Source of the DNA: Cantharellus purpuraceus | Taxonomy: Eukaryota > Basidiomycota > Agaricomycetes > Cantharellales > Hydnaceae | Reading direction: 5' to 3' | Assembly: GCA_025174535.1 (NCBI GenBank) | Contig: JALBUN010000045.1 | Location: forward strand, 3,100,001-3,164,000 | Length of the DNA: 64,000 nucleotides | Shown here: positions 1 through 64,000 of the stretch, in pieces | How positions within the stretch are numbered: the stretch's first letter is position 1 | Layout: each line of letters opens with the position of its first letter | Notes under the pieces: generated by a model | Databases searched by the model: none | Told to the model about the DNA's origin: nothing | Seen by the model: the letters and a program-made list of their open reading frames with translations, nothing else | Made by a program: the position numbers and the translations under genes

Positions 1-561
1 CTATAACACGGCTCTCAACGGCTGTGTACAAATGTATAACCAGAGGACACCTACTTCCCCGATAGCTCTGCTAGTGCTTTCTCAAAGTCGTCATCTTTAG
101 CTTTTTGCTTTGCTTTTGACTTTGAACCTTCCTGGACTCTCAGTCTGCTCTTGTTGGGCTTTGGTGCTACTGCTTCAGGAAAAATAACAGGATTTCCGGC
201 GCTTTTCTTCTTCTTCCTTGACTGCGATCGAATAAGCGCAAATTGCAAAGAAGGGACAGTCTCATTCTACCTTCTTTGATCTTGCAGTGACGACTGATTC
301 CACGGCCTCGCTGGATGAACCTACGTCCTTTTCGTCATCATCGTCTTCTACCAGCTGTCTCAAAGTCAGATCACTCTTGACGATACAGTTGACCTGACCC
401 ACCGCCGCGAAACCAATGGCTCTTCTCGAAGCCCCTTCTCTGCTTGATGCATCCAGTTCATCATCCGACATATTTTCGTTACTTTGGGTGTTTGATGGGC
501 CGGCAAGGGCCTCAAGCTCTTCCTGTTCGCGCTGTTGCCTCTTACTCAGACGGGGTGGCAT
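1..561 (-). CDS. TCF25/Rqc1-like protein, N-terminal part (cut by window edge)
   Basis: Minus-strand gene whose first exon (561-271) starts MPPRLSKRQQREQEELEAL and ends in a complete codon. A 49-bp intron (270-222, GT...CGCAG) follows, and exon 2 starts at 221 with a Lys-rich stretch leading to DDDFEKALAELS. A basic start, an acidic middle and a conserved 'D-KALAEL' helix before the main domain are what I know from fungal TCF25/Rqc1 proteins, which belong to the ribosome quality-control complex and help ubiquitinate stalled nascent chains. The main TCF25 domain would lie beyond the left edge, so the family call rests on the N-terminus only. The frame reaches a stop just after SGK at position 51, but two GT donors lie there and a second intron is likely. 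The start is the first ATG of a continuous frame. Confidence 0.5.
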
Positions 562-1215
562 AGAATTAGCTTACAGGCAGTAACGTCACTATTATGTAAT
601 CAGACGCGCGTAGGCTGAGTTCAAACTTTATGACCCGAACCGTAAAACAAGCCCTACACTGCAAGTTGCTTCGAGAACAACTGGCTGGTGGAATACGTGC
701 GACAGGCGATGTTGCGATACACTGGGTTAGTGACTTGTGGTTTTTGACTGCGTGAGAACAACTGTCTGCCAAGTCCACCTAATGCTGTCCCCGACGATAC
801 CCGGAGTTATTGTTGATCCATCACAGTGTGTAGTACTGGGTGTCTTCAAGCTGACTGGATTGTATGCTATCATTATATACTATGCTGCATCCTCACGCCA
901 ATCTATTTGACCCTTGATCATGAGAGGAGTGACGTGTTGAGATTGCATCCAGAGCCAAAACGGAACTACATCTTGCACACATATAAGCTTCCCTTATTCT
1001 ATACCCCGCGTCAGTCTGCCTCTTCGTAATAATGATTTTGTGCAGCAAATGCTACTTATACGAACCTGAGCGCCTAGCGGAGGCAGGCAATGCAACTCCC
1101 ACTTAATCACGGTAATTTCCAGAGCACGATTGCCCTACTGCAGGGTTGACTGTATCTATTCCAACCCGAACACCTGTAGGCGCAGCTTGTCTCAGAACCT
1201 GTACCATCCTTGCGC
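562..1215. other. intergenic, no gene recognised
   Basis: Spacer between divergently arranged genes (the TCF25-like gene to the left, the DUF6534-type gene to the right). It presumably holds both promoters. I see only short open frames without family resemblance. Confidence 0.5.
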
Positions 1216-2872
1216 ATGACGGCTGCAGACGCCAACGTCGGTGCCAACGTCGGTGCCCTGGAGCTCAGCATACTATTTTCTACCCTTCTTTATGGCGTTG
1301 TAACCTTGCTAGTTTACCTGTACGCTAGAAGTGACTTCAAGGACGCCCTGCTGATCCGAGCGATTGTTTGTAGACGGCTTCACTACTCCTGCTTTATCAA
1401 CCACTCACATTGTTTTTCAGGTTGGCTTCGTTTGGTGAGCAGAAGCTTGTGTGTAGAATTGGGAGCTAAGCTTGTTTACCAATTCTGCCTAGGATTCTTG
1501 AGACCGCTCATATGTCACTCACGTGGGAGATTCTCTACGTCACGACGGTTACGGATCCTGGAGATCCGTTCACGGCCAATAGAGGGATTTTGTCTCTCGC
1601 TGCGGTTATCCCCACTACTGCACTGGTTGGCTCAACCGTACAGGTAGGTTCTGTTAAAATCAAACTTGAGCCACCCTCATCCTCCCCCCTCCTCATTTGC
1701 TTAGTGCTTTTACGCTTATCGAGTGCGGATCCTATCCGACAACCTACTAGCTCCTACGATAGCGTGGATTGTTAGCCTCACTCGATGTGCTTTCGTTGTT
1801 GTTGCCACAGTTCTTTTCATCAAGCAGCAAGCTCTTAGAGATTTCGCCACAACATATGCATGGCTACTGAGTGTGATTTTCGCGTTAGATACATTTGTTG
1901 ATGCGCTGAACACATCATCGATATGCTATTATCTACGACGCCAACGGTCGCATATGAAATCGTGAGCCCTCCCTGTTGCTCTTGTCCTTAAGGATTTGCA
2001 TACTGTTTAGCTCAGGACACAAAAAATGGTGGATAACTTAGTGGTGTACACTGTTGGTATGTACCTTGACACCTGATTTTTTCAGCCCATTCCAACCCTT
2101 GTTTCAAGAGAGTGGACTAGCAACTTGGTAGTATGCTCTTTCTTCTGACCTATATCGACGACTAAAACAAAGACAGTGTCTGTGCCTTGGCAATATTAAT
2201 CTGCGTCCGTGTTTTCACCCTCTACTTTGTGGCTCAGTCTGACATTTGTGTTCTATCAGTCATTAGCCATGCCACACAACCGTACGTGTCACGAATCTCA
2301 GCTGACTCGCAGTGCTCAGAACTTCCCATAGTTATTTTCCTTGGTCTGTACATGATATACCCCAGACGTACGTGCACACCTGTTTCAGCACGTTTATAAA
2401 CATAAGGAATCACACCTTATATCTTCACATAGTGATTTCTATTTGTCTGCTCTCTTCGTAAGCAGTTGTTTCTTCGTCACAAATCAGTATATCTGAACCC
2501 TATCTCAGCCTGAATGCACGCAAATCCCTGCGTCGAACATGTTTCGATACTGAACAGGTATGGAGCACTGGTGTCTTTGCATCACCTCCAGAGGCCGAGG
2601 TATGCGAAGACATGTTTCTTCTGGCACATAGATCGTTTCATTTATCATTACAGAATGGATCTGTCGAGTTGTCGACGGAATCGGAGGAACCAACTCTCAG
2701 CAAGGCAGGTGTATCTTGCGTTTATTATCTCTGTGACTATACGTTTGCCACATTTCGCCAGCTTCCTGCCCGCATTACAACCACTCCCGAGTACTTCGAT
2801 GCCGAGGACGGATCGCCACCACTGGCAGGAGTGTCGTTGGTCTCAGACTCGCCATCAGGAGGAAGATTCTGA
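1216..2872 (+). CDS. DUF6534-type multi-pass membrane protein
   Basis: Seven exons can be joined in frame: 1216-1365, 1421-1434 (14 nt), 1493-1643, 1705-1961, 2016-2056, 2109-2127 (19 nt) and 2177 onward. The joined product has the hallmarks of the basidiomycete DUF6534 family: an N-terminal helix with LGV-type 'GALELSILFSTLLYGV', the conserved ILETAHM after helix 2, FYAYRVRILS after helix 3, CYYLRRQRS after helix 5 and KMVDNLVVYTVESGLAT. The last exon (from about 2509) starts LNARKSLR, the usual end of the last helix, and runs to a stop at 2872. I could not resolve the join between about 2250 and 2508, where the seventh helix should be, so decay there is possible. The family has about six or seven membrane helices. 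Its function is unknown. Confidence 0.75.
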
Positions 2873-3396
2873 AGATTCTGTGTAAATGTACATGTTCTCA
2901 TTTTAAATCCTTTTAGCATGGTGAAGGCTGACAATGGAATTCAAGTGCCGTCAATGTGTACAAACAGACGTATCATATTATACCTCGCCAGTGACATGAT
3001 GAAGGAGATAAGATGCCCTCAATGAACTGATGAAGGGGTACATACGTGACAATAATGTTGAGATCAGATCACGAGCTGTGTTGTAAGAGAGGAATACTCT
3101 CCTAGTTGACAGTACGGAGCAACATGATATTCCCCTCTGACTCTCGTCTCCAACTTATGACAGGAGCCGAGAGATTGGATCCCCCAGAAAGGAATGCGTA
3201 TCACCTACTCCGTCGACAGTGTCCGTTGAGTTTCCGCGAATTATCACTACTAGGTAAGTGATCATTAATCATTTCTCGATTTGGGCTTGTGGGCGGTTGG
3301 GGACGCGTGTGCTGACTGTTTCCCTTCCTTATCAACATGCGCTGAGGCTACACAACGTCACCAGGGCTTGCACATTCTCTTTCGGATTTATCGTGA
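2873..3396. other. intergenic, nothing recognised
   Basis: About 520 bp between two plus-strand genes. No convincing open frame or RNA gene is seen. Confidence 0.5.
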
Positions 3397-5256
3397 ATGC
3401 CTTCCGACATCGCAGACCGAATGGCTGCTTGCAATAGAGAAAACCTAAAGCGTAAATGGGCCACTGAGAGGAACGACCTGCGTCATGAGTGTCACGTCGA
3501 GCTGAAGCAAAAGTTGCCAACCATTGCTTGGGCGCAATCGATTGTCTTGAACGAGGGCCGAAAGGCTCTACTAACTTTGCAGGACGAGACTCTTATGCAG
3601 CTGATGCAGAAACTGGATGCAATCGCACACAGTGGGAAGCAACTTTCTCACGTCTTCCACAACTCCCTCGCGGCGGCGTTGATTCATCGCTTCGCAAGTG
3701 TTCTTCTCAATGGTAACAATCAGTCAAGTAGGGGTCTGGCCACTGAGGGAGATGATAACGTAGACTATCCCTATGTCCTAGGACGAGAACCGGCTACACC
3801 CAGTGCTCAAGGTTCAGGAAGGAACACCCAGACGGCAGGCAATTGCACAGATATTGCCGCTCATTATCTTTCATCTTCCTACACAGCCACAGCCAGCACT
3901 GACGACCCTACACAACTTGATGTCAGACGTGGGGAAAGCACAAACTCAGCTGATCGGCTTAGCGTACGGCTATGCGACGGGAACACAAGCAGCAGCCGCT
4001 CTTGGGAAACACAACTAGCTGAGCTCGTTCAAGAGCGAACTGACTTAGATCGACAACTCTCTGAAGAGCGAAAGCTCTTGGCCAAGCGCTGTGCTTATCT
4101 GCGAGAATGTCGCGTCGCTGCCGAAAAAGAGAAGATTTTTGCGCAGAACGAACTTGCAAGTGCCATGCTTTTGCTAGCTGCGGCGGAAAAGGAACGGGCA
4201 ATTGCAGCCGACTTTAGAACTGCTGTAACCGAGGAAATGATGAAAAGGACTCCTGCGCAGAAGCGCAGTCAAACTCAGAAGAACTGCTGTGCGGGCGTCG
4301 GGCTTGAAGCCTTGGAGGCATCTGGGAAGAAATATGAACATGTCTCCTCGACAGCCTGGGCCCATCCACGGCAACTACACTTTGGAATTTCTCCTATTTT
4401 TTTGCAACCTTTGTCAACGTGTCCCGTCAAGGCTGCGCTCACGTCTTCTCCATGTCGATCGATGCCTGACGGACACTCTGGACACCCATCCTCCAACCCT
4501 CCAGCTATGACTACTGATAACGGAATCGGTTCAATGTCAGAACCCGAATGTCATTTAGAAGCTGCGGTAAACTTGAATCGCAATGATGGACAACATTCCG
4601 GTGTCACTAGTGATTCCAGAGTAATGGCTACTGTCTCGGGGATTCTGGAGAATCCTATCGGTCCCTATATCCGCCCTCCTATGCCATTGGAAGATATGCT
4701 GAAATGCATCCGGTGCCTATTTGGAAAGGACAAGAGTCTCAAGACAGGAAATCGTGCTCGAGCATTCCTGGGGGTGCCATGGTCTGAAATCGTCTCTTTC
4801 GATCCAGATGTCTTGCTCAGGAGGGGGGTACTGGGGATCAAGGAGGGGTCGACAGGGATGGCGAGTCGTCTAAGAATGATGACAATTATCGAATCGGCAC
4901 TATCGAATCAGAACGACGATGTGAGTCTAGCCACGTGGGTTGCATCATTCCATACCTCTTATACCATAGCTCGTAGACAATTCCTGCCGAGGTTTGGGAG
5001 AGGCCCACTCATTTCTGCGACAATTGCCAGAAACGCTATCCAATTTCTGTCAGCTCAAACCATGCCGTGCTGCCGCTCGAGGAATCTGCGCAGAGGGAAA
5101 TGGCGATGTCACCGTTCCAGATTCCAGCCAATGGTAGTAACCCGAGGCCTCAAGAAGCAACTGTCGCAGCTCACCCTAGGGGTAAACGGAACAAAAAGAA
5201 GTTACGAGGGATGCGACCACCGACTCATTTATCACGGTAGTGTATCACATCTCTAA
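3397..5256 (+). CDS. hypothetical 619-residue coiled-coil protein, intronless
   Basis: A single uninterrupted frame of 620 codons from the first ATG, unlike all other genes in the window, which carry several introns. Residues about 205-280 form a long charged helix (heptad-like, rich in E, R, K, L and A, for example QERTDLDRQLSEERKLLAK) that should make a coiled coil. Residues 100-200 and 300-400 are low-complexity and Ser/Thr-rich. Around residues 425-545 lies a compact-looking segment (MPLEDMLKCIRCLFGKDKS ... PWSEIVSFDPDVLL). The C-terminal 60 residues are very basic. I recognise no family. The lack of introns could mean a retro-derived copy, a lineage-specific gene, or introns near the 3' end that happen to be open. 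Confidence 0.5.
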   Translation: MPSDIADRMAACNRENLKRKWATERNDLRHECHVELKQKLPTIAWAQSIVLNEGRKALLTLQDETLMQLMQKLDAIAHSGKQLSHVFHNSLAAALIHRFASVLLNGNNQSSRGLATEGDDNVDYPYVLGREPATPSAQGSGRNTQTAGNCTDIAAHYLSSSYTATASTDDPTQLDVRRGESTNSADRLSVRLCDGNTSSSRSWETQLAELVQERTDLDRQLSEERKLLAKRCAYLRECRVAAEKEKIFAQNELASAMLLLAAAEKERAIAADFRTAVTEEMMKRTPAQKRSQTQKNCCAGVGLEALEASGKKYEHVSSTAWAHPRQLHFGISPIFLQPLSTCPVKAALTSSPCRSMPDGHSGHPSSNPPAMTTDNGIGSMSEPECHLEAAVNLNRNDGQHSGVTSDSRVMATVSGILENPIGPYIRPPMPLEDMLKCIRCLFGKDKSLKTGNRARAFLGVPWSEIVSFDPDVLLRRGVLGIKEGSTGMASRLRMMTIIESALSNQNDDVSLATWVASFHTSYTIARRQFLPRFGRGPLISATIARNAIQFLSAQTMPCCRSRNLRRGKWRCHRSRFQPMVVTRGLKKQLSQLTLGVNGTKRSYEGCDHRLIYHGSVSHL

Positions 5257-6024
5257 TAAGTGCTACCCCTCGTTTTGTCACATTGCACCATCTCCTTGAC
5301 TTGGAATACCAGTATCTTGTCCGCACTCCGTAGCAAATCCGCCGCCTCAGGATGATCCTCCATCTATTTTGGTAATCCAATACAACGGAGCGTCATGCCA
5401 TTCTTGTTAGCCGTTGCCTGGTTCGTGGGGATTTGTGCCTGTCGAAGCAATTCAAATAGATTTGTTTGCATCAACTTTCTTCGTGCGGAAGGCTGGGTGC
5501 AAAATCCGCTGGCATTGTTCACATAGTTTGCAGCCTCGATTCAACCTAACCATAATTTTATTAAATGGACACACATTGGAAATCTACCTAACTTCTTGTA
5601 CATTCTAGGCCTATACTGCAAAACCACTCCCCTTAAGGCACCATTAGTCAACAAGAATGCGTGTCCGCTGGGGGCACATGGGGAGAATTCCAGGACAACT
5701 TTAATTCAAAACCAGGTTCGTTACTTATATCCGCCAAGTTTGTGTATTTCTCCTGGTTCCTAACTGTATGCCCCTATACAATTATACTATATCAGTTACA
5801 ATCAAACATGATATACCTAATAGGCCACACATGCGCGGGCCACGTTTTCATGATAAGCTGGTGTCACGAGCCGCAGAATGTGGATGTTCGGCCCCGCGCG
5901 TCAACAAGTTCAAGTTTCAAAACTTCGCGAAGCAGGTAGGCTTGAACTCCGCCGAACAACATCAAGCGCTGATCACGGATCCAAAAGGACATCTGATCAC
6001 ACCAGTCTCTTCTTCCAGTCCACC
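5257..6024. other. intergenic, no supported gene
   Basis: Upstream region of the glycolipid transfer protein gene. Open frames at 5661-5939 and 5768-6058 look like chance frames; the second overlaps the GLTP start in another frame. Confidence 0.4.
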
Positions 6025-6993
6025 ATGCCAACCTACTTCGACACTGTTAAAAAGGTAGTCCAGTCTAATAGCTTTTCCGTTTTCTACAGTTTCTGAGACA
6101 TCTTCTCTTGTTTCGAAGAGTTTTGCCGACGTACCTGTGACAGACGCTGGCGTCGACACGGTCGCATTCCTAGAGGCCGCCGAGGGCCTTGTGGGGTTAT
6201 TTGGTGCGCCATGACACACTGTGGCTTTGGGAGCGCTCACTGTGGCTCATACATCGATGTATCTGTACTTGGAATGTGCAGATCTACTCGGATCAAAGGC
6301 GTTCTCGGTTGTCCAGAGCGACTTGAACGGCAATATCACGGTGTGCTCCTGATCTTCCATCACCAAACACCATTTCAGTACGGTTGACAATGGTGTCTGG
6401 GTGCCTTAGAAAGTACGAACACGGTATGAAACAGCTCCAACGGTTTCTGCTACATTGGAGCAACTGGTGGAGAATGAGAAGACTGAGAAAAAGCAGGTTG
6501 CAACGGAAGGTCTTATGTGGCTTTTGCGGTACTTTAATTGCTGTATTGTTGGGCTGCGATCTGGTTTCTTATGGTCCCTCGTCCATATCACTTTGTCTAG
6601 AGGCCTTAACTTCACGTCACTCGCGCTCCAGAGCTCGCATGCCGATAAAGAAGAGGAGCTCTCCGTGAGCTTCAACAGGTCGTATGAAGGGACTCTCAAG
6701 AAGTATCACAGCTTTGTTGTTAAACCGATTTTTGCAGTATGTTTATTCCGCCTTACCTCGACACTCGACCGTCGATGCAGTCCCCCCAGTACTATCTTTT
6801 TTATCGCTGACTCATAGTGTGTGTTTAGGTAGCTATGAAAGCTTGTCCCTACCGCTCAGATTTCTACCAGAAGCTCGGTTCTCCGCCAGCAACGGTCGAT
6901 GCGGAGCTTGGCAAGTGGTTAGCTGCGCTGGATAATATCTTGACACGCATGAATGCGTTCTATGACAAAGGGGGTTACGGGAAAGCGATTTAA
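6025..6993 (+). CDS. glycolipid transfer protein (GLTP/HET-C2 family)
   Basis: Six exons join in frame: 6025-6054, 6119-6203, 6282-6340, 6410-6528, 6601-6736 and 6829-6993, giving 197 residues, a normal length for the family. The protein starts MPTYFDTVKKSFADVPV and ends MNAFYDKGGYGKAI, both typical of fungal GLTPs. The residues that hold the sugar headgroup in human GLTP (Asp48, Asn52, Lys55, Trp96, His140) are all visible: Asp52, Asn56 and Lys59 in DLNGNITK, Trp95 in GLMWLLRG, and His134 in YHSFVVKP. The family moves glycosphingolipids such as glucosylceramide between membranes in the cytosol. The protein looks intact. The exon 1/exon 2 join uses an AAG acceptor at 6118, chosen because it gives the conserved KK-SFADV junction. 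Confidence 0.93.
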
Positions 6994-7877
6994 GAATTTC
7001 TTGTGACAGTGCAATGGTTAGCGAAGCGGCGCTTCCCCATCGACTTCATGGTAATATTTTAATGAGCCGTAGCCTGATGAGGCTTAGTATCCTTGCAGCA
7101 GGAGTAAATACAATGATGCTATGAAATGACTTTCATTTTTATCATCAAAGGGGCAAACTTTTAGGCAAATTCACGAGCCAGCCAGCCTTTACGCCATGAC
7201 AGATGCAGTGTATTTCAGCGTCGCTTCCAGAGCCCTTGGGATCGCCAATAAGTATACAAAAGATTTTAATGGTATGGAAATTATGGAAAATATGGGCATA
7301 AGGAAAGTTAACTAACACAGCCAACTGTACGTTGTTGACCTTAACATAAAGAATCAATGATAAGGTATACAATCTAAACGACACAAATTAGTGTTCTCGG
7401 GAAGAAAGGCTCGATATTATAGCTGCACCTTTCAAGTCTTCAAAGGCGACTCATGAATTTAAGGAAGAAGCTAGACCAAGCCTGTCACTTGAGCGAATGG
7501 ACCAGGGACACACGCAAATCCGACCATTATGGCTGGATAAATTAAAGGATGAGGCTATCTCCATGTTGAGTACGTCCAGAGACGACTCAACATTGAAAAG
7601 GGGACAGAGGGAGTGTAGCATATTAGCCATGCAAGTGTGAAACATTAGCCGGTTCTTTTGCATCGAAGGGCCAAATAATAACACTGGGTGGGTGGTCCAC
7701 AATCGTGCCTCCTAACAGATAACGTGAGAACATTATGAGACTTAAGAATTCCAAGTGAGCAGGAGTAGATGTTGTGGTATACATTTACGAGTGACAGAAG
7801 ACTAAATGTATGTGATCATATTGTATTGATCGTGGTGAAATTATGTAATAACACAGGCTTTTCTGCATTCGCTGTCA
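6994..7877. other. AT-rich convergent intergenic region
   Basis: About 880 bp between the convergent GLTP and permease genes. It should hold both 3' ends. Nothing coding is recognised. Confidence 0.5.
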
Positions 7878-10224
7878 TTACTGTTCAGAATTGGTTTCTG
7901 ACTTGGAAATGGGATGTGAGGTGGGCGTATGGGACTCTGCGGTGACGACGGGACCATGGAACCACTTTCGAGCACTTATTATCCACCAACCGCCTGCAAA
8001 AACGAGAACCCCACCAACAATAACGACAGCATAATCTAACGCATCAGGAAAAAAGAATGACACAATATCAGCAATCCGAGTATACTGCGTGAAGAATCAC
8101 GTACTCATTCCGTTCACCCCCGGCTTGCTAGCAGGAGGGAACACGAGCAGAGTTGTGATGAACAAAACCCAGAGGCATGAGATGGTTCCTACAGGTACTG
8201 CCCATGCCCCAAGGCGAAACGGTCCTGGCACAAATTTATCTCGACCAGATGTGATGCGCAAGAACACTGGGGTTGCATATGAAAGGTATAACCCTATGAC
8301 AGAAGAGCTACAACACATAAATAACATACACTATTAGGTCCGAGTATAAAGCATATTAAAAGGGGGATTTACACACCCAGCGAGAGAGGTGAAGGCTGCT
8401 TGCGAAAACCCAAGCAAACCGCAAATTCCAGAGCAAGTCTAGAAAATGTCACGTTCGTCTTAGCATGTTGCCACCCTGCAATAAAGCCTCTTGGTGGGCA
8501 CTGATCAACCTTACCATCACAAACCACACAGCGTTGACAGGAGTCTGAGTGTGCGAGTTCATTTTACGCCAAAAACGCGACCCCGGGAGTGCGTGGTCTC
8601 TTGCAAAAGCATAAATCACGCGGGAGGCATCCACACCTTGAGCTGCACCGGTCACAAACTACCCCGAAAGGAATGAGCAAAACACCAACCATCAGCGGAA
8701 AGAAATTGCATGGAGAAGAAACAATATTAACCTGGACAACAATTATGAAGCTCCAGATAGTGAGCATACCCCTTTTGCCTAGAACATCTAAAAACAGCTG
8801 GCCCATGGGTAGGGCCAAATGGGTTCCGAGAAGGTCAGAGACTGATACTGTTGCAAATGATGCGGAGATAAGTATTAGCCAGCCTTTGCACATTGCATGA
8901 AGATATTAACACAACATTGGATTTAGGTGCACGGTGACGCAGGCATCACATACCGAGTGCCGAGGTGCCTGCAACCCCAACAAGGATAGCAATGGGAGCG
9001 GCTCGTGCAGCCCCAGATGTCTCCTCGGAGATATGTGCAGCCGAATCATCTTCCAATTTAGTCAATATATTTGACCTGACAGCTAATTAATGAAGTAGTC
9101 GTACATCCAGTGAGCGTCCACATGGGGGCGGTAAAGGCAAGGAAAAACGCCCAACCATCTACCATGAACGTAGATTAGAAACCGAGCGTTAGACGGGGTG
9201 AAGGTAACACATACTATTTGTCCAACCAGTGTTATTCTCGAACAGTGTGAACGCATCTTTGGTTGACACTTTATTATCGCCTGAAGACACAAGTAATGCG
9301 ATAATCGCAGCGATACTTGTACCAACTGGGATACGTTAGCACAAGCGCGTATGTCTTGCAAAAAAAATTCACCGTTCACTATGACATAGAATAAATTTAG
9401 GCGCGCAAGAACTTTCGTGGCAGCACTGCAAACTATGCCGTGTACAAGTAATATTGCGAGTAGTATTCCATATGTAGGACCTGCTCCGAGCGACACGTTG
9501 CCGTTAGACGCAACTGCGATCGCGGTGGTTATCATCTGAGCGCTGAGATTAAGCCAGGCGTTACAGTAAGAGTACGCCAAACAGTGAGCAGCCTTAATCA
9601 GCAGGGCTTTTTAAGTGGACACAAAAAAAAATGAGCTCACCATGTGAAATCAATAGAACAAACAAGAGTCACTTGACCAGTGATGTTGGCCCAACCCGTG
9701 ACCCAGGTTGCAAGGGGCGCGTGGCGTTCTGGGGCCATCTTGGCGGCAAAATAATAAAGACCAGCACTTGTCCTGTCCAAATGTCAATAGGCATTGACTG
9801 ACGAGTTCAAGCATGAACTTACGGCATAGATGAAGTCAGTTCTGCCAGAGACGCTGCAATGGGCATAACAAATAGGCAAGGTATAAACCACCCCCACACC
9901 ATTCCTACGTGCCCACCTGATCTCTCACGTAAGGATGTGTTCTACTTTACAATATAGTAAATTTACCAGAAAGAAGACCAAATGACAGCGTGGATGAAAC
10001 CGACGCAATGACGCCCATGATACTGAACGCGAATGATACAGTCTCTAAGAGCTTCGGCGCGTTCAGTGCAAACTCATACGCTAATGATACTGACTGAAAC
10101 TCACAGAGAATTCGCGCCTGAAGACACTCTTGTATCCCAACTTCTCCAACAACCCATCATCGCTGAGAGTTTCATAAGCTGACAGCACTTTGTTGGTGGA
10201 GTCGATTTTATCGGTTGAGGCCAT
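7878..10224 (-). CDS. APC-family amino-acid/GABA permease
   Basis: Minus-strand multi-exon gene. Exon 1 (10224-10105) gives MASTDK ... LEKLGYKSVFRREFS. Later segments in order are ALNAPKLLETVSFAFSIMG, GHVGMVWGWFIPCLFV, TSAGLYYFAAKMAPERH, ATWVTGWANITGQV, LGAGPTYGILLAILLVHG, a helix-loop ending in WTNDGWAFFLAFTAPM, the family signature YDSAAHISEETSGAARAAP, VIYAFARDHALPGSRF, and a C-terminal helix pair ending near KWFHGP, stop at 7878. This is the fungal choline/GABA/amino-acid permease branch (12 helices, H+ symport) at the plasma membrane or vacuole. The first junction is odd: after REFS, an 11-nt stretch starting with GT and ending with AG at about 10104-10094 must be skipped to reach the next conserved frame. 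That is far too short for an ordinary intron, so a frameshift (or base error) there may have broken the gene. Confidence 0.85.
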
Positions 10225-11888
10225 GAAGACAATGGGCAAGAAGAAGTAGCCAAGCGGCCTCGCGTAGCAAAAGAGGGAGGGGGACCATGATAAGCATGAG
10301 AGCTTTAACGTCGCATCCTTCATAAGCGGTGTTCCCCGCATAACCTGATTCCTGATAGATAGGGATGGGCGGCATATAAGATGCCCTTAGATATCTAACG
10401 TGCGACTAGTACTACGTAAACCCATTTGGATGAGAGTATGAAGTCCAATCCTATTTTGACCCAAGCCGCGTGAGCACCTGTGAGATTTGCGATAAGAAGC
10501 GGGATTGCTTACTAGTGATTGAAATATCGCGATCTCAAAAATCTTGCAGCTTCTCCAATGTCTTCAATCAACTCCGCACAAGTAGATATGTTGATCTGAC
10601 AAGAAATTCAGCTTCAATCTGGAGAGTTATGTCTTTTTACTATCCCTTCGTTCATACTCTGAGATCTTGGCAAAACAAAGTACGGAATTTGCCGGAAAGT
10701 AATCGTGATTTAACTATGCGAAATCCGGTAATCTCTTCATTTCCCGCTACTTGAACCAACCTTGGATCAAAGGTTACGTCCCTGTTATAGGCCGTGATGT
10801 TGTAACGATCGAAAGCAATCACTCAAGGGTTAATGTTTTCAGTGCCTTGCCAGTTTGAGCCCTAGCTATGGCCGTGCAATTAATCCCAAGTAAGTATGTT
10901 ATATATTCATTAACAGAATGGAATCTCACATTCCGATAGAGCATCACTTCGTACCTTTCATAAGGATCAGATTCCGGCTTTCAATCCTTGATGGTTCTGG
11001 AACTCTAGGATTAATAGGAGGAGATCCCTTGGGTCTGGGACGAGCTGTTGCTATCAGTACCGTTCCTTTGAGGATATTATTATTATTTCGAGGGCGGTCA
11101 TATACGTCGTTCGTTCCGTCTGCTGGTCTCCTAGGTGCATCTACCCCACGGGCTCCCGAAGTCCCCACTCGATTTGGTCTGCACAGCGTCACTTCATGAT
11201 GACCCAGGAAGCCTTGCCTTTCCCCAACTTCCTCGACTATCAGACGCTCAGGTACTGTCGAAGGAGGGGATTCTAGATATACTGGGAGACTGTCAGTGGG
11301 ATCCCTACGCAGCATGGGACAGGTGTGGTCGTCTAAATTGAGCGAGAACTGTGTCACCTGCCATTTAATATGTCCAGTCATCTGCTCACAGGGACTCCCC
11401 CTCCTAGTTATATTCCTACTTTCCCATGTTTCCCTTCGCATTTTAGTTACACCACAGGCAGAGACGTAGGAAATTAGCTACAGTCCGGCATAAGCGCTTA
11501 GCGCCTCGAGCACTCAAATTGAACCTCCATTCTCTCCATCTGCTGGTCCCCTGCCATGCAGTTACTCACACTCTTGTAATTTTGGAAGAATTGCCTTGTC
11601 AAGTCTCTTTTTATAAACCTCGATGATGAGCGCTCCAATCGGAAGTTCCACCTTGCCTTCCGATTGTTCATGCGGCATGCCATAATACTTCTGGGAATAT
11701 AGTTTACTTAAGGTGAGAGATTCCCCCGCTACGGACCTAGCATTCCAATACGAAGCTATAGGTTCAGGATTTCAACACAGGCATTCGAGCAACACATTTT
11801 GGATGGTGGGCTTGTTTCTTATTGTTCTATTACTAATATGAAACGTATCCGATGATAACCAATATCCTTCAGTGGGATTGTGACAGAC
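10225..11888. other. upstream of permease to MATE 3' end; weak open frames only
   Basis: Both neighbours are on the minus strand. Two weak minus-strand candidates exist: a 165-codon frame at 11441-10944 (Pro/Arg-rich, ending near LILMKGTK) and a frame at about 11700-11560 with a coding-like stretch MPHEQSEGKVELPIGALIIE followed by a GTGAGT donor. I recognise neither and cannot join them into a model. They could be a small gene downstream of the MATE gene. Confidence 0.3.
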
Positions 11889-13927
11889 CTAGATACTCAC
11901 TCGCTCAATGCCCCGACGAACCTCCTCTTCCCAGTTCGTGAAACGCCAAACTGCGATATACTCGCCAATGCCTACCATGAACAGCGCCACGACTTGGCCA
12001 ATCCACAACCCAGAGAGACCTAATCGCAATATGAGTATCGGTGCATAATTATAGATGTGGCACATACCCTGGTCGAACCTAAAAGCCAGCGCGAGGCCAA
12101 GGGGAAGTGCGAGGACATAATAGGCTACAAGGTTAAACGCAGCACCAAGATGCTGTCTTCCTTGTCCACGGAGGATGCCACCGCATGAATTGGCTAGACC
12201 ATCTGCGACCTACCGGTGAGCCGAGTTTGTGAAAACGATATGACATGGAAGTGTGAATATCCCGTGGACAGGCTTCAGGAATGGTTGCGCACCTGAAAGG
12301 AGGCGACAAGCGGCATTATCTTTGCCACAAGCTTGGTCACTTCTTGATCGTCGCTGAAAAGGTAACCAAACCACTAGCTACTGATTCATTTTTGTCAAGT
12401 TTGGTGGTCATAATGCTGACTCACATCCCGTCCGATCAGTAACATCACCATGACTATTGCCCCAATGCAAACACTTAGGAATGCTGCTGTATGTGCCGAA
12501 AGACGTGCATGAAATGGTTTCCCGGCTCCGATGAGGTTTCCGACGCGAGCCGACGCGGAAACAGACAATCCAAACGGAAGAGTGTTTAATACTATGGAGT
12601 CCATTGTGAGCCATTCTGCCTTGTTCGAAGGTAAAGAAGGATGATTGAGAAAAGTTCATGATAGAGGGGCAATTTTCGGCTGTAATACAAAGAGAGGAAC
12701 ACTGACTCTGATCGGCAGTCATCACCACACTTTGTGCAGCTAATGAGAGGCGGCCGAGTCTGCCTGCAGCTAGTGCGACAATCTCAAAGGCCCACCATTC
12801 GGTCGCCACCATCAAAATGCCAGGAAGCGCGAGACGAAGGAACGCAAACACTGGCGCAGGAGCAAAAGTTTCACGAATTGACAACGTTGTTTTGGGTGAT
12901 TTGACGCATGCCTGGGATTCGCCGTCCATCGGAGGAGCAGGATCTTGAGATGTATCAAGCGCTGTTGACAAGATTGCAGCATCTGAGATGTTTGTCAGCC
13001 CATTGGAGGAGTCGGCGACTTGAGAGGGACCTGGACTCCATCGCGCGTATGCGACGAGGAGGATAAAGGAGAGATGGAACGTGAGCGAGATGGAAAGTGG
13101 AGCACCAAGAAATCCCAATCGTGTCCGATGAACCAGGAGATATGACAGGAGTGCATTGAAAGGAGAGGTGACCAAAAGGACAAGAGTTGATGCGTGCATT
13201 ATTCCTTTTGATGATCATCACACGGAGTTAATCTTACTATAGGCGAGACGGGAATAAATAACGACGCACCTTGACATTGCAGATATCTTTTCACACTTTC
13301 GAATCCGATATATGCTGGTGCACCAAGTATCAAAACCCTCAGAAACGCTTGAACGTCATAGCTGAGACGCTCCTTTTGTCCAAGGAAAAGCAAGACCGGC
13401 GCAGCAAAGAACCACAGCATGAGAATGGGAATCAACAGCACCCAAAGAAGAAGTATGCATCGGATGAGATGCGGAAGGACTGCTGCCGGATTTCTACCGG
13501 AATAGGTATATGACTGAGAGCCCAAGGTGTCAAGTGCAGTCGTACCCCCCAGCGCGATGCACCATCCTACCCTCGCAAGTGTGAGGACGAGGAGAAAATT
13601 GCGAAATGTCGGCGAGCGAACCTGTAACAGAGGCAAGCATCATCGCAAATGCCGCAGCCGACAGCTCATCTGCCCCTAGGCGACCCGTGACTACGACTGT
13701 CGCCGTCTGTATCGAGTTCTGCAGTGTATATGCTGCGCATCATCGTCAGGTCAAGGCATGTTTTTTCCATGCATTAACGTACCTGCCATGACAGGAAGAG
13801 TCGTTGTGAGGAGTAGCCATAGTTCACTCTTGAATTTACCGCCATCGTGCTCGACGCTATGGACTTCACTGATATCTTCCTGGATTCTACTCACGTCGAG
13901 TAAAGGTGCGCGCTCAGATTCTGACAT
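11889..13927 (-). CDS. MATE-family multidrug/toxin exporter
   Basis: Eight exons join with consistent phases: 13927-13783, 13732-13622, 13566-13270, 13204-12707, 12591-12425, 12373-12293, 12209-12068 and 12019-11889, giving 523 residues. The product starts [11 protein letters not shown] and contains the MATE signatures [49 protein letters not shown], a central [38 protein letters not shown] and [23 protein letters not shown] proteins have 12 helices and export cationic compounds in exchange for H+ or Na+. The fungal ERC1-like branch is vacuolar or plasma-membrane. The C-terminus ends RGIERVSI; a GTGAGT donor just before the stop leaves open a further short exon. Nothing is missing from the core fold. 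Confidence 0.92.
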
Positions 13928-15102
13928 CCGTGGAACGACTGACGCCTCTGTCCTTCAGACGCAACCCCTCATAACGGGTACAAGGTTCACTCGTGAAATC
14001 GACCCGCAATCACCGGCGTCTGAGCAGTCAATGCAATTGCCTCGTTGCACTTCCGGTGCCACGAACCCGCCTTGGGCGTGTACGTCTGTAATCGCTGGCA
14101 CGAAGCAGGGTTATCATGCCATGCCGTTATTCTCGCAGTACTGACGTGATCTGCCAATGATAAGTTACGGTATGCTTTACGGCACACGGAGCATTTTCAC
14201 CTTGTCTCGCAAGCCCCTTACAGGTCGTTCCTATTTTCCCCATCTCCTATCATGCCGTAACTCGACTGTTTCTTTCGAAGACGCGGCGTTGCGGGTGTCC
14301 TGTCTCTTGTTCGATGTGAGTCGAATAGTGCTGACTTATGCGCTTCCGTAGTGTCGTCATGCTTTCCTGAATCCATTTTTTTGAAGAGCCTCAAGGACCA
14401 ATGGAGAGCGAGTGCCTAAGGTCTTGGCGTAAACCCTGGCTCTGTCCTCTTCGTGGTTTGGTCTCGGCACCTCGGCATACTTGGGACACGAGATTCCTCG
14501 TTTCGCAAGATTTCGTACCGGAATTCAATCGTTTCCTATCGCACTGTTATACCGTGAGTTCTCACCGGTCCTGACAAGTCCTGTACGGAATTTGACTGAA
14601 CGGGCAGCGGCTAAATCACTAATGCCCATAGAATTACGAGATACGGCCTCGCCTCGTGCACTTCTCTTTCGCCACCTCGTGTTTCTGCTTAATCCGAGCG
14701 ACGTCTCATAACGGTCTCGTGAGATGCCGTCACCTCGACGTTATGGTCCAGATTCCTATTGGGCGCCGCACCCTGAGGGTAACTTTCTTCACCAAGATTC
14801 GGCTTCCAACCGATGCTGACGGGTATCATACAGTGTATCTGATCTTCCTACGCCAAAGAATCGTCATATTCGATATTGCCTCGTAATGACAGTGTGAGGC
14901 TCGACTAAGCGATGTCTTATAGCACGCCTGACTTGAATTCTATGTTCTTCCAGCAGAAACTGATCACCCTGAGGCTGCATAGTGCCTGGGAAGACGGTTT
15001 CACTACTCCGTATCGGAGATCTGTATCTTATCCTGTTGTATATATTGGTCTCAACCTCCGATCTACTTCGACCTTACTTTGTTCTTCACCGCCATCTGCA
15101 AT
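13928..15102. other. divergent intergenic region, MATE / agmatinase
   Basis: About 1.2 kb between the divergent MATE and agmatinase-like genes, so both promoters lie here. Small open frames (for example 14157-14351 and 14481-14711) have no family resemblance. Confidence 0.5.
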
Positions 15103-16915
15103 ATGCCCACAACTCTCCAACCCAACATCCTTTTACGCATTGCCATACTTTTTCTAGGCGTTGTAGCTCAACATGAACATGACGAGCTACATGAGGATAC
15201 TTACCTCGAACTGGACTCCCACGTAGGCCATGGCCATTCGCATGGGGATCAGCTCCCTTTGGGCTACGTTAAGTACCCATGGCAGTCTCCTCAGACCCAT
15301 GTTACATACCCTGGAGACGATGAAGGTACTGCAGTTCGCTGTTTGACTTCACAATTGACACAGTGTGCGAACTAAATCTTTTGAAGTAACCGCCGACTCT
15401 GTCTTCAGTGGCATCACAACTTTTGCACATCTGCCTTGGCAGAAGTGCCTGTCACCGACTGCGTCCTCCGCACAGTCGCCGTTCGATATCGCAATTCTGG
15501 GTGCACCGTATGATACCTCCACCTCATATCGCCCTGGGGCACGTTTCGGACCAAGTGGTATCCGGGCAGGATCAAGAAGGTTATTCTTATATGGAAGCTA
15601 TAACGTACCTTTGAAACACAACCCACTTAAAGCTGGAGTTAGGTAAGCTTGAAACCGCGCCAGCACTCTACTTCACCCAGCGGGCAGCTTATTATGCGTT
15701 GTCTCTTTTTAGAGTCGTTGACTGTGGCGACATTCCCGTCACGCCATATGACAACACGCTTGCCATCCAGCAGATCCAAGACGCGCATAAAGATCTCTTG
15801 CATCGTCCTCCCGCAACATCGCTGAAGGATCAATACGCCGCATTGCGGGATGCCGAGCGTCTTGAGGTTCTCCGACTCCACCGGAAATCCGATCCCGACT
15901 TTGAGTTCTCCGAAGAAGAGAACGCGGAGTATGCGGCGGCGGCGAAGCAACAGTCATGGGTACCCGTATCAACAGATGGCAAGGAACACCCGCGAATCGT
16001 CACACTTGGTGGGGACCACACGATTGTGCTCCCTCTCCTACGGTCGATCAACAGTGCCTATGGCAAAATAAGTGTTATTCATTTTGACTCGCACTTGGAC
16101 ACCTGGAAACCTACGTCAGTTGTCATCATTGCGTCATCCATGCGTGTTCAAGGCCTGACTGTCACTTGGTCTAGGGTCTTTGGTGGTGCACCATCGGACA
16201 GGGCGGCACTGAATCACGGAACGTATTTCTATTGGGCGGCTCAGGAGGGTCTTATAAAGAATGGGAGTTCCATTGTACGCATTGTCTTCTGTCTCCCTTT
16301 CATTCTTACCAGACATGTCTCGCATTCTCGTCCTTCGTGCAATTGGCCACCTCTTATGTGATTGGACTCTGAAATGCGTTCTTTTCTAGCACGGAGCAAT
16401 TCGTACAACCCTTTCTGGACCAGCAGATTACGACAATGACGACGGCGCTGGCTTCCATCGTATTGAGGCGCGTGAGATCGACACCCTTGGTGTTGACGGT
16501 ATAGTGAAGAAAATTCGTGATACCGTTGGCTCGAATCCTGTGTACCTCTCAATTGACGTCCGTTCTCACCTTTGATTAGTCATTCGTCTACTGTACTGAT
16601 TGTAATCCACCAGATTGATTCGATAGATCCTGCTTTTGCGCCAGCGACGGGCACTCCAGAAACAGGAGGATGGTCAACGCGCGAGCTTCGTACCATAATC
16701 CGAGGTTTGGATGGCTTGCATATCGTTTCTGCAGACCTTGTGGAAGTCGCTCCAGCATACGATACTAACGCTGAGCTCACGACAATGGCTGCTGCAGACG
16801 TTAGTCAAAATTTGGTGAAACTAGGTTTATTTTCTGACTGTCTCTACAGGTTTTGTTCGAAGTCCTAAGTGTGATGACCAAGACCCCACTAGGAAAGGCC
16901 GTGCCCGCAAATTAA
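15103..16915 (+). CDS. agmatinase-type ureohydrolase, probably secreted
   Basis: Seven exons join in frame: 15103-15325, 15387-15642, 15713-16114, 16175-16274, 16390-16557, 16614-16799 and 16850-16915, giving 466 residues. An N-terminal hydrophobic stretch (ILLRIAILFLGVVA) looks like a signal peptide and is followed by an acidic, His-rich segment (HVGHGHSHGD). The catalytic core has the three manganese motifs of the arginase/agmatinase fold: GGDH near residue 260, DSHLD near 285-289, and SIDIDSIDP created by the exon 5/6 join. FDIAILGAPYDTSTSYRPGA and NHGTYFYWA are further family blocks. The enzyme should hydrolyse a guanidino compound (agmatine or similar) to an amine and urea. Substrate cannot be read from sequence. 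Between the first core blocks and GGDH there is a longer charged insertion than in bacterial agmatinases, as is usual in fungal secreted members. Confidence 0.9.
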
Positions 16916-19900
16916 ACGTAGTTCCTTTTTCGGGAAGGCAAATTTCACGACTTCTTGTTTAGGACATGACGATCAGGTCAATGCATCCAGCTCTTGAAAT
17001 GCACATAATCGGGGAAATAAACACATGTATAAATAACAACCACCCTATTCGAACGTGTTTGGATGGTCCATTCTAACTTTGTGCGCTTAAATGTAACATT
17101 TCTCTAGGAACGGGTTGAACACCCTATGCGATCTTGACATGCATCCGAAGCTGGCATGTTGATTAGAACTGCTGCTGCCTTGTACACTGCTGAGAAAACG
17201 AACCGAAACGACCCGTGGAAACACCGTGTGGAAGCATCGCGCCATAATGCAGCAAATCACCTCATATACTTCCGATCCATGTAATCGAGGTTACCAGACC
17301 TGTCATTATTTGCCTGTACTTTTCATTCTTCGTAGCATCTATGTCGAATCACTGTCAATTCCTTTCTTACTCTAGCAGCCAATTTGTGTACTATTAACCT
17401 ATGACATCGCTAGGGGATGGCCTGATCAGGAGAAGACATAACTTGATAAATTATGTCTAGCGACTTTGTCTCTCGACCAGGACTTGGGGAACGTCCTGTA
17501 TATGTCACATGTGATACCCTCGCGTCCAACATCCATATGCATAAGAATTCTGTATGCGCAAGGTTGACAGTAGCCTCATGGGCTCACGTACACTGAGACA
17601 CATGATAAACTCACGATGACGTCGCCAAACCACTTCGGTCATGAACCACCATATTTCTTGCGTAATCCGAGTGATTGATAATAATTTAATCTGACCAGCA
17701 CTTGATGAAGCTGTGAGATATGTGTCACGCTGCATAGCGAGATGGCTCACCAAGACGGAGGCCAGTAACAGATACGTCGTTCAACCGAAATCTCGCCCAA
17801 GCCAAATGACGCAATTGTGGGCTGATAGCTTCGTTCATAGCCGCAACATCGCTTATCTTTGTTATCCTGTATATACCACACTCGTTTCCGCTCATATCTT
17901 TGTTCGGTACATTTATATACTAATTGCCTGGAGAAAAGTTTTTCACTTTCGAGATACGATATGTGAAGACCGGCCTGCTCACCTTTCGTAGGATAAACAT
18001 ACGGGGCCATCCTATGTTATCAGGCCTAATAACAGCTGTCTGAAAAGTGACAAATCGCTACCAAGAGATGAACGTCTGCGCGCATTCGACCGTCACTGTG
18101 CCCCTGCCGTCCAAGTAGTGACACAGCCACATGTGAAACTTGAAGCTGACTGATCACAACAGACAAACTTGAAACTATGGGTCATATGGGTCAACAGTCT
18201 ATTCAGATCCAGAGCTAGGACGTCTTCCGTATTAGCGCGAGTCCGAAGCGAAGTGGGCGGCCACATAGTACCGGAGCCTGCGACAAATTCCTATGGCCTT
18301 TCTTCTTCGACTTCTAGTACGCAAGATAATCAACCGAACAGCACTGAAACTGGATACCCTTCCACACGCACCTACTATTCCTCGCATCAAGAAGGCCGCA
18401 CGCAAATATTTCAAGCGATGTCAATCTTCTTCACTGCTCTCCCTTACGAGAAACTTCATGTGCTCAATGTCAAACCACAGAGAAGACATAATTTCGAGTC
18501 CAAAACAACTTCCCAAGTGGAAACCGGTGGTATCCATCCACAGCGCACCAAATAAAGGCGAAGTGAAGAGCTACGAGGATGTAAGTTGAGGCAGAAGCCA
18601 AGGTGTGTTCAGACAGGCCCTGTGAGAATGGTCAGATTGCGATGGACCAGTGGCAGTTCTATAAAGAAGACGGCATCAAGGGAGTGTCTGTGCCAACTAA
18701 CATATCATTCGGTCTAGGGAGGCACTCGGAGTATGTAGGGATGAATTTAGTAGCCGGCCTATATCCAAAGAGGGGTGCTTCAACCGTCATGGAAGGAGTC
18801 AACAGCAAGGAAAGACTACACTCACTCCTCTCAAGAGAATCGGAAAAGTACCCTACTGGTAATGGGCGAATTCTTGGTCCAGCTTAGTAACATCTGGAAT
18901 AACGGTGATACCAATTCCTTTCAGTAGTCATTTTGATAGAGAAATCATGCGCATATATTACGTACATGCACATAGGAATAATGCCGATCATTGAGTGTTG
19001 GAGTCAAAGTGAGGATGACTCTGGCTACCGGTGAGGTTTCCTCCCTCATGTTGAAGCACTCGGAAACGGCTGGAATACAGGCGGGAAGCAACAGAAGTGA
19101 AGGAATCATCCGTGTAAATATGAAGTTGCAATGGAGTTCAAAACCACATACCTCAACGTTTCAACTATCAGTAAGAGTCAATTTAGCTGGTTACATCAAC
19201 GTTTCAACAAATCTAGTTTGTATACAGGAATGAACATGTTGTTACGTACCTCAACACCCTGAGATGATGTGTACACACCTGCACTTAAGACTTCAGCATA
19301 TTTGACACAGCAAACTGTGTTCATCGAGGTTAGGAGTCTTCAGATATTCTTATGACAAGGAAAGACATGCTCACGAGGTTGAGAGAAAGCAGTATGAGAA
19401 TCCTGAATGTTCCAGCTAGTGTCTGAGTGTCGTATGTCTTTGCTCCACTGGCAGCCCAGGCCCAGAATGTCAGCTCCAACCATCACAATAAGAAATAGAA
19501 ACACAACATATTTACACAATTTGTGAATTCATGAATGCAGATATGATTATTTGACTAGTGCTCAGCCTGTCAACATATGGTCGCTGTTGTAGTGATTTCG
19601 GTGACTTACCACTGTGCAAGTAGTCTGTGCAGAGAACTCCCACGGTACCCTTTCCCTCGTCCTTTGTTGAATTCACTGCAATGGGTGTTGAACTCTGTTT
19701 TCAAACTTTATTCCCAAAAATTTCAATTGTATTTCTAAAGTTTGCCTGTATCTTTGAACCTTCCATCTGTTCTTTGTTTTCAGATTTTATTTTCTATTGT
19801 CCCTCCACTTTTTTGGTTGCATCTGTTAGATGTTGTCCCCACGTCCCGTATACCTTGTTGTCTTCAGTTTCTCTCTGTGAAACATCGACGCTCGGGACCA

Positions 19901-20212
19901 CTAAGAGCTTCTTCGCAAAAAAAGTATGATGCAACTACGTATGGAAAGTGTATATTTTACACATCTGCTCGTAAGAATACATACGTAGCTGATACGGCGC
20001 GAAATACAGGTAACTGAATGGAGACAGAACGAACACATACACTGGCCACACAATGATAATGCAGAAATGATAATGCAGAAAATGTATCTGGAACGACGCG
20101 AGTTGCCCAAGTTGAAGAATGCTATCGTGCGGGTCGAGGTTGAATGGGTGAAAGATATTGGAATGTGAAGACGATGATACCCAGAAATAATAGACAACTG
20201 TCCGCTTTCCCG
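16916..20212. other. gene-poor 3.3 kb; weak frames only
   Basis: No recognisable gene. Plus-strand frames at 18169-18555 and 18603-18887 look partly coding-like but cannot be joined. On the minus strand, about 19500-19370 encodes a hydrophobic stretch (LTFWAWAASG, RILILLSLNL) followed by a GTGAGC donor, which could be a remnant of a small membrane protein. AT-rich, T-rich sequence fills 19630-19900. Confidence 0.35.
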
Positions 20213-22391
20213 TTAAAAGGCAATGCCTCTTAATCCCTCTCTGTCTAGCCGATTGACGTCGCGCTGACGTCGCGACCTTGGAGCAGCAGGTAGATTTGTT
20301 TGTTTTCCCCCTCGAGAACCCTGGCTACGCATTACAGTCGCCTGCGCCGAATTGACCACCGCCGCCCTAACGGTGACGCTAGAGTCGTCCGAGCTCGATG
20401 CAGAGAGCACCAAAGTTGATGAAGCCGAAGAGTCGTGGGGAATGACCGTGGAGATCGACGATGAGGTCGCCAGCCCGTTCCCAGAGATAGAGTAAGACGA
20501 CACGGACGAGAACGTAGAGGAGGGCGGGACAAAGCCGTGCGGAGAGCCTATAAGACCCGTTCGTCGTGTGTGCTCAGATCCTTCATGTCCACACGGGCCT
20601 CCAGCTTCCTCACCAACATCAGTATCTGCATATTCACTCTCAGACTCGATGGTGGGCGAGGCGCCCTCGATCACGATCACGGGACCTACACCGCCGGCCT
20701 GTCTCCGTTCCTTTGGACTCTCGCATCTGGTTGCTGGAGAAGATAGATAAGGAAGGACGGGTGTCTGTTCAGATCCGGGGCTCTGAAAAAGGCGTGGGGG
20801 TATTACAGGGCTTATGTCTGGAGGTCGCTTCTTGCACGCAAGCGCACGGGGAGAAGCAAGGCCACCATAGACAGACGTCGCAACTGACATACGTCCGTCT
20901 GGAACCGGACTGCGCTGCGAATCTTGAGGACGGGGACGTCGGTAGTGCCGGGTCCGAGGGTGTATGCGATTAGCCATTTCTGGTGAAAGAAGTCTAGGTG
21001 AACTGGGTGTTTGTGATTGTCTGTCTACATGTGTTGGTAACTGGTGTTTGACTTCCTGCCAACGATGCTCGTTCTGTCCTTGATCTTGAGAGTGAGCATG
21101 ATGACGAGATGATGAAGACTGAGTTGAAATTGCCATCGGATGTGAGATTGCGACCCCAGTACTTCCGAGCTGGGCCACTTGGGCGTCTCGGTGCGTGGCG
21201 ATTGGACGAGGGAGATTGATCAGCTGCGACGAAGGAGTTTGTGGGAGGTGAGGGGATACACGACTAGGCGCAGTGATAGATCCCACGCGGACAGGAGGAG
21301 GCGTTCCAAATGGATTATCGAAGTTCTGTAGAAGAGGAAAGAAATCAGCCAAGAAAACAGGTATTACGCGCAATAACTTACTGCCTTCGTCTCCGTATCC
21401 GCGCCCAGTCCTATATCACCTGCATTGACGTAGTGAATCATGGGCGGTGCTCCTGAGTTCATACTTGCACCTCGGTGTGCTCCAACGCCGGCTAATCCCG
21501 CAGTACTATGGATACTGGACGCATACATCGGCCTGAGGTGGTTTCTTCCGACTCTATCCTTTTCTGGGACTACGACAATATTGGTTATACCAAAGAACGA
21601 CGAAAATCGTGCACTCTTCCTCCCCTTGATGTTGGAAACGAGATCAACACAATCGGAATGGATTCTCTTCATTCCACGACCCCGCGCTTGCCGTGTCCTT
21701 CTCCACCTGAACGAAATGAGGAATCCTAGAATTGTGAGCGCTGGTACACCAGCGAGGACCCCAATCAAAGCGAAGCGTATCTTCGGCGCGGAGCTTGAGC
21801 TTGTTGTAGCGACGATCGAGGACGATGTGCTAGGTTGTGCAAACGCGGTGTTGGTGGAATCAACGGTAGTAGATTGTGGTAAGGAAGCAGGAACATGTTG
21901 TGGTTGAGAGGGCAAGCTTTTAGTATTGAAAGAAGAGCTGGGGGACTGATGCGATGACAAGGGCGCCGCCGGAAGAACCTCTGTAGACATTGGCTGGATG
22001 ACCGCTCTCGACAAGGGATTCGCACGTGGGATCGTCTGGTGGTGAACGAACTGCGGTGTGACAGACACAACGAGCGCAGGGGTTCGGTCTGACTGACTGG
22101 TGGCTTAACGGAGACAGTCAGTATACTAAACATGAGGCTGGGAGCACGCGTACATGTATCAAGAGACGACGAAAATGTGTAAGAATCAGATGTGGTACTG
22201 CCAGGCAAGGAAGCTACCACCGAAGTTGATAGAGGAGGGTGGACAACATCGTTGGGGCTATCTTCGACCAGCAAGTGCGTTAGGAAAAGTGTATATTTTT
22301 TTGATAATATGAACATACCACGAGCTGAGTCTATCACTGGGGACATTCCTGCTACTGAGCGAAGAAAGAGAAGAGGTGTAACAAAGTACAT
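20213..22391 (-). CDS. single-pass Ser/Thr/Pro-rich membrane protein, full-length copy (arm A)
   Basis: Four exons join: 22391-22319, 22261-22154, 22088-21382 and 21325-20213, giving 666 residues. It starts MYFVTPLLFLRSVAG, a likely signal peptide. The outer part (about residues 25-160) is Ser/Thr/Pro-rich and should be heavily O-glycosylated. One membrane helix (IRFALIGVLAGVPALTILGF, about residues 165-187) is followed by a basic stop-transfer RWRRTRQARGRGMKR. The long cytosolic tail is disordered, with Ser, Pro and Arg-rich stretches and an acidic patch (ESESEYADTDVGEE). This layout matches fungal wall-stress-sensor-like or Mid2-like proteins in shape only; I see no WSC domain. A truncated copy lies in arm B and a broken N-terminal copy at 35065-35570. 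This copy alone has the full C-terminus. Confidence 0.75.
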
Positions 22392-22590
22392 GTCGTGATA
22401 CAGAATTTGGAAAGGGTGTCATGCGCTTGCCTGGTGATGGCAATGAATGTAAAGGTAGCTAAGGAGCGTGGGTTAACGAGGGATGGCGTGGCTGACGAGC
22501 CTCCGACCAACGAGTGGGCAGTGGCTGAGCCTGGCATGGTCACGTGACTCGGGTCGACCGACATGCCTTCATGATTCTAATTTTTCCAGT

Positions 22591-22977
22591 CTATTCAGCG
22601 CCAGTGTTGAAGAACGTGAGAAGCCATATTGTGTGATACATATTTACAATTTCTGCTGCAGCAGACGTATCAAATGCGTGCTGAAGAGTCAGACACGAGG
22701 CCGACATGAGTTGAAAAATGCGGTCCACTTGCAGGTGAGCCCTCACATACCTCTCAGAGCCATGTCTGATCGACCGATGTTCATATGCTGCATATAGAAC
22801 CACAGTATAAGCGATGTCAATTTCGCCGGGCGGCACCCCATTAATTATCGTAGAGAACGGGGAGGGGGCAGGGGCAGTGCCCCCCCATATCATTGTGAAA
22901 TCGAAGTGAGCGAACGAAAAGAAGCTTAAGAGACACCTCATCGAGTCTAATAATACGTAGGGCGATCTCACAATCAC
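22591..22977 (-). CDS. conserved unknown 128-residue frame 'Y' (arm A)
   Basis: A 129-codon frame starting MIVRSPYVLLDSM, with mixed hydrophobic N-terminus (LLSFFSFAHFDFTMIW) and a middle with GVPPGEIDIAYTVVLYAA. It is kept open in arm B (48173-48559), while the third copy (34513-34866) has a premature stop in place of a Trp codon. It lies between the membrane protein gene and the X gene, on the strand of the former. I recognise no family. Its conservation may simply reflect the youth of the duplication, so it could also be a chance frame or a 5' exon of something else. Confidence 0.35.
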   Translation of the reverse strand: MIVRSPYVLLDSMRCLLSFFSFAHFDFTMIWGGTAPAPSPFSTIINGVPPGEIDIAYTVVLYAAYEHRSIRHGSERYVRAHLQVDRIFQLMSASCLTLQHAFDTSAAAEIVNMYHTIWLLTFFNTGAE

Positions 22978-22989
22978 TCTGCACGGCTG

Positions 22990-23450
22990 ACAACGCTCAT
23001 TATTCCCTTACTTTACCCGAAAGGGGCCAACTCCCCAAGGAATTTGCAACGCGGTGTCTTATGGTGGAGATTCCAAGTCCTTGGGATTCTCACCCCTCAA
23101 TGACTGTGAAATATGTATTGTGACAGCAGGGCAGAGTTCACACATTTGGGCACGACAGCAGCCCCAGTTCCGTGACGCCTCGCATCTTATCGTGAACAGG
23201 GATTGTGTCAAGTTTACACGGGAAGATATTGTTTCCCGCATGAGACAGCATGTATACCGCGTCCACGAGGTTGGGATGTGGACAATGTTCCCATAAGGTA
23301 AAGAGCAGAATTGCCAATTGATTCTCGCAGTTGTGGCTGCGCGAGAGCACACCCTTCGGTATGAGAGTCGGACGCGAGGGGGCGTATGCCGTTGCATACT
23401 TGTGCGAACATACTGGCGTTTACGGAGCCCTGGAATTTTCAGACTGGTAG
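22990..23450 (+). pseudogene. X-type gene, decayed copy X1 (arm A)
   Basis: A plus-strand reading of unknown family: from about 22996, GICNAVSYGGDSKSLGF ... FRDASHLIVNRDCVKFTRED ... HEVGMWTMFP, then after a stop LPIDSRSCGCARAHP, then in another frame AYAVAYLCEHTGVYGALEF ending at a stop at 23450. The same order of blocks occurs in the X2 gene at 26088-26765 (HVGVW, DLPIDYP, RPHPC, YAFAYLSQHIQDL), so the two are paralogues, and in X2 the last blocks are in one frame. X1 therefore carries frame breaks. It ends 400 bp upstream of a zinc-finger gene on the same strand. No start codon could be placed with confidence. Confidence 0.4.
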
Positions 23451-23770
23451 AGTTTCTTTGTCGTACCACCAGCCAAGTATATAATGGGACGGGCCGGGAT
23501 GAAAAGAAAACGATACTGAGAACAATGAATCTGATATCGCACGATTAGCATCCGACAAAGCGGTGACAGCGCAATCACAAGGTTTGTGTACACTGGGCGC
23601 CAAACACTAAAATCAAGAATTGGACTGTATCTACGCTGCGGTGATCATGTCCCCCCCATGTCCCTCGCCCCCTTGCGATGTCAGTTCCATTGTGAACTTT
23701 AGTTCTTGCTTCTTTCACGTGCAGTCAGCTGGACGGGCGTCCCCGTGAGTGGCTCCCTATTGTCTCCAGA

Positions 23771-23780
23771 GCATAAATTT
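23771..23780 (+). promoter_or_regulatory. TATA-like box of zinc-finger gene A
   Basis: GCATAAATTT lies 70 bp upstream of the ATG at 23850, inside a block (CTCCCTATTGTCTCCAGA before it, GGCCTGATCGTGGGG after it) that recurs upstream of the other zinc-finger copies, at 47370-47379, 33720, 30500, 30920 and 52316. The paralogous gene at 42469-43834 has CTGTATAATT at a similar distance. Role inferred from position and conservation. Confidence 0.45.
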
Positions 23781-23849
23781 GGCCTGATCGTGGGGTACCG
23801 TTCAACAATCTCACCCACTCCAACTGGCCTCATTTCACCACTTCACCCC

Positions 23850-25360
23850 ATGGCTCTCCAGTGGAATCACGATGGCCCATCCACGCTCCCCCCTCAGGCT
23901 TCTACGGGAGCCCACGCATTAAGCCCGCTTATTTACGAGGCGGGGTCGATATCAAGAGCATCTTCCTGCGGTTTGGGTGCTCTTGAAAATGTAGACTCGG
24001 AAGCTAAAGCGAGTGACGAGGAGAAAGAAGGAACCTGGGCATCGGAGGTACGCCGAAGCGTCGCCCTTGAGATGTTGCGTTGTTAATCGTGTTTACTACA
24101 GTATGCCAGGTTTTCTCCTGGAATCCCAGGATCGGACGAGTCCCTTATACGGGACTTGTTCTCATTTCAATACCGTGCGGAGACTGTTGTCTTACCTGAA
24201 GACCCCGTCTTTGGGAGGGCCTCAACTCCAGCATTGTATGCTACCCCGGCGTCGACCAGGGTTGGGACGCTGTCGTCCGTCTCACAGGTGAGCCCCTCCC
24301 GGCGGAAATGATGTTTATAGCTAACCTGGTCCTCTGAAGGACCGACGAAGCGACGGCCATGGGGACAAATCGTCCAGCTCCATGGCCTGCAAGCGCCGGA
24401 GGGAGGAAGAAGAAGAGTCGGTTCTCAGCTTCGTCTCTCCCAAGCGTCGGAGGGAGAATGAGGATGAGTTGGATGTTGAAAAGGCCCACGAGTCAGAGGC
24501 GGCGGGCCCGTCCAACTCTTGCGTCTTGCAGGTGAGCCCCTCCCGGCGGAAATGATGTTTGTAGCTAACCTCGCCCTTTAAAGGACCCACCAAGTGATGC
24601 CCCAGGGCACGAATTGCCCAGCTCCTTGCCCTGCAAGCGCAGGAGGGAAGAAGAGGATGAGTCGGGTCCTGAAAAGGCCGACGACTCAGAGGCAGGCCCC
24701 TCGACTCAGAAACGACTGAGGCATTCGCTTGGTTCGCACAAGTGCGATGAGGAGCGAACCCCATCCGGGGGGGGCCAAGGACATACTGCGGACGGCTCTT
24801 CCAAGTCAAGAATGAGCACACCCCCCTCCAAGTATGGTGGGAGAGAGACCGGGGCGGAGCTGCATTTGGAAGGGAGGAGTGTCAAGCAGGACGAAGCGTC
24901 AGAGGCGGGCCCATCGGGGCGGGCGACGCCGACGAGGACACCTCCCTCCAAATATGGCGGGAACGAGACCGGGGCGGAGCAGGAGCAGGAGCAGGTTCAG
25001 GCAGAAGGGAGCACCAAGCCGGACGAGGCGCCAGAGGCGGGCCCATCCAAGCGGGCGACGGGCACGAGCACCCCTCCCTCCAAATATGACGGGAGCGAGG
25101 GTGAGGGCGACGCCGATGGCGACAAGGAGTACCGCCAGCCCATCCGCCGACGTCGTGTCAAGACTACGGATGAGTCGTTGACGTGCTCGCAGTGCGGGAC
25201 GACGTTTGGGCGCCTCACCGACCTGGTTCGTCACCGGGAGACGGTGCACGAGAGGGACGATAGGAGGCCCAAATGGCAATGCCCTCGGTGCTCCTTGGTC
25301 GTTTCTCGCAAGGACGCTCTCACGCGACATATCAGATCGCGAGTTTGTAGGCGAAAATGA
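23850..25360 (+). CDS. C2H2 zinc-finger protein, copy A
   Basis: Four exons, all introns in phase 0: 23850-24047, 24102-24287, 24340-24531 and 24584-25360, giving 450 residues. The start is MALQWNHDGPSTLPP. Exons 3 and 4 both begin with a DRRSDGHGD/DPPSDAPGH-type block followed by a basic-acidic CKRRREEEEE motif, and the two 52-bp introns in front of them are almost identical, so they arose by duplication of an exon plus its intron. Residues about 280-380 hold a repeated TPPSKYGGxETGAE module. The C-terminus has a classical finger (CSQCGTTFGRLTDLVRHRE, C-x2-C-x12-H-x4-H) and a second of C2HC type (CPRCSLVVSRKDALTRHIRS then Cys), ending VCRRK. A DNA-binding nuclear protein is the natural reading. 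Target unknown. Preceded by X1. Confidence 0.85.
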
Positions 25361-26087
25361 TGGTTATCCTCGTCGGCGTCAACCGGATGGAATTAAAGTG
25401 CACCCTGCCAGTTCTGCTTCTGAGCTTACGCGAAGATGGTAGTTTTGAGAAGTGAGTTCTTGCATCATGCTTTATTGTTCTTGTCGCTGAGCAACTGGGA
25501 CGTATAGGTTGGTCAAAGTCAATTTCTCACGAAAGCAGTGTCGCGACCTGGTCAGCTGAGACGGGACCGGCGCAAGCTAAGATGACGTTGAAAACATCGC
25601 CCGCCTTTCGTTCTGTGGGATTGGAGCACATCCGTTGCTGTCCACGATCCAACCTTCGCGAATAACTTACATGGATGGTCATACCGGTTGGGGCTTTCTG
25701 GATGGTTGGGTAACCGCCGATACTGTGTGTCTCCTACGCCCCCGTACCTACGTGAATCAGATGAATCGGAGCGTTCTCCTGAGCCACGAACACAGCTGTT
25801 TTGTGATGTGAGTACATGCATAATGTTTCGTCGTTCTAGTCTAACTGATTGGCACGTACAGGTCGGTCAATAGACAGGAATCTTTTACGAATGCTACATC
25901 GCGACATCCTTGGTCTAGACATTACGGAATAGGGGCAGGGCCCGAAAGCGGTAGAAGCGTAGCTAGTATTTAGTTATAAATAGTTGGATGGAATTGGAAG
26001 ACATCCTTTGCAGACCTCGACACTCAACCTTCGCGAATAATGCCGAATCGCTAGCATAGTGCCCATAACCCCCTGATATTTGTAGCC
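25361..26087. other. 3' flank of zinc-finger gene with repeated intron-like blocks
   Basis: Downstream of the zinc-finger stop lies an intron-like block (GTGAGTTCTTGCATCATG ... CGTATAG, about 25451-25507) followed by a short segment. A diverged second copy of the same arrangement starts near 25808 (GTGAGTACATGCATAATG). This suggests a 3'-UTR intron and a partial second gene end. A short open stretch (CVSPTPPYLRESDESERSPE, 25727-25786) precedes the second donor. The 25610-25690 part reappears, diverged, at 50710-50769. No complete gene can be modelled. Confidence 0.35.
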
Positions 26088-26765
26088 ATGGTGCGAGAGA
26101 AAGAATGTGAAGTTGAATGCTTCGTGAAGCCATCCACCAGGAACCCCCTCCTTACAGGTATATATTATATACATAATTCTTACATAAGTCTGAAGTCTAA
26201 TATCACTATTGTCCCACCACGTTTTTTCCCTTCTCGTCTCTTCTCGTCTACTCTCACAGGTTGTCTACGCCTACCAGCTTGCATGGCTCAGGTGTTCCCG
26301 AACCAAAGCATCACGACGACTGTATTGTGACTTCAGTGGCCTTGCTATTCCACCAGGCTCCATATCCGTGAAGCTTGAAGCTTCTCACCTTACTATGAAC
26401 AGGTATCGTGGCGATCTTATACAGCAACAAAGTGTTGTTCATATGAAAAACAGTGTATGACCGTGTACGCCTCGCATGTTGGAGTATGGCAAACCGCAGA
26501 CTGGCCAATCAATTATCCTACTTTTTACTGTGAACAGGTATCGTGGCCATCTTATACAGCAATCAAATGTTGTTCATATGAACAATAGTGCATTACCGTG
26601 TCCACCTCGCATGTTGGAGTATGGCCAACCGTAGACTTGCCAATCGATTATCCTATTCATGGCTTCGTGAGACCACATCCTTGCATTCCACTTGGAACCT
26701 GCATATATGCCTTTGCATACTTATCGCAACATATTCAAGACCTTGCGAAGCTCAGGCTGTCCTGA
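26088..26765 (+). CDS. X-type gene X2 (arm A), model uncertain
   Basis: Unknown family. Exon 1 starts MVREKECEVECFVKPSTRN and ends at a donor at 26158. Further blocks can be read as VVYAYQLAWLSGLAIPPGSI...SHLTMN with an intron removed (about 26293-26335). Then comes a 135-bp tandem repeat (in-frame, 45 codons: VSWPSYTATKCCSYE ... VGVWPAADL), and a last stretch DLPIDYPIHGFVRPHPC ... YAFAYLSQHIQDLAKLRLS ending at 26765. One unit carries an in-frame stop, and exon phases do not all agree, so this may be a pseudogene. It is paralogous to X1, and like X1 sits about 400 bp upstream of a zinc-finger gene (here the truncated one at 27181). Confidence 0.4.
26401..26670 (+). repeat. 135-bp tandem repeat, two units
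   Basis: Units start with AGGTATCGTGG at 26401 and 26536. The period is exactly 135 bp, a multiple of three. Arm B holds three units of the same repeat (starts, on the minus strand, near 44749, 44614 and 44479). Confidence 0.9.
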
Positions 26766-27180
26766 AGTTTCCTGAAGTTTTCAGGTTCATGGAGTTGCCT
26801 TGCCATGCCGCCAGCCAAGTACAGCATGGGACGAGTCCACAGAAAAACGCAACAGTACATGAGAACGATGAACATTGATCTCGTACCATTAGAAGATGTG
26901 GCCGCCCAATCATAGCTTTCTGTGCTCTGGGCGCCAAACAGCAAACCTGAGAGTTGTTCGATCGACGCCGCGTTGATCACGACCTCTGAGCTGTCGCATG
27001 CTTTCGATGTCAGTGCCACTCTAAACTCACTCTTTGTTTTCTTGCACGTGTCAGCAGTGCGACTCGCGTTCCCGTGAGTAGGTCCTTATTCTCGCTGTAT
27101 AATTTGAACTTTATCGCCACCTTGAGGTAGAGTCCAACAACTATACCCAATCACAACACACTCTTTCACGACTGGTTCTC

Positions 27181-27513
27181 ATGGACTCCAAAAGTCAACT
27201 CAACGTATTCCCTATCCGATCATCAAAAGCCACTACAGCGCACAATGAACAGCCGTCCAACGGGCTTATTTTCGGGGTATCTTCAATAAGATCAACGTCT
27301 TTCAGTTTGGGGTGTACTTCCAAAGCTCTGGGGCCGGAGGATAGGTTGTATCATAATGGGAAGCATCCCATGCGGGATTCAGGGGTACGCCAAGGTGTTG
27401 TCGCCACTGAGACGCATTGTGTTGCTAATTGTGCTCGCAGCAGTGTATCAGACGTACTCGCGACTTCTCAGAAAACGACAGGCCCACTCTAGGCATCTTG
27501 TATCCTGCGTCTT
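27181..27513 (+). pseudogene. 5' fragment of second zinc-finger gene (truncated by arm A end)
   Basis: Same first exon (MDSKSQLNVFPIRSSK...) and start of second exon as the intact gene at 42469-43834, but the sequence switches to unrelated DNA after the codons corresponding to ILYPA. The zinc-finger exon is absent. This fragment marks the inner end of arm A. Confidence 0.85.
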
Positions 27514-27965
27514 CGGATGGCGCAGTATGCTGTCAAGTCTCTTGATTGCCGGAATGTTAGGATCAACTTCTAGCCTTTAGCAGGGCCCGAATGATAAAAG
27601 TTCACACGGTGAACCTACAGCGACATACTGTGTTCTCACGACGCCAAACAGATATGGTCACACACTATTAGGGCCTATATGGAACCAGCTTATGCTGAAA
27701 ACCCAGATTTTTGATGCTCCACCATAGTCTGTTGTTAATCTGACCTTAGCCCCAAGTGAAGCAACGGTTCAGGCCTGGACCGGCAGCTTGCCAGATGGCC
27801 GAATGCAAGCTGAACGGCATGACATCCCTTTGTAAGTACGACTTGCGATGGACAACCGTGGACAGTGTTCGTGAAGCCCTCCTGGCCACTCCTCCCAAAC
27901 CCGCCTCCCTGGTTTTCAGAATCTTCTGCTTTGTCCCGGAGCACCCTCATCGTTATGGTAGCTTC
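27506..27965 (+). repeat. direct repeat S, copy 1
   Basis: About 460 bp, similar to 35697-36130 in the same orientation; both start CTTCGGxxGGCGCAGTATGC and end CATCGTTTATGGTAGCTTCA-like. Copies differ by scattered substitutions and small indels, so they are older than arms A and B. It contains no recognisable gene (a frame reading SVREALLATP is present in both). It lies exactly between the end of arm A and the start of the RNA14 fragment. Its ends show no clear terminal repeats. Confidence 0.8.
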
Positions 27966-27972
27966 ACTTCTG

Positions 27973-29827
27973 AATGCGAGGCTGTTGGCCAGTTACAAAA
28001 AGACAGTAATACGCATGAGATTCAATCCAGAAACATGGTAAGCGATAAACCTCCTATAAGATTTGAACGGAACTAAACGAGCGAATCAAACAAGGTTCAT
28101 GGCTTATATGTGGACTGACAAACACACGAAGCCAGAGGAGGCCATGTCTTTACTCAAAGCTGGACTCGAGGCAAACCCAGCAAGGTGAGTCTCACAAAAT
28201 CTGCAACCGTCACCGTACAAACCCTTCGCGTTCTAGCTTTCTCCTTAACTTTGCGTATGCAGAGGCACAAGAAAATGCTAAAAACAACGGCGAGGTGCAT
28301 ACAATGTTTCACCAAATTTATCGACGTTCTACACAGCGAGATCGAGAAGGTTGAAAAGACGGTGACACCCGAAAATTCTTTCGCATCAAATGGCTCTATT
28401 GCCACACAGCCAACCGCTTCTTCCACCTCTTCAAGCTCAATATTACCACCTCAGAAGGAGCTGGAACGCCGTCGACAGAGCTTGGTATTGCTTGGATTGC
28501 GTACATGCGCTTCGCAAGGCGTGCGGAGGGTTTGAAGCCGGCAAGAACCGTGTTCGGAAAGGCGAGAAAGGACAAGTGGATTAGCTGGGAAATTTACGAA
28601 GCTGCTGGTATGAAGTCTCGTGACATTGTACAGCAATACCTGGCTTAACACTGTCCGCGCATACAGCTTCTATGGAATATCATTTTACCAAGGCAACTGA
28701 CGTTGCGACACGGATATACGAAACTGGATTGAAGCAGTTCGGGGAGGACGCAGAATATGTCATTCGTTATCTTAAATTCTTGATTTCAATCAACGACGAG
28801 AATAGTACGTTGCTCCTTCATTTACCAACAAATATTTTATTTATTGGGTACGATAGACGCGCGGGCTTTGTATGAATATAACTTTGGTGATCTCGGCGCA
28901 GCCGCCAAGCTTGAAAAGCGCATAGCTGAAGTGTATCCGGATGGTACGTCAGGTTTTTCTTCTTTTTATGCCATTTGTTTTATCCATCCACTTTGCGGCA
29001 GACCTTCCCATGCGACGCTTTGCACAACGGCACGTTTATTCCAATCACGACGCCATTGCCATTCGGGATCTTGGATGGATGCCTGCCGGAGCCTCGGGTT
29101 CCAGTAATGGTTCACTTAAGCATGATAATGGGCTTGGTATCACCAACTCAGCTTCGGCTAGCTCTCTTGGGCCAGTTGCTACTCAGAAGAGGCCTGCAGC
29201 GTCCCCAGACCGGGGAAGATCTGGAGTTGCCCGTTCAGTCTCGCAAGATTTGGGGCCACCACCGCCGAAAAGAGCAAGGGAGTTGTCGCCTGCCATTAGA
29301 GACAGGGATCGGGAGAGAATGGAGAGGGAAAGAGATCGGAGGGATATGCCTCCTCCCCCAAGGAGGAGATATGGTAGTCCTGATTGGGGAAGAGGTAGTC
29401 CGCCTAGGAGAGGAGGGGACGGACATCGAGATTGGGAAAGGGATGGTCCAGGGCATGACGACAGAGGAGCTTCTGTTATTCCTGGGCACACATCATTCTT
29501 CATGAACCAATTGCCCCCATCATCAACCTTTGACGGTAGGTCGAAAGCCATCATCAGGAAGGGTTATGTCTGACTGATAAATTTATGTTAGGCCCTGTTT
29601 TCAGAGTGGACGACCTTATGCAAGTATTTCGAAATGCTAGCATTCCTAATCAAGGAGGTCCCGCACGCCCACGATCTCCTCCACGGGGTGCGCTATCCCA
29701 AACCTAATGATTGAGACTCTTGCAGCTTCATTCACACACATCTCTTCCTTGTGTGTGCAGGTCGACCACCACCAGACTATGGTCCTTATAGGGCCCTGGC
29801 GGAGGGCGGGGCGGTAGAAGGTATTAA
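27973..29827 (+). pseudogene. partial RNA14 copy (3' part, damaged)
   Basis: Inverted copy of 52936-54852. It starts in the middle of an RNA14 exon (NARLL...), keeps the following exons and introns, and so arose by DNA duplication rather than by retrotransposition. It lacks 66 bp present in the parent near 28868, removing 22 residues ([19 protein letters not shown] and flanks) in frame. It also has a one-base loss in the last exon (TATAGGGCC against TATCAGGGCC) that shifts the C-terminal Gly/Arg-rich tail. The 5' half is missing, so no functional CstF-77 protein can be made. Confidence 0.9.
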
Positions 29828-29984
29828 AATATGTGCATACATCTTTTTATGCGCTGTACCGTTCCTCTGAGGTCTTCTTGTATGTCTACGACTATGATTT
29901 TATGGTCAGATCTTTTTGCATATGCACTTTATTCGTTCTGAGAGTAGCAAAACCAAAAGCGTTCATGCCTATGTCTAGTGCACT

Positions 29985-30175
29985 ATGTATACCATGTCCA
30001 CGAGGTTGAGATGTGGACAATGTTCCCATGGGGTAAACAGCAGAATTGCCAATTGATTCTCGCAGTTGTGGCTGCGCGAGAGCACACCCTTCGGTATGAG
30101 AGTCGGGCGTATGCCATTGCATACTTGTGCCAACATACTGGCGTTTACGGAGCCCTGGAATTTTCAGACTGGTAG
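29985..30175 (+). pseudogene. X1 remnant
   Basis: Carries only the end of the X1 sequence (HEVEMWTMFPWGKQ, then LPIDSRSCGCARAHP and YAIAYLCQHTGVYGALEFSDW). It follows the RNA14 fragment and matches 52556-52750 in inverted orientation. Confidence 0.6.
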
Positions 30176-30319
30176 AGTTGCTTTGTCGTACCACCAGCCA
30201 AGTATAAAATGGGCCGGGCCGGGATAAAAAGCAAACGATACTGAGAATAATGAATCTGATATCGCACGATTAGCATCCGACAAAGCGGTGACTGCTCAAT
30301 ATTCAATCACAACCTTTGT

Positions 30320-30960
30320 GTGCTCTGGGCGCCAAACACTAAAATCAAGAATTGCACTGTATCTACACGGTGATCATGTCCCCCCCCATGTCCCCGCTCC
30401 TTTCAGATGTCAGTTCCATTCTGAACGTCCTTCTTGCTTCTTTCACGTGTAGGCAGCTGGACGCGCGTCCCCGTGAGTGGCTCCCTATTGTCTCCAGAGC
30501 ATAAATTTAGCCTGATCGTGGGTACTGTGATTGAGCGCTCAATCACAACCTTTGTGATCTGGGCGCTAAACACTAAAATCAAGAATTGCACTGTATCTAC
30601 ACGGTGATCATGTCCCCCCACACGTACCTCGCTCCTTTCAAATGTCAGTTCTATTCTAAACTTCCTTCTTGCTTCTTTCACGTGTAGGCAGCTGGACGCG
30701 CGTCCCTGTGATTGAGCGCTTAATCGCAACCTTTGTGTCCTCTGGGCGCCAAACACCAAAATCAAGCATTGCACTGTATCCACACCGTGATCATGTCCCC
30801 CCCCATATCCCTCGCTCCTTTCAGATGTCAGTTCCATTATTAACCTTCCTTCTTGCTTCTTTCACGTGTAGGCAGCTGGACGCGCGTCCCTGTGAGTGGC
30901 TCCCTATTGCCTCCAGAGCATAAATTTGGCCTGATCGTGGGGTGCTGTTCAACAATATCA
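30320..30960 (+). repeat. tandemly repeated promoter block (three copies)
   Basis: The sequence around ATTGCACTGTATCTACAC occurs at 30351, 30585 and 30768, each followed by TTCTTTCACGTGTAGGCAGC and, in the first and third, by the TATA-like GCATAAATTT. Spacings are 234 and 183 bp. It is the region normally found once between X1 and a zinc-finger gene. Confidence 0.8.
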
Positions 30961-31004
30961 CCCACTAAAACTCCCCCCACATCACCATTTCACCACCGAA
31001 CCTC

Positions 31005-31890
31005 ATGGACCTCAGGTCTAACCTCTTGTTATCAGGCCCGCTTCTTTTGGAGGCACCGTCGTTATCAAGAGCATCTTCCTGCGGTTGGGGATATGCTTTT
31101 CAAACTCCAGACTCGGAAGAGGCGAGTCACGGGGAGAAACAAGGAACCTGGGCATCGGAGGTACGTGTTTACTACGTTTTCTCCTGGAATCCCAGGATCG
31201 GACGAGTCCCTTATACGGGATTGTTCTCATTTCAATACCGTGCGGAGACTGTCGTCTTACCTGAAGACCCCGTCTTTGGGAGGGCCTCAACTCCAGCATA
31301 GTACTCTACCCCGGCGTCGACCAGGGCAGCGACGCTGCCGTCCGTCTCACAGGTGAGCCCCTCCCAGCGTAAATGATGTTTATAGCTAATTTCGTCCTCT
31401 GAAGCGCGCACCAAGCGACAGCCATGGGCACAAATCACCCACCTCCATCGCTCTCAAGCATCGGACGGAGGAAGAGGATGAATCGGTCCTGAAAAAGGCC
31501 CACGACTCAGAGGCGGGCTCCTCGAGCCAAAAACGCAGGAGACTGTCGCTCGGTTCGCACAAGTCCTAGGGTGAGCAAAATACATCCGGGGGAACGACAA
31601 CGACATATTCCGGAGGGCGACGAGCACGAGCACACCTCCCTCCAAATATGGCGGGAGCGAGGGCGAGGGCGACGCCAATGGTGACAAAGTGCCAGCCCAT
31701 CCGCTGACATCGTGTCAAGACTACGAATCTTGTCTCGTTGACGTGCCGGCAATGCAGGACGACCTGTGGACGTCTTACAGACTTGATTCGTCACAAGGAG
31801 ACGGTGCAGGAGCGGGATGTTAGAAGCCCAAATGGCAATGCCATCGGTGCTCCTTAGTCGTTTCTGGCAAGGACGCTCTCGCGCGACATA
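31005..31890 (+). pseudogene. C2H2 zinc-finger gene, copy D, broken
   Basis: Starts MDLRSNLLLSGPLLLEAP, related to exon 1 of copy A with the RASSCGxG and EGTWASE-type end. The first intron is reduced to a few bases and has lost its acceptor. The later exons carry frameshifts (the CKRRREEE region reads ALKHRTEEEDESV), a stop after SHKS-type sequence, and the fingers are changed (CRQCRTTCGR-like, HKETVQE) and cut short at about 31890, where the tail of copy C begins on the other strand. Confidence 0.75.
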
Positions 31891-33540
31891 TCATGATGCA
31901 AGAACTCACTTCTCAAAACTACGATGCTCGCGTAAGCTCAGACGCAACACTGGCAGGGCTCACTTCAATCCCATCCGGTTGACGCCGGCCAGGATAACCA
32001 TCATCATTGTTTACCACATCGCCTCCTGTCGTCCCTCTCGTGCACCGTCTCCCGATGATGAATCAGGTCGGTGAGACGCCCAAACGTCGTCCCGCATTGC
32101 GAGCACGTCAACGAATCGGGATCCGTAGTCTTGACACGACGTCGGCGGATGGGCTGGCGGTACTCCTTGTCGCCATCGGCGTCGCCCTCACCCTCGCTCC
32201 CGTCGCCCGCCTAGATGGGCCCGCCTCTGGCGCCTCGTCCGGCTTGGTGCTCCCTTCTGCCGAGGACACCTCCCTGCAAATATGGCGGGAGCGAGACCGG
32301 GGCGGAGCTGGAGCAGGTTGGTGTCGCCCGCCCGGATGGGCCCGTCTCTGACGCCTCGTCCTGCTTGGCACTCCTCCCTTCCAGATCTCGCTCCCGCTAT
32401 ACTTGGAGGGGGGTGCGCTCATTCTTGACTTAGAAGAGCCCTCCGCAGTATGTCCTTTTGCCCCCCCAGATGGAGTTCGCTCCTCATCGCACTTGTGCGA
32501 ACCAAGCGAATGCCTCAGTCGTTTCTGAGTCGAGGAGCCTGCCTCTGAATCGTCGGCCTTTTCAGGACCCGACTCATCCTCTTCCTGCCTCCGGCGCTTG
32601 CAGGGCATGGAGCTGGGAAATTCGTGCCCCGGGCCATCACTTGGTGGGTCCTTCAAAGGACGAGGTTAGCTATAAACATCATTTCTGCCGGGAGGGGCTC
32701 ACCTGCAAGACGAAAGAGTTAGACGGGCCCGCCGCCTCTGACTCGTGGGCCTTTTCAGCACCCGACTCATCCTCATCCTCCCTCCGACGGTTGGGAGAGA
32801 CGAAGCTGGGACCCGACTCTTCCTCTTCCTCCCTCCGACGGTTGGGAGAGACGAAGCTGGGACCCGACTCTTCCTCTTCTTCCCTCCGACGCTTGGAAGA
32901 GACGAGGAAGAAACGAAGCTGAGAACCAACTCTTCCTCTTCCTCCTTCCGGCGCTTGCAGGCCATGGAGCTGGACGATTTGTCCCCATGGCCGTCGCTTC
33001 GTCGGTCCTTCAGAGGACCAGGTTAGCTATAAACATCATTTCCGCCGGGAGGGGCTCACCTGTGAGACGGACGACAGCGTCCCAACCCTGGTCGACGCCG
33101 GGGTAGAATACAATGCTGGAGTTGAGGCCCTCCCAAAGACGGGGTCTTCAGGTAAGACAACAGTCTCCGCACGGTATTGAAATGAGAACAAGTCCCGTAT
33201 GGCGGACTCGTCCGATCCTGCGATTCCAGGAGAAAACCTGGCATACTGTAGTAAACACGTACCTCCGATGCCCAGGTTCCTTCTTTCTCCTCGTGACTAG
33301 CCTTAGCTTCCGAGTCTAGGTTTTCAAGAGCATATCCCAAACCGCAGGAAGATGCTCTTGATATCGAGGCCGCCTCGTAAAGAAGCGGGCTTAATGTGTG
33401 GGCTCCTGTAGAAGCCTGATGGGGTCCTCAGGCTTCTACAGGAGCACACACATTAGGCCCGCTTCTTTACGAGGCGGCGTCGTTATCAAGATCATCTTCC
33501 TGCGAGCGTGGATGGGCCATCGTGATTCCACTGGAGAGCC
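31890..33540 (-). pseudogene. C2H2 zinc-finger gene, copy C, broken
   Basis: Minus-strand relative of copy A, tail to tail with copy D. The first exon is interrupted by an inverted duplication (33344-33503). The first intron is shortened to 17 bp (GTACGTGTTTACTACAG). The third exon has a 51-bp unit (PTVGGRKRKSRVPASSL in one frame) in tandem at 32760-32912. The last exon is frameshifted after KYSGSEI and the second finger is cut off after a single intact finger. It shares the 17-bp first intron with copy D, so C and D have a common ancestor. Confidence 0.8.
33344..33503. repeat. palindrome (fold-back) inside copy C
   Basis: Arms 33344-33419 and 33428-33503 (76 bp each, a few mismatches) with an 8-bp spacer TGGGGTCC. 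The arms are both copies of the exon-1 region of the zinc-finger gene, so this is a fold-back duplication of gene sequence, not a transposon end. Confidence 0.9.
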
Positions 33541-33942
33541 ATGTGGTGAAGTGGTGAAATGAGGTCAGTTGGAGTGGGTGAGATTGTTGAACGGTACGGT
33601 ACGTGTGGGGGGACATGATCACCGTGTAGATACAGTGCAATTCTTGATTTTAGTGTTTAGCACCAGATCACACAAAGGTGATTGAGCGCTCAATCACAGT
33701 ACCCACGATCAGGCTAAATTTATGCTCTGGAGACAATAGGGAACCACTCACGGGGACGCGCGTCCAGCTGCCTACACGTGAAAGAAGCAAGAAGGACGTT
33801 CAGAATGGAACTGACATCTGAAGGAGCGAGGACATGGGGGGGGACATGATCACCGTGTAGATACAGTGCAATTCTTGATTTTAGTGTTTGTCGCCCAGAG
33901 CACACAAATCTTGTGATTGCGCTGTCACCGCTTTTTCGGATG

Positions 33943-34495
33943 CTAATCGTGCGATATCAGATTCATTGTTCTCAGTACCGTTTTCTTTTTATCCCGGCCC
34001 GTCTCATTATATACTTGGCTGGTGGTACGACAAAGAAACTCTACCAGTCTGAAAATTCCAGGGCTCCGTAAACGCCAGTATGTTGGCATAAGTATGCAAC
34101 GGCATACGCCCCCTCGCGTCCGACTCTCATACCGAAGGGTGTGCTCTCGCGCAGCCACAACTGCAAGAATCAATTCGCAATTCTGCTGTTTACCTTATGG
34201 GAACATTCTCCACATCCCGACCTCGTGGACGGGTATACATGCTGTCTCATGCGGGAAACAATATCTTCCCGTGTAAACTTGACACAATCCCTGTTCACGA
34301 TAAGATGCGAGGCGTCACGGAACTGGGGCTGCTGTCGTGCCCAAATGTGTGAACTCTGCCCTGCTGTCACAATACATATTTCACAGTCATTGAGGGGCGA
34401 GAATCCCAAGGACTTGGAATCTCCACCATAAGACACCGCGTTGCAAATTCCTTGGGGAGTTGGCCCCTTTCGGGTAAAGTAAGGGAATAATGAGC
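33943..34495 (-). pseudogene. X1, third copy
   Basis: Minus-strand equivalent of 22990-23550, with the same frame breaks as arm A. It sits between zinc-finger copy C and frame Y, in the same order as in arm B. Confidence 0.5.
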
Positions 34496-34512
34496 GTTGT
34501 CAGCCGTGCAGA

Positions 34513-34866
34513 GTGATTGTGAGATCGCCCTACGTATTATTAGACTCGATGAGGTGTCTCTTAAGCTTCTTTTCGTTCGCTCACTTCGATTTCACAATGA
34601 TATGGGGGGGCACTGCCCCTGCCCCCTCCCCGTTCTCTACGATAATTAATGGGGTGCCGCCCGGCGAAATTGACATCGCTTATACTGTGGTTCTATATGC
34701 AGCATATGAACATCGGTCAATCAGACATGGCTCTGAGAGGTATGTGAGGGCTCACCTGCAAGTGGACCGCATTTTTCAACTCATGTCGGCCTCGTGTCTG
34801 ACTCTTCAGCACGCATTTGATACGTCTGCTGCAGCAGAAATTGTAAATATGTATCACACAATATGA
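34513..34866 (+). pseudogene. frame Y, third copy, shortened
   Basis: Matches the 128-residue frame of arms A and B but ends at TGA where the others have TGG, so it loses the last ten residues. Confidence 0.4.
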
Positions 34867-35064
34867 CTTCTCACATTCTTCAGCACTGGCGCTGAATAGA
34901 CTGGAAGAATTAGAACCATGAAGGCATGTCGGTCGACCCGAGTCACGTGACTATGCCAGGCTCAGCCACGCCATCCCTCGTTAACCCACGCTCCTTAGCT
35001 ACCTTTACATTCATTGCCATCATCAGGCAAGCGCATGACACCCTTGCCAATCCTGTATCACGAC

Positions 35065-35570
35065 ATGTACTTTGTTACCTCTTCTCTTTCTTCGCTCAGT
35101 AGCAGGAATGTCCCCAGTGATAGACTCAGCTCGTGGTATGTTCATATTATCAGAAAAATATACACTTTCTAACGCACTTGCTGGTCGAAGATAGCCCCAA
35201 CGATGTTGTCCACCCTCCTCTATCAACTTCGGTGGTAGCTTCCTTGCCTGCCAGTACTACATCTGATTCTTACACATTTTCGTCGTCTCTTGATACATGT
35301 ACGCGTGCTCCCAGCCTCATGTTTAGTATACTGACTGTCTCCGTTAAGCCACCAGTCAGTCAGACTGAATCCCTGCGCTCGTTGTGTCTGTCACACCGCA
35401 GTTCGTTCACCACCAAACGATCCCACATGCGAATCCCTTGTCAAGAGCGGTCATCCAGCCAATGTCTACAGAGGTTCTTCCGGCGGCGCCCTTGTCATCG
35501 CATCAGTCCCCCAGCTCTTCTTTCAATACCAAAAGCTTGCCCTCTCAACCACAACATGTTCCTGCTCTAA
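35065..35570 (+). pseudogene. membrane protein gene, broken N-terminal copy
   Basis: Corresponds to 48759-49264. A 2-bp deletion in the signal-peptide codons (GTTACCTC against GTTACACCTC) breaks the frame, and the copy is cut off after VPA, before the membrane helix. In the upstream part a 31-bp stretch between two CAGCCAC repeats is missing as well. The sequence continues with unrelated DNA to the S repeat. Confidence 0.85.
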
Positions 35571-35696
35571 AGTGTTTCATGGCACCACTCCGATCTGGCC
35601 AATGAGGAATCGATGGGTTGCTTACCAATATGAACTGAATAGAATATACACAATTCAGTTCGCAAATATTGCAACATGGAGCAATTAAATACACTC

Positions 35697-36130
35697 TTCG
35701 GCGGCGCAGTATGCTGTCAAGCCTCTTGATTGCTGGAGTGTTAGGATCACCTTCTAGCCTTTAGCGGGGTCCGAATGCTCAAAGTTCGCACGATGGACCT
35801 ACAGCGCCATACTGCGTTCTCACGAGACATATTCCAACGCTATTAGGGGCCTATATGGAACCAGCTCTGAAAACCCAGCTTTTTGATGCTCCACCATAGT
35901 CTGAACTTAATCCGACCTTTAGCCCAAAGTGGAGCAACGGTCTAGGCCTGGACCGGCAGCTTGCCAGACCGCCGAATGCAAGCCGAACGGCATGACATCC
36001 CTTTGTAAGTGCGACTTGCGATGGACAACCATGGCCAGTGTTCGTGAAGCCCTCCTGGCCACTCCTCTCAAACTCACCTCCCTGGTTGTCAGAATCTTCT
36101 GCTTTGTGCCTGAGAACCCTCATCGTTTAT
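35697..36130 (+). repeat. direct repeat S, copy 2
   Basis: Second copy of the segment at 27506-27965, same orientation. Here it lies downstream of the third membrane-gene fragment and is followed by unique sequence. Confidence 0.8.
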
Positions 36131-38149
36131 GGTAGCTTCACTTCGGCATGGAATTGAGGTTTGACATTACTTTTGAACGGAGCTTCAAAGCGGCACGTGT
36201 GGAGTAAATGTGGAACTTCACCGGAGCCTTAGCGAACACTCCACTGTAGCTTTTACTACGAAACAGTCTGAAGATCATTCAAAGAGCACTCTCCTTTACC
36301 TACCATGGATTCGCTCATATTCAGCGGGTCTGGGGAACGATCGCGGTCATCGCAGTCATATAGACCCAATAGCTACTGTGACACGAGAAAGTCCGTTATC
36401 GGAGTCGTCGATCTCGGAAGGCAACCTTAGAGAGCGGATCATCCCCAAGTCCAAGACATTATTACACGGCAAAACCTGGGATATCATGATAGCAGATATT
36501 TACAGTGTGTGCTGGCGTTTCGTCTTGGATCTAGACGACTTCGAGGAACTATTGTGTCCTAAAATATGGCATGGGTAGGTGGCTAGACGATAGCGGCTCG
36601 ACAATAGCCACCGTATACGGGTGCCAGCAATTGAACTGAGGTGAGAGCTTACATATATTCAGACCAGGGTTGACCGTTGAACCACCGTCCGAATGCAGAC
36701 TTATTAACCTTGCATCTCTCGAGACAGCTTCGTTCCACTGTCCGCCTATATCCCTCACCGACTTGGACGTAGGGAGATGCACTTGAAAATTTGCCCCGAG
36801 GTGACGGGGCGACCCGAACAATTGCAACCTTTTTCGTGTGCCGGGGTGCCGCGCTATTGTTGAGTAAGCCCCATTTGGTTCGCGTGGCTCCACAGGCAAG
36901 CGGTTCGTGAATGCCTTACTTATATAATCAATGAACGGCTACCCCCAAAGACTGTCTCAAGTGCGTGTATCTTTTGCGCACGGTCCTGCCAAGCGAATTC
37001 ACAAATTACACATGGGCGGCGTGCTTCTGAGAATTGACGGGTTGCGCTTTGATACATGTGCGGATTCAAAGGTATTGACTCGCTTTGACTGCCGGGGGGG
37101 GAGTCACTGATGACAAGCGATGGCCCTCTTGCCGTGAACCCCCCCTACGATGAAACGTAAATGATACAATATAGTCGCTTGTTTATCGTGGTGGCGGCGC
37201 CTTGCGATGCGCCATACACCCTAGTTGAGACTTTGTTGGCTGCCTTCGTGCCTGAAACGGCGTGTATGCCACCTAGTTCATACCACCAGAGACGTGGTTC
37301 TAGCCTCATTGTCATGTCCATCTTCCCACTTCACAGAGGTGCCCTTATCTGCCAACCACCACCTCGGTATTTCCCTGCATAGCGCACGGACGTAGCGTAG
37401 AAGTATAATCGCACATTAGTAAAGTGGAGAGGCTGTCGCGCCATAGTATGTAGCCCACGCCTCAAGTTCGCTCTCCGAACAAGCCATCAACAAATCATTA
37501 TTTGTGTATCGCCCACTTCTTCCGACGTCTCCCTACACGCGACTGCCCTTCCTCTGTGCCTCGCCGCGCTCACCTCCTGCCTGTCCACTCTTTGTAACTC
37601 ACTTTGAGCGCGCGAGAGAGACGCGCATGTCACGCACCCAACCACCACGGGGTTTTTACTGTGTCAATCCCTATAGGACCCGCGCGATGACCGCCCGCAA
37701 CATGGAGAAAAAGCTCTGGCAGTAGTTAAAGTTAGGGATGGCGAGACCCTGGTCTTACAGTTGCTAGGACTCGAAGGGCGTGACGCGACACCTCACGCCT
37801 ACCTGTGAGTAGGGCTGTGTTCCTGTTTGCCGGTATACCGTCCGTCTCAAACCCACCCACACCGCCCCAGATCGCACACACACGAGAAACCCTTTGCCCA
37901 ACCCCACCTTCTGGCGCATAATTCAAAACCAAACCAAACACTTGCAACGATAAAAACATCCACGCACCGCCATGCTACAGCTCCAAACACGCGTCGTCTC
38001 ACGCTTGGCCCTCCGCCACGGATCGGCAGGAACATTCAGTAGCTATAGATTGGTTATAGTGCCAAGGCTCCGACGACGCGCCGTGGTGTGCCCTTTATCC
38101 TCTCCTGCGTTCGTATCGATTCTTTTCAAACGATCGTGATTCTCACTGG
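36131..38149. other. gene-poor stretch with two weak coding signals
   Basis: A plus-strand frame at 36210-36578 reads coding-like at its end (MIADIYSVCWRFVLDLDDFEE) but has no homologue I know. At 37972 an ATG in a clean, pyrimidine-rich leader opens MLQLQTRVVSRLALRHGSAG, which looks like a mitochondrial targeting presequence. The frame stops after about 58 codons, with nothing recognisable downstream, so it may be an orphaned first exon. Confidence 0.3.
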
Positions 38150-39900
38150 AACGTAGAGTTATGATTGGTTGCCGCCCCTAGGGGCGCGTATGTATTGAAT
38201 ACGAGCACATCCCTCACCAGTGACCGATCTTTCATCATGCCATGGCTCTGGAGATCGCCACTTACTCGTTGTTCGTACGCTTCATTCCTCTTGCGCATGT
38301 GTCAAAGCTCTACTGACGGCGCCTGTCATTGGGATATAAAGAGTACGTGCCTCCCGGTAGGAACCGCCTTCCCCGGGGTGTGCATCCAGTCCATCACCAG
38401 AAGTCCCTTGGTCACATGTAATAGCGAAGACATACCTTAGTCGTGTTCGTACTCTGCGTCGTCCTCGTGTATGTATCAAAAGAATCACTGACGATGGCCA
38501 TCAGCAGACCACGGACTCGTTACTATGCCATGGGCGCAGCAGGGCCTTCGTCTTTCCTAGGCGTGTATGTGACAAAGACGCATCTAGTTCGTGTTTGTAC
38601 TCTTCGATCTCGCTGCTCCGTGCTGACAATGTCTTCACTGGAATATAGTGTTTCCACTAGACCTTTGTCACTCGAGGCGCAGCACGTCGGGGTGTTCGTC
38701 TGCCCTCGGCGCCTTGTATCAAGTCCTTCCCTGACCAAGGGGTCATGGCTGCCCAAATGCACCTTGTTCACGTTCGTGTCTTCGTCATCCCCGGGTATGC
38801 ATGAACCGTATCCAAAGAGTCGGCCTTCGTCCTCCCTCAATGCGTTAGTATCAAGCGGGGCCACGGTGTCATGGCTGCCGAGATGACTCTCGTTGCTGTC
38901 AGTAGTACTCTGTGCCTCGTTCACGAGCGTCAAAAAATGCTGACAACCGCCTTCGCCGGTATTACACAGAGTATCCACTGTGCCATTGGCTCTAAGGCCG
39001 TAACCTGTCATATCCTTTGTGTTGCCTCGACGCGTATGTATCAAGTTCATCACAAGGGTCCATCGTCAATGGTTTCATGACTGTCATGATGCGCCTTGTT
39101 CGTGTCCGTATACTTGATCATCAAAGGTTCACTGACGAGATCGTCACCAGAAATGGCCGCCACATGTTATAGCCTTCGTCCTACACTGTGGGCAGGTCCA
39201 TCACCAGAGGACCATTGCACATAGTGTTACGGCTGCCAAGACACACCTTGTCCACGTTCGTACTTTGCCTCATCCCCGCATTTGCGCCCTGAGAATTGCT
39301 GACGACGATCTTTACCAGAATACGGAGTCGCCCCTAGCATTGGCTCCGAAACTCCACCATGCATGTTAGAGCCTTCATCATCCCCCGGGATGTATGTATT
39401 AGTCCATCAGGGAACCATTGGACTTGGTATCATGGCTCCGACGACACACCTCTGGTTAGTATTCATCGTCATCCCGCGCGTGTAGCCAAATAACTGTCGT
39501 CACCAGTGTACAGACTTACCGCTGGGCCATCGACCTCGTCATGCGCCTCGCTCTTTCCGAGCGCGTATGTATCAGAGACTTACATCATCCGTGCTCCCTT
39601 CAGACATGTATCGTGAGATTACTGACCACGATCTTCACCAAGATACGGATATTCCACTGGTACATTGGCTCCACCGACTTACCCCGCCGTACACCTCGTC
39701 CTTCTCAGATGCGCATGCATCAAAGACTCACCTTGTTCGTTTCGCGCGTATATGTGAAGAATAACCAACATAATCCATTAGGCCATGAGGCTTCAAAACG
39801 TACTTCATTCGTCCCCTCTCTCCTCGTATATATCGAAATCATTACCACGACTCTGGCCAGAATAACCAGCTAACTGTCTACCATGACATCATGCTCCAAA
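38150..39900 (+). repeat. degenerate tandem repeat region
   Basis: Diverged recurrences of the blocks CCTTGTTCGTGTTCGTACTC, GCGTATGTATCAAAG, CACTGACGACGATC(T)TCACCAG and CATGGCTCC in that order, about every 100-180 bp. Examples start near 38265, 38430, 38585, 38760, 39095, 39245, 39560 and 39730. The open frame seen on the minus strand at 39053-38523 is made of this repeat (SHLGSHD and VHLGSHD) and is probably not a gene. Confidence 0.6.
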
Positions 39901-42468
39901 GACGTACCATACTACCCGTCATTATCGTGCCCAACACCCTTCCGTGCTGCTGACCAGCAGCACCTTCACTTACAATCATTGGTCCTCGCGGAATGGTCGC
40001 CATTGATGCATCACCAGCATCAGTCCCAGCCGTTCCTTCGACCTAATATTGCCCTCAGACAACCGTATCCGCACTATGTCCTCAACCAGCAACCTGCAAA
40101 ACCATAACACAGTCAGATCAGACGATGATGTTCTTGCTCCAAGGAAACACCAAGTCCCTACCTTCCCATGCGATCCTTGAGGAGCATAAAATACCATCTC
40201 TTACGGCTTCCAGAGTCATACGCAGTCTTCGCCCTATATGCATGTGTTGCAAATGAGAAACGAAGACACACTTTGCCAGAGTGCACATAAAAACGCACCG
40301 TCTTACCAATTCAGCAACCCCATGTTTGCCATCCGGCCATCGTATATTTCGTGCCTTTACCCCACAGAGCGGACTGGTTGCACGATTCCATCCCCCGAAG
40401 CCACCTCCAACCCAATTGTCCTCGAACGGGCATACGATATCTGCAAGTAGTGTTTCCTGGAAGCTGTTAGAGACTTACAATCGGAAATGCACAGTGAATC
40501 TTTGTTCCACGGACCTAACCTTTCTCTGAATGCCTTGGCTCAACAACTACACGACTTTCTGTCCCGAGTGGATTCTACAAGTCTCCAAGTGAATTGTTAT
40601 TCTATCATAATTGATGCCAGAGGCTTACATTGAGCAGGCTATCCCCAGACCGGACTCTTTCCCCACAACCGGATTTCTCCCAAGTATCTTCACTCGGAAT
40701 AGGTGCCGAGTTGACTGCTCAGAAGAAGCCTGTCATGTTGACAACGCTATCCCAAGTTTGCCGGCAGACACCCCTCAAGAAGGAGCACGAGCTCAAGACA
40801 ACAAGGACAAGAGAGTCATAGACCGTAAAGCCCGCAAAGTGTCGTCTCGAGTCTATGCCGGCTCATCACGTCAGACCGGCCACAGCAACATGACACCCGC
40901 TAAAGCACGATGACGCAGAGTTGGTGCATATACCCAGCGACACACTGCAGCAACTTTAGAGGAAGATAACAATCTCGCCTCAAAACGTGCGGTGAACGAG
41001 AGGAAGACGAGAGGCTAGGGGGGACACACTATTGGCATGGCGCTACTCTTGCACGTAACGATTCAGGAAGACATCGACCCTCATCGAGAAGATGCATTCA
41101 TGTCCTTGGGACCCTGCAATTCAAAAAATGTACGCATGTATGTGTTATCTCCACATAACCCCGAGCCGAGCGTTGGAAGCTGACCACGATGCCACGAGTG
41201 CGCAGGTTTAGCCTCTGGTGTCGGGTTATCCAAGTGCTATGCTGAAGAGACGATATGGTTCTCTCTCGTGGAGGTTACCTTATCGTCGCTGGTGCAAGGC
41301 ATGCAAGATGTGAGGTTAACGTTTCACTTGCATGTGAGCCGCTCGGTCGGTAAGGACCGTTCGTTCTACTGCGCTGTGCTAAACGCTCATTTCATAGCAT
41401 TATAATATTATTGCATCCGTTTTTCCCTGGTCCCTTGAGACATGTTTTCGTGTTTATACTTATGACACATGTCAGTTTATGTAATACTGTGGAATGGTCG
41501 CACGGCACACACTCAGCCCCAAAAGACATTTAATACATGAAGAAGAAAATGCATCTTGCACTCGTTTTGTTTTTTCCTGATGAATTGTTTTATCGTGCAG
41601 ACAGTATTAACCCGGTGCAGTAGGTACGTCACGTGCCCCAATGGAACGCGCAGTACAAGCGAAGCAAATATTATTACATTATGTTCAAGATTTTCTAGCT
41701 ATAGCCCTTCCTTCTGTCCCACACATCTCCTTCGCCCCACTTCGATATTCCAGTGGCACAGCAGAGAGTAAGGGATTCATTTATTTCCCTTACCACCCTC
41801 GCCCCACACCCGCTTCCGTATTAAATTCTGCCCATTTAGTTTTGCAGTTGAACTGGTGTTGTTTCCCTTCCCACCACACTCTTTCTTCATATAGACCTCG
41901 TATGTAGATACAGTGCCATAAGCGCCCATTTCCCCGAGCATTTACAGTAATGAATTGTTCTCTCCCTTAAATATTGTTAACAGAGCGTGCCGGCATAACC
42001 TGCTGTCTATCACAATGTTTTCTCTACTAAATCCTCTTAGCACGGGCACCCCAACATGTAACAAAAGAGACTGAAGAAATTTTATGAACACTCTTAGGTT
42101 TATGTTTTTAGTCTCATACTACATTTTCATTTGATATATGTCGATATATACGTGAAGGTAGGGTCGTGAGCACCAAGAGAGGCGCGCCAATTCCACCCAA
42201 CTAAACACCGTCTATTACCCAACTCTGCCTCGACTGTGTCGCAGCTCAGAATTTGGGTAAAGCTGGTATCCATTGACAGACCTATACGTACCGATATACT
42301 TACAGACGAGAGCAACGAGCACTACGCAAGTAGTCACTTCTCAAACACACTCCAATCCCATCCGATTAGACCCGGACCTGCAGTAGGTACAGGCAATCCT
42401 CGTTATTATCGGTTAAGCAACCAATTCAAGAAATCCGATTAATATATAATCAGCATTTTTACTTTCTT
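39901..42468. other. gene-poor stretch, possible gene fragments
   Basis: Coding-like plus-strand pieces occur at 39883-40107 (QQHLHLQSLVLAEWSPLMHH), 40460-40625 (LEAVRDLQSEMHSESLFHGP) and 40660-40830 (LSPQPDFSQVSSLGIGAELT). They are in different frames and not clearly separated by introns, so a decayed gene is possible. A further frame at 41641-41907 starts MERAVQAKQILLHYVQDF. From about 42270 the sequence resembles the 3' flank of the zinc-finger genes. Confidence 0.3.
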
Positions 42469-43834
42469 TTACTTTCTCTTCCTGCAAACTCGCGACCTGA
42501 TATGCCGAGCGAGAGCATCCTTGCGGGAAACGACCAAGGAGCACAACCAACACTGCCATACTTGGCCACTGGGATCCCCGTGAATCGACCTGACGTGACG
42601 TTTTAGGTCAGGGAGACGGCCCAAGATTTGCCCGCATTGCGAGCATGGGAACTTGCCATCCGGAGAGCCGTTGTTTTTCACGGGGCGTCGGCGGATGGAA
42701 GGCGCGCAGTAGTTACTGTCCTTCTCGTCGTCGACTTCCACATCGCTCTCGCTCCCGCCATATCCGGAGGGAAGGGTGCTCTTTATAGCCCTCGTGCGCG
42801 TTATCCGCCTTGATGGGCCTGCCTCTGGAACACCGTCTGACTTATAGGAGGCATCCGGACTCTCGCTCCTACGCGCTTCCGTCATCGCCCGAAGCCTACG
42901 AGGTCTCGACACAGGAGAGAAGAGACCCGGTTCTTGGGAAGGATCCTTCTGAACGAGGCTTGAATCTAAAGCATCGGGTTCCTCTGTGCTTTGTTGACCC
43001 GTATAGTCGTCGTGCTCCCCACCGCACTCATGTTCTGTGCTTTGTTTATCTGTGCTTTGTTGACCCGTATAGTCGTCGTGCTGGTCACCACACTCGTTCT
43101 CTGTGCTTTGTTGACTCGTATAGTCGTCGTGCTCGCTACCAGACTCGTATGAGCCAGATGAAAGTCTCCTTGTGTGTTTCAGGCTATACGAGGCCGCCTC
43201 CGAATAATCATCCATTTCAGGACTTTCAATCCTGGACATCTCCACTTCCTCCATTTGCAGCATCGGTCCTCTCAAGCCGGTCGAGTTGTTGACACCTGGC
43301 CCATTCCCGAGAACCCTTGTGGCGTGCTTCAAAACCGAAGATAAGCTATGGATATTTATTTCGGCTTAGAAAAGCTCACTTGTGGGAAGACATGTAGCGT
43401 CGAAGCACTAGTCGACGCCGAGGCAAACTGTAACGGTGGCGGTGGCGTTTGTTCAAGGACCGAGTCATCTTCGATGGACCCAATGGAATCGGTATCTGAG
43501 AAAGACGCAGGATACAAGATGCCTAGAGTGGGCCTGTCGTTTTCTGAGAAGTCGCGAGTACGTCTGATACACTGCTGCGAGCACAATTAGCAACACAATG
43601 CGTCTCAGTGGCGACAACACCTTGGCGTACCCCTGAATCCCGCATGGGATGCTTCCCATTATGATACGACCTATCTTCCGACCCCAGAGCTTTGGAAGCA
43701 CACCCCAAACTGAAAGACGTTGATCTTATTGAAGATACCCCGAAAATAAGCCCGTTGGACGGCTGTTCATTGTGCGCTGTAGTGGCTTTTGATGATCGGA
43801 TAGGGAATACGTTGAGTTGACTTTTGGAGTCCAT
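42469..43834 (-). CDS. C2H2 zinc-finger protein, paralogue F (intact)
   Basis: Three exons with phase-0 introns: 43834-43739, 43574-43380 and 43326-42469, giving about 382 residues. The start is MDSKSQLNVFPIRSSK. The first donor (GTATCT) is chosen because it keeps the frame; one further downstream would not. Residues about 145-200 contain an acidic repeat (HDDYTGQQSTE, three copies). Near 290 comes the PSGYGGSESDVEVDDEKDSN module shared with copy E. The C-terminus has a classical finger (CSQCGQILGRLPDLKRHVRS) and a second C2HC finger (CWLCSLVVSRKDALARHIRS), ending VCRKRK. Probably nuclear and DNA-binding. The promoter block resembles that of copies A and B, and an X2 gene lies upstream on the same strand. 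The first two exons belong to arm B; the finger exon lies outside it. Confidence 0.8.
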
Positions 43835-43910
43835 GAGAACCAGTCGTGAAAGAGTGTGTTGTGATTGGGTATAGTTGTTGGACTCTACCTCACGGTGGCG
43901 ATAAAGTTCA

Positions 43911-43920
43911 AATTATACAG
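43911..43920 (-). promoter_or_regulatory. TATA-like box of paralogue F
   Basis: Minus-strand CTGTATAATT about 80 bp upstream of the ATG at 43834, in a block with TCCTTATTCTCG before and ACTTTATCG after it. The position and flanks match the TATA-like box of copy A. A copy is found at 27100 in arm A. Confidence 0.4.
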
Positions 43921-44249
43921 CGAGAATAAGGACCTACTCACGGGAACGCGAGTCGCACTGCTGACACGTGCAAGAAAACAAAGAGTGAGTTTAGAGTGGC
44001 ACTGACATCGAAAGCATGCGACAGCTCAGAGGTCGTGATCAACGCGGCGTCGATCGAACAACTCTCAGGTTTGCTGTTTGGCGCCCAGAGCACAGAAAGC
44101 TATGATTGGGCGGCCACAACTTCTAATGGTACGAGATCAATTTTCATCGTTCTCATGTACTGTTGCGTTTTTCTGTGGACTCGTCCCATGCTGTACTTGG
44201 CTGGCGGCATGGCAAGGCAACTCCATGAACCTGAAAACTTCAGGAAACT

Positions 44250-45062
44250 TCAGGACAGCCTGAGCTTCGCAAGGTCTTGAATATGTTGCGATAAGTATGC
44301 AAAGGCATATATGCAGGTTCCAAGTGGAATGCAAGGATGTGGTCTCACGAAGCCATGAGCAGGATAATCGATTGGCAAGTCTACGGTTGGCCATACTCCA
44401 ACATGCGAGGTGGACACGGTAATGCACTATTTTTCATATGAACAACATTTGATTGCTGTATAAGATGGCCACGATACCTTTTCACAGTAAAACGTAGGAA
44501 ATTTGATTGACAAGTCTGCGGCTGGCCATACTCCAACATGCGAGGCGTACACGGTAATACGCTGTTTTTCATATGAACAACACTTTGTTGCTGTATAAGA
44601 TGGCCACGATACCTGTTCACAGTAAAGAGTAGGATAATTGATTGACAAGTCTGCGGCTGGCCATACTCCAACATGCGAGGCGTACACGGTCATACACTGT
44701 TTTTCATATGAACAACACTTTGTTGCTGTATAAGTTCGCCACGATACCTCTTCACAGTAAGGTGAGAAGCTTCAAGCTTCACGGATGTGGAGCCTGGTGG
44801 AATAGCAAGGCCACTGAAGTCACAATACAGTCGTCGTGATGCTTTGGTTCGGGAACACCTGAGCCATGCAAGCAGGTAGACGTAGACAACCTGTGAGAGT
44901 AGAAGAGAAGAGACGAGAGGGGAAAAAACGTGGTGGGACAATAGTTATATCAGACTTCAGACTTATGTAAGAATTATGTATATAATATATACCTGGAAGG
45001 AGGGGGTTCCTGGTGGATGGCTTCACGAAGCATTCAACTTCACATTCTTTCTCTCGCACCAT
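44250..45062 (-). CDS. X-type gene X2 (arm B), model uncertain
   Basis: Same as 26088-26765 but with three 135-bp units instead of two, and with an open frame through two of them (VGVWPAADLSINYPT, VGVWPAADLSIKFPT). The first exon starts MVREKECEVECFVKPSTRN. The last stretch again reads YAFAYLSQHIQDL. It lies upstream of paralogue F on the same strand. Exon joins remain unresolved, and one of the copies may be dead. Confidence 0.4.
44345..44749 (-). repeat. 135-bp tandem repeat, three units
   Basis: Minus-strand AGGTATCGTGG starts near 44749, 44614 and 44479, exactly 135 bp apart. Arm A has two units at the matching place. Confidence 0.9.
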
Positions 45063-45789
45063 GGCTACAAATATCAGGGGGTTATGGGCACTATGCTAGC
45101 GATTCGGCATTATTCGCGAAGGTTGAGTGTCGAGGTCTGCAAAGGATGTCTTCCAATTCCATCCAACTATTTATAACTAAATACTAGCTACGCTTCTACC
45201 GCTTTCGGGCCCTGCCCCTATTCCGTAATGTCTAGACCAAGGATGTCGCGATGTAGCATTCGTAAAATATTCCTGTCTATTGACCGACCTGTACGTGCCA
45301 ATCAGTTAGACTAGAACGACGAAACATTATGCATGTACTCACATCACAAAACAGCTGTGTTCGTGGCTCAGGAGAACGCTCCGATTCATCTGATTCACGT
45401 AGGTACGGGGGCGTAGGAGACACACAGTATCGGCGGTTACCCAACCATCCAGAAAGTCCCAACCGGTATGATCATCCATGTAAGTTATTCGCGAAGGTCG
45501 GATCGTGGACAGCAACGGATGTGCTCCAATCCCCCAGAACGAAAGGCGGGCGATGCTCCCAACGTCATCTTAGCTTGCGCCGGTCCCGTCTCAGCTAACC
45601 AGGTCGCGACACTGCTTTCGTGAGAAATTGACTTTGACCAACCTATACGTCCCAGTTGCTCAGCGACAAGAACAATAAAGCATGATGCAGGGACTCACTT
45701 CTCAAAACTACCATGCTCGTGTAAGCTCAGAAGCAGAACTGGCAGGGTGCACTTTAATTCCATCCGGTTGACGCCGACGAGGATAACCA
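45063..45789. other. 3' flank of zinc-finger gene B
   Basis: Inverted counterpart of 25361-26087, with the same intron-like blocks and no complete gene. Confidence 0.35.
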
Positions 45790-47300
45790 TCATTTTCGCC
45801 TACAAACTCGCGATCTGATATGTCGCGTGAGAGCGTCCTTGCGAGAAACGACCAAGGAGCACCGAGGGCATTGCCATTTGGGCCTCCTATCGTCCCTCTC
45901 GTGCACCGTCTCCCGGTGACGAACCAGGTCGGTGAGGCGCCCAAACGTCGTCCCGCACTGCGAGCACGTCAACGACTCATCCGTAGTCTTGACACGACGT
46001 CGGCGGATGGGCTGGCGGTACTCCTTGTCGCCATCGGCGTTGCCCTCACCCTCGCTCCCGTCATATTTGGAGGGAGGGGTGCTCGTGCCCGTCGCCCGCT
46101 TGGATGGGCCCGCCTCTGGCGCCTCGTCCGGCTTGGTGCTCCCTTCTGCCTGAACCTGCTCCTGCTCCTGCTCCGCCCCGGTCTCGTTCCCGCCACATCC
46201 GGAGGGAGGTGTCCTCGTCGGCGTCGCCTGCCCCGATGGGCCCGCCTCTAACGCCTCGTCCTGCTTGACACTCCTCCCTTCCAAATGCAGCTCCGCCCCG
46301 GTCTCTCTCCCACCATACTTGGAGGGGGGTGTGCTCATTCTTGACTTGGAAGAGCCGTCCGCAGTATGTCCTTGGCCCCCCCCGGATGGGGTTCGCTCCT
46401 CATCGCACTTGTGCGAACCAAGCGAATGCCTCAGTCGTTTCTGAGTCGAGGGGCCTGCCTCTGAGTCGTCGGCCTTTTCAGGACCCGACTCATCCTCTTC
46501 TTCCCTCCTGCGCTTGCAGGGCAAGGAGCTGGGCAATTCGTGCCCTGGGGCATCACTTGGTGGGTCCTTTAAAGGGCGAGGTTAGCTACAAACATCATTT
46601 CCGCCGGGAGGGGCTCACCTGCAAGACGCAAGAGTTGGACGGGCCCGCCGCCTCTGACTCGTGGGCCTTTTCAACATCCAACTCATCCTCATTCTCCCTC
46701 CGACGCTTGGGAGAGACGAAGCTGAGAACCGACTCTTCTTCTTCCTCCCTCCGGCGCTTGCAGGCCATGGAGCTGGACGATTTGTCCCCATGGCCGTCGC
46801 TTCGTCGGTCCTTCAGAGGACCAGGTTAGCTATAAACATCATTTCCGCCGGGAGGGGCTCACCTGTGAGACGGACGACAGCGTCCCAACCCTGGTCGACG
46901 CCGGGGTAGCATACAATGCTGGAGTTGAGGCCCTCCCAAAGACGGGGTCTTCAGGTAAGACAACAGTCTCCGCACGGTATTGAAATGAGAACAAGTCCCG
47001 TATAAGGGACTCGTCCGATCCTGGGATTCCAGGAGAAAACCTGGCATACTGTAGTAAACACGATTAACAACGCAACATCTCAAGGGCGACGCTTCGGCGT
47101 ACCTCCGATGCCCAGGTTCCTTCTTTCTCCTCGTCACTCGCTTTAGCTTCCGAGTCTACATTTTCAAGAGCACCCAAACCGCAGGAAGATGCTCTTGATA
47201 TCGACCCCGCCTCGTAAATAAGCGGGCTTAATGCGTGGGCTCCCGTAGAAGCCTGAGGGGGGAGCGTGGATGGGCCATCGTGATTCCACTGGAGAGCCAT
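45790..47300 (-). CDS. C2H2 zinc-finger protein, copy B
   Basis: Exact counterpart of copy A: exons 47300-47103, 47048-46863, 46810-46619 and 46566-45790, 450 residues, all introns in phase 0. Differences from copy A are a handful of substitutions: EALEAG for EASEAG, SGQATP for SGRATP, PPSGCGGNE for PPSKYGGNE, and GNADGD for GDADGD. Both fingers are intact. Promoter and upstream X1 are also duplicated. Both copies could be expressed. Confidence 0.85.
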
Positions 47301-47369
47301 GGGGTGAAGTGGTGAAATGAGGCCAGTTGGAGTGGGTGAGATTGTTGAACGGTACCCCACGATCAGGCC

Positions 47370-47379
47370 AAATTTATGC
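47370..47379 (-). promoter_or_regulatory. TATA-like box of zinc-finger gene B
   Basis: Counterpart of the box at 23771-23780, 70 bp upstream of the ATG at 47300, with identical flanks. Confidence 0.45.
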
Positions 47380-47699
47380 TCTGGAGACAATAGGGAGCCA
47401 CTCACGGGGACGCCCGTCCAGCTGACTACACGTGAAAGAAGCAAGAACTAAAGTTCACAATGGAACTGACATCGCAAGGGGGCGAGGGACATGGGGGGGA
47501 CATGATCACCGCAGCGTAGATACAGTCCAATTCTTGATTTTAGTGTTTGGCGCCCAGTGTACACAAACCTTGTGATTGCGCTGTCACCGCTTTGTCGGAT
47601 GCTAATCGTGCGATATCAGATTCATTGTTCTCAGTATCGTTTTCTTTTCATCCCGGCCCGTCCCATTATATACTTGGCTGGTGGTACGACAAAGAAACT

Positions 47700-48160
47700 C
47701 TACCAGTCTGAAAATTCCAGGGCTCCGTAAACGCCAGTATGTTCGCACAAGTATGCAACGGCATACGCCCCCTCGCGTCCGACTCTCATACCGAAGGGTG
47801 TGCTCTCGCGCAGCCACAACTGCGAGAATCAATTGGCAATTCTGCTCTTTACCTTATGGGAACATTGTCCACATCCCAACCTCGTGGACGCGGTATACAT
47901 GCTGTCTCATGCGGGAAACAATATCTTCCCGTGTAAACTTGACACAATCCCTGTTCACGATAAGATGCGAGGCGTCACGGAACTGGGGCTGCTGTCGTGC
48001 CCAAATGTGTGAACTCTGCCCTGCTGTCACAATACATATTTCACAGTCATTGAGGGGTGAGAATCCCAAGGACTTGGAATCTCCACCATAAGACACCGCG
48101 TTGCAAATTCCTTGGGGAGTTGGCCCCTTTCGGGTAAAGTAAGGGAATAATGAGCGTTGT
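47700..48160 (-). pseudogene. X-type gene, decayed copy X1 (arm B)
   Basis: Counterpart of 22990-23450, with the same stop after HEVGMWTMFP and the same later frame break. The breaks therefore predate the duplication, or the unit is not read as protein in this way. Confidence 0.4.
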
Positions 48161-48172
48161 CAGCCGTGCAGA

Positions 48173-48559
48173 GTGATTGTGAGATCGCCCTACGTATTAT
48201 TAGACTCGATGAGGTGTCTCTTAAGCTTCTTTTCGTTCGCTCACTTCGATTTCACAATGATATGGGGGGGCACTGCCCCTGCCCCCTCCCCGTTGTCTAC
48301 AATAATTAATGGGGTGCCGCCCGGCGAAATTGACATCGCTTATACTGTGGTTCTATATGCAGCATATGAACATCGGTCAATCAGACATGGCTCTGAGAGG
48401 TATGTGAGGGCTCACCTGCAAGTGGACCGCATTTTTCAACTCGTGTCGGCCTCGTGTCTGACTCTTCAGCACGCATTTGATACGTCTGCTGCAGCAGAAA
48501 TTGTAAATATGTATCACACAATATGGCTTCTCACGTTCTTCAGCACTGGCGCTGAATAG
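48173..48559 (+). CDS. conserved unknown 128-residue frame 'Y' (arm B)
   Basis: Counterpart of 22977-22591 with four or so residue differences (SPLSTI, LVSASC, FFSTGAE). Still fully open. Function unknown. Confidence 0.35.
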   Translation: MIVRSPYVLLDSMRCLLSFFSFAHFDFTMIWGGTAPAPSPLSTIINGVPPGEIDIAYTVVLYAAYEHRSIRHGSERYVRAHLQVDRIFQLVSASCLTLQHAFDTSAAAEIVNMYHTIWLLTFFSTGAE

Positions 48560-48758
48560 ACTGGAAAAATTAGAACCATGAAGGCATGTCGGTCGACCCG
48601 AGTCACGTGACCATGCCAGGCTCAGCCACTGCCCACTCGTTGGTCGGAGGCTCGTCAGCCACGCCATCCCTCGTTAACCCACGCTCCTTAGCTACCTTTA
48701 CATTCATTGCCATCACCAGGCAAGCGCATGACACCCTTTCCAAATTCTGTATCACGAC

Positions 48759-50718
48759 ATGTACTTTGTTACACCTCTTCTCTTTCTTCGCTCAGTAGCA
48801 GGAATGTCCCCAGTGATAGACTCAGCTCGTGGTATGTTCATATTATCAGAAAAATATACACTTTTCCTAACGCACTTGCTGGTCGAAGATAGCCCCAACG
48901 ATGTTGTCCACCCTCCTCTATCAACTTCGGTGGTAGCTTCCTTGCCTGGCAGTACCACATCTGGTTCTTACACAGTTTCGTCGTCTCTTGATACATGTAC
49001 GCGTGCTCCCAGCCTCATGTTTAGTATGCTGACTGTCTCCGTTAAGCCACCAGTCAGTCAGACCGAATCCCTGCGCTCGTTGTGTCTGTCACACCGCAGT
49101 TCGTTCACCACCAGACGATCCCACATGCGAATCCCTTGTCGAGAGCGGTCATCCAGCCAATGTCTACAGAGGTTCTTCCGGCGGCGCCCTTGTCATCGCA
49201 TCAGTCCCCCAGCTCTTCCTTCAATACTAAAAGCTTGCCCTCTCAACCACAACATGTTCCTGCTTCCTTACCACAATCTACTACCGTTGATTCCACCAAC
49301 ACCGCGTTTGCACAACCTAGCACATCGTCCTCGATCGTCGCTACAACAAGCTCAAGCTCCGCGCCGAAGATACGCTTCGCTTTGATTGGGGTCCTCGCTG
49401 GTGTACCAGCGCTCACAATTCTGGGATTCGTCGTTTCGTTCAGGTGGAGAAGGACACGGCAAGCGCGGGGTCGTGGAATGAAGAGAATCCATTCCGATTG
49501 TGTTGATCTCGTTTCCAACATCAAGGGGAGGAAGAGTGCACGATTTTCGTCGTTCTTTGGTATAAACAATATTGTCGTAGTCCCAGAAAAGGATAGAGTC
49601 GGAAGAAACCACCTCAGGCCGATGTATGCGTCCAGTATCCATAGTACTGCGGGGTTAGCCGGCGTTGGAGCACACCGAGGTGCAAGTATGAACTCAGGAG
49701 CACCGCCCATGATTCACTACGTCAATGCAGGTGATATAGGACTGGGCGCGGATACGGAGACGAAGGCAGTAAGTTATTGCGCGTAATACCTGTTTTCTTG
49801 GCTGATTTCTTTCCTCTTCTACAGAACTTCGATAATCCATTTGGAACGCCTCCTCCTGTCCGCGTGGGATCTATCACTGCGCCTAGTCGTGTATCCCCTC
49901 ACCTCCCACAAACTCCTTCGCCGCAGCTGATCAATCTCCCTCGTCCAACCGCCACGCACCGAGACGTTCAAGTGGCCCAGCTCGGAAGTACTGGGGTCGC
50001 AATCTCACATCCGATGGCAATTTCAACTCAGTCTTCATCATCTCGTCATCATGCTCACTCTCAAGATCAAGGACAGAACGAGCATCGTTGGCAGGAAGTC
50101 AAACACCAGTTACCAACACATGTAGACAGACAATCACAAACACCCAGTTCACCTAGACTTCTTTCACCAGAAATGGCTAATCGCATACACCCTCGGACCC
50201 GGCACTACCGACGTCCCCGTCCTCAAGATTCGCAGCGCAGTCCGGTTCCAGACGGACGTATGTCAGTTGCGACGTCTGTCTATGGTGGCCTTGCTTCTCC
50301 CCGTGCGCTTGCGTGCAAGAAGCGACCTCCAGACATAAGCCCTGTAATACCCCCACGCCTTTTTCAGAGCCCCGGATCTGAACAGACACCCGTCCTTCCT
50401 TATCTATCTTCTCCAGCAACCAGATGCGAGAGTCCAAAGGAACGGAGACAGGCCGGCGGTGTAGGTCCCGTGATCGTGATCGAGGGCGCCTCGCCCACCA
50501 TCGAGTCTGAGAGTGAATATGCAGATACTGATGTTGGTGAGGAAGCTGGAGGCCCGTGTGGACATGAAGGATCTGAGCACACACGACGAACGGGTCTTAT
50601 AGGCTCTCCGCACGGCTTTGTTCCGCCCTCCTCTACGTTCTCGTCCGTGTCGTCTTACTCTATTTCTGGGAACGGGCTGGCGACCTCATCGTCGATCTCC
50701 ACGGTCGAACCGGTATGA
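48759..50718 (+). CDS. single-pass Ser/Thr/Pro-rich membrane protein, C-terminally truncated copy (arm B)
   Basis: Exons 48759-48831, 48889-48996, 49062-49768 and 49825-50718 give about 593 residues. Signal peptide, outer region and membrane helix (LTILGFVVSF variant) are intact. The last exon follows the arm A copy up to SSSISTV and then crosses the arm boundary; three new codons (EPV) and a stop follow, replacing the last 76 or so residues (the basic tail rich in RSRRQRD). The protein should still be membrane-inserted but lacks the tail end. Its 3' end lies against the palindrome at 50738, so polyadenylation may also have changed. Confidence 0.65.
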
Positions 50719-50737
50719 CCATCCATGTAAGTGATTC

Positions 50738-50802
50738 TCGGATCGTGGACACCAAGGGATGTGCTCCAAGTTGGAGCACATCCCTTGGTGTCCACGATCC
50801 GA
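50738..50802. repeat. perfect palindrome at outer end of arm B
   Basis: Arms 50738-50769 and 50771-50802 (32 bp each, no mismatch) around one G. The left arm continues a segment (from about 50706) that resembles the flank at 45458-45530; the right arm is its mirror and leads straight into zinc-finger copy E. It should extrude as a hairpin. Confidence 0.95.
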
Positions 50803-52262
50803 CTCCCGCAGAGATCGACCTAACGTGATGTTTCAGGTCTGGGAGACGGCCTAAGATTTGCCCGCATTGCGTGCATGGAAACTTTCCATCCGGAGAGCCA
50901 TTTTGACGGGACGTCGGCTGATGGAAGGTCCGCAGTAATTACTGTCTTTTTCGTCATCGACTTCCGCCCCGCTTTCGCTCCCGCCATATTTGGAGGGAGG
51001 TGTGCTGTTTATGACCCTCGTGCACGTCGCCCGCCTGGATGGGCCCGCCTCTGACGCCTCGTCCGGCTTGGGACTCCTCCCTACCTGCTGCGCCTCCGTG
51101 GATCGACCTAACGTGACGTTTTAGGTCTGGGAGATGGCCTAAGATTTTCCCGCATTGCGTGCATGGAAACTTGCCATCCGGAGAGCCATTGTTTTTGACG
51201 GGACGTCGGCGGATGGAAGGTCCGCAGTAATTACTGTCTTTTTCGTCATCGACTTCCGCCCCGCTCTCGCTCCCGCCATATTTGGAAGGAGGTGTGCTCG
51301 TGCGCGTCGCCCGCCTTGATGGGCCCGCCTCTGACGCCTCGTTCGGCTTGGGACTCCTCCCTGCCTGCTGCGCATCCGCCCGCCGCCTACGGTGTGTCGG
51401 AGTGGGAGAGGTTGGAGTGGGAGAGGTTGGAATGAGAGAGGTCGAAGTGGGAGAGGAAAGAGCTGACTCGCGGGGAGCATCCTTCGGAACGAGGCTTGAC
51501 TTAGAAGCGCCCTCCGGAATATGTCGTTGTCGCTTCCCCCCAGATATCTTTTGCTCACCCTCGGACTTGTACGAACCAGCGACAGCCTCCTGCGTTTTTG
51601 GCTCGAGGAGCCCGCCTCTGAGTCGTGGGCCTTTTTCAGGACCCGGCTCATCCTCTTCCTCCCTCTGACGCTTGGAAGCGATGAGGCTGGGCGAATTGCG
51701 CCCATGGCCGTCGCTTGGTGGGTGCTTCAGAGGACGAGGTTAGCTATGAACATCATTTACGCTGGGAGGGGCTCACCTGTGAGATGGATGATAGCGTCGC
51801 AACCCTGGTCGACGCTAGGGTGGAGGGAAATAACGAAGTTGAAGGGCTCCCAACCACTGGGTCTTCAGGCAAGACGACAGTGTCGTTAGGGAGTGTACGG
51901 TATTGGGCAAAAACCAAGTCCCGTATAAGGGACTCGTCGGAACCTGGGATTCCAGGAGAAAACCCGGCATGCTGTAACAAACACGATTAACAATGCAACA
52001 TCTCAACAGGGACACTTCGGCGTACCTCCGATGCCCAGGTTCCTTGTTTCTCCCCGTGACTCGCCTTAACTTCCGAGTCCAGAGTTTCAAAAGCGTATCC
52101 CAAACCGCAGGAAGATGCTCTTGATAACGACGGTGCCTCGAAAACAAGCGGGCCTGACAACTGTTTAGTTTGCGCTCTTGTAGATGGCTGAGGCGGAAGC
52201 GCGGATAGTATATCGAGGTTAGACCTGAGGTCTATGAGGTTCGGTGGTGAAATGGTAATGTG
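50803..52262 (-). pseudogene. C2H2 zinc-finger gene, copy E, broken
   Basis: First exon recognisable (RASSCGLGYAFETLDSE ... GTWASE), but the expected ATG has become ATA (about 52239). The second exon is open (FSPGIPGSDESLIRDLVF). The third continues directly into PSRRATRTSTPPSKYGGSES and an intact first finger (CTQCGKILGHLPDLKRHVRS), as in paralogue F. After RSIHG the sequence jumps back: 51101-51388 and 50813-51100 are a 288-bp direct repeat, so the SKYGG module and the start of the finger come twice and the second finger is missing. The end abuts the palindrome. Confidence 0.75.
50813..51388. repeat. 288-bp tandem duplication in copy E
   Basis: GATCGACCTAACGTGA starts at 50813 and 51101, and the following about 288 bp match with few differences. 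It duplicates the KYGGSE module and finger 1 of the pseudogene. Confidence 0.85.
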
Positions 52263-52549
52263 GGGTGAGTTGTAGTGGATGATATTGTTGAACAGCACCC
52301 CACGATCAGGCCAAATTTATGCTCTGGAGACAGTAGGGAGCCACTCATGGGGACGCGCGTCCAGCTGACTACACGTGAAAGAAGCATCACCGCGGCGTAG
52401 ATAGAGTGCAATTTTTGATTTTAGTGTTTGGCGCCCAGAGCACAAAGGTTGTGATTGAGCAGTCACCGCTTTGTCGGACGCTAATCGTGCTCAGTCAGAT
52501 TCATTGTTCTCAGTATCGTTTTGTTTTTATCCCGGCCCGTCCCATTATA

Positions 52550-52750
52550 CTTGGCTGGTGGTACGACAAAGCAACTCTACCAGTCTGAAAATTCCAGGGC
52601 TCCGTAAACGCCAGTATGTTGACACAAGTACGCAACGGCATACACCCCCTCACGTCCGATTCTAATACGGAAGGGTGTGCTCTCGCGCAGCCACAACTGC
52701 GAGAATCAATTGGCAATTCTGCTGTTTACCCCATGGGAACATTGTCCACA
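52550..52750 (-). pseudogene. X1 remnant upstream of copy E
   Basis: Minus-strand end of X1 (LPIDSRSCGCARAHPS and ALEFSDW-type end), inverted match to 29985-30175. It lies between RNA14 and the zinc-finger remnant. Confidence 0.55.
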
Positions 52751-52935
52751 TCTCAACCTCGTGGACATGGTATACATAGTGCACTAGATATCGGCATGAA
52801 CGCTTTTGGTTTTGCTACTCTCGGAACGAATAAAGTGCATATGCAAAAAGATCTGACCATAAAATCATAGTCGTAGACATACAAGAAGACTTCAGAGGAA
52901 ACGGTACAGTGCATAAAAACATGTATGCACATATT

Positions 52936-55900
52936 TTAATACCTTCTACCGCCCCGCCCTCCGCCGGGGCCCTGATAAGGACCATAGTCTGGTGGTGGTC
53001 GACCTGCACACAAGGAAGAGAGTGTGAATGAAGCTGCAAGAGTCGTCAATCAGTAGGTTTGGAATAGCGCACCCCGTGGAGGAGATCGTGGGCGTGCGGG
53101 ACCTCCTTGATTAGGGATGCTAGCATTTCGAAATACTTGCATAAGGTCGTCCACTCTGAAAACAGGGCCTAACATAGATTTATCAGTCAGACATAACCCT
53201 TCCTGATGATGGCTTTCGACCTACCGTCAAAGGTTGATGATGGGGGCAATTGGTTCATGAAGAATGATGTGTGCCCAGGAATAACAGAAGCTCCTCTGTC
53301 GTCATGCCCTGGACCATCCCTTTCCCAATCTCGATGTCCGTCCCCTCCTCTCCTAGGCGGACTACCTCTTCCCCAATCAGGACTACCATATCTCCTCCTT
53401 GGGGGAGGAGGCATATCCCTCCGATCTCTTTCCCTCTCCCTTCTCTCCCGATCCCTGTCTCTAATGGCAGGCGACAACTCCCTTGCTCTTTTCGGCGGTG
53501 GTGGCCCCAAATCTTGCGAGATTGAACGGGCAACTCCAGATCTTCCCCGGTCTGGGGACGCTGCAGGCCTCTTCTGAGTAGCAACTGGCCCAAGAGAGCT
53601 AGCCGAAGCTGAGTTGGTGATACCAAGCCCATTATCATGCTTAAGTGAACCATTACTGGAACCCGAGGCTCCAGCAGGCATCCACCCAAGATCCCGAATG
53701 GCAATGGCGTCATGATTGGAATAAACGTGCCGTTGTGCAAAGCGTCGCATGGGAAGGTCTGCCGCAAAGTGGATGAATAAAACAAATGGCATAAAAAGAA
53801 GAAAAACCTGACGTACCATCCGGATACACTTCAGCTATGCGCTTTTCAAGCTTGGCGGCTGCGCTGAGATCACCAAAGTTATATTCATAGTTTGCCCACG
53901 TTTCCCAGATTGGACGTGCTTTATCGGGTGGAAATGTCCCGACTACTCGTTCAAACAAAGCCCGCGCGTCTATCGTACCCAATAAATAAAATATTTGTTG
54001 GTAAATGAAGGAATAACGTACTATTCTCGTCGTTGATTGAAATCAAGAATTTAAGATAACGAATGACATATTCTGCGTCCTCCCCGAACTGCTTCAATCC
54101 AGTTTCGTATATCCGTGTCGCAACGTCAGTTGCCTTGGTAAAATGATATTCCATAGAAGCTGTATGCGCGGACAGTGTTAAGCCAGGTATTGCTGTACAA
54201 TGTCACGAGACTTCATACCAGCAGCTTCGTAAATTTCCCAGCTAATCCACTTGTCCTTTCTCGCCTTTCCGAACACGGTTCTTGCCGGCTTCAAACCCTC
54301 CGCACGCCTTGCGAAGCGCATGTACGCAATCCAAGCAATACCAAGCTCTGTTCGACGACGTGCCAGCTCCTTCTGAGGTGGTAATATTGAGCTTGAAGAG
54401 GTGGAAGAAGCGGTTGGCTGTGTGGCAATAGAGCCATTTGATGCGAAAGAATTTTCGGGTGTCACCGTCTTTTCAACCTTCTCGATCTCGCTGTGTAGAA
54501 CGTCGATGAATTTGGTGAACATTGTATGCACCTCGCCGTTGTTTTTAGCATTTTCTTGTGCCTCTGCATACGCAAAGTTAAGGAGAAAGCTAGAACGCGA
54601 AGGGTTTGTACGGTGACGGTTGCAGATTTTGTGAGACTCACCTTGCTGGGTTTGCCTCGAGTCCAGCTTTGAGTAAAGACATGGCCTCCTCTGGCTTCGT
54701 GTGTTTGTCAGTCCACATATAAGCCATGAACCTTGTTTGATTCGCTCGTTTAGTTCCGTTCAAATCTTATAGGAGGTTTATCGCTTACCATGTTTCTGGA
54801 TTGAATCTCATGCGTATCACTGCCTTTTTGTAAGTGGCCAACAGCCTCGCATTGAGTAACGCCTTGTCCTCAATGTCGAGTGGATTTTTCTCTTCCCACT
54901 GCAGGTATGCCCTCCAGGATTTCGCGAGCATACGATGACCTTCGCTATGCGGCGACGTTGGTTCCGGCAAGCTCAATGGCTTTCGTCCAGAGGTTGTGGA
55001 GCTAAGCGCAGGGGGAGGAAAGAGGATTGCAAGATGCGAACGTAACTGTTTCAGGACTTCTTTGGCGGTCATGTATGCTTTGCTTTGATCCTGGATGAAT
55101 TTGCGCGCCTTGAAGGGACGTACGACTTCAGACACATAATATCAGACCGTGGTACGTATGGCTTACAGTAATCTTGTTGAGTCCAACTTCAAAGGCATTG
55201 TACTCGCTCCACAATTGTTCCAAGCTCTCCAGAGGGATCTGAACGGCCCGTTGGTAGATGCGTCGAAGCGCATCCATCTTTTGCTGCTCTTCCCACGTAG
55301 TATGAGTCTGGGTGCCATACCAGGTCAGACCTCACGTTGGTCACACAACTCGCCGTGCTTACTTCTCCGGCCTTAACAAAATCAATATACTCTCGCCATA
55401 TTTCGCCACTATCCTTATCTTGGCCGATGTACAAGAGAGCGAAATCGTATGCCTTGCTGACCATCTCGCGCGTCGAAGGATCCGCATTCATACGTCTTTG
55501 GGGAAAACATGAGATCATATTGAGAACACACCGTACAGCAAGTCTGATGCTCCAGCACTACAAGCTCACCGGACATATGTCAAGTAGAACTTCCATAGCC
55601 GAACCGACGGCGAAGGTCTCAAGAACCGATTGAACAGGCTCTCAGCGGTGGGGAACAATCCCGGATGCAAATAATGCTCCAGATAGGCAATCTGTGCTTC
55701 GGCCTTCAAACAACAGGGAAGAGAATGCACCGATTTCACATCCGCACGAGTCAGACAACACGAAGATGCACACAATGTAAAGAAAGAAGAGCCGTACGGT
55801 ATTGGGGTACGCTTGCAGCAGGCTTTCATACGCTTGTTTGACCTTCGCAAGATCGCCGGATTGCTCTGCGAGATCGACCAGTCTGTCCCATGCGCTAGCA

Positions 55901-56226
55901 TCGTAACGATTCTGGGCTAGATGGGCCTGTAGCGATTCGTACTCTGACACTGGCGGTGACTCTATCTTGACGGGCACGCTGGGAGTCTCCTGGTTGGACA
56001 CTTCAGGCTGGACCTGTTCTTGCTGCAGTTGTGTAGTAACTTGATCTGCGTCGTGAGTGCCAATAGCTTGTGCATCGACATAATTATGGTTTAATGGGAC
56101 TTCCAACTCCTCTGTCTTGGGCTCAGTCGTTAGCGGGAATGTCTGCTCGTATTCCACATCTAGCGGTGGTGCAGCATTCGCAGCTTGATTGTCTTGGTAC
56201 TCGGGTTGCATATCCTCCATCCCCAT
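52936..56226 (-). CDS. RNA14: mRNA 3'-end-processing protein RNA14 (CstF-77)
   Basis: Minus-strand multi-exon gene. The N-terminus ([14 protein letters not shown]...) is acidic and disordered, then HAT repeats follow: [153 protein letters not shown] with [19 protein letters not shown] after a 3' acceptor, and [20 protein letters not shown]. The Suf-domain end is [19 protein letters not shown]. The tail is rich in Arg, Asp and Pro ([16 protein letters not shown]) and ends [11 protein letters not shown]14 dimerises through the HAT-C domain and scaffolds cleavage factor IA for pre-mRNA cleavage and polyadenylation in the nucleus. Essential in yeast. This copy is intact; a damaged 3' copy lies at 27973-29827. 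Confidence 0.93.
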
Positions 56227-56391
56227 CCCTCAATGGCAGTATGGTTGTGAGAAGCTTGACAAGCGTGGTGGAGACCACTGAAAAGGTTTCAAACGGAGCT
56301 GCAAATCACCGTGGGAGACGGCCAGGTAACGGCAGTCGTGGAATTAGCACTGGGACGAGTAGCTAGAATTTAGAGTATCAATTGAAGACAT

Positions 56392-58790
56392 TTATACTAC
56401 AGATGCAGAGTCGATTGAGCGTGTCCTTCTCTCGTGGCCAAACTGCTTCATTCCTAGCTTCTCATCTCCAGTGTCGAATCGTGACTCTCGACTCAGCCTC
56501 GGACTGGCAGGCGTACCGTGTCCAGGACTTGGAGACCTTGGTGTCCATCTTCCTGTTTCCATACTCTCCCTCACATCATCCGAAATTGTTGAGTCCCCCC
56601 AGCTCCGGAACGTACGCACCACCAGCGCCAGATAAATGAGACCTAGCAGGAAGACGAAGGAGATAATGATACGTGGAGCGAGCGCCGTATGATCGGAATG
56701 TGATAAAGAAACGGCGAGAGCGTTCCGGGACTGAGTGGCCTCAATGAATACAGTGCTAACAGCTGGGGGCGATGACTGGGATGAAAATGGTTGATCCCAA
56801 ACAAAGTCAAGAATTGAAATGCAAAAGAAGAGCAGGGACCATGATATCCATACGGCGGGCATGGCGAGGAGTACCCATACGTTCCATAGAATTGACGAAT
56901 CCCTCTGTGCCTCCTACATTTGGGTGTGAATCGAGCAGTATATCTGTCCGTTATGAACAAGTCGACGCACCTCTGCCCATCTGGATGCCCGAGACATACT
57001 CTTCATCGTGCCAAAACGCAAGATATACATACATCCATAGACTAAGCTCATTAGTGCACAGATCAGAGACAAGAATGCAGTCGTTCGAGTAACAGGTGCT
57101 GTCGCGGCCCCTTCGATCTGAAAAATTGTGAGAATTGCCCTGACCGGCATGAAAGCAAGCCAGTCCAGGCAACTGTCGTCAATTGATTCTGCTTTTATAT
57201 TCAAAATTGAAAGCCAAGCTACGCACGTCATTAGTAGCGTGCTCACAACATTGAGTGTCTTCCATTCCTTCAACACACTCTCCACAAAGGTCCCCCAGCT
57301 TTCCTTGAACCTGATCAAAGCAGGACTGACATTCGGAGCCACCCACTCGTGGTCTGCGGGCCAACGATATGCTTCACCTTTGTTTCGACCTTCGATCATA
57401 CGTTGCACTTCTGGCCGGCTGACCTCTGCATCTGCAAAGACGCGGCTGACACGCGAGAAATATATGGATGGAAGACGCAAAAGGATGTGCCGGTATATCT
57501 GGCGGACGATTTGTGAGAGCGTGTGTCGCACGGTCTGGGGTGGAAGAAAAATGTTGAGCTTATAAGGATCAATGGGCACGAATGGCTCTTCACGAGAATG
57601 CGAACGGTGTAAGGGCCACAGGAAGTTGCGAAGGGGAGACGGAGAACGAGCTGGTGAAGAAGGGGATTTTGCATGCGTCGGGGAGCGTGGGACGTCATTG
57701 GTGCGACCATCTAATGGAGGAGATCCTGGCATGAATGCTGACATACTGTTTACCTACTAGACATGAAGTCCTAAAAAAATTACACACCGTTTCTAACGTT
57801 TTGCAAAGAAGACGAGAAGGAAGGACGTTCGCCCTCGAACGAGACACGCTTAGGAGTTACATCTCCGCGCGCCTTGCCCGCAAAGGAAGAATGCTCAGAG
57901 TCTCCAGAACGACGGCTGGGTTGTGCTATCAGAGAGGAAGCAATGGAGTCTTGTGAAGGAATGCCAGATGCTTCCGCTGCCTTACGAGTTAGGGCTTGTA
58001 GTCGAGGAGCTGAAAACGATGCGGGAAGCTCAGTCAATTTATCGCCATCAGTCAGAGCTGAAGATGCAGTCGATGTGGCTTTACAATGATGTATATGTTA
58101 GTTGTTTGCGACAACGAAGTGGGGCAAAGCTTACAGTGTTCTAGCGAGCTCTGGTGTAAAGGAGGGACTGGGGTAGGTATAGCTACTATAGTGTGAAACT
58201 CATAGATAACGATTCAGAGACTGAAGGCTTACACTCAGGAATGGCATTGGTATGTAGTGGTAATGTATTGGCTTGCGTCGCTGGAGGTGAACAAATGTTG
58301 ACACAGATAACCACATGCAGTCACGAGATGTATGCGCACAAGAGCTTAGAGATTGAGAGTGAGATGTGGTAATCGTTAAAGCGGGGACTGATAAGGATCT
58401 CTGAGACAAGCAACCATGCAGCCTCGGAGAAATAACCTGCCTTGAGGGGATCCTGGGCAGGTATCCTGAGGAAACGCGATCGTCGCTGAGACTACCAAGA
58501 ATCGTCAAATTTCTAAGTCGTTCTGAAAATTCCGAGAGCATATACTCACTTTCGTTACTGTCAGGCACACCATCAAATGGGACTGCACTTTGAATATCAT
58601 CCAGCCGTAAGGGAGAAACCGTGTCATCGCTTCCTACTCTATCAACGCCGTAAGCAGGTCGTAAAACAGGAGTAGACCTGTGTGACGAAACAGGACTCTC
58701 AGAAAGTGAATGTGATAAAACATTGTCGGTTGTTGTGCTGCCACTACCAGGGCCGCCGGACGATGTGCGACTCGAGTCCAGAGGGGCCAT
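56392..58790 (-). CDS. fungal multi-pass membrane protein with Ser-rich N-terminus
   Basis: The C-terminal part is firm: exon 57744-56971 joined to 56913-56392 gives residues starting MSAFMPGSPPLDG, a conserved-looking block (KLNIFLPPQTVRHTLSQIVR ... LRLPSIYFSRVSRVF), and about four or five membrane helices (VSTLLMTCVAWLSIL, FLSLICALMSLVYGCMYIL, NVWVLLAMPAVWISWSLLFF, IIISFVFLLGLIYLALVV). Upstream, a Ser-rich frame starting MAPLDSSRTSSGG at 58790 runs through several exons and ends SSSLQN. A 44-bp intron (GTTAGA ... TAGTAG) joins it in frame to VNSMSAF, and the two frames are otherwise only 36 bp apart, so one gene is likelier than two. I do not know the family. If two genes, the split is at 57744/57780. 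Confidence 0.6.
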
Positions 58791-60095
58791 AGGGTCGGTA
58801 GCAACGATTCACTCTCAGGAGCCTAAGATTTATATGGGCCGGCTGTTATACCAAAACCCCTAAGCTGCAGCAGTACGGACAAAGGTGTTTAGGAGACACA
58901 GAACGACCCGTCACAGGTCACATCTTGTGACACATTGATCTTACAGCCTGAATCCAACGACTCCATTTGAGTAATTGACACAGGGTTTACAACACAACAT
59001 ATATTAAATATATGTATTCTTAAAACGACAGTGTAATGGTTTCAATACGCCCTAGTCCCATTTGCATATCTTGTGGCAACTCCCAGGAGTAATGTGACTC
59101 TGTACAGAATCACACGCGTCCACTTGAATTTTCAGTTGTTCCCAACACTCACCTGGCTCGCCTTTGCTCTCCTCTCCACCGGCCAAACAGCCGTGGCCGG
59201 ATCGTATAGTCTTCAGGCCGACCGATCGCTCAGAATAATTCAATGGGTCCCGATTGCCTTCACGTGCTGATTATCGTATAAATTGACTTGGACGACCTAT
59301 CTGAGACCTTATGGTACTTTATGTGGCAATGTGATTCGCTTTCAGATATTCTATCGTAGGAGGGTTAACGCGTCCTTCGTGTACCAGCGGCTAAGCTTGC
59401 AACAAAACAACACTTCGAATGCAACACTTTTGCCTTCGGATTTTATGGTCTTGTATCTGTCCCCAGAATAGACGGACCCTGGATAGTAATCCAATTTCAA
59501 GGTAATCAGATGATCAGTGAGCTCTCCGTCTCTGCTTTATTCCAGTACCCCCCTACACTGATATCTCAGAGACTCGAACATTTCCTCATACATCGTATAG
59601 ATCCTGGATTAGACCTGTTTTACATCCTTAAATTTTCTAAGTGAGCATGTTTTCTATACATGCTACTTCCAATATTCTATTCGCAATGACGGCATCATAT
59701 TTAGATTGCGCCGCTTTGCGGCAATTATCCATGGCTACCAGATTTTGGGTCAATCATACAATTTATGCTTATCAACATTTTCGATGCAATTGGAATGGCT
59801 TGAATCACCGTGGAGTATGACCATCTGGATTGACCCTACTGTCGGTAATTTATTTTTCTACACTTCACTGAGAGTTACTATTTAACTTCATCATTCCTCT
59901 AATCACTTCAGATATATAATAAGCCATATAATGCTGCGATCATAGTGAAAACTTCAACAGGACCCTGCCATGCTACCTCACAGGTTGAACGTCGCTTAGG
60001 TGGTGATAGTATATGACACGTGATCCAACTCAAAGCTTACGTATGATCTGGATTTATTCAAGTGTCACAGAGCAAATTTCCGACGCACGGACCAC
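58791..60095. other. divergent intergenic region, nothing recognised
   Basis: About 1.3 kb between divergent genes. Open frames at 59073-59270 and 59283-59471 have no resemblance to known families. It is AT-rich from 59480 to 60060. Confidence 0.45.
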
Positions 60096-60974
60096 ATGGG
60101 GCGTGAAGCAGTGACTATCGGTGTTCTGGGTGAGTTGAAGCTCAAACGCATGTCTTTCTAAGATATATATGTATGATATGCATCAGCATTGCAGGGTGCC
60201 TTCGCCGAACACCATGCTATCATTTCTCGCCTCAATATCTCACAAATATCCATCACCTCCTGTCTTGTCAAAACCCCTGGTGACCTTGCCAAGTGTGATG
60301 CTCTCATAATCCCTGGTGGCGAATCAACAACCATTGCCCTTTTAGCGCGCCTGGCTGGGCTTCTGGACCCCCTAAGAGCGTTTGTCAAGGTCAAGCCCGT
60401 GTGGGGGACATGTGCTGGCGCGATTCTCCTCGCAGAGCGTGTTGAGGGGGCAAAGAAAGGCGGACAGGAGCTATTGGGTGGCGTGAGCGTTATAGTTGAG
60501 AGGAATGGGTGGGGTTCTCAGGTTGTCTCGCCTTCACGCGTTTGCTGGCGGAGCACCGAACATCGTGTGTTGATATACCCGTATTGCCTTTGCTTTGTCC
60601 TTTTAGGTGGAGTCGTTCGAAGCCTCTATTATGGTGGCGGGATTAAAAGACGCCAGCAGACCTTTTACCGGTGTTTTCATTCGTGCACCCGTATGTTTGG
60701 TACTTTAGCGTCGTCATCAGTGGCTAATATCCATGTTTGCATTCAGGTGGTCCTCAACCTCGTTTCGGATGACGAACGACCTCCTATTGAGGTTTTAGCA
60801 CGCCTGTCGCCATCGCTTCTGCCTCCATCGGAAGCTAGATCGACGGCAAATGATCAGCGCACCGCTGTTGCTCTTCGCCAAGGCCACCATCTTTTAACGA
60901 TGTTCCATCCAGAACTTACGCGAGACGACCGTTTCCACGAATACTTTGTCCGCACATGTGTCTCAAAACACTAG
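60096..60974 (+). CDS. SNO1: pyridoxal 5'-phosphate synthase, glutaminase subunit (PdxT/SNO)
   Basis: Four exons: 60096-60129, 60187-60521, 60607-60690 and 60747-60974, giving 226 residues, normal for the family. It starts MGREAVTIGVLALQGAFAEH. The class-I-like amidotransferase triad is present: Cys87 in WGTCAGAILLAE, and His205 and Glu207 in MFHPEL. IIPGGESTT (about 52-60) forms the oxyanion loop, and RAP after PFTGVFI lies before exon 4. It releases ammonia from glutamine and passes it to the PDX1/SNZ synthase subunit, which makes pyridoxal phosphate from a pentose phosphate and glyceraldehyde 3-phosphate. No SNZ gene is seen in this window. Convergent with the methyltransferase gene, 140 bp apart. 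Confidence 0.95.
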
Positions 60975-61114
60975 AGGTGGGTTCACGAGATTGTTCCTGC
61001 TCTTACTAGATCTAGAGAAAATTTGTGACTTATATTCTCACTTTGGATACACGATATATATACGATGCGTGATCTTGGTTACTATAATGGTACATATCAT
61101 GACGCAGGGGTCAT

Positions 61115-61886
61115 TTATACTTTCCAGATCATGGTGTCTCCGCCCACAAGATAACCCCTGTCATCAAATGCAACGCCTTCTTTGGCAAGCATATCAATCT
61201 TTCGACGATATTCCTGTCCCGTTCCTGCGTTTGGACCCCATTCTCCATAGAAGCCACCAATGTAATGATTAGAGGCTATGATGCGGTGACATGGAACAAA
61301 TGGTGCGAATGGGTTGTTGCGTAACGCAGCACCAACTGCGCCTGCAGTCTAGTCATAGCGAAATGACAGAAAATAAAGTTCTCATACCTGAACGAGGTGA
61401 ACCTTGACCCAACGCCGCACATATATTCTGTAGAGAATTTATTATTTATTTATAAAATGAAGACTACAGATAAAAACCTTATAGGTTGTAACCTTGCCTA
61501 CAGGGATGCTTCTAACAAAGTCATATACAGCCCATTGATGAGCAGTGGGCCTCTGAAAACGCAGCCAAGATCAGCGCCTTTCGATCTTCAAGAACAACGA
61601 AATAACGAACTTTCCCATCTTTCGTCTTGAACACTTGACGCGCTTTATCACCCAGAGGGTACTCTACAATGCCTGGAAAGCCATATATTAAATAATGCGA
61701 CGCACTCTGGGGTGTGGAGCGTGATTGCATAAGATAACACCTACAATCTGCCAAGTCAACCACATCGTCTTCTGTGGCAACCACAACAGGCACCACGCCC
61801 TTCTTTCCGCGCGCTTCGCCTTTCCTAAGCTTCACTGGAGGAGAGAATCTAAGCTGCAGTGCTTGTAGAGTACGAGTGGGTGGCAT
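61115..61886 (-). CDS. MGT1: methylated-DNA-protein cysteine methyltransferase (MGMT)
   Basis: Four exons join in phase: 61886-61611, 61552-61478, 61427-61388 and 61335-61115, giving 203 residues. After an N-terminal part of about 90 residues without clear family features, the catalytic domain reads TAHQWAVYDFVRSIPVGKVT, ALGQGSPRSVGAALRNNPFA, then PCHRIIAS with the acceptor Cys146, then GGFYGEW and KIDMLAKEGVAFDDRGY. The first intron (61610-61553) has a CTGAT branch site 18 bp before its acceptor, which decided that the long first exon belongs to this gene. The protein moves alkyl groups from O6-alkylguanine in DNA onto its own cysteine, a one-time repair reaction. It looks intact. Confidence 0.9.
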
Positions 61887-62963
61887 CGGTTAGGAGCAAG
61901 AGCGGTTGAGATTGAATTTGCTGAACATGACTCGTACTGGTTTGACAGTTACTAATGGGGAGATACCTAACTTGCTCTCCGACTGTCCGGCTCTTTGATT
62001 CCCGTCCATCTTGATCTACAGTCCTGGTCTACAGCCCGGTCCAGCGATATTTTTTGAGGTCACCATGGAACTCAAAGACTCTTTTAGTTGTTCACCGAAA
62101 TTCCGTTTGACTTTACTCAAGGTACAAAGCGAATGGGTGGTCTCCGAGTGCTGAGCTTGATGCTAATGTACATGCAGACATCACTTCTTAAACCCAAGAT
62201 GGGTTGTATTAAGTTCATAACCTTTGCCCATTTCACAGTCCAGTAGCAGAGGAGGCTGTCAATTGTGCCATACCATTGGTGTCAACTCAGAAGTATCTGA
62301 CGCGGACAACAATGCCGTTAATGATGCGTTCATCACACAAGTTTTCACAGCAACTGGTGGTCACAACCCAACAATGTTCATACGGGTCCCCCACGCGGAA
62401 CGCCACAGCAACGTAGCCTACCTACCCTGACAGCTGCTCAGACCCTGGAGTGGACAACGACAAGCATTCCGCCAGCGCCAGCAGGACTAACAATAATGTA
62501 TACCATGGCACGTCATCCTCAGCCTGTTCACTGTCGCCGAGGACATTCGATACTGCGGGATGCGCGACAATAATAGTGCTAGTCATGCTCCACGTCACTT
62601 CCCTTGTGAGTTACTCGAATCTCAAGGCGAGTACAAGGCTGCACCCCTGATGTGTGAGCATCCTTCACAAGAGCTCATTGTCAAGAGTCCAATCTCATGG
62701 TGACTCCGTTCACCGCTGCTTGGTCGCATGAGCGTCTGTCGACTCCGAAAGTGGATCTGTTCATGAGATGTGACATCTGAACAGGCTCGCCATTCTCATC
62801 GTAGGTTAAATTATGTCGAACATACATAGGCCATTGACGTGCCCTATTAGACATGCGGGGAGGGTTTCATATCCAGGATAACAATATGACCCGAAAAGTA
62901 CACGAGGCACACTGTTGACCCAGCTACACTCGTCCGCAAAAAGTCCCGGTATTCAGCAGGTAT
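61887..62963. other. intergenic, no supported gene
   Basis: About 1.1 kb between the methyltransferase gene and the WD40 remnant. A plus-strand frame at 62224-62430 (CQLCHTIGVNSEVSDADNNA) has no known relative. Confidence 0.4.
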
Positions 62964-64000
62964 TCAGCAGCTGTGCAGTACGTCGTCACCGATTATCCAG
63001 TCCTTATCCTCGGTTATAGACAAGGGTGTGTCGTTTGTCACCCCCTGGTCAGCTGGATCGTAAATGTGAACCTGGCTGTAACCTAAGCAATGGATTCGAG
63101 TGCCACCTGGCATTTGTTGTCCGGATGACAAGCTACACTCGTTTATCTCGTTTGTTGTCACATTCCATATTCAAACTATTCTCCACCATCCACATAAGAC
63201 ATAACTTTCGCCGTGCGAGAAGGCGATGAACGGCACGAAACCCGGAGTCTCTACCTTGCTCTCAATCTGGCCCGTCGCTGGGTTCCAAATCTGAATCGTC
63301 TTGTCTTGCGACCCAAATACAATGCGACTACCATCGCACGAAAAGGCCACTGACACCACGTCATACGAATGCCGATACAGACTGGCTTCGCTCTTCGTGT
63401 GACAGTCCCATACCCGAACGGTCTCGTCGACTGATCCAGACACAATATGGCTTCCATCGTTGGAAAAGGCGACGGAACACACATAAAGTGAATGTCCCCG
63501 CAATTTGCATTCTAGTGTGTTCGTCACGTGGTTCCACACGTAAACCAGGCCTAGTCCCAATTACCACACGACTGCCATCACGCGAGAGTGCACATGAGGT
63601 CAGTTTATGCTCGCTCAACCACTCCGGCGTCATCATGGCCTGTGTCTCGATCCGACTCTGAAGTCCAATCTCATCCATGTCCGATGTAGACACTATGTCT
63701 CTGTCAGGGGAATTAAAATCTGTGTCCCAGATCCGAATCGTTTCATCCCACGATCCAGACGCAATGCAGCTGCCATCGGGAGAAAAGGCAACTGACCTGA
63801 CCATATACGAATGGCCCTCCAGACTATGCATCAACCTCCCCGTCATCACACACCAGATATACACGAGCCGCCATCTTATTCCCCACTGTAGACACGATCT
63901 GAGTGCCATCGGGCGAAAAAGCCGCAGACATCGGCCATGGATTGCCTGACTTGTTCCGTATCAAACCCCTAGAGGGGCAAAACGTGATTGAGGATAAGAC
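62964..64000 (-). pseudogene. WD40-repeat protein, broken, runs off right edge
   Basis: Minus-strand WD40 blades of the type found in basidiomycete NACHT-WD40 proteins: [16 protein letters not shown], then [20 protein letters not shown] with [39 protein letters not shown] with TVRVWD, and VSVAFSCDGSRIVFGSQDK with TIQIWN. At least two one-base frameshifts (near 63870 and 63555) and an in-frame TGA at 63171 interrupt the series; after the TGA the frame continues with IWNVTTNEINECSLSSG and a tail (ITEDKDWIIG) that in intact relatives leads to a final LLWIPP-like stretch, missing here. Introns might explain one of the breaks but not the nonsense codon. The NACHT or other effector part would lie beyond the right edge. 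Confidence 0.8.

Follow-up and report, generated by a model that had tools for sequence, protein, structure and literature searches.

The window, by which we mean the whole 64,000-nucleotide stretch of DNA analysed here, belongs to a contig of 3,519,665 bases and carries a cluster of zinc-finger genes together with a membrane protein gene and an RNA14-like gene. Parts of this region are repeated in inverted orientation. One pair of inverted arms, X and X', and the genes associated with it are the following:

20213..22541, minus strand: complete gene for a single-pass membrane protein, with its stop at 20213
20444..27513, plus strand: arm X, containing most of the membrane gene, a shared promoter, zinc-finger gene 1, a 135-bp tandem repeat in two copies and the start of zinc-finger gene 2
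23850..25360, plus strand: zinc-finger gene 1 (C2H2, 450 aa, four exons by inspection)
42469..43833, minus strand: zinc-finger gene 2, which starts in X' and extends into the spacer
43502..50706, minus strand: arm X', the inverted copy of X, with three units of the 135-bp repeat

Transcription of the membrane gene and of zinc-finger gene 1 diverges from a common 1.3-kb promoter region. A protein database search gave four homologues of the membrane protein; the two with species names come from Gautieria morchelliformis and Ramaria rubella, both of the order Gomphales (Basidiomycota). The protein tail encoded in X is kept in 4/4 homologues, three of which end in GIAF like X and the fourth in GATC. 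The open reading frame of zinc-finger gene 1 is intact in both arms. Its two copies differ by one synonymous and six non-synonymous nucleotide changes, and those of the membrane gene by two synonymous and four non-synonymous changes in the last exon and by two and three, respectively, in the TM exon, numbers that are too small for inferring selection.

When a zinc-finger exon was used as the query, 0 homologues were found among 785 candidates. The spliced 450-aa protein gave two matches to bat ZNF263 among the 7987 top shared-word candidates (15% coverage, E about 6e-4 to 8e-4), which we take as a generic finger match. The Pfam scan covered 30 open frames. A mating-type reading was dropped, as no mating-type receptor, homeodomain or transposase was detected in the scanned arm genes at E ≤ 0.01, and a match to Alphavirus glycoprotein J (E 0.0056, below the cut-off) on a Ser/Thr-rich frame was set aside as low-complexity chance. 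The single-copy flanks carry an arginase-family gene (15615-16358) and a SNO gene of pyridoxal phosphate synthesis (60177-60971).

Self-comparison of the 64-kb window by BLAST, with a threshold of E ≤ 1e-10, paired 20444-26655 with 44495-50706 (6212 nt, 99%) and 26390-27513 with 43502-44625 (1124 nt, 98%). The arm coordinates of the original prediction, 20444-27513 and 43502-50706, were thereby found to be exact. Because the E value of the arm-to-arm match was 0, the likeness of X and X' is not due to chance. Global alignment gave 72 substitutions in 7070 aligned sites (1.02%; 53 transitions and 19 transversions) and a single gap of 135 nt, in agreement with the claims that few substitutions separate the arms and that the inverted duplication is recent. 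The 135-bp tandem repeat is present in two copies in X and in three in X', and it is this one extra unit that shifts the constant sum of paired positions from 71150 to 71015. Truncation at opposite ends was also confirmed, X stopping within zinc-finger gene 2 and X' within the membrane gene. The window's own flanks served as the sole control for such repeats; positions 1-20443 and 54857-64000 were untouched by any match listed in the self-comparison (E ≤ 1e-10). The description of the locus as an inverted duplication with a spacer was right for X/X' but missed a second, interleaved inverted pair (Y'/Y), which the 16-kb spacer also holds through its copy Y', along with a partial inverted arm copy. 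This partial copy and the features that bear on its relation to the arms are:

22856..24894, both arms compared: homogenised tract of the arms, with one difference in 2039 bp
32021..35566, minus strand: older inverted copy, covering a portion of the membrane gene and, past the shared promoter, zinc-finger gene 1 sequence that contains stops
33343..33504, no strand: palindrome with 77-nt arms (94%) inside the older copy, DNA fold z -22.4

The longest arm span with at most one difference measures 2040 bp, and 0 of 20000 permutations were as extreme; the longest difference-free gap between the arms is 1173 bp (p 0.0001 by permutation). X and X' differ at 1/614 sites in 23236-23849 and at 0/1045 in 23850-24894, vs. 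37/608 and 52/992, respectively, for X and the older copy. As the older copy is 5-6% diverged there, constraint fails to explain the tract at 22856-24894, which is homogenised in the manner of flip/flop-type inverted repeats. The presence of a tract of about 2 kb with one difference, in a stretch that is 5-6% off the third copy, supports gene conversion between X and X' as its probable source, as had been suggested, and the arms may still be rewriting one another in this way. Polishing of near-identical repeats could mimic such a tract.

X and the older copy differ at only 2/600 sites in 22636-23235, as against 2.5% of sites on the left side of this segment and 5-6% on its right, and the segment is likely an older conversion tract between the two. 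There are 34 arm differences in 21886-25720, and for 26 of them the older copy has a letter, which is that of X in 14 cases, that of X' in 11 and neither in 1. Such a split (14 vs. 11) is as expected if the older copy split off before X and X' parted. Once the spacer is turned back, the older copy at 32021-35566 comes to lie in direct orientation with X. Tandem duplicates are usually found in direct orientation, and this favours an inverted spacer.

The second inverted pair, the junctions and the sequences adjoining them are listed below:

27514..27969, plus strand: filler between X and Y', made up of some 150 bp of local sequence followed by a truncated MITE
27970..30366 (at least), plus strand: Y', where the RNA14-like gene's 3' half recurs in inverted orientation together with the adjoining downstream sequence
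35841..36270, plus strand: longer MITE copy next to 150 bp also present in the filler; right end approximate
50707..50718, plus strand: X'/Y junction, where the last 76 codons of the copied membrane gene are replaced by E-P-V-stop
50738..50802, no strand: perfect palindrome with 32-nt arms, 32 bp from the X'/Y junction, DNA fold z -12.6
52397..54856, minus strand: Y, the end of a complete RNA14/suppressor-of-forked-like gene

The Pfam scan detected the Suf domain twice, with E 3e-24 in frame 54181-54759 and with E 6e-6 in frame 55645-56229, and the best solved relative is cleavage stimulation factor 77 kDa. The gene runs past 54856, to 56229, in Y only; in Y' it is cut at the position equivalent to 54856 and is without 66 bp. 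Likewise, the fingers of zinc-finger gene 2 are encoded only beyond X' (ORF 42469-43365), and the gene is cut at the end of X. For the membrane gene, zinc-finger gene 2 and RNA14 alike, the ancestral side carries the whole gene and the copy a cut one. The present order is L-X-Y'-M'-X'-Y-R, where L and R are the flanks and M' the inverted middle, and the whole or cut state of the three genes indicates that L-X, M'-X' and Y-R are old joins and that X-filler-Y' and X'-Y are new. The earlier statement that neither arm is a plain copy of its partner can thus be resolved: the membrane gene has its original place in X and zinc-finger gene 2 on the X' side, as an inversion of the spacer with duplication of both breakpoints would lead one to expect.

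The X/X' and Y/Y' pairs are of matching divergence in both genic and noncoding sequence, indicative of the same age. Differences amount to 18/2098 in the membrane gene (X/X') vs. 15/1601 in the RNA14 body (Y/Y'; Fisher p 0.86), and to 36/1821 in the arm intergenic sequence vs. 11/403 in the sequence downstream of RNA14 (p 0.34 after realignment). The first alignment of the downstream sequence had given 17/408 differences (p 0.018), six of which sit in a CA/TG repeat and were gone once the repeat was gapped. Divergence between Y and Y' is higher in their zinc-finger part: beyond 29985 there are 18/371 differences in the zinc-finger promoter, followed by 0-35% depending on the patch.

The match between Y' and Y is clean to about 29984 and mosaic to about 31650, with nothing beyond. 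Past Y' lies a mosaic remnant of zinc-finger gene 3 that reaches about 31650-31893. At 31177-31244, Y' has 0/68 differences from X vs. 11/68 from Y, and at 31493-31558 it has 2/65 differences from Y vs. 13/66 from X. We read the zinc-finger part of Y' as a putative copy of gene 3 that was overwritten in patches by gene 1; a separate, older origin of this part is also conceivable.

Several smaller duplications were seen in and outside the locus. A 183-bp tandem duplication (30525-30895) lies in the promoter of the Y' zinc-finger relic, and a direct duplication (50813-51378, 90%) lies inside zinc-finger gene 3, which seems to be without a second finger. On another contig, the stretch C23:3635850-3636360, 511 bp long, is 100% identical to window positions 52497-51987, where zinc-finger gene 3 has its promoter and beginning; it has AT-rich surroundings with a retrotransposon fragment adjoining and, judged by its identity, is evidently a very recent copy. 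A third contig, C34, carries, at about 105700-106226, a zinc-finger gene fragment with 81% identity to 24664-25203. Degenerate repeats of 58-77% identity occupy 38389-39723 of the spacer, in otherwise unique sequence.

In the self-comparison the filler is 87% identical to 35695-36150, its one full-length relative, and no recent template was found in the genome searches made. Within these searches its first approximately 150 bp occur at these two places only. The MITE part (27664-27969) is cut at the Y' joint. Members of this MITE family are roughly 400-450 bp long with inverted ends, and many dispersed copies occur in the genome, the counts being lower bounds. Insertion of a MITE at the joint was rejected as the origin of the filler, given the cut right end and the 150-bp flank common with 35695-35840. 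At the X/filler joint, TCTT is common to the arm and the filler's relative, and at most 1-2 bp of homology is evident at the filler/Y' and X'/Y joints. Six close inverted repeats are present in the whole window, the two strongest being the palindromes at 50738-50802 and 33343-33504. Both fit repair-based models, and one of them lies away from any new joint.

The order L-X-Y'-M'-X'-Y-R is what an inversion that copies its two break regions backwards would yield in one step. We consider it probable that the window holds a recent, real inversion spanning about 23 kb (27970-50706), a single event that also left inverted copies of the two break regions. Before it, the left flank would have been followed by the membrane gene, zinc-finger genes 1 and 2, the spacer and zinc-finger gene 3, with RNA14 last before the right flank. 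Staggered breaks in two pairs, or sister chromatids joined unequally, would have placed copies of the break regions, 7 kb and at least 2.4 kb in length, each at the far extremity of the inverted piece, and the ends would have been joined with a filler of about 460 bp and with hardly any homology, if any. Gene conversion among neighbouring zinc-finger units and between the two arms would have followed. Some observations speak against an inversion in one event. Y' departs from a clean match to Y beyond 29985, a predicted Y'-M' boundary matching 50707 is absent, and the one full-length relative of the filler is only 87% identical to it. Conversion and later loss may explain the Y' mosaic and the lost boundary.

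The identical final order would also be reached if replication-based template switching had placed a reversed X together with the filler inside a partially tandem-duplicated Y, so that the intermediate read L-X-M-Y*-filler-X'-Y-R, and if crossing-over between X and X' had later flipped the spacer. Such a course would account for a templated filler and for foldback palindromes near the joints, and the exact 511-bp copy at C23 shows that pieces of the locus have been copied elsewhere recently. Yet it requires two events, and the searches made gave no recent template for the filler; we regard it as possible but rather unlikely. Several independent inverted duplications in a foldback-prone zinc-finger cluster, without a single inversion, would agree with the presence at the locus of other, older inverted copies (32021-35566) and of two strong foldback palindromes. 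At the same time, the matching divergence of the pairs and the complementary whole and cut genes would then be coincidences, and we find this history improbable.

The original prediction had named a haplotype artefact as the main alternative. Two haplotypes or mis-joined reads brought together in one contig now appear very improbable, although the difference-free tract could be a polishing effect. Single-copy tests, run on the assembly of 40,153,731 bases in 50 contigs, showed that the left flank (14000-20443) and the right flank (54857-58700) match only themselves, besides the arm or RNA14 ends, and that the spacer core (36261-42577) is without another match among the 40 candidates scored out of 70. 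From these sequence comparisons, a second haplotype is not evident at the flanks and spacer core. The arms differ at 72 sites and by one repeat unit, and four different sequences lie past their ends. A simple inverted join of haplotypes would be symmetric, whereas the present structure is asymmetric.

The inversion with duplicated breakpoints, which we prefer, is of a kind already known from Drosophila. The account of Drosophila inversions (PMC7584159) describes inverted duplications at their ends and two staggered-break models, isochromatid and chromatid; a repair-based alternative (MMBIR) and non-B DNA near the joints are also discussed there. The Cantharellus locus resembles these inversions in its short-homology or non-homologous joints and differs from them in the size of the piece (about 23 kb) and of the duplication (7 kb), and in being a zinc-finger gene cluster with gene conversion in a fungus. 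It offers a small, young and readable fungal example, with joints, filler, palindromes and later gene conversion preserved in one contig, and could separate one-step (staggered break) from two-step (template switch, then flip) models.

Other known systems share single features with the locus. In yeast, a report (PMC10622511) describes foldback inverted duplications after double-strand breaks and dicentric chromosomes arising from short natural inverted repeats; the palindromes in the locus are like these, but its arms are far apart. Human polymorphic inversions are mediated by inverted repeats of 1.6-24 kb according to PMC3961182, and the arm and spacer sizes found here fall within the flipping range of such recurrent inversions. 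The Saccharomyces flip/flop region, as described in PMC9731477, spans 24 kb with inverted repeats of about 4 kb and is similar in being a fungal spacer of comparable size between gene-bearing, homogenised inverted repeats. Both of its orientations occur in strains and species, whereas the Cantharellus locus is known from one assembly. It is doubtful, but worth considering, that crossing-over between X and X' acts as a switch: the spacer would flip repeatedly, nuclei of a mycelium would carry different isomers with junction-bearing copies of the membrane and zinc-finger genes, and the shared promoter would be kept alike by conversion. If true, this basidiomycete would have its own parallel to the yeast flip/flop, with an inversion with duplicated breakpoints as the starting point.
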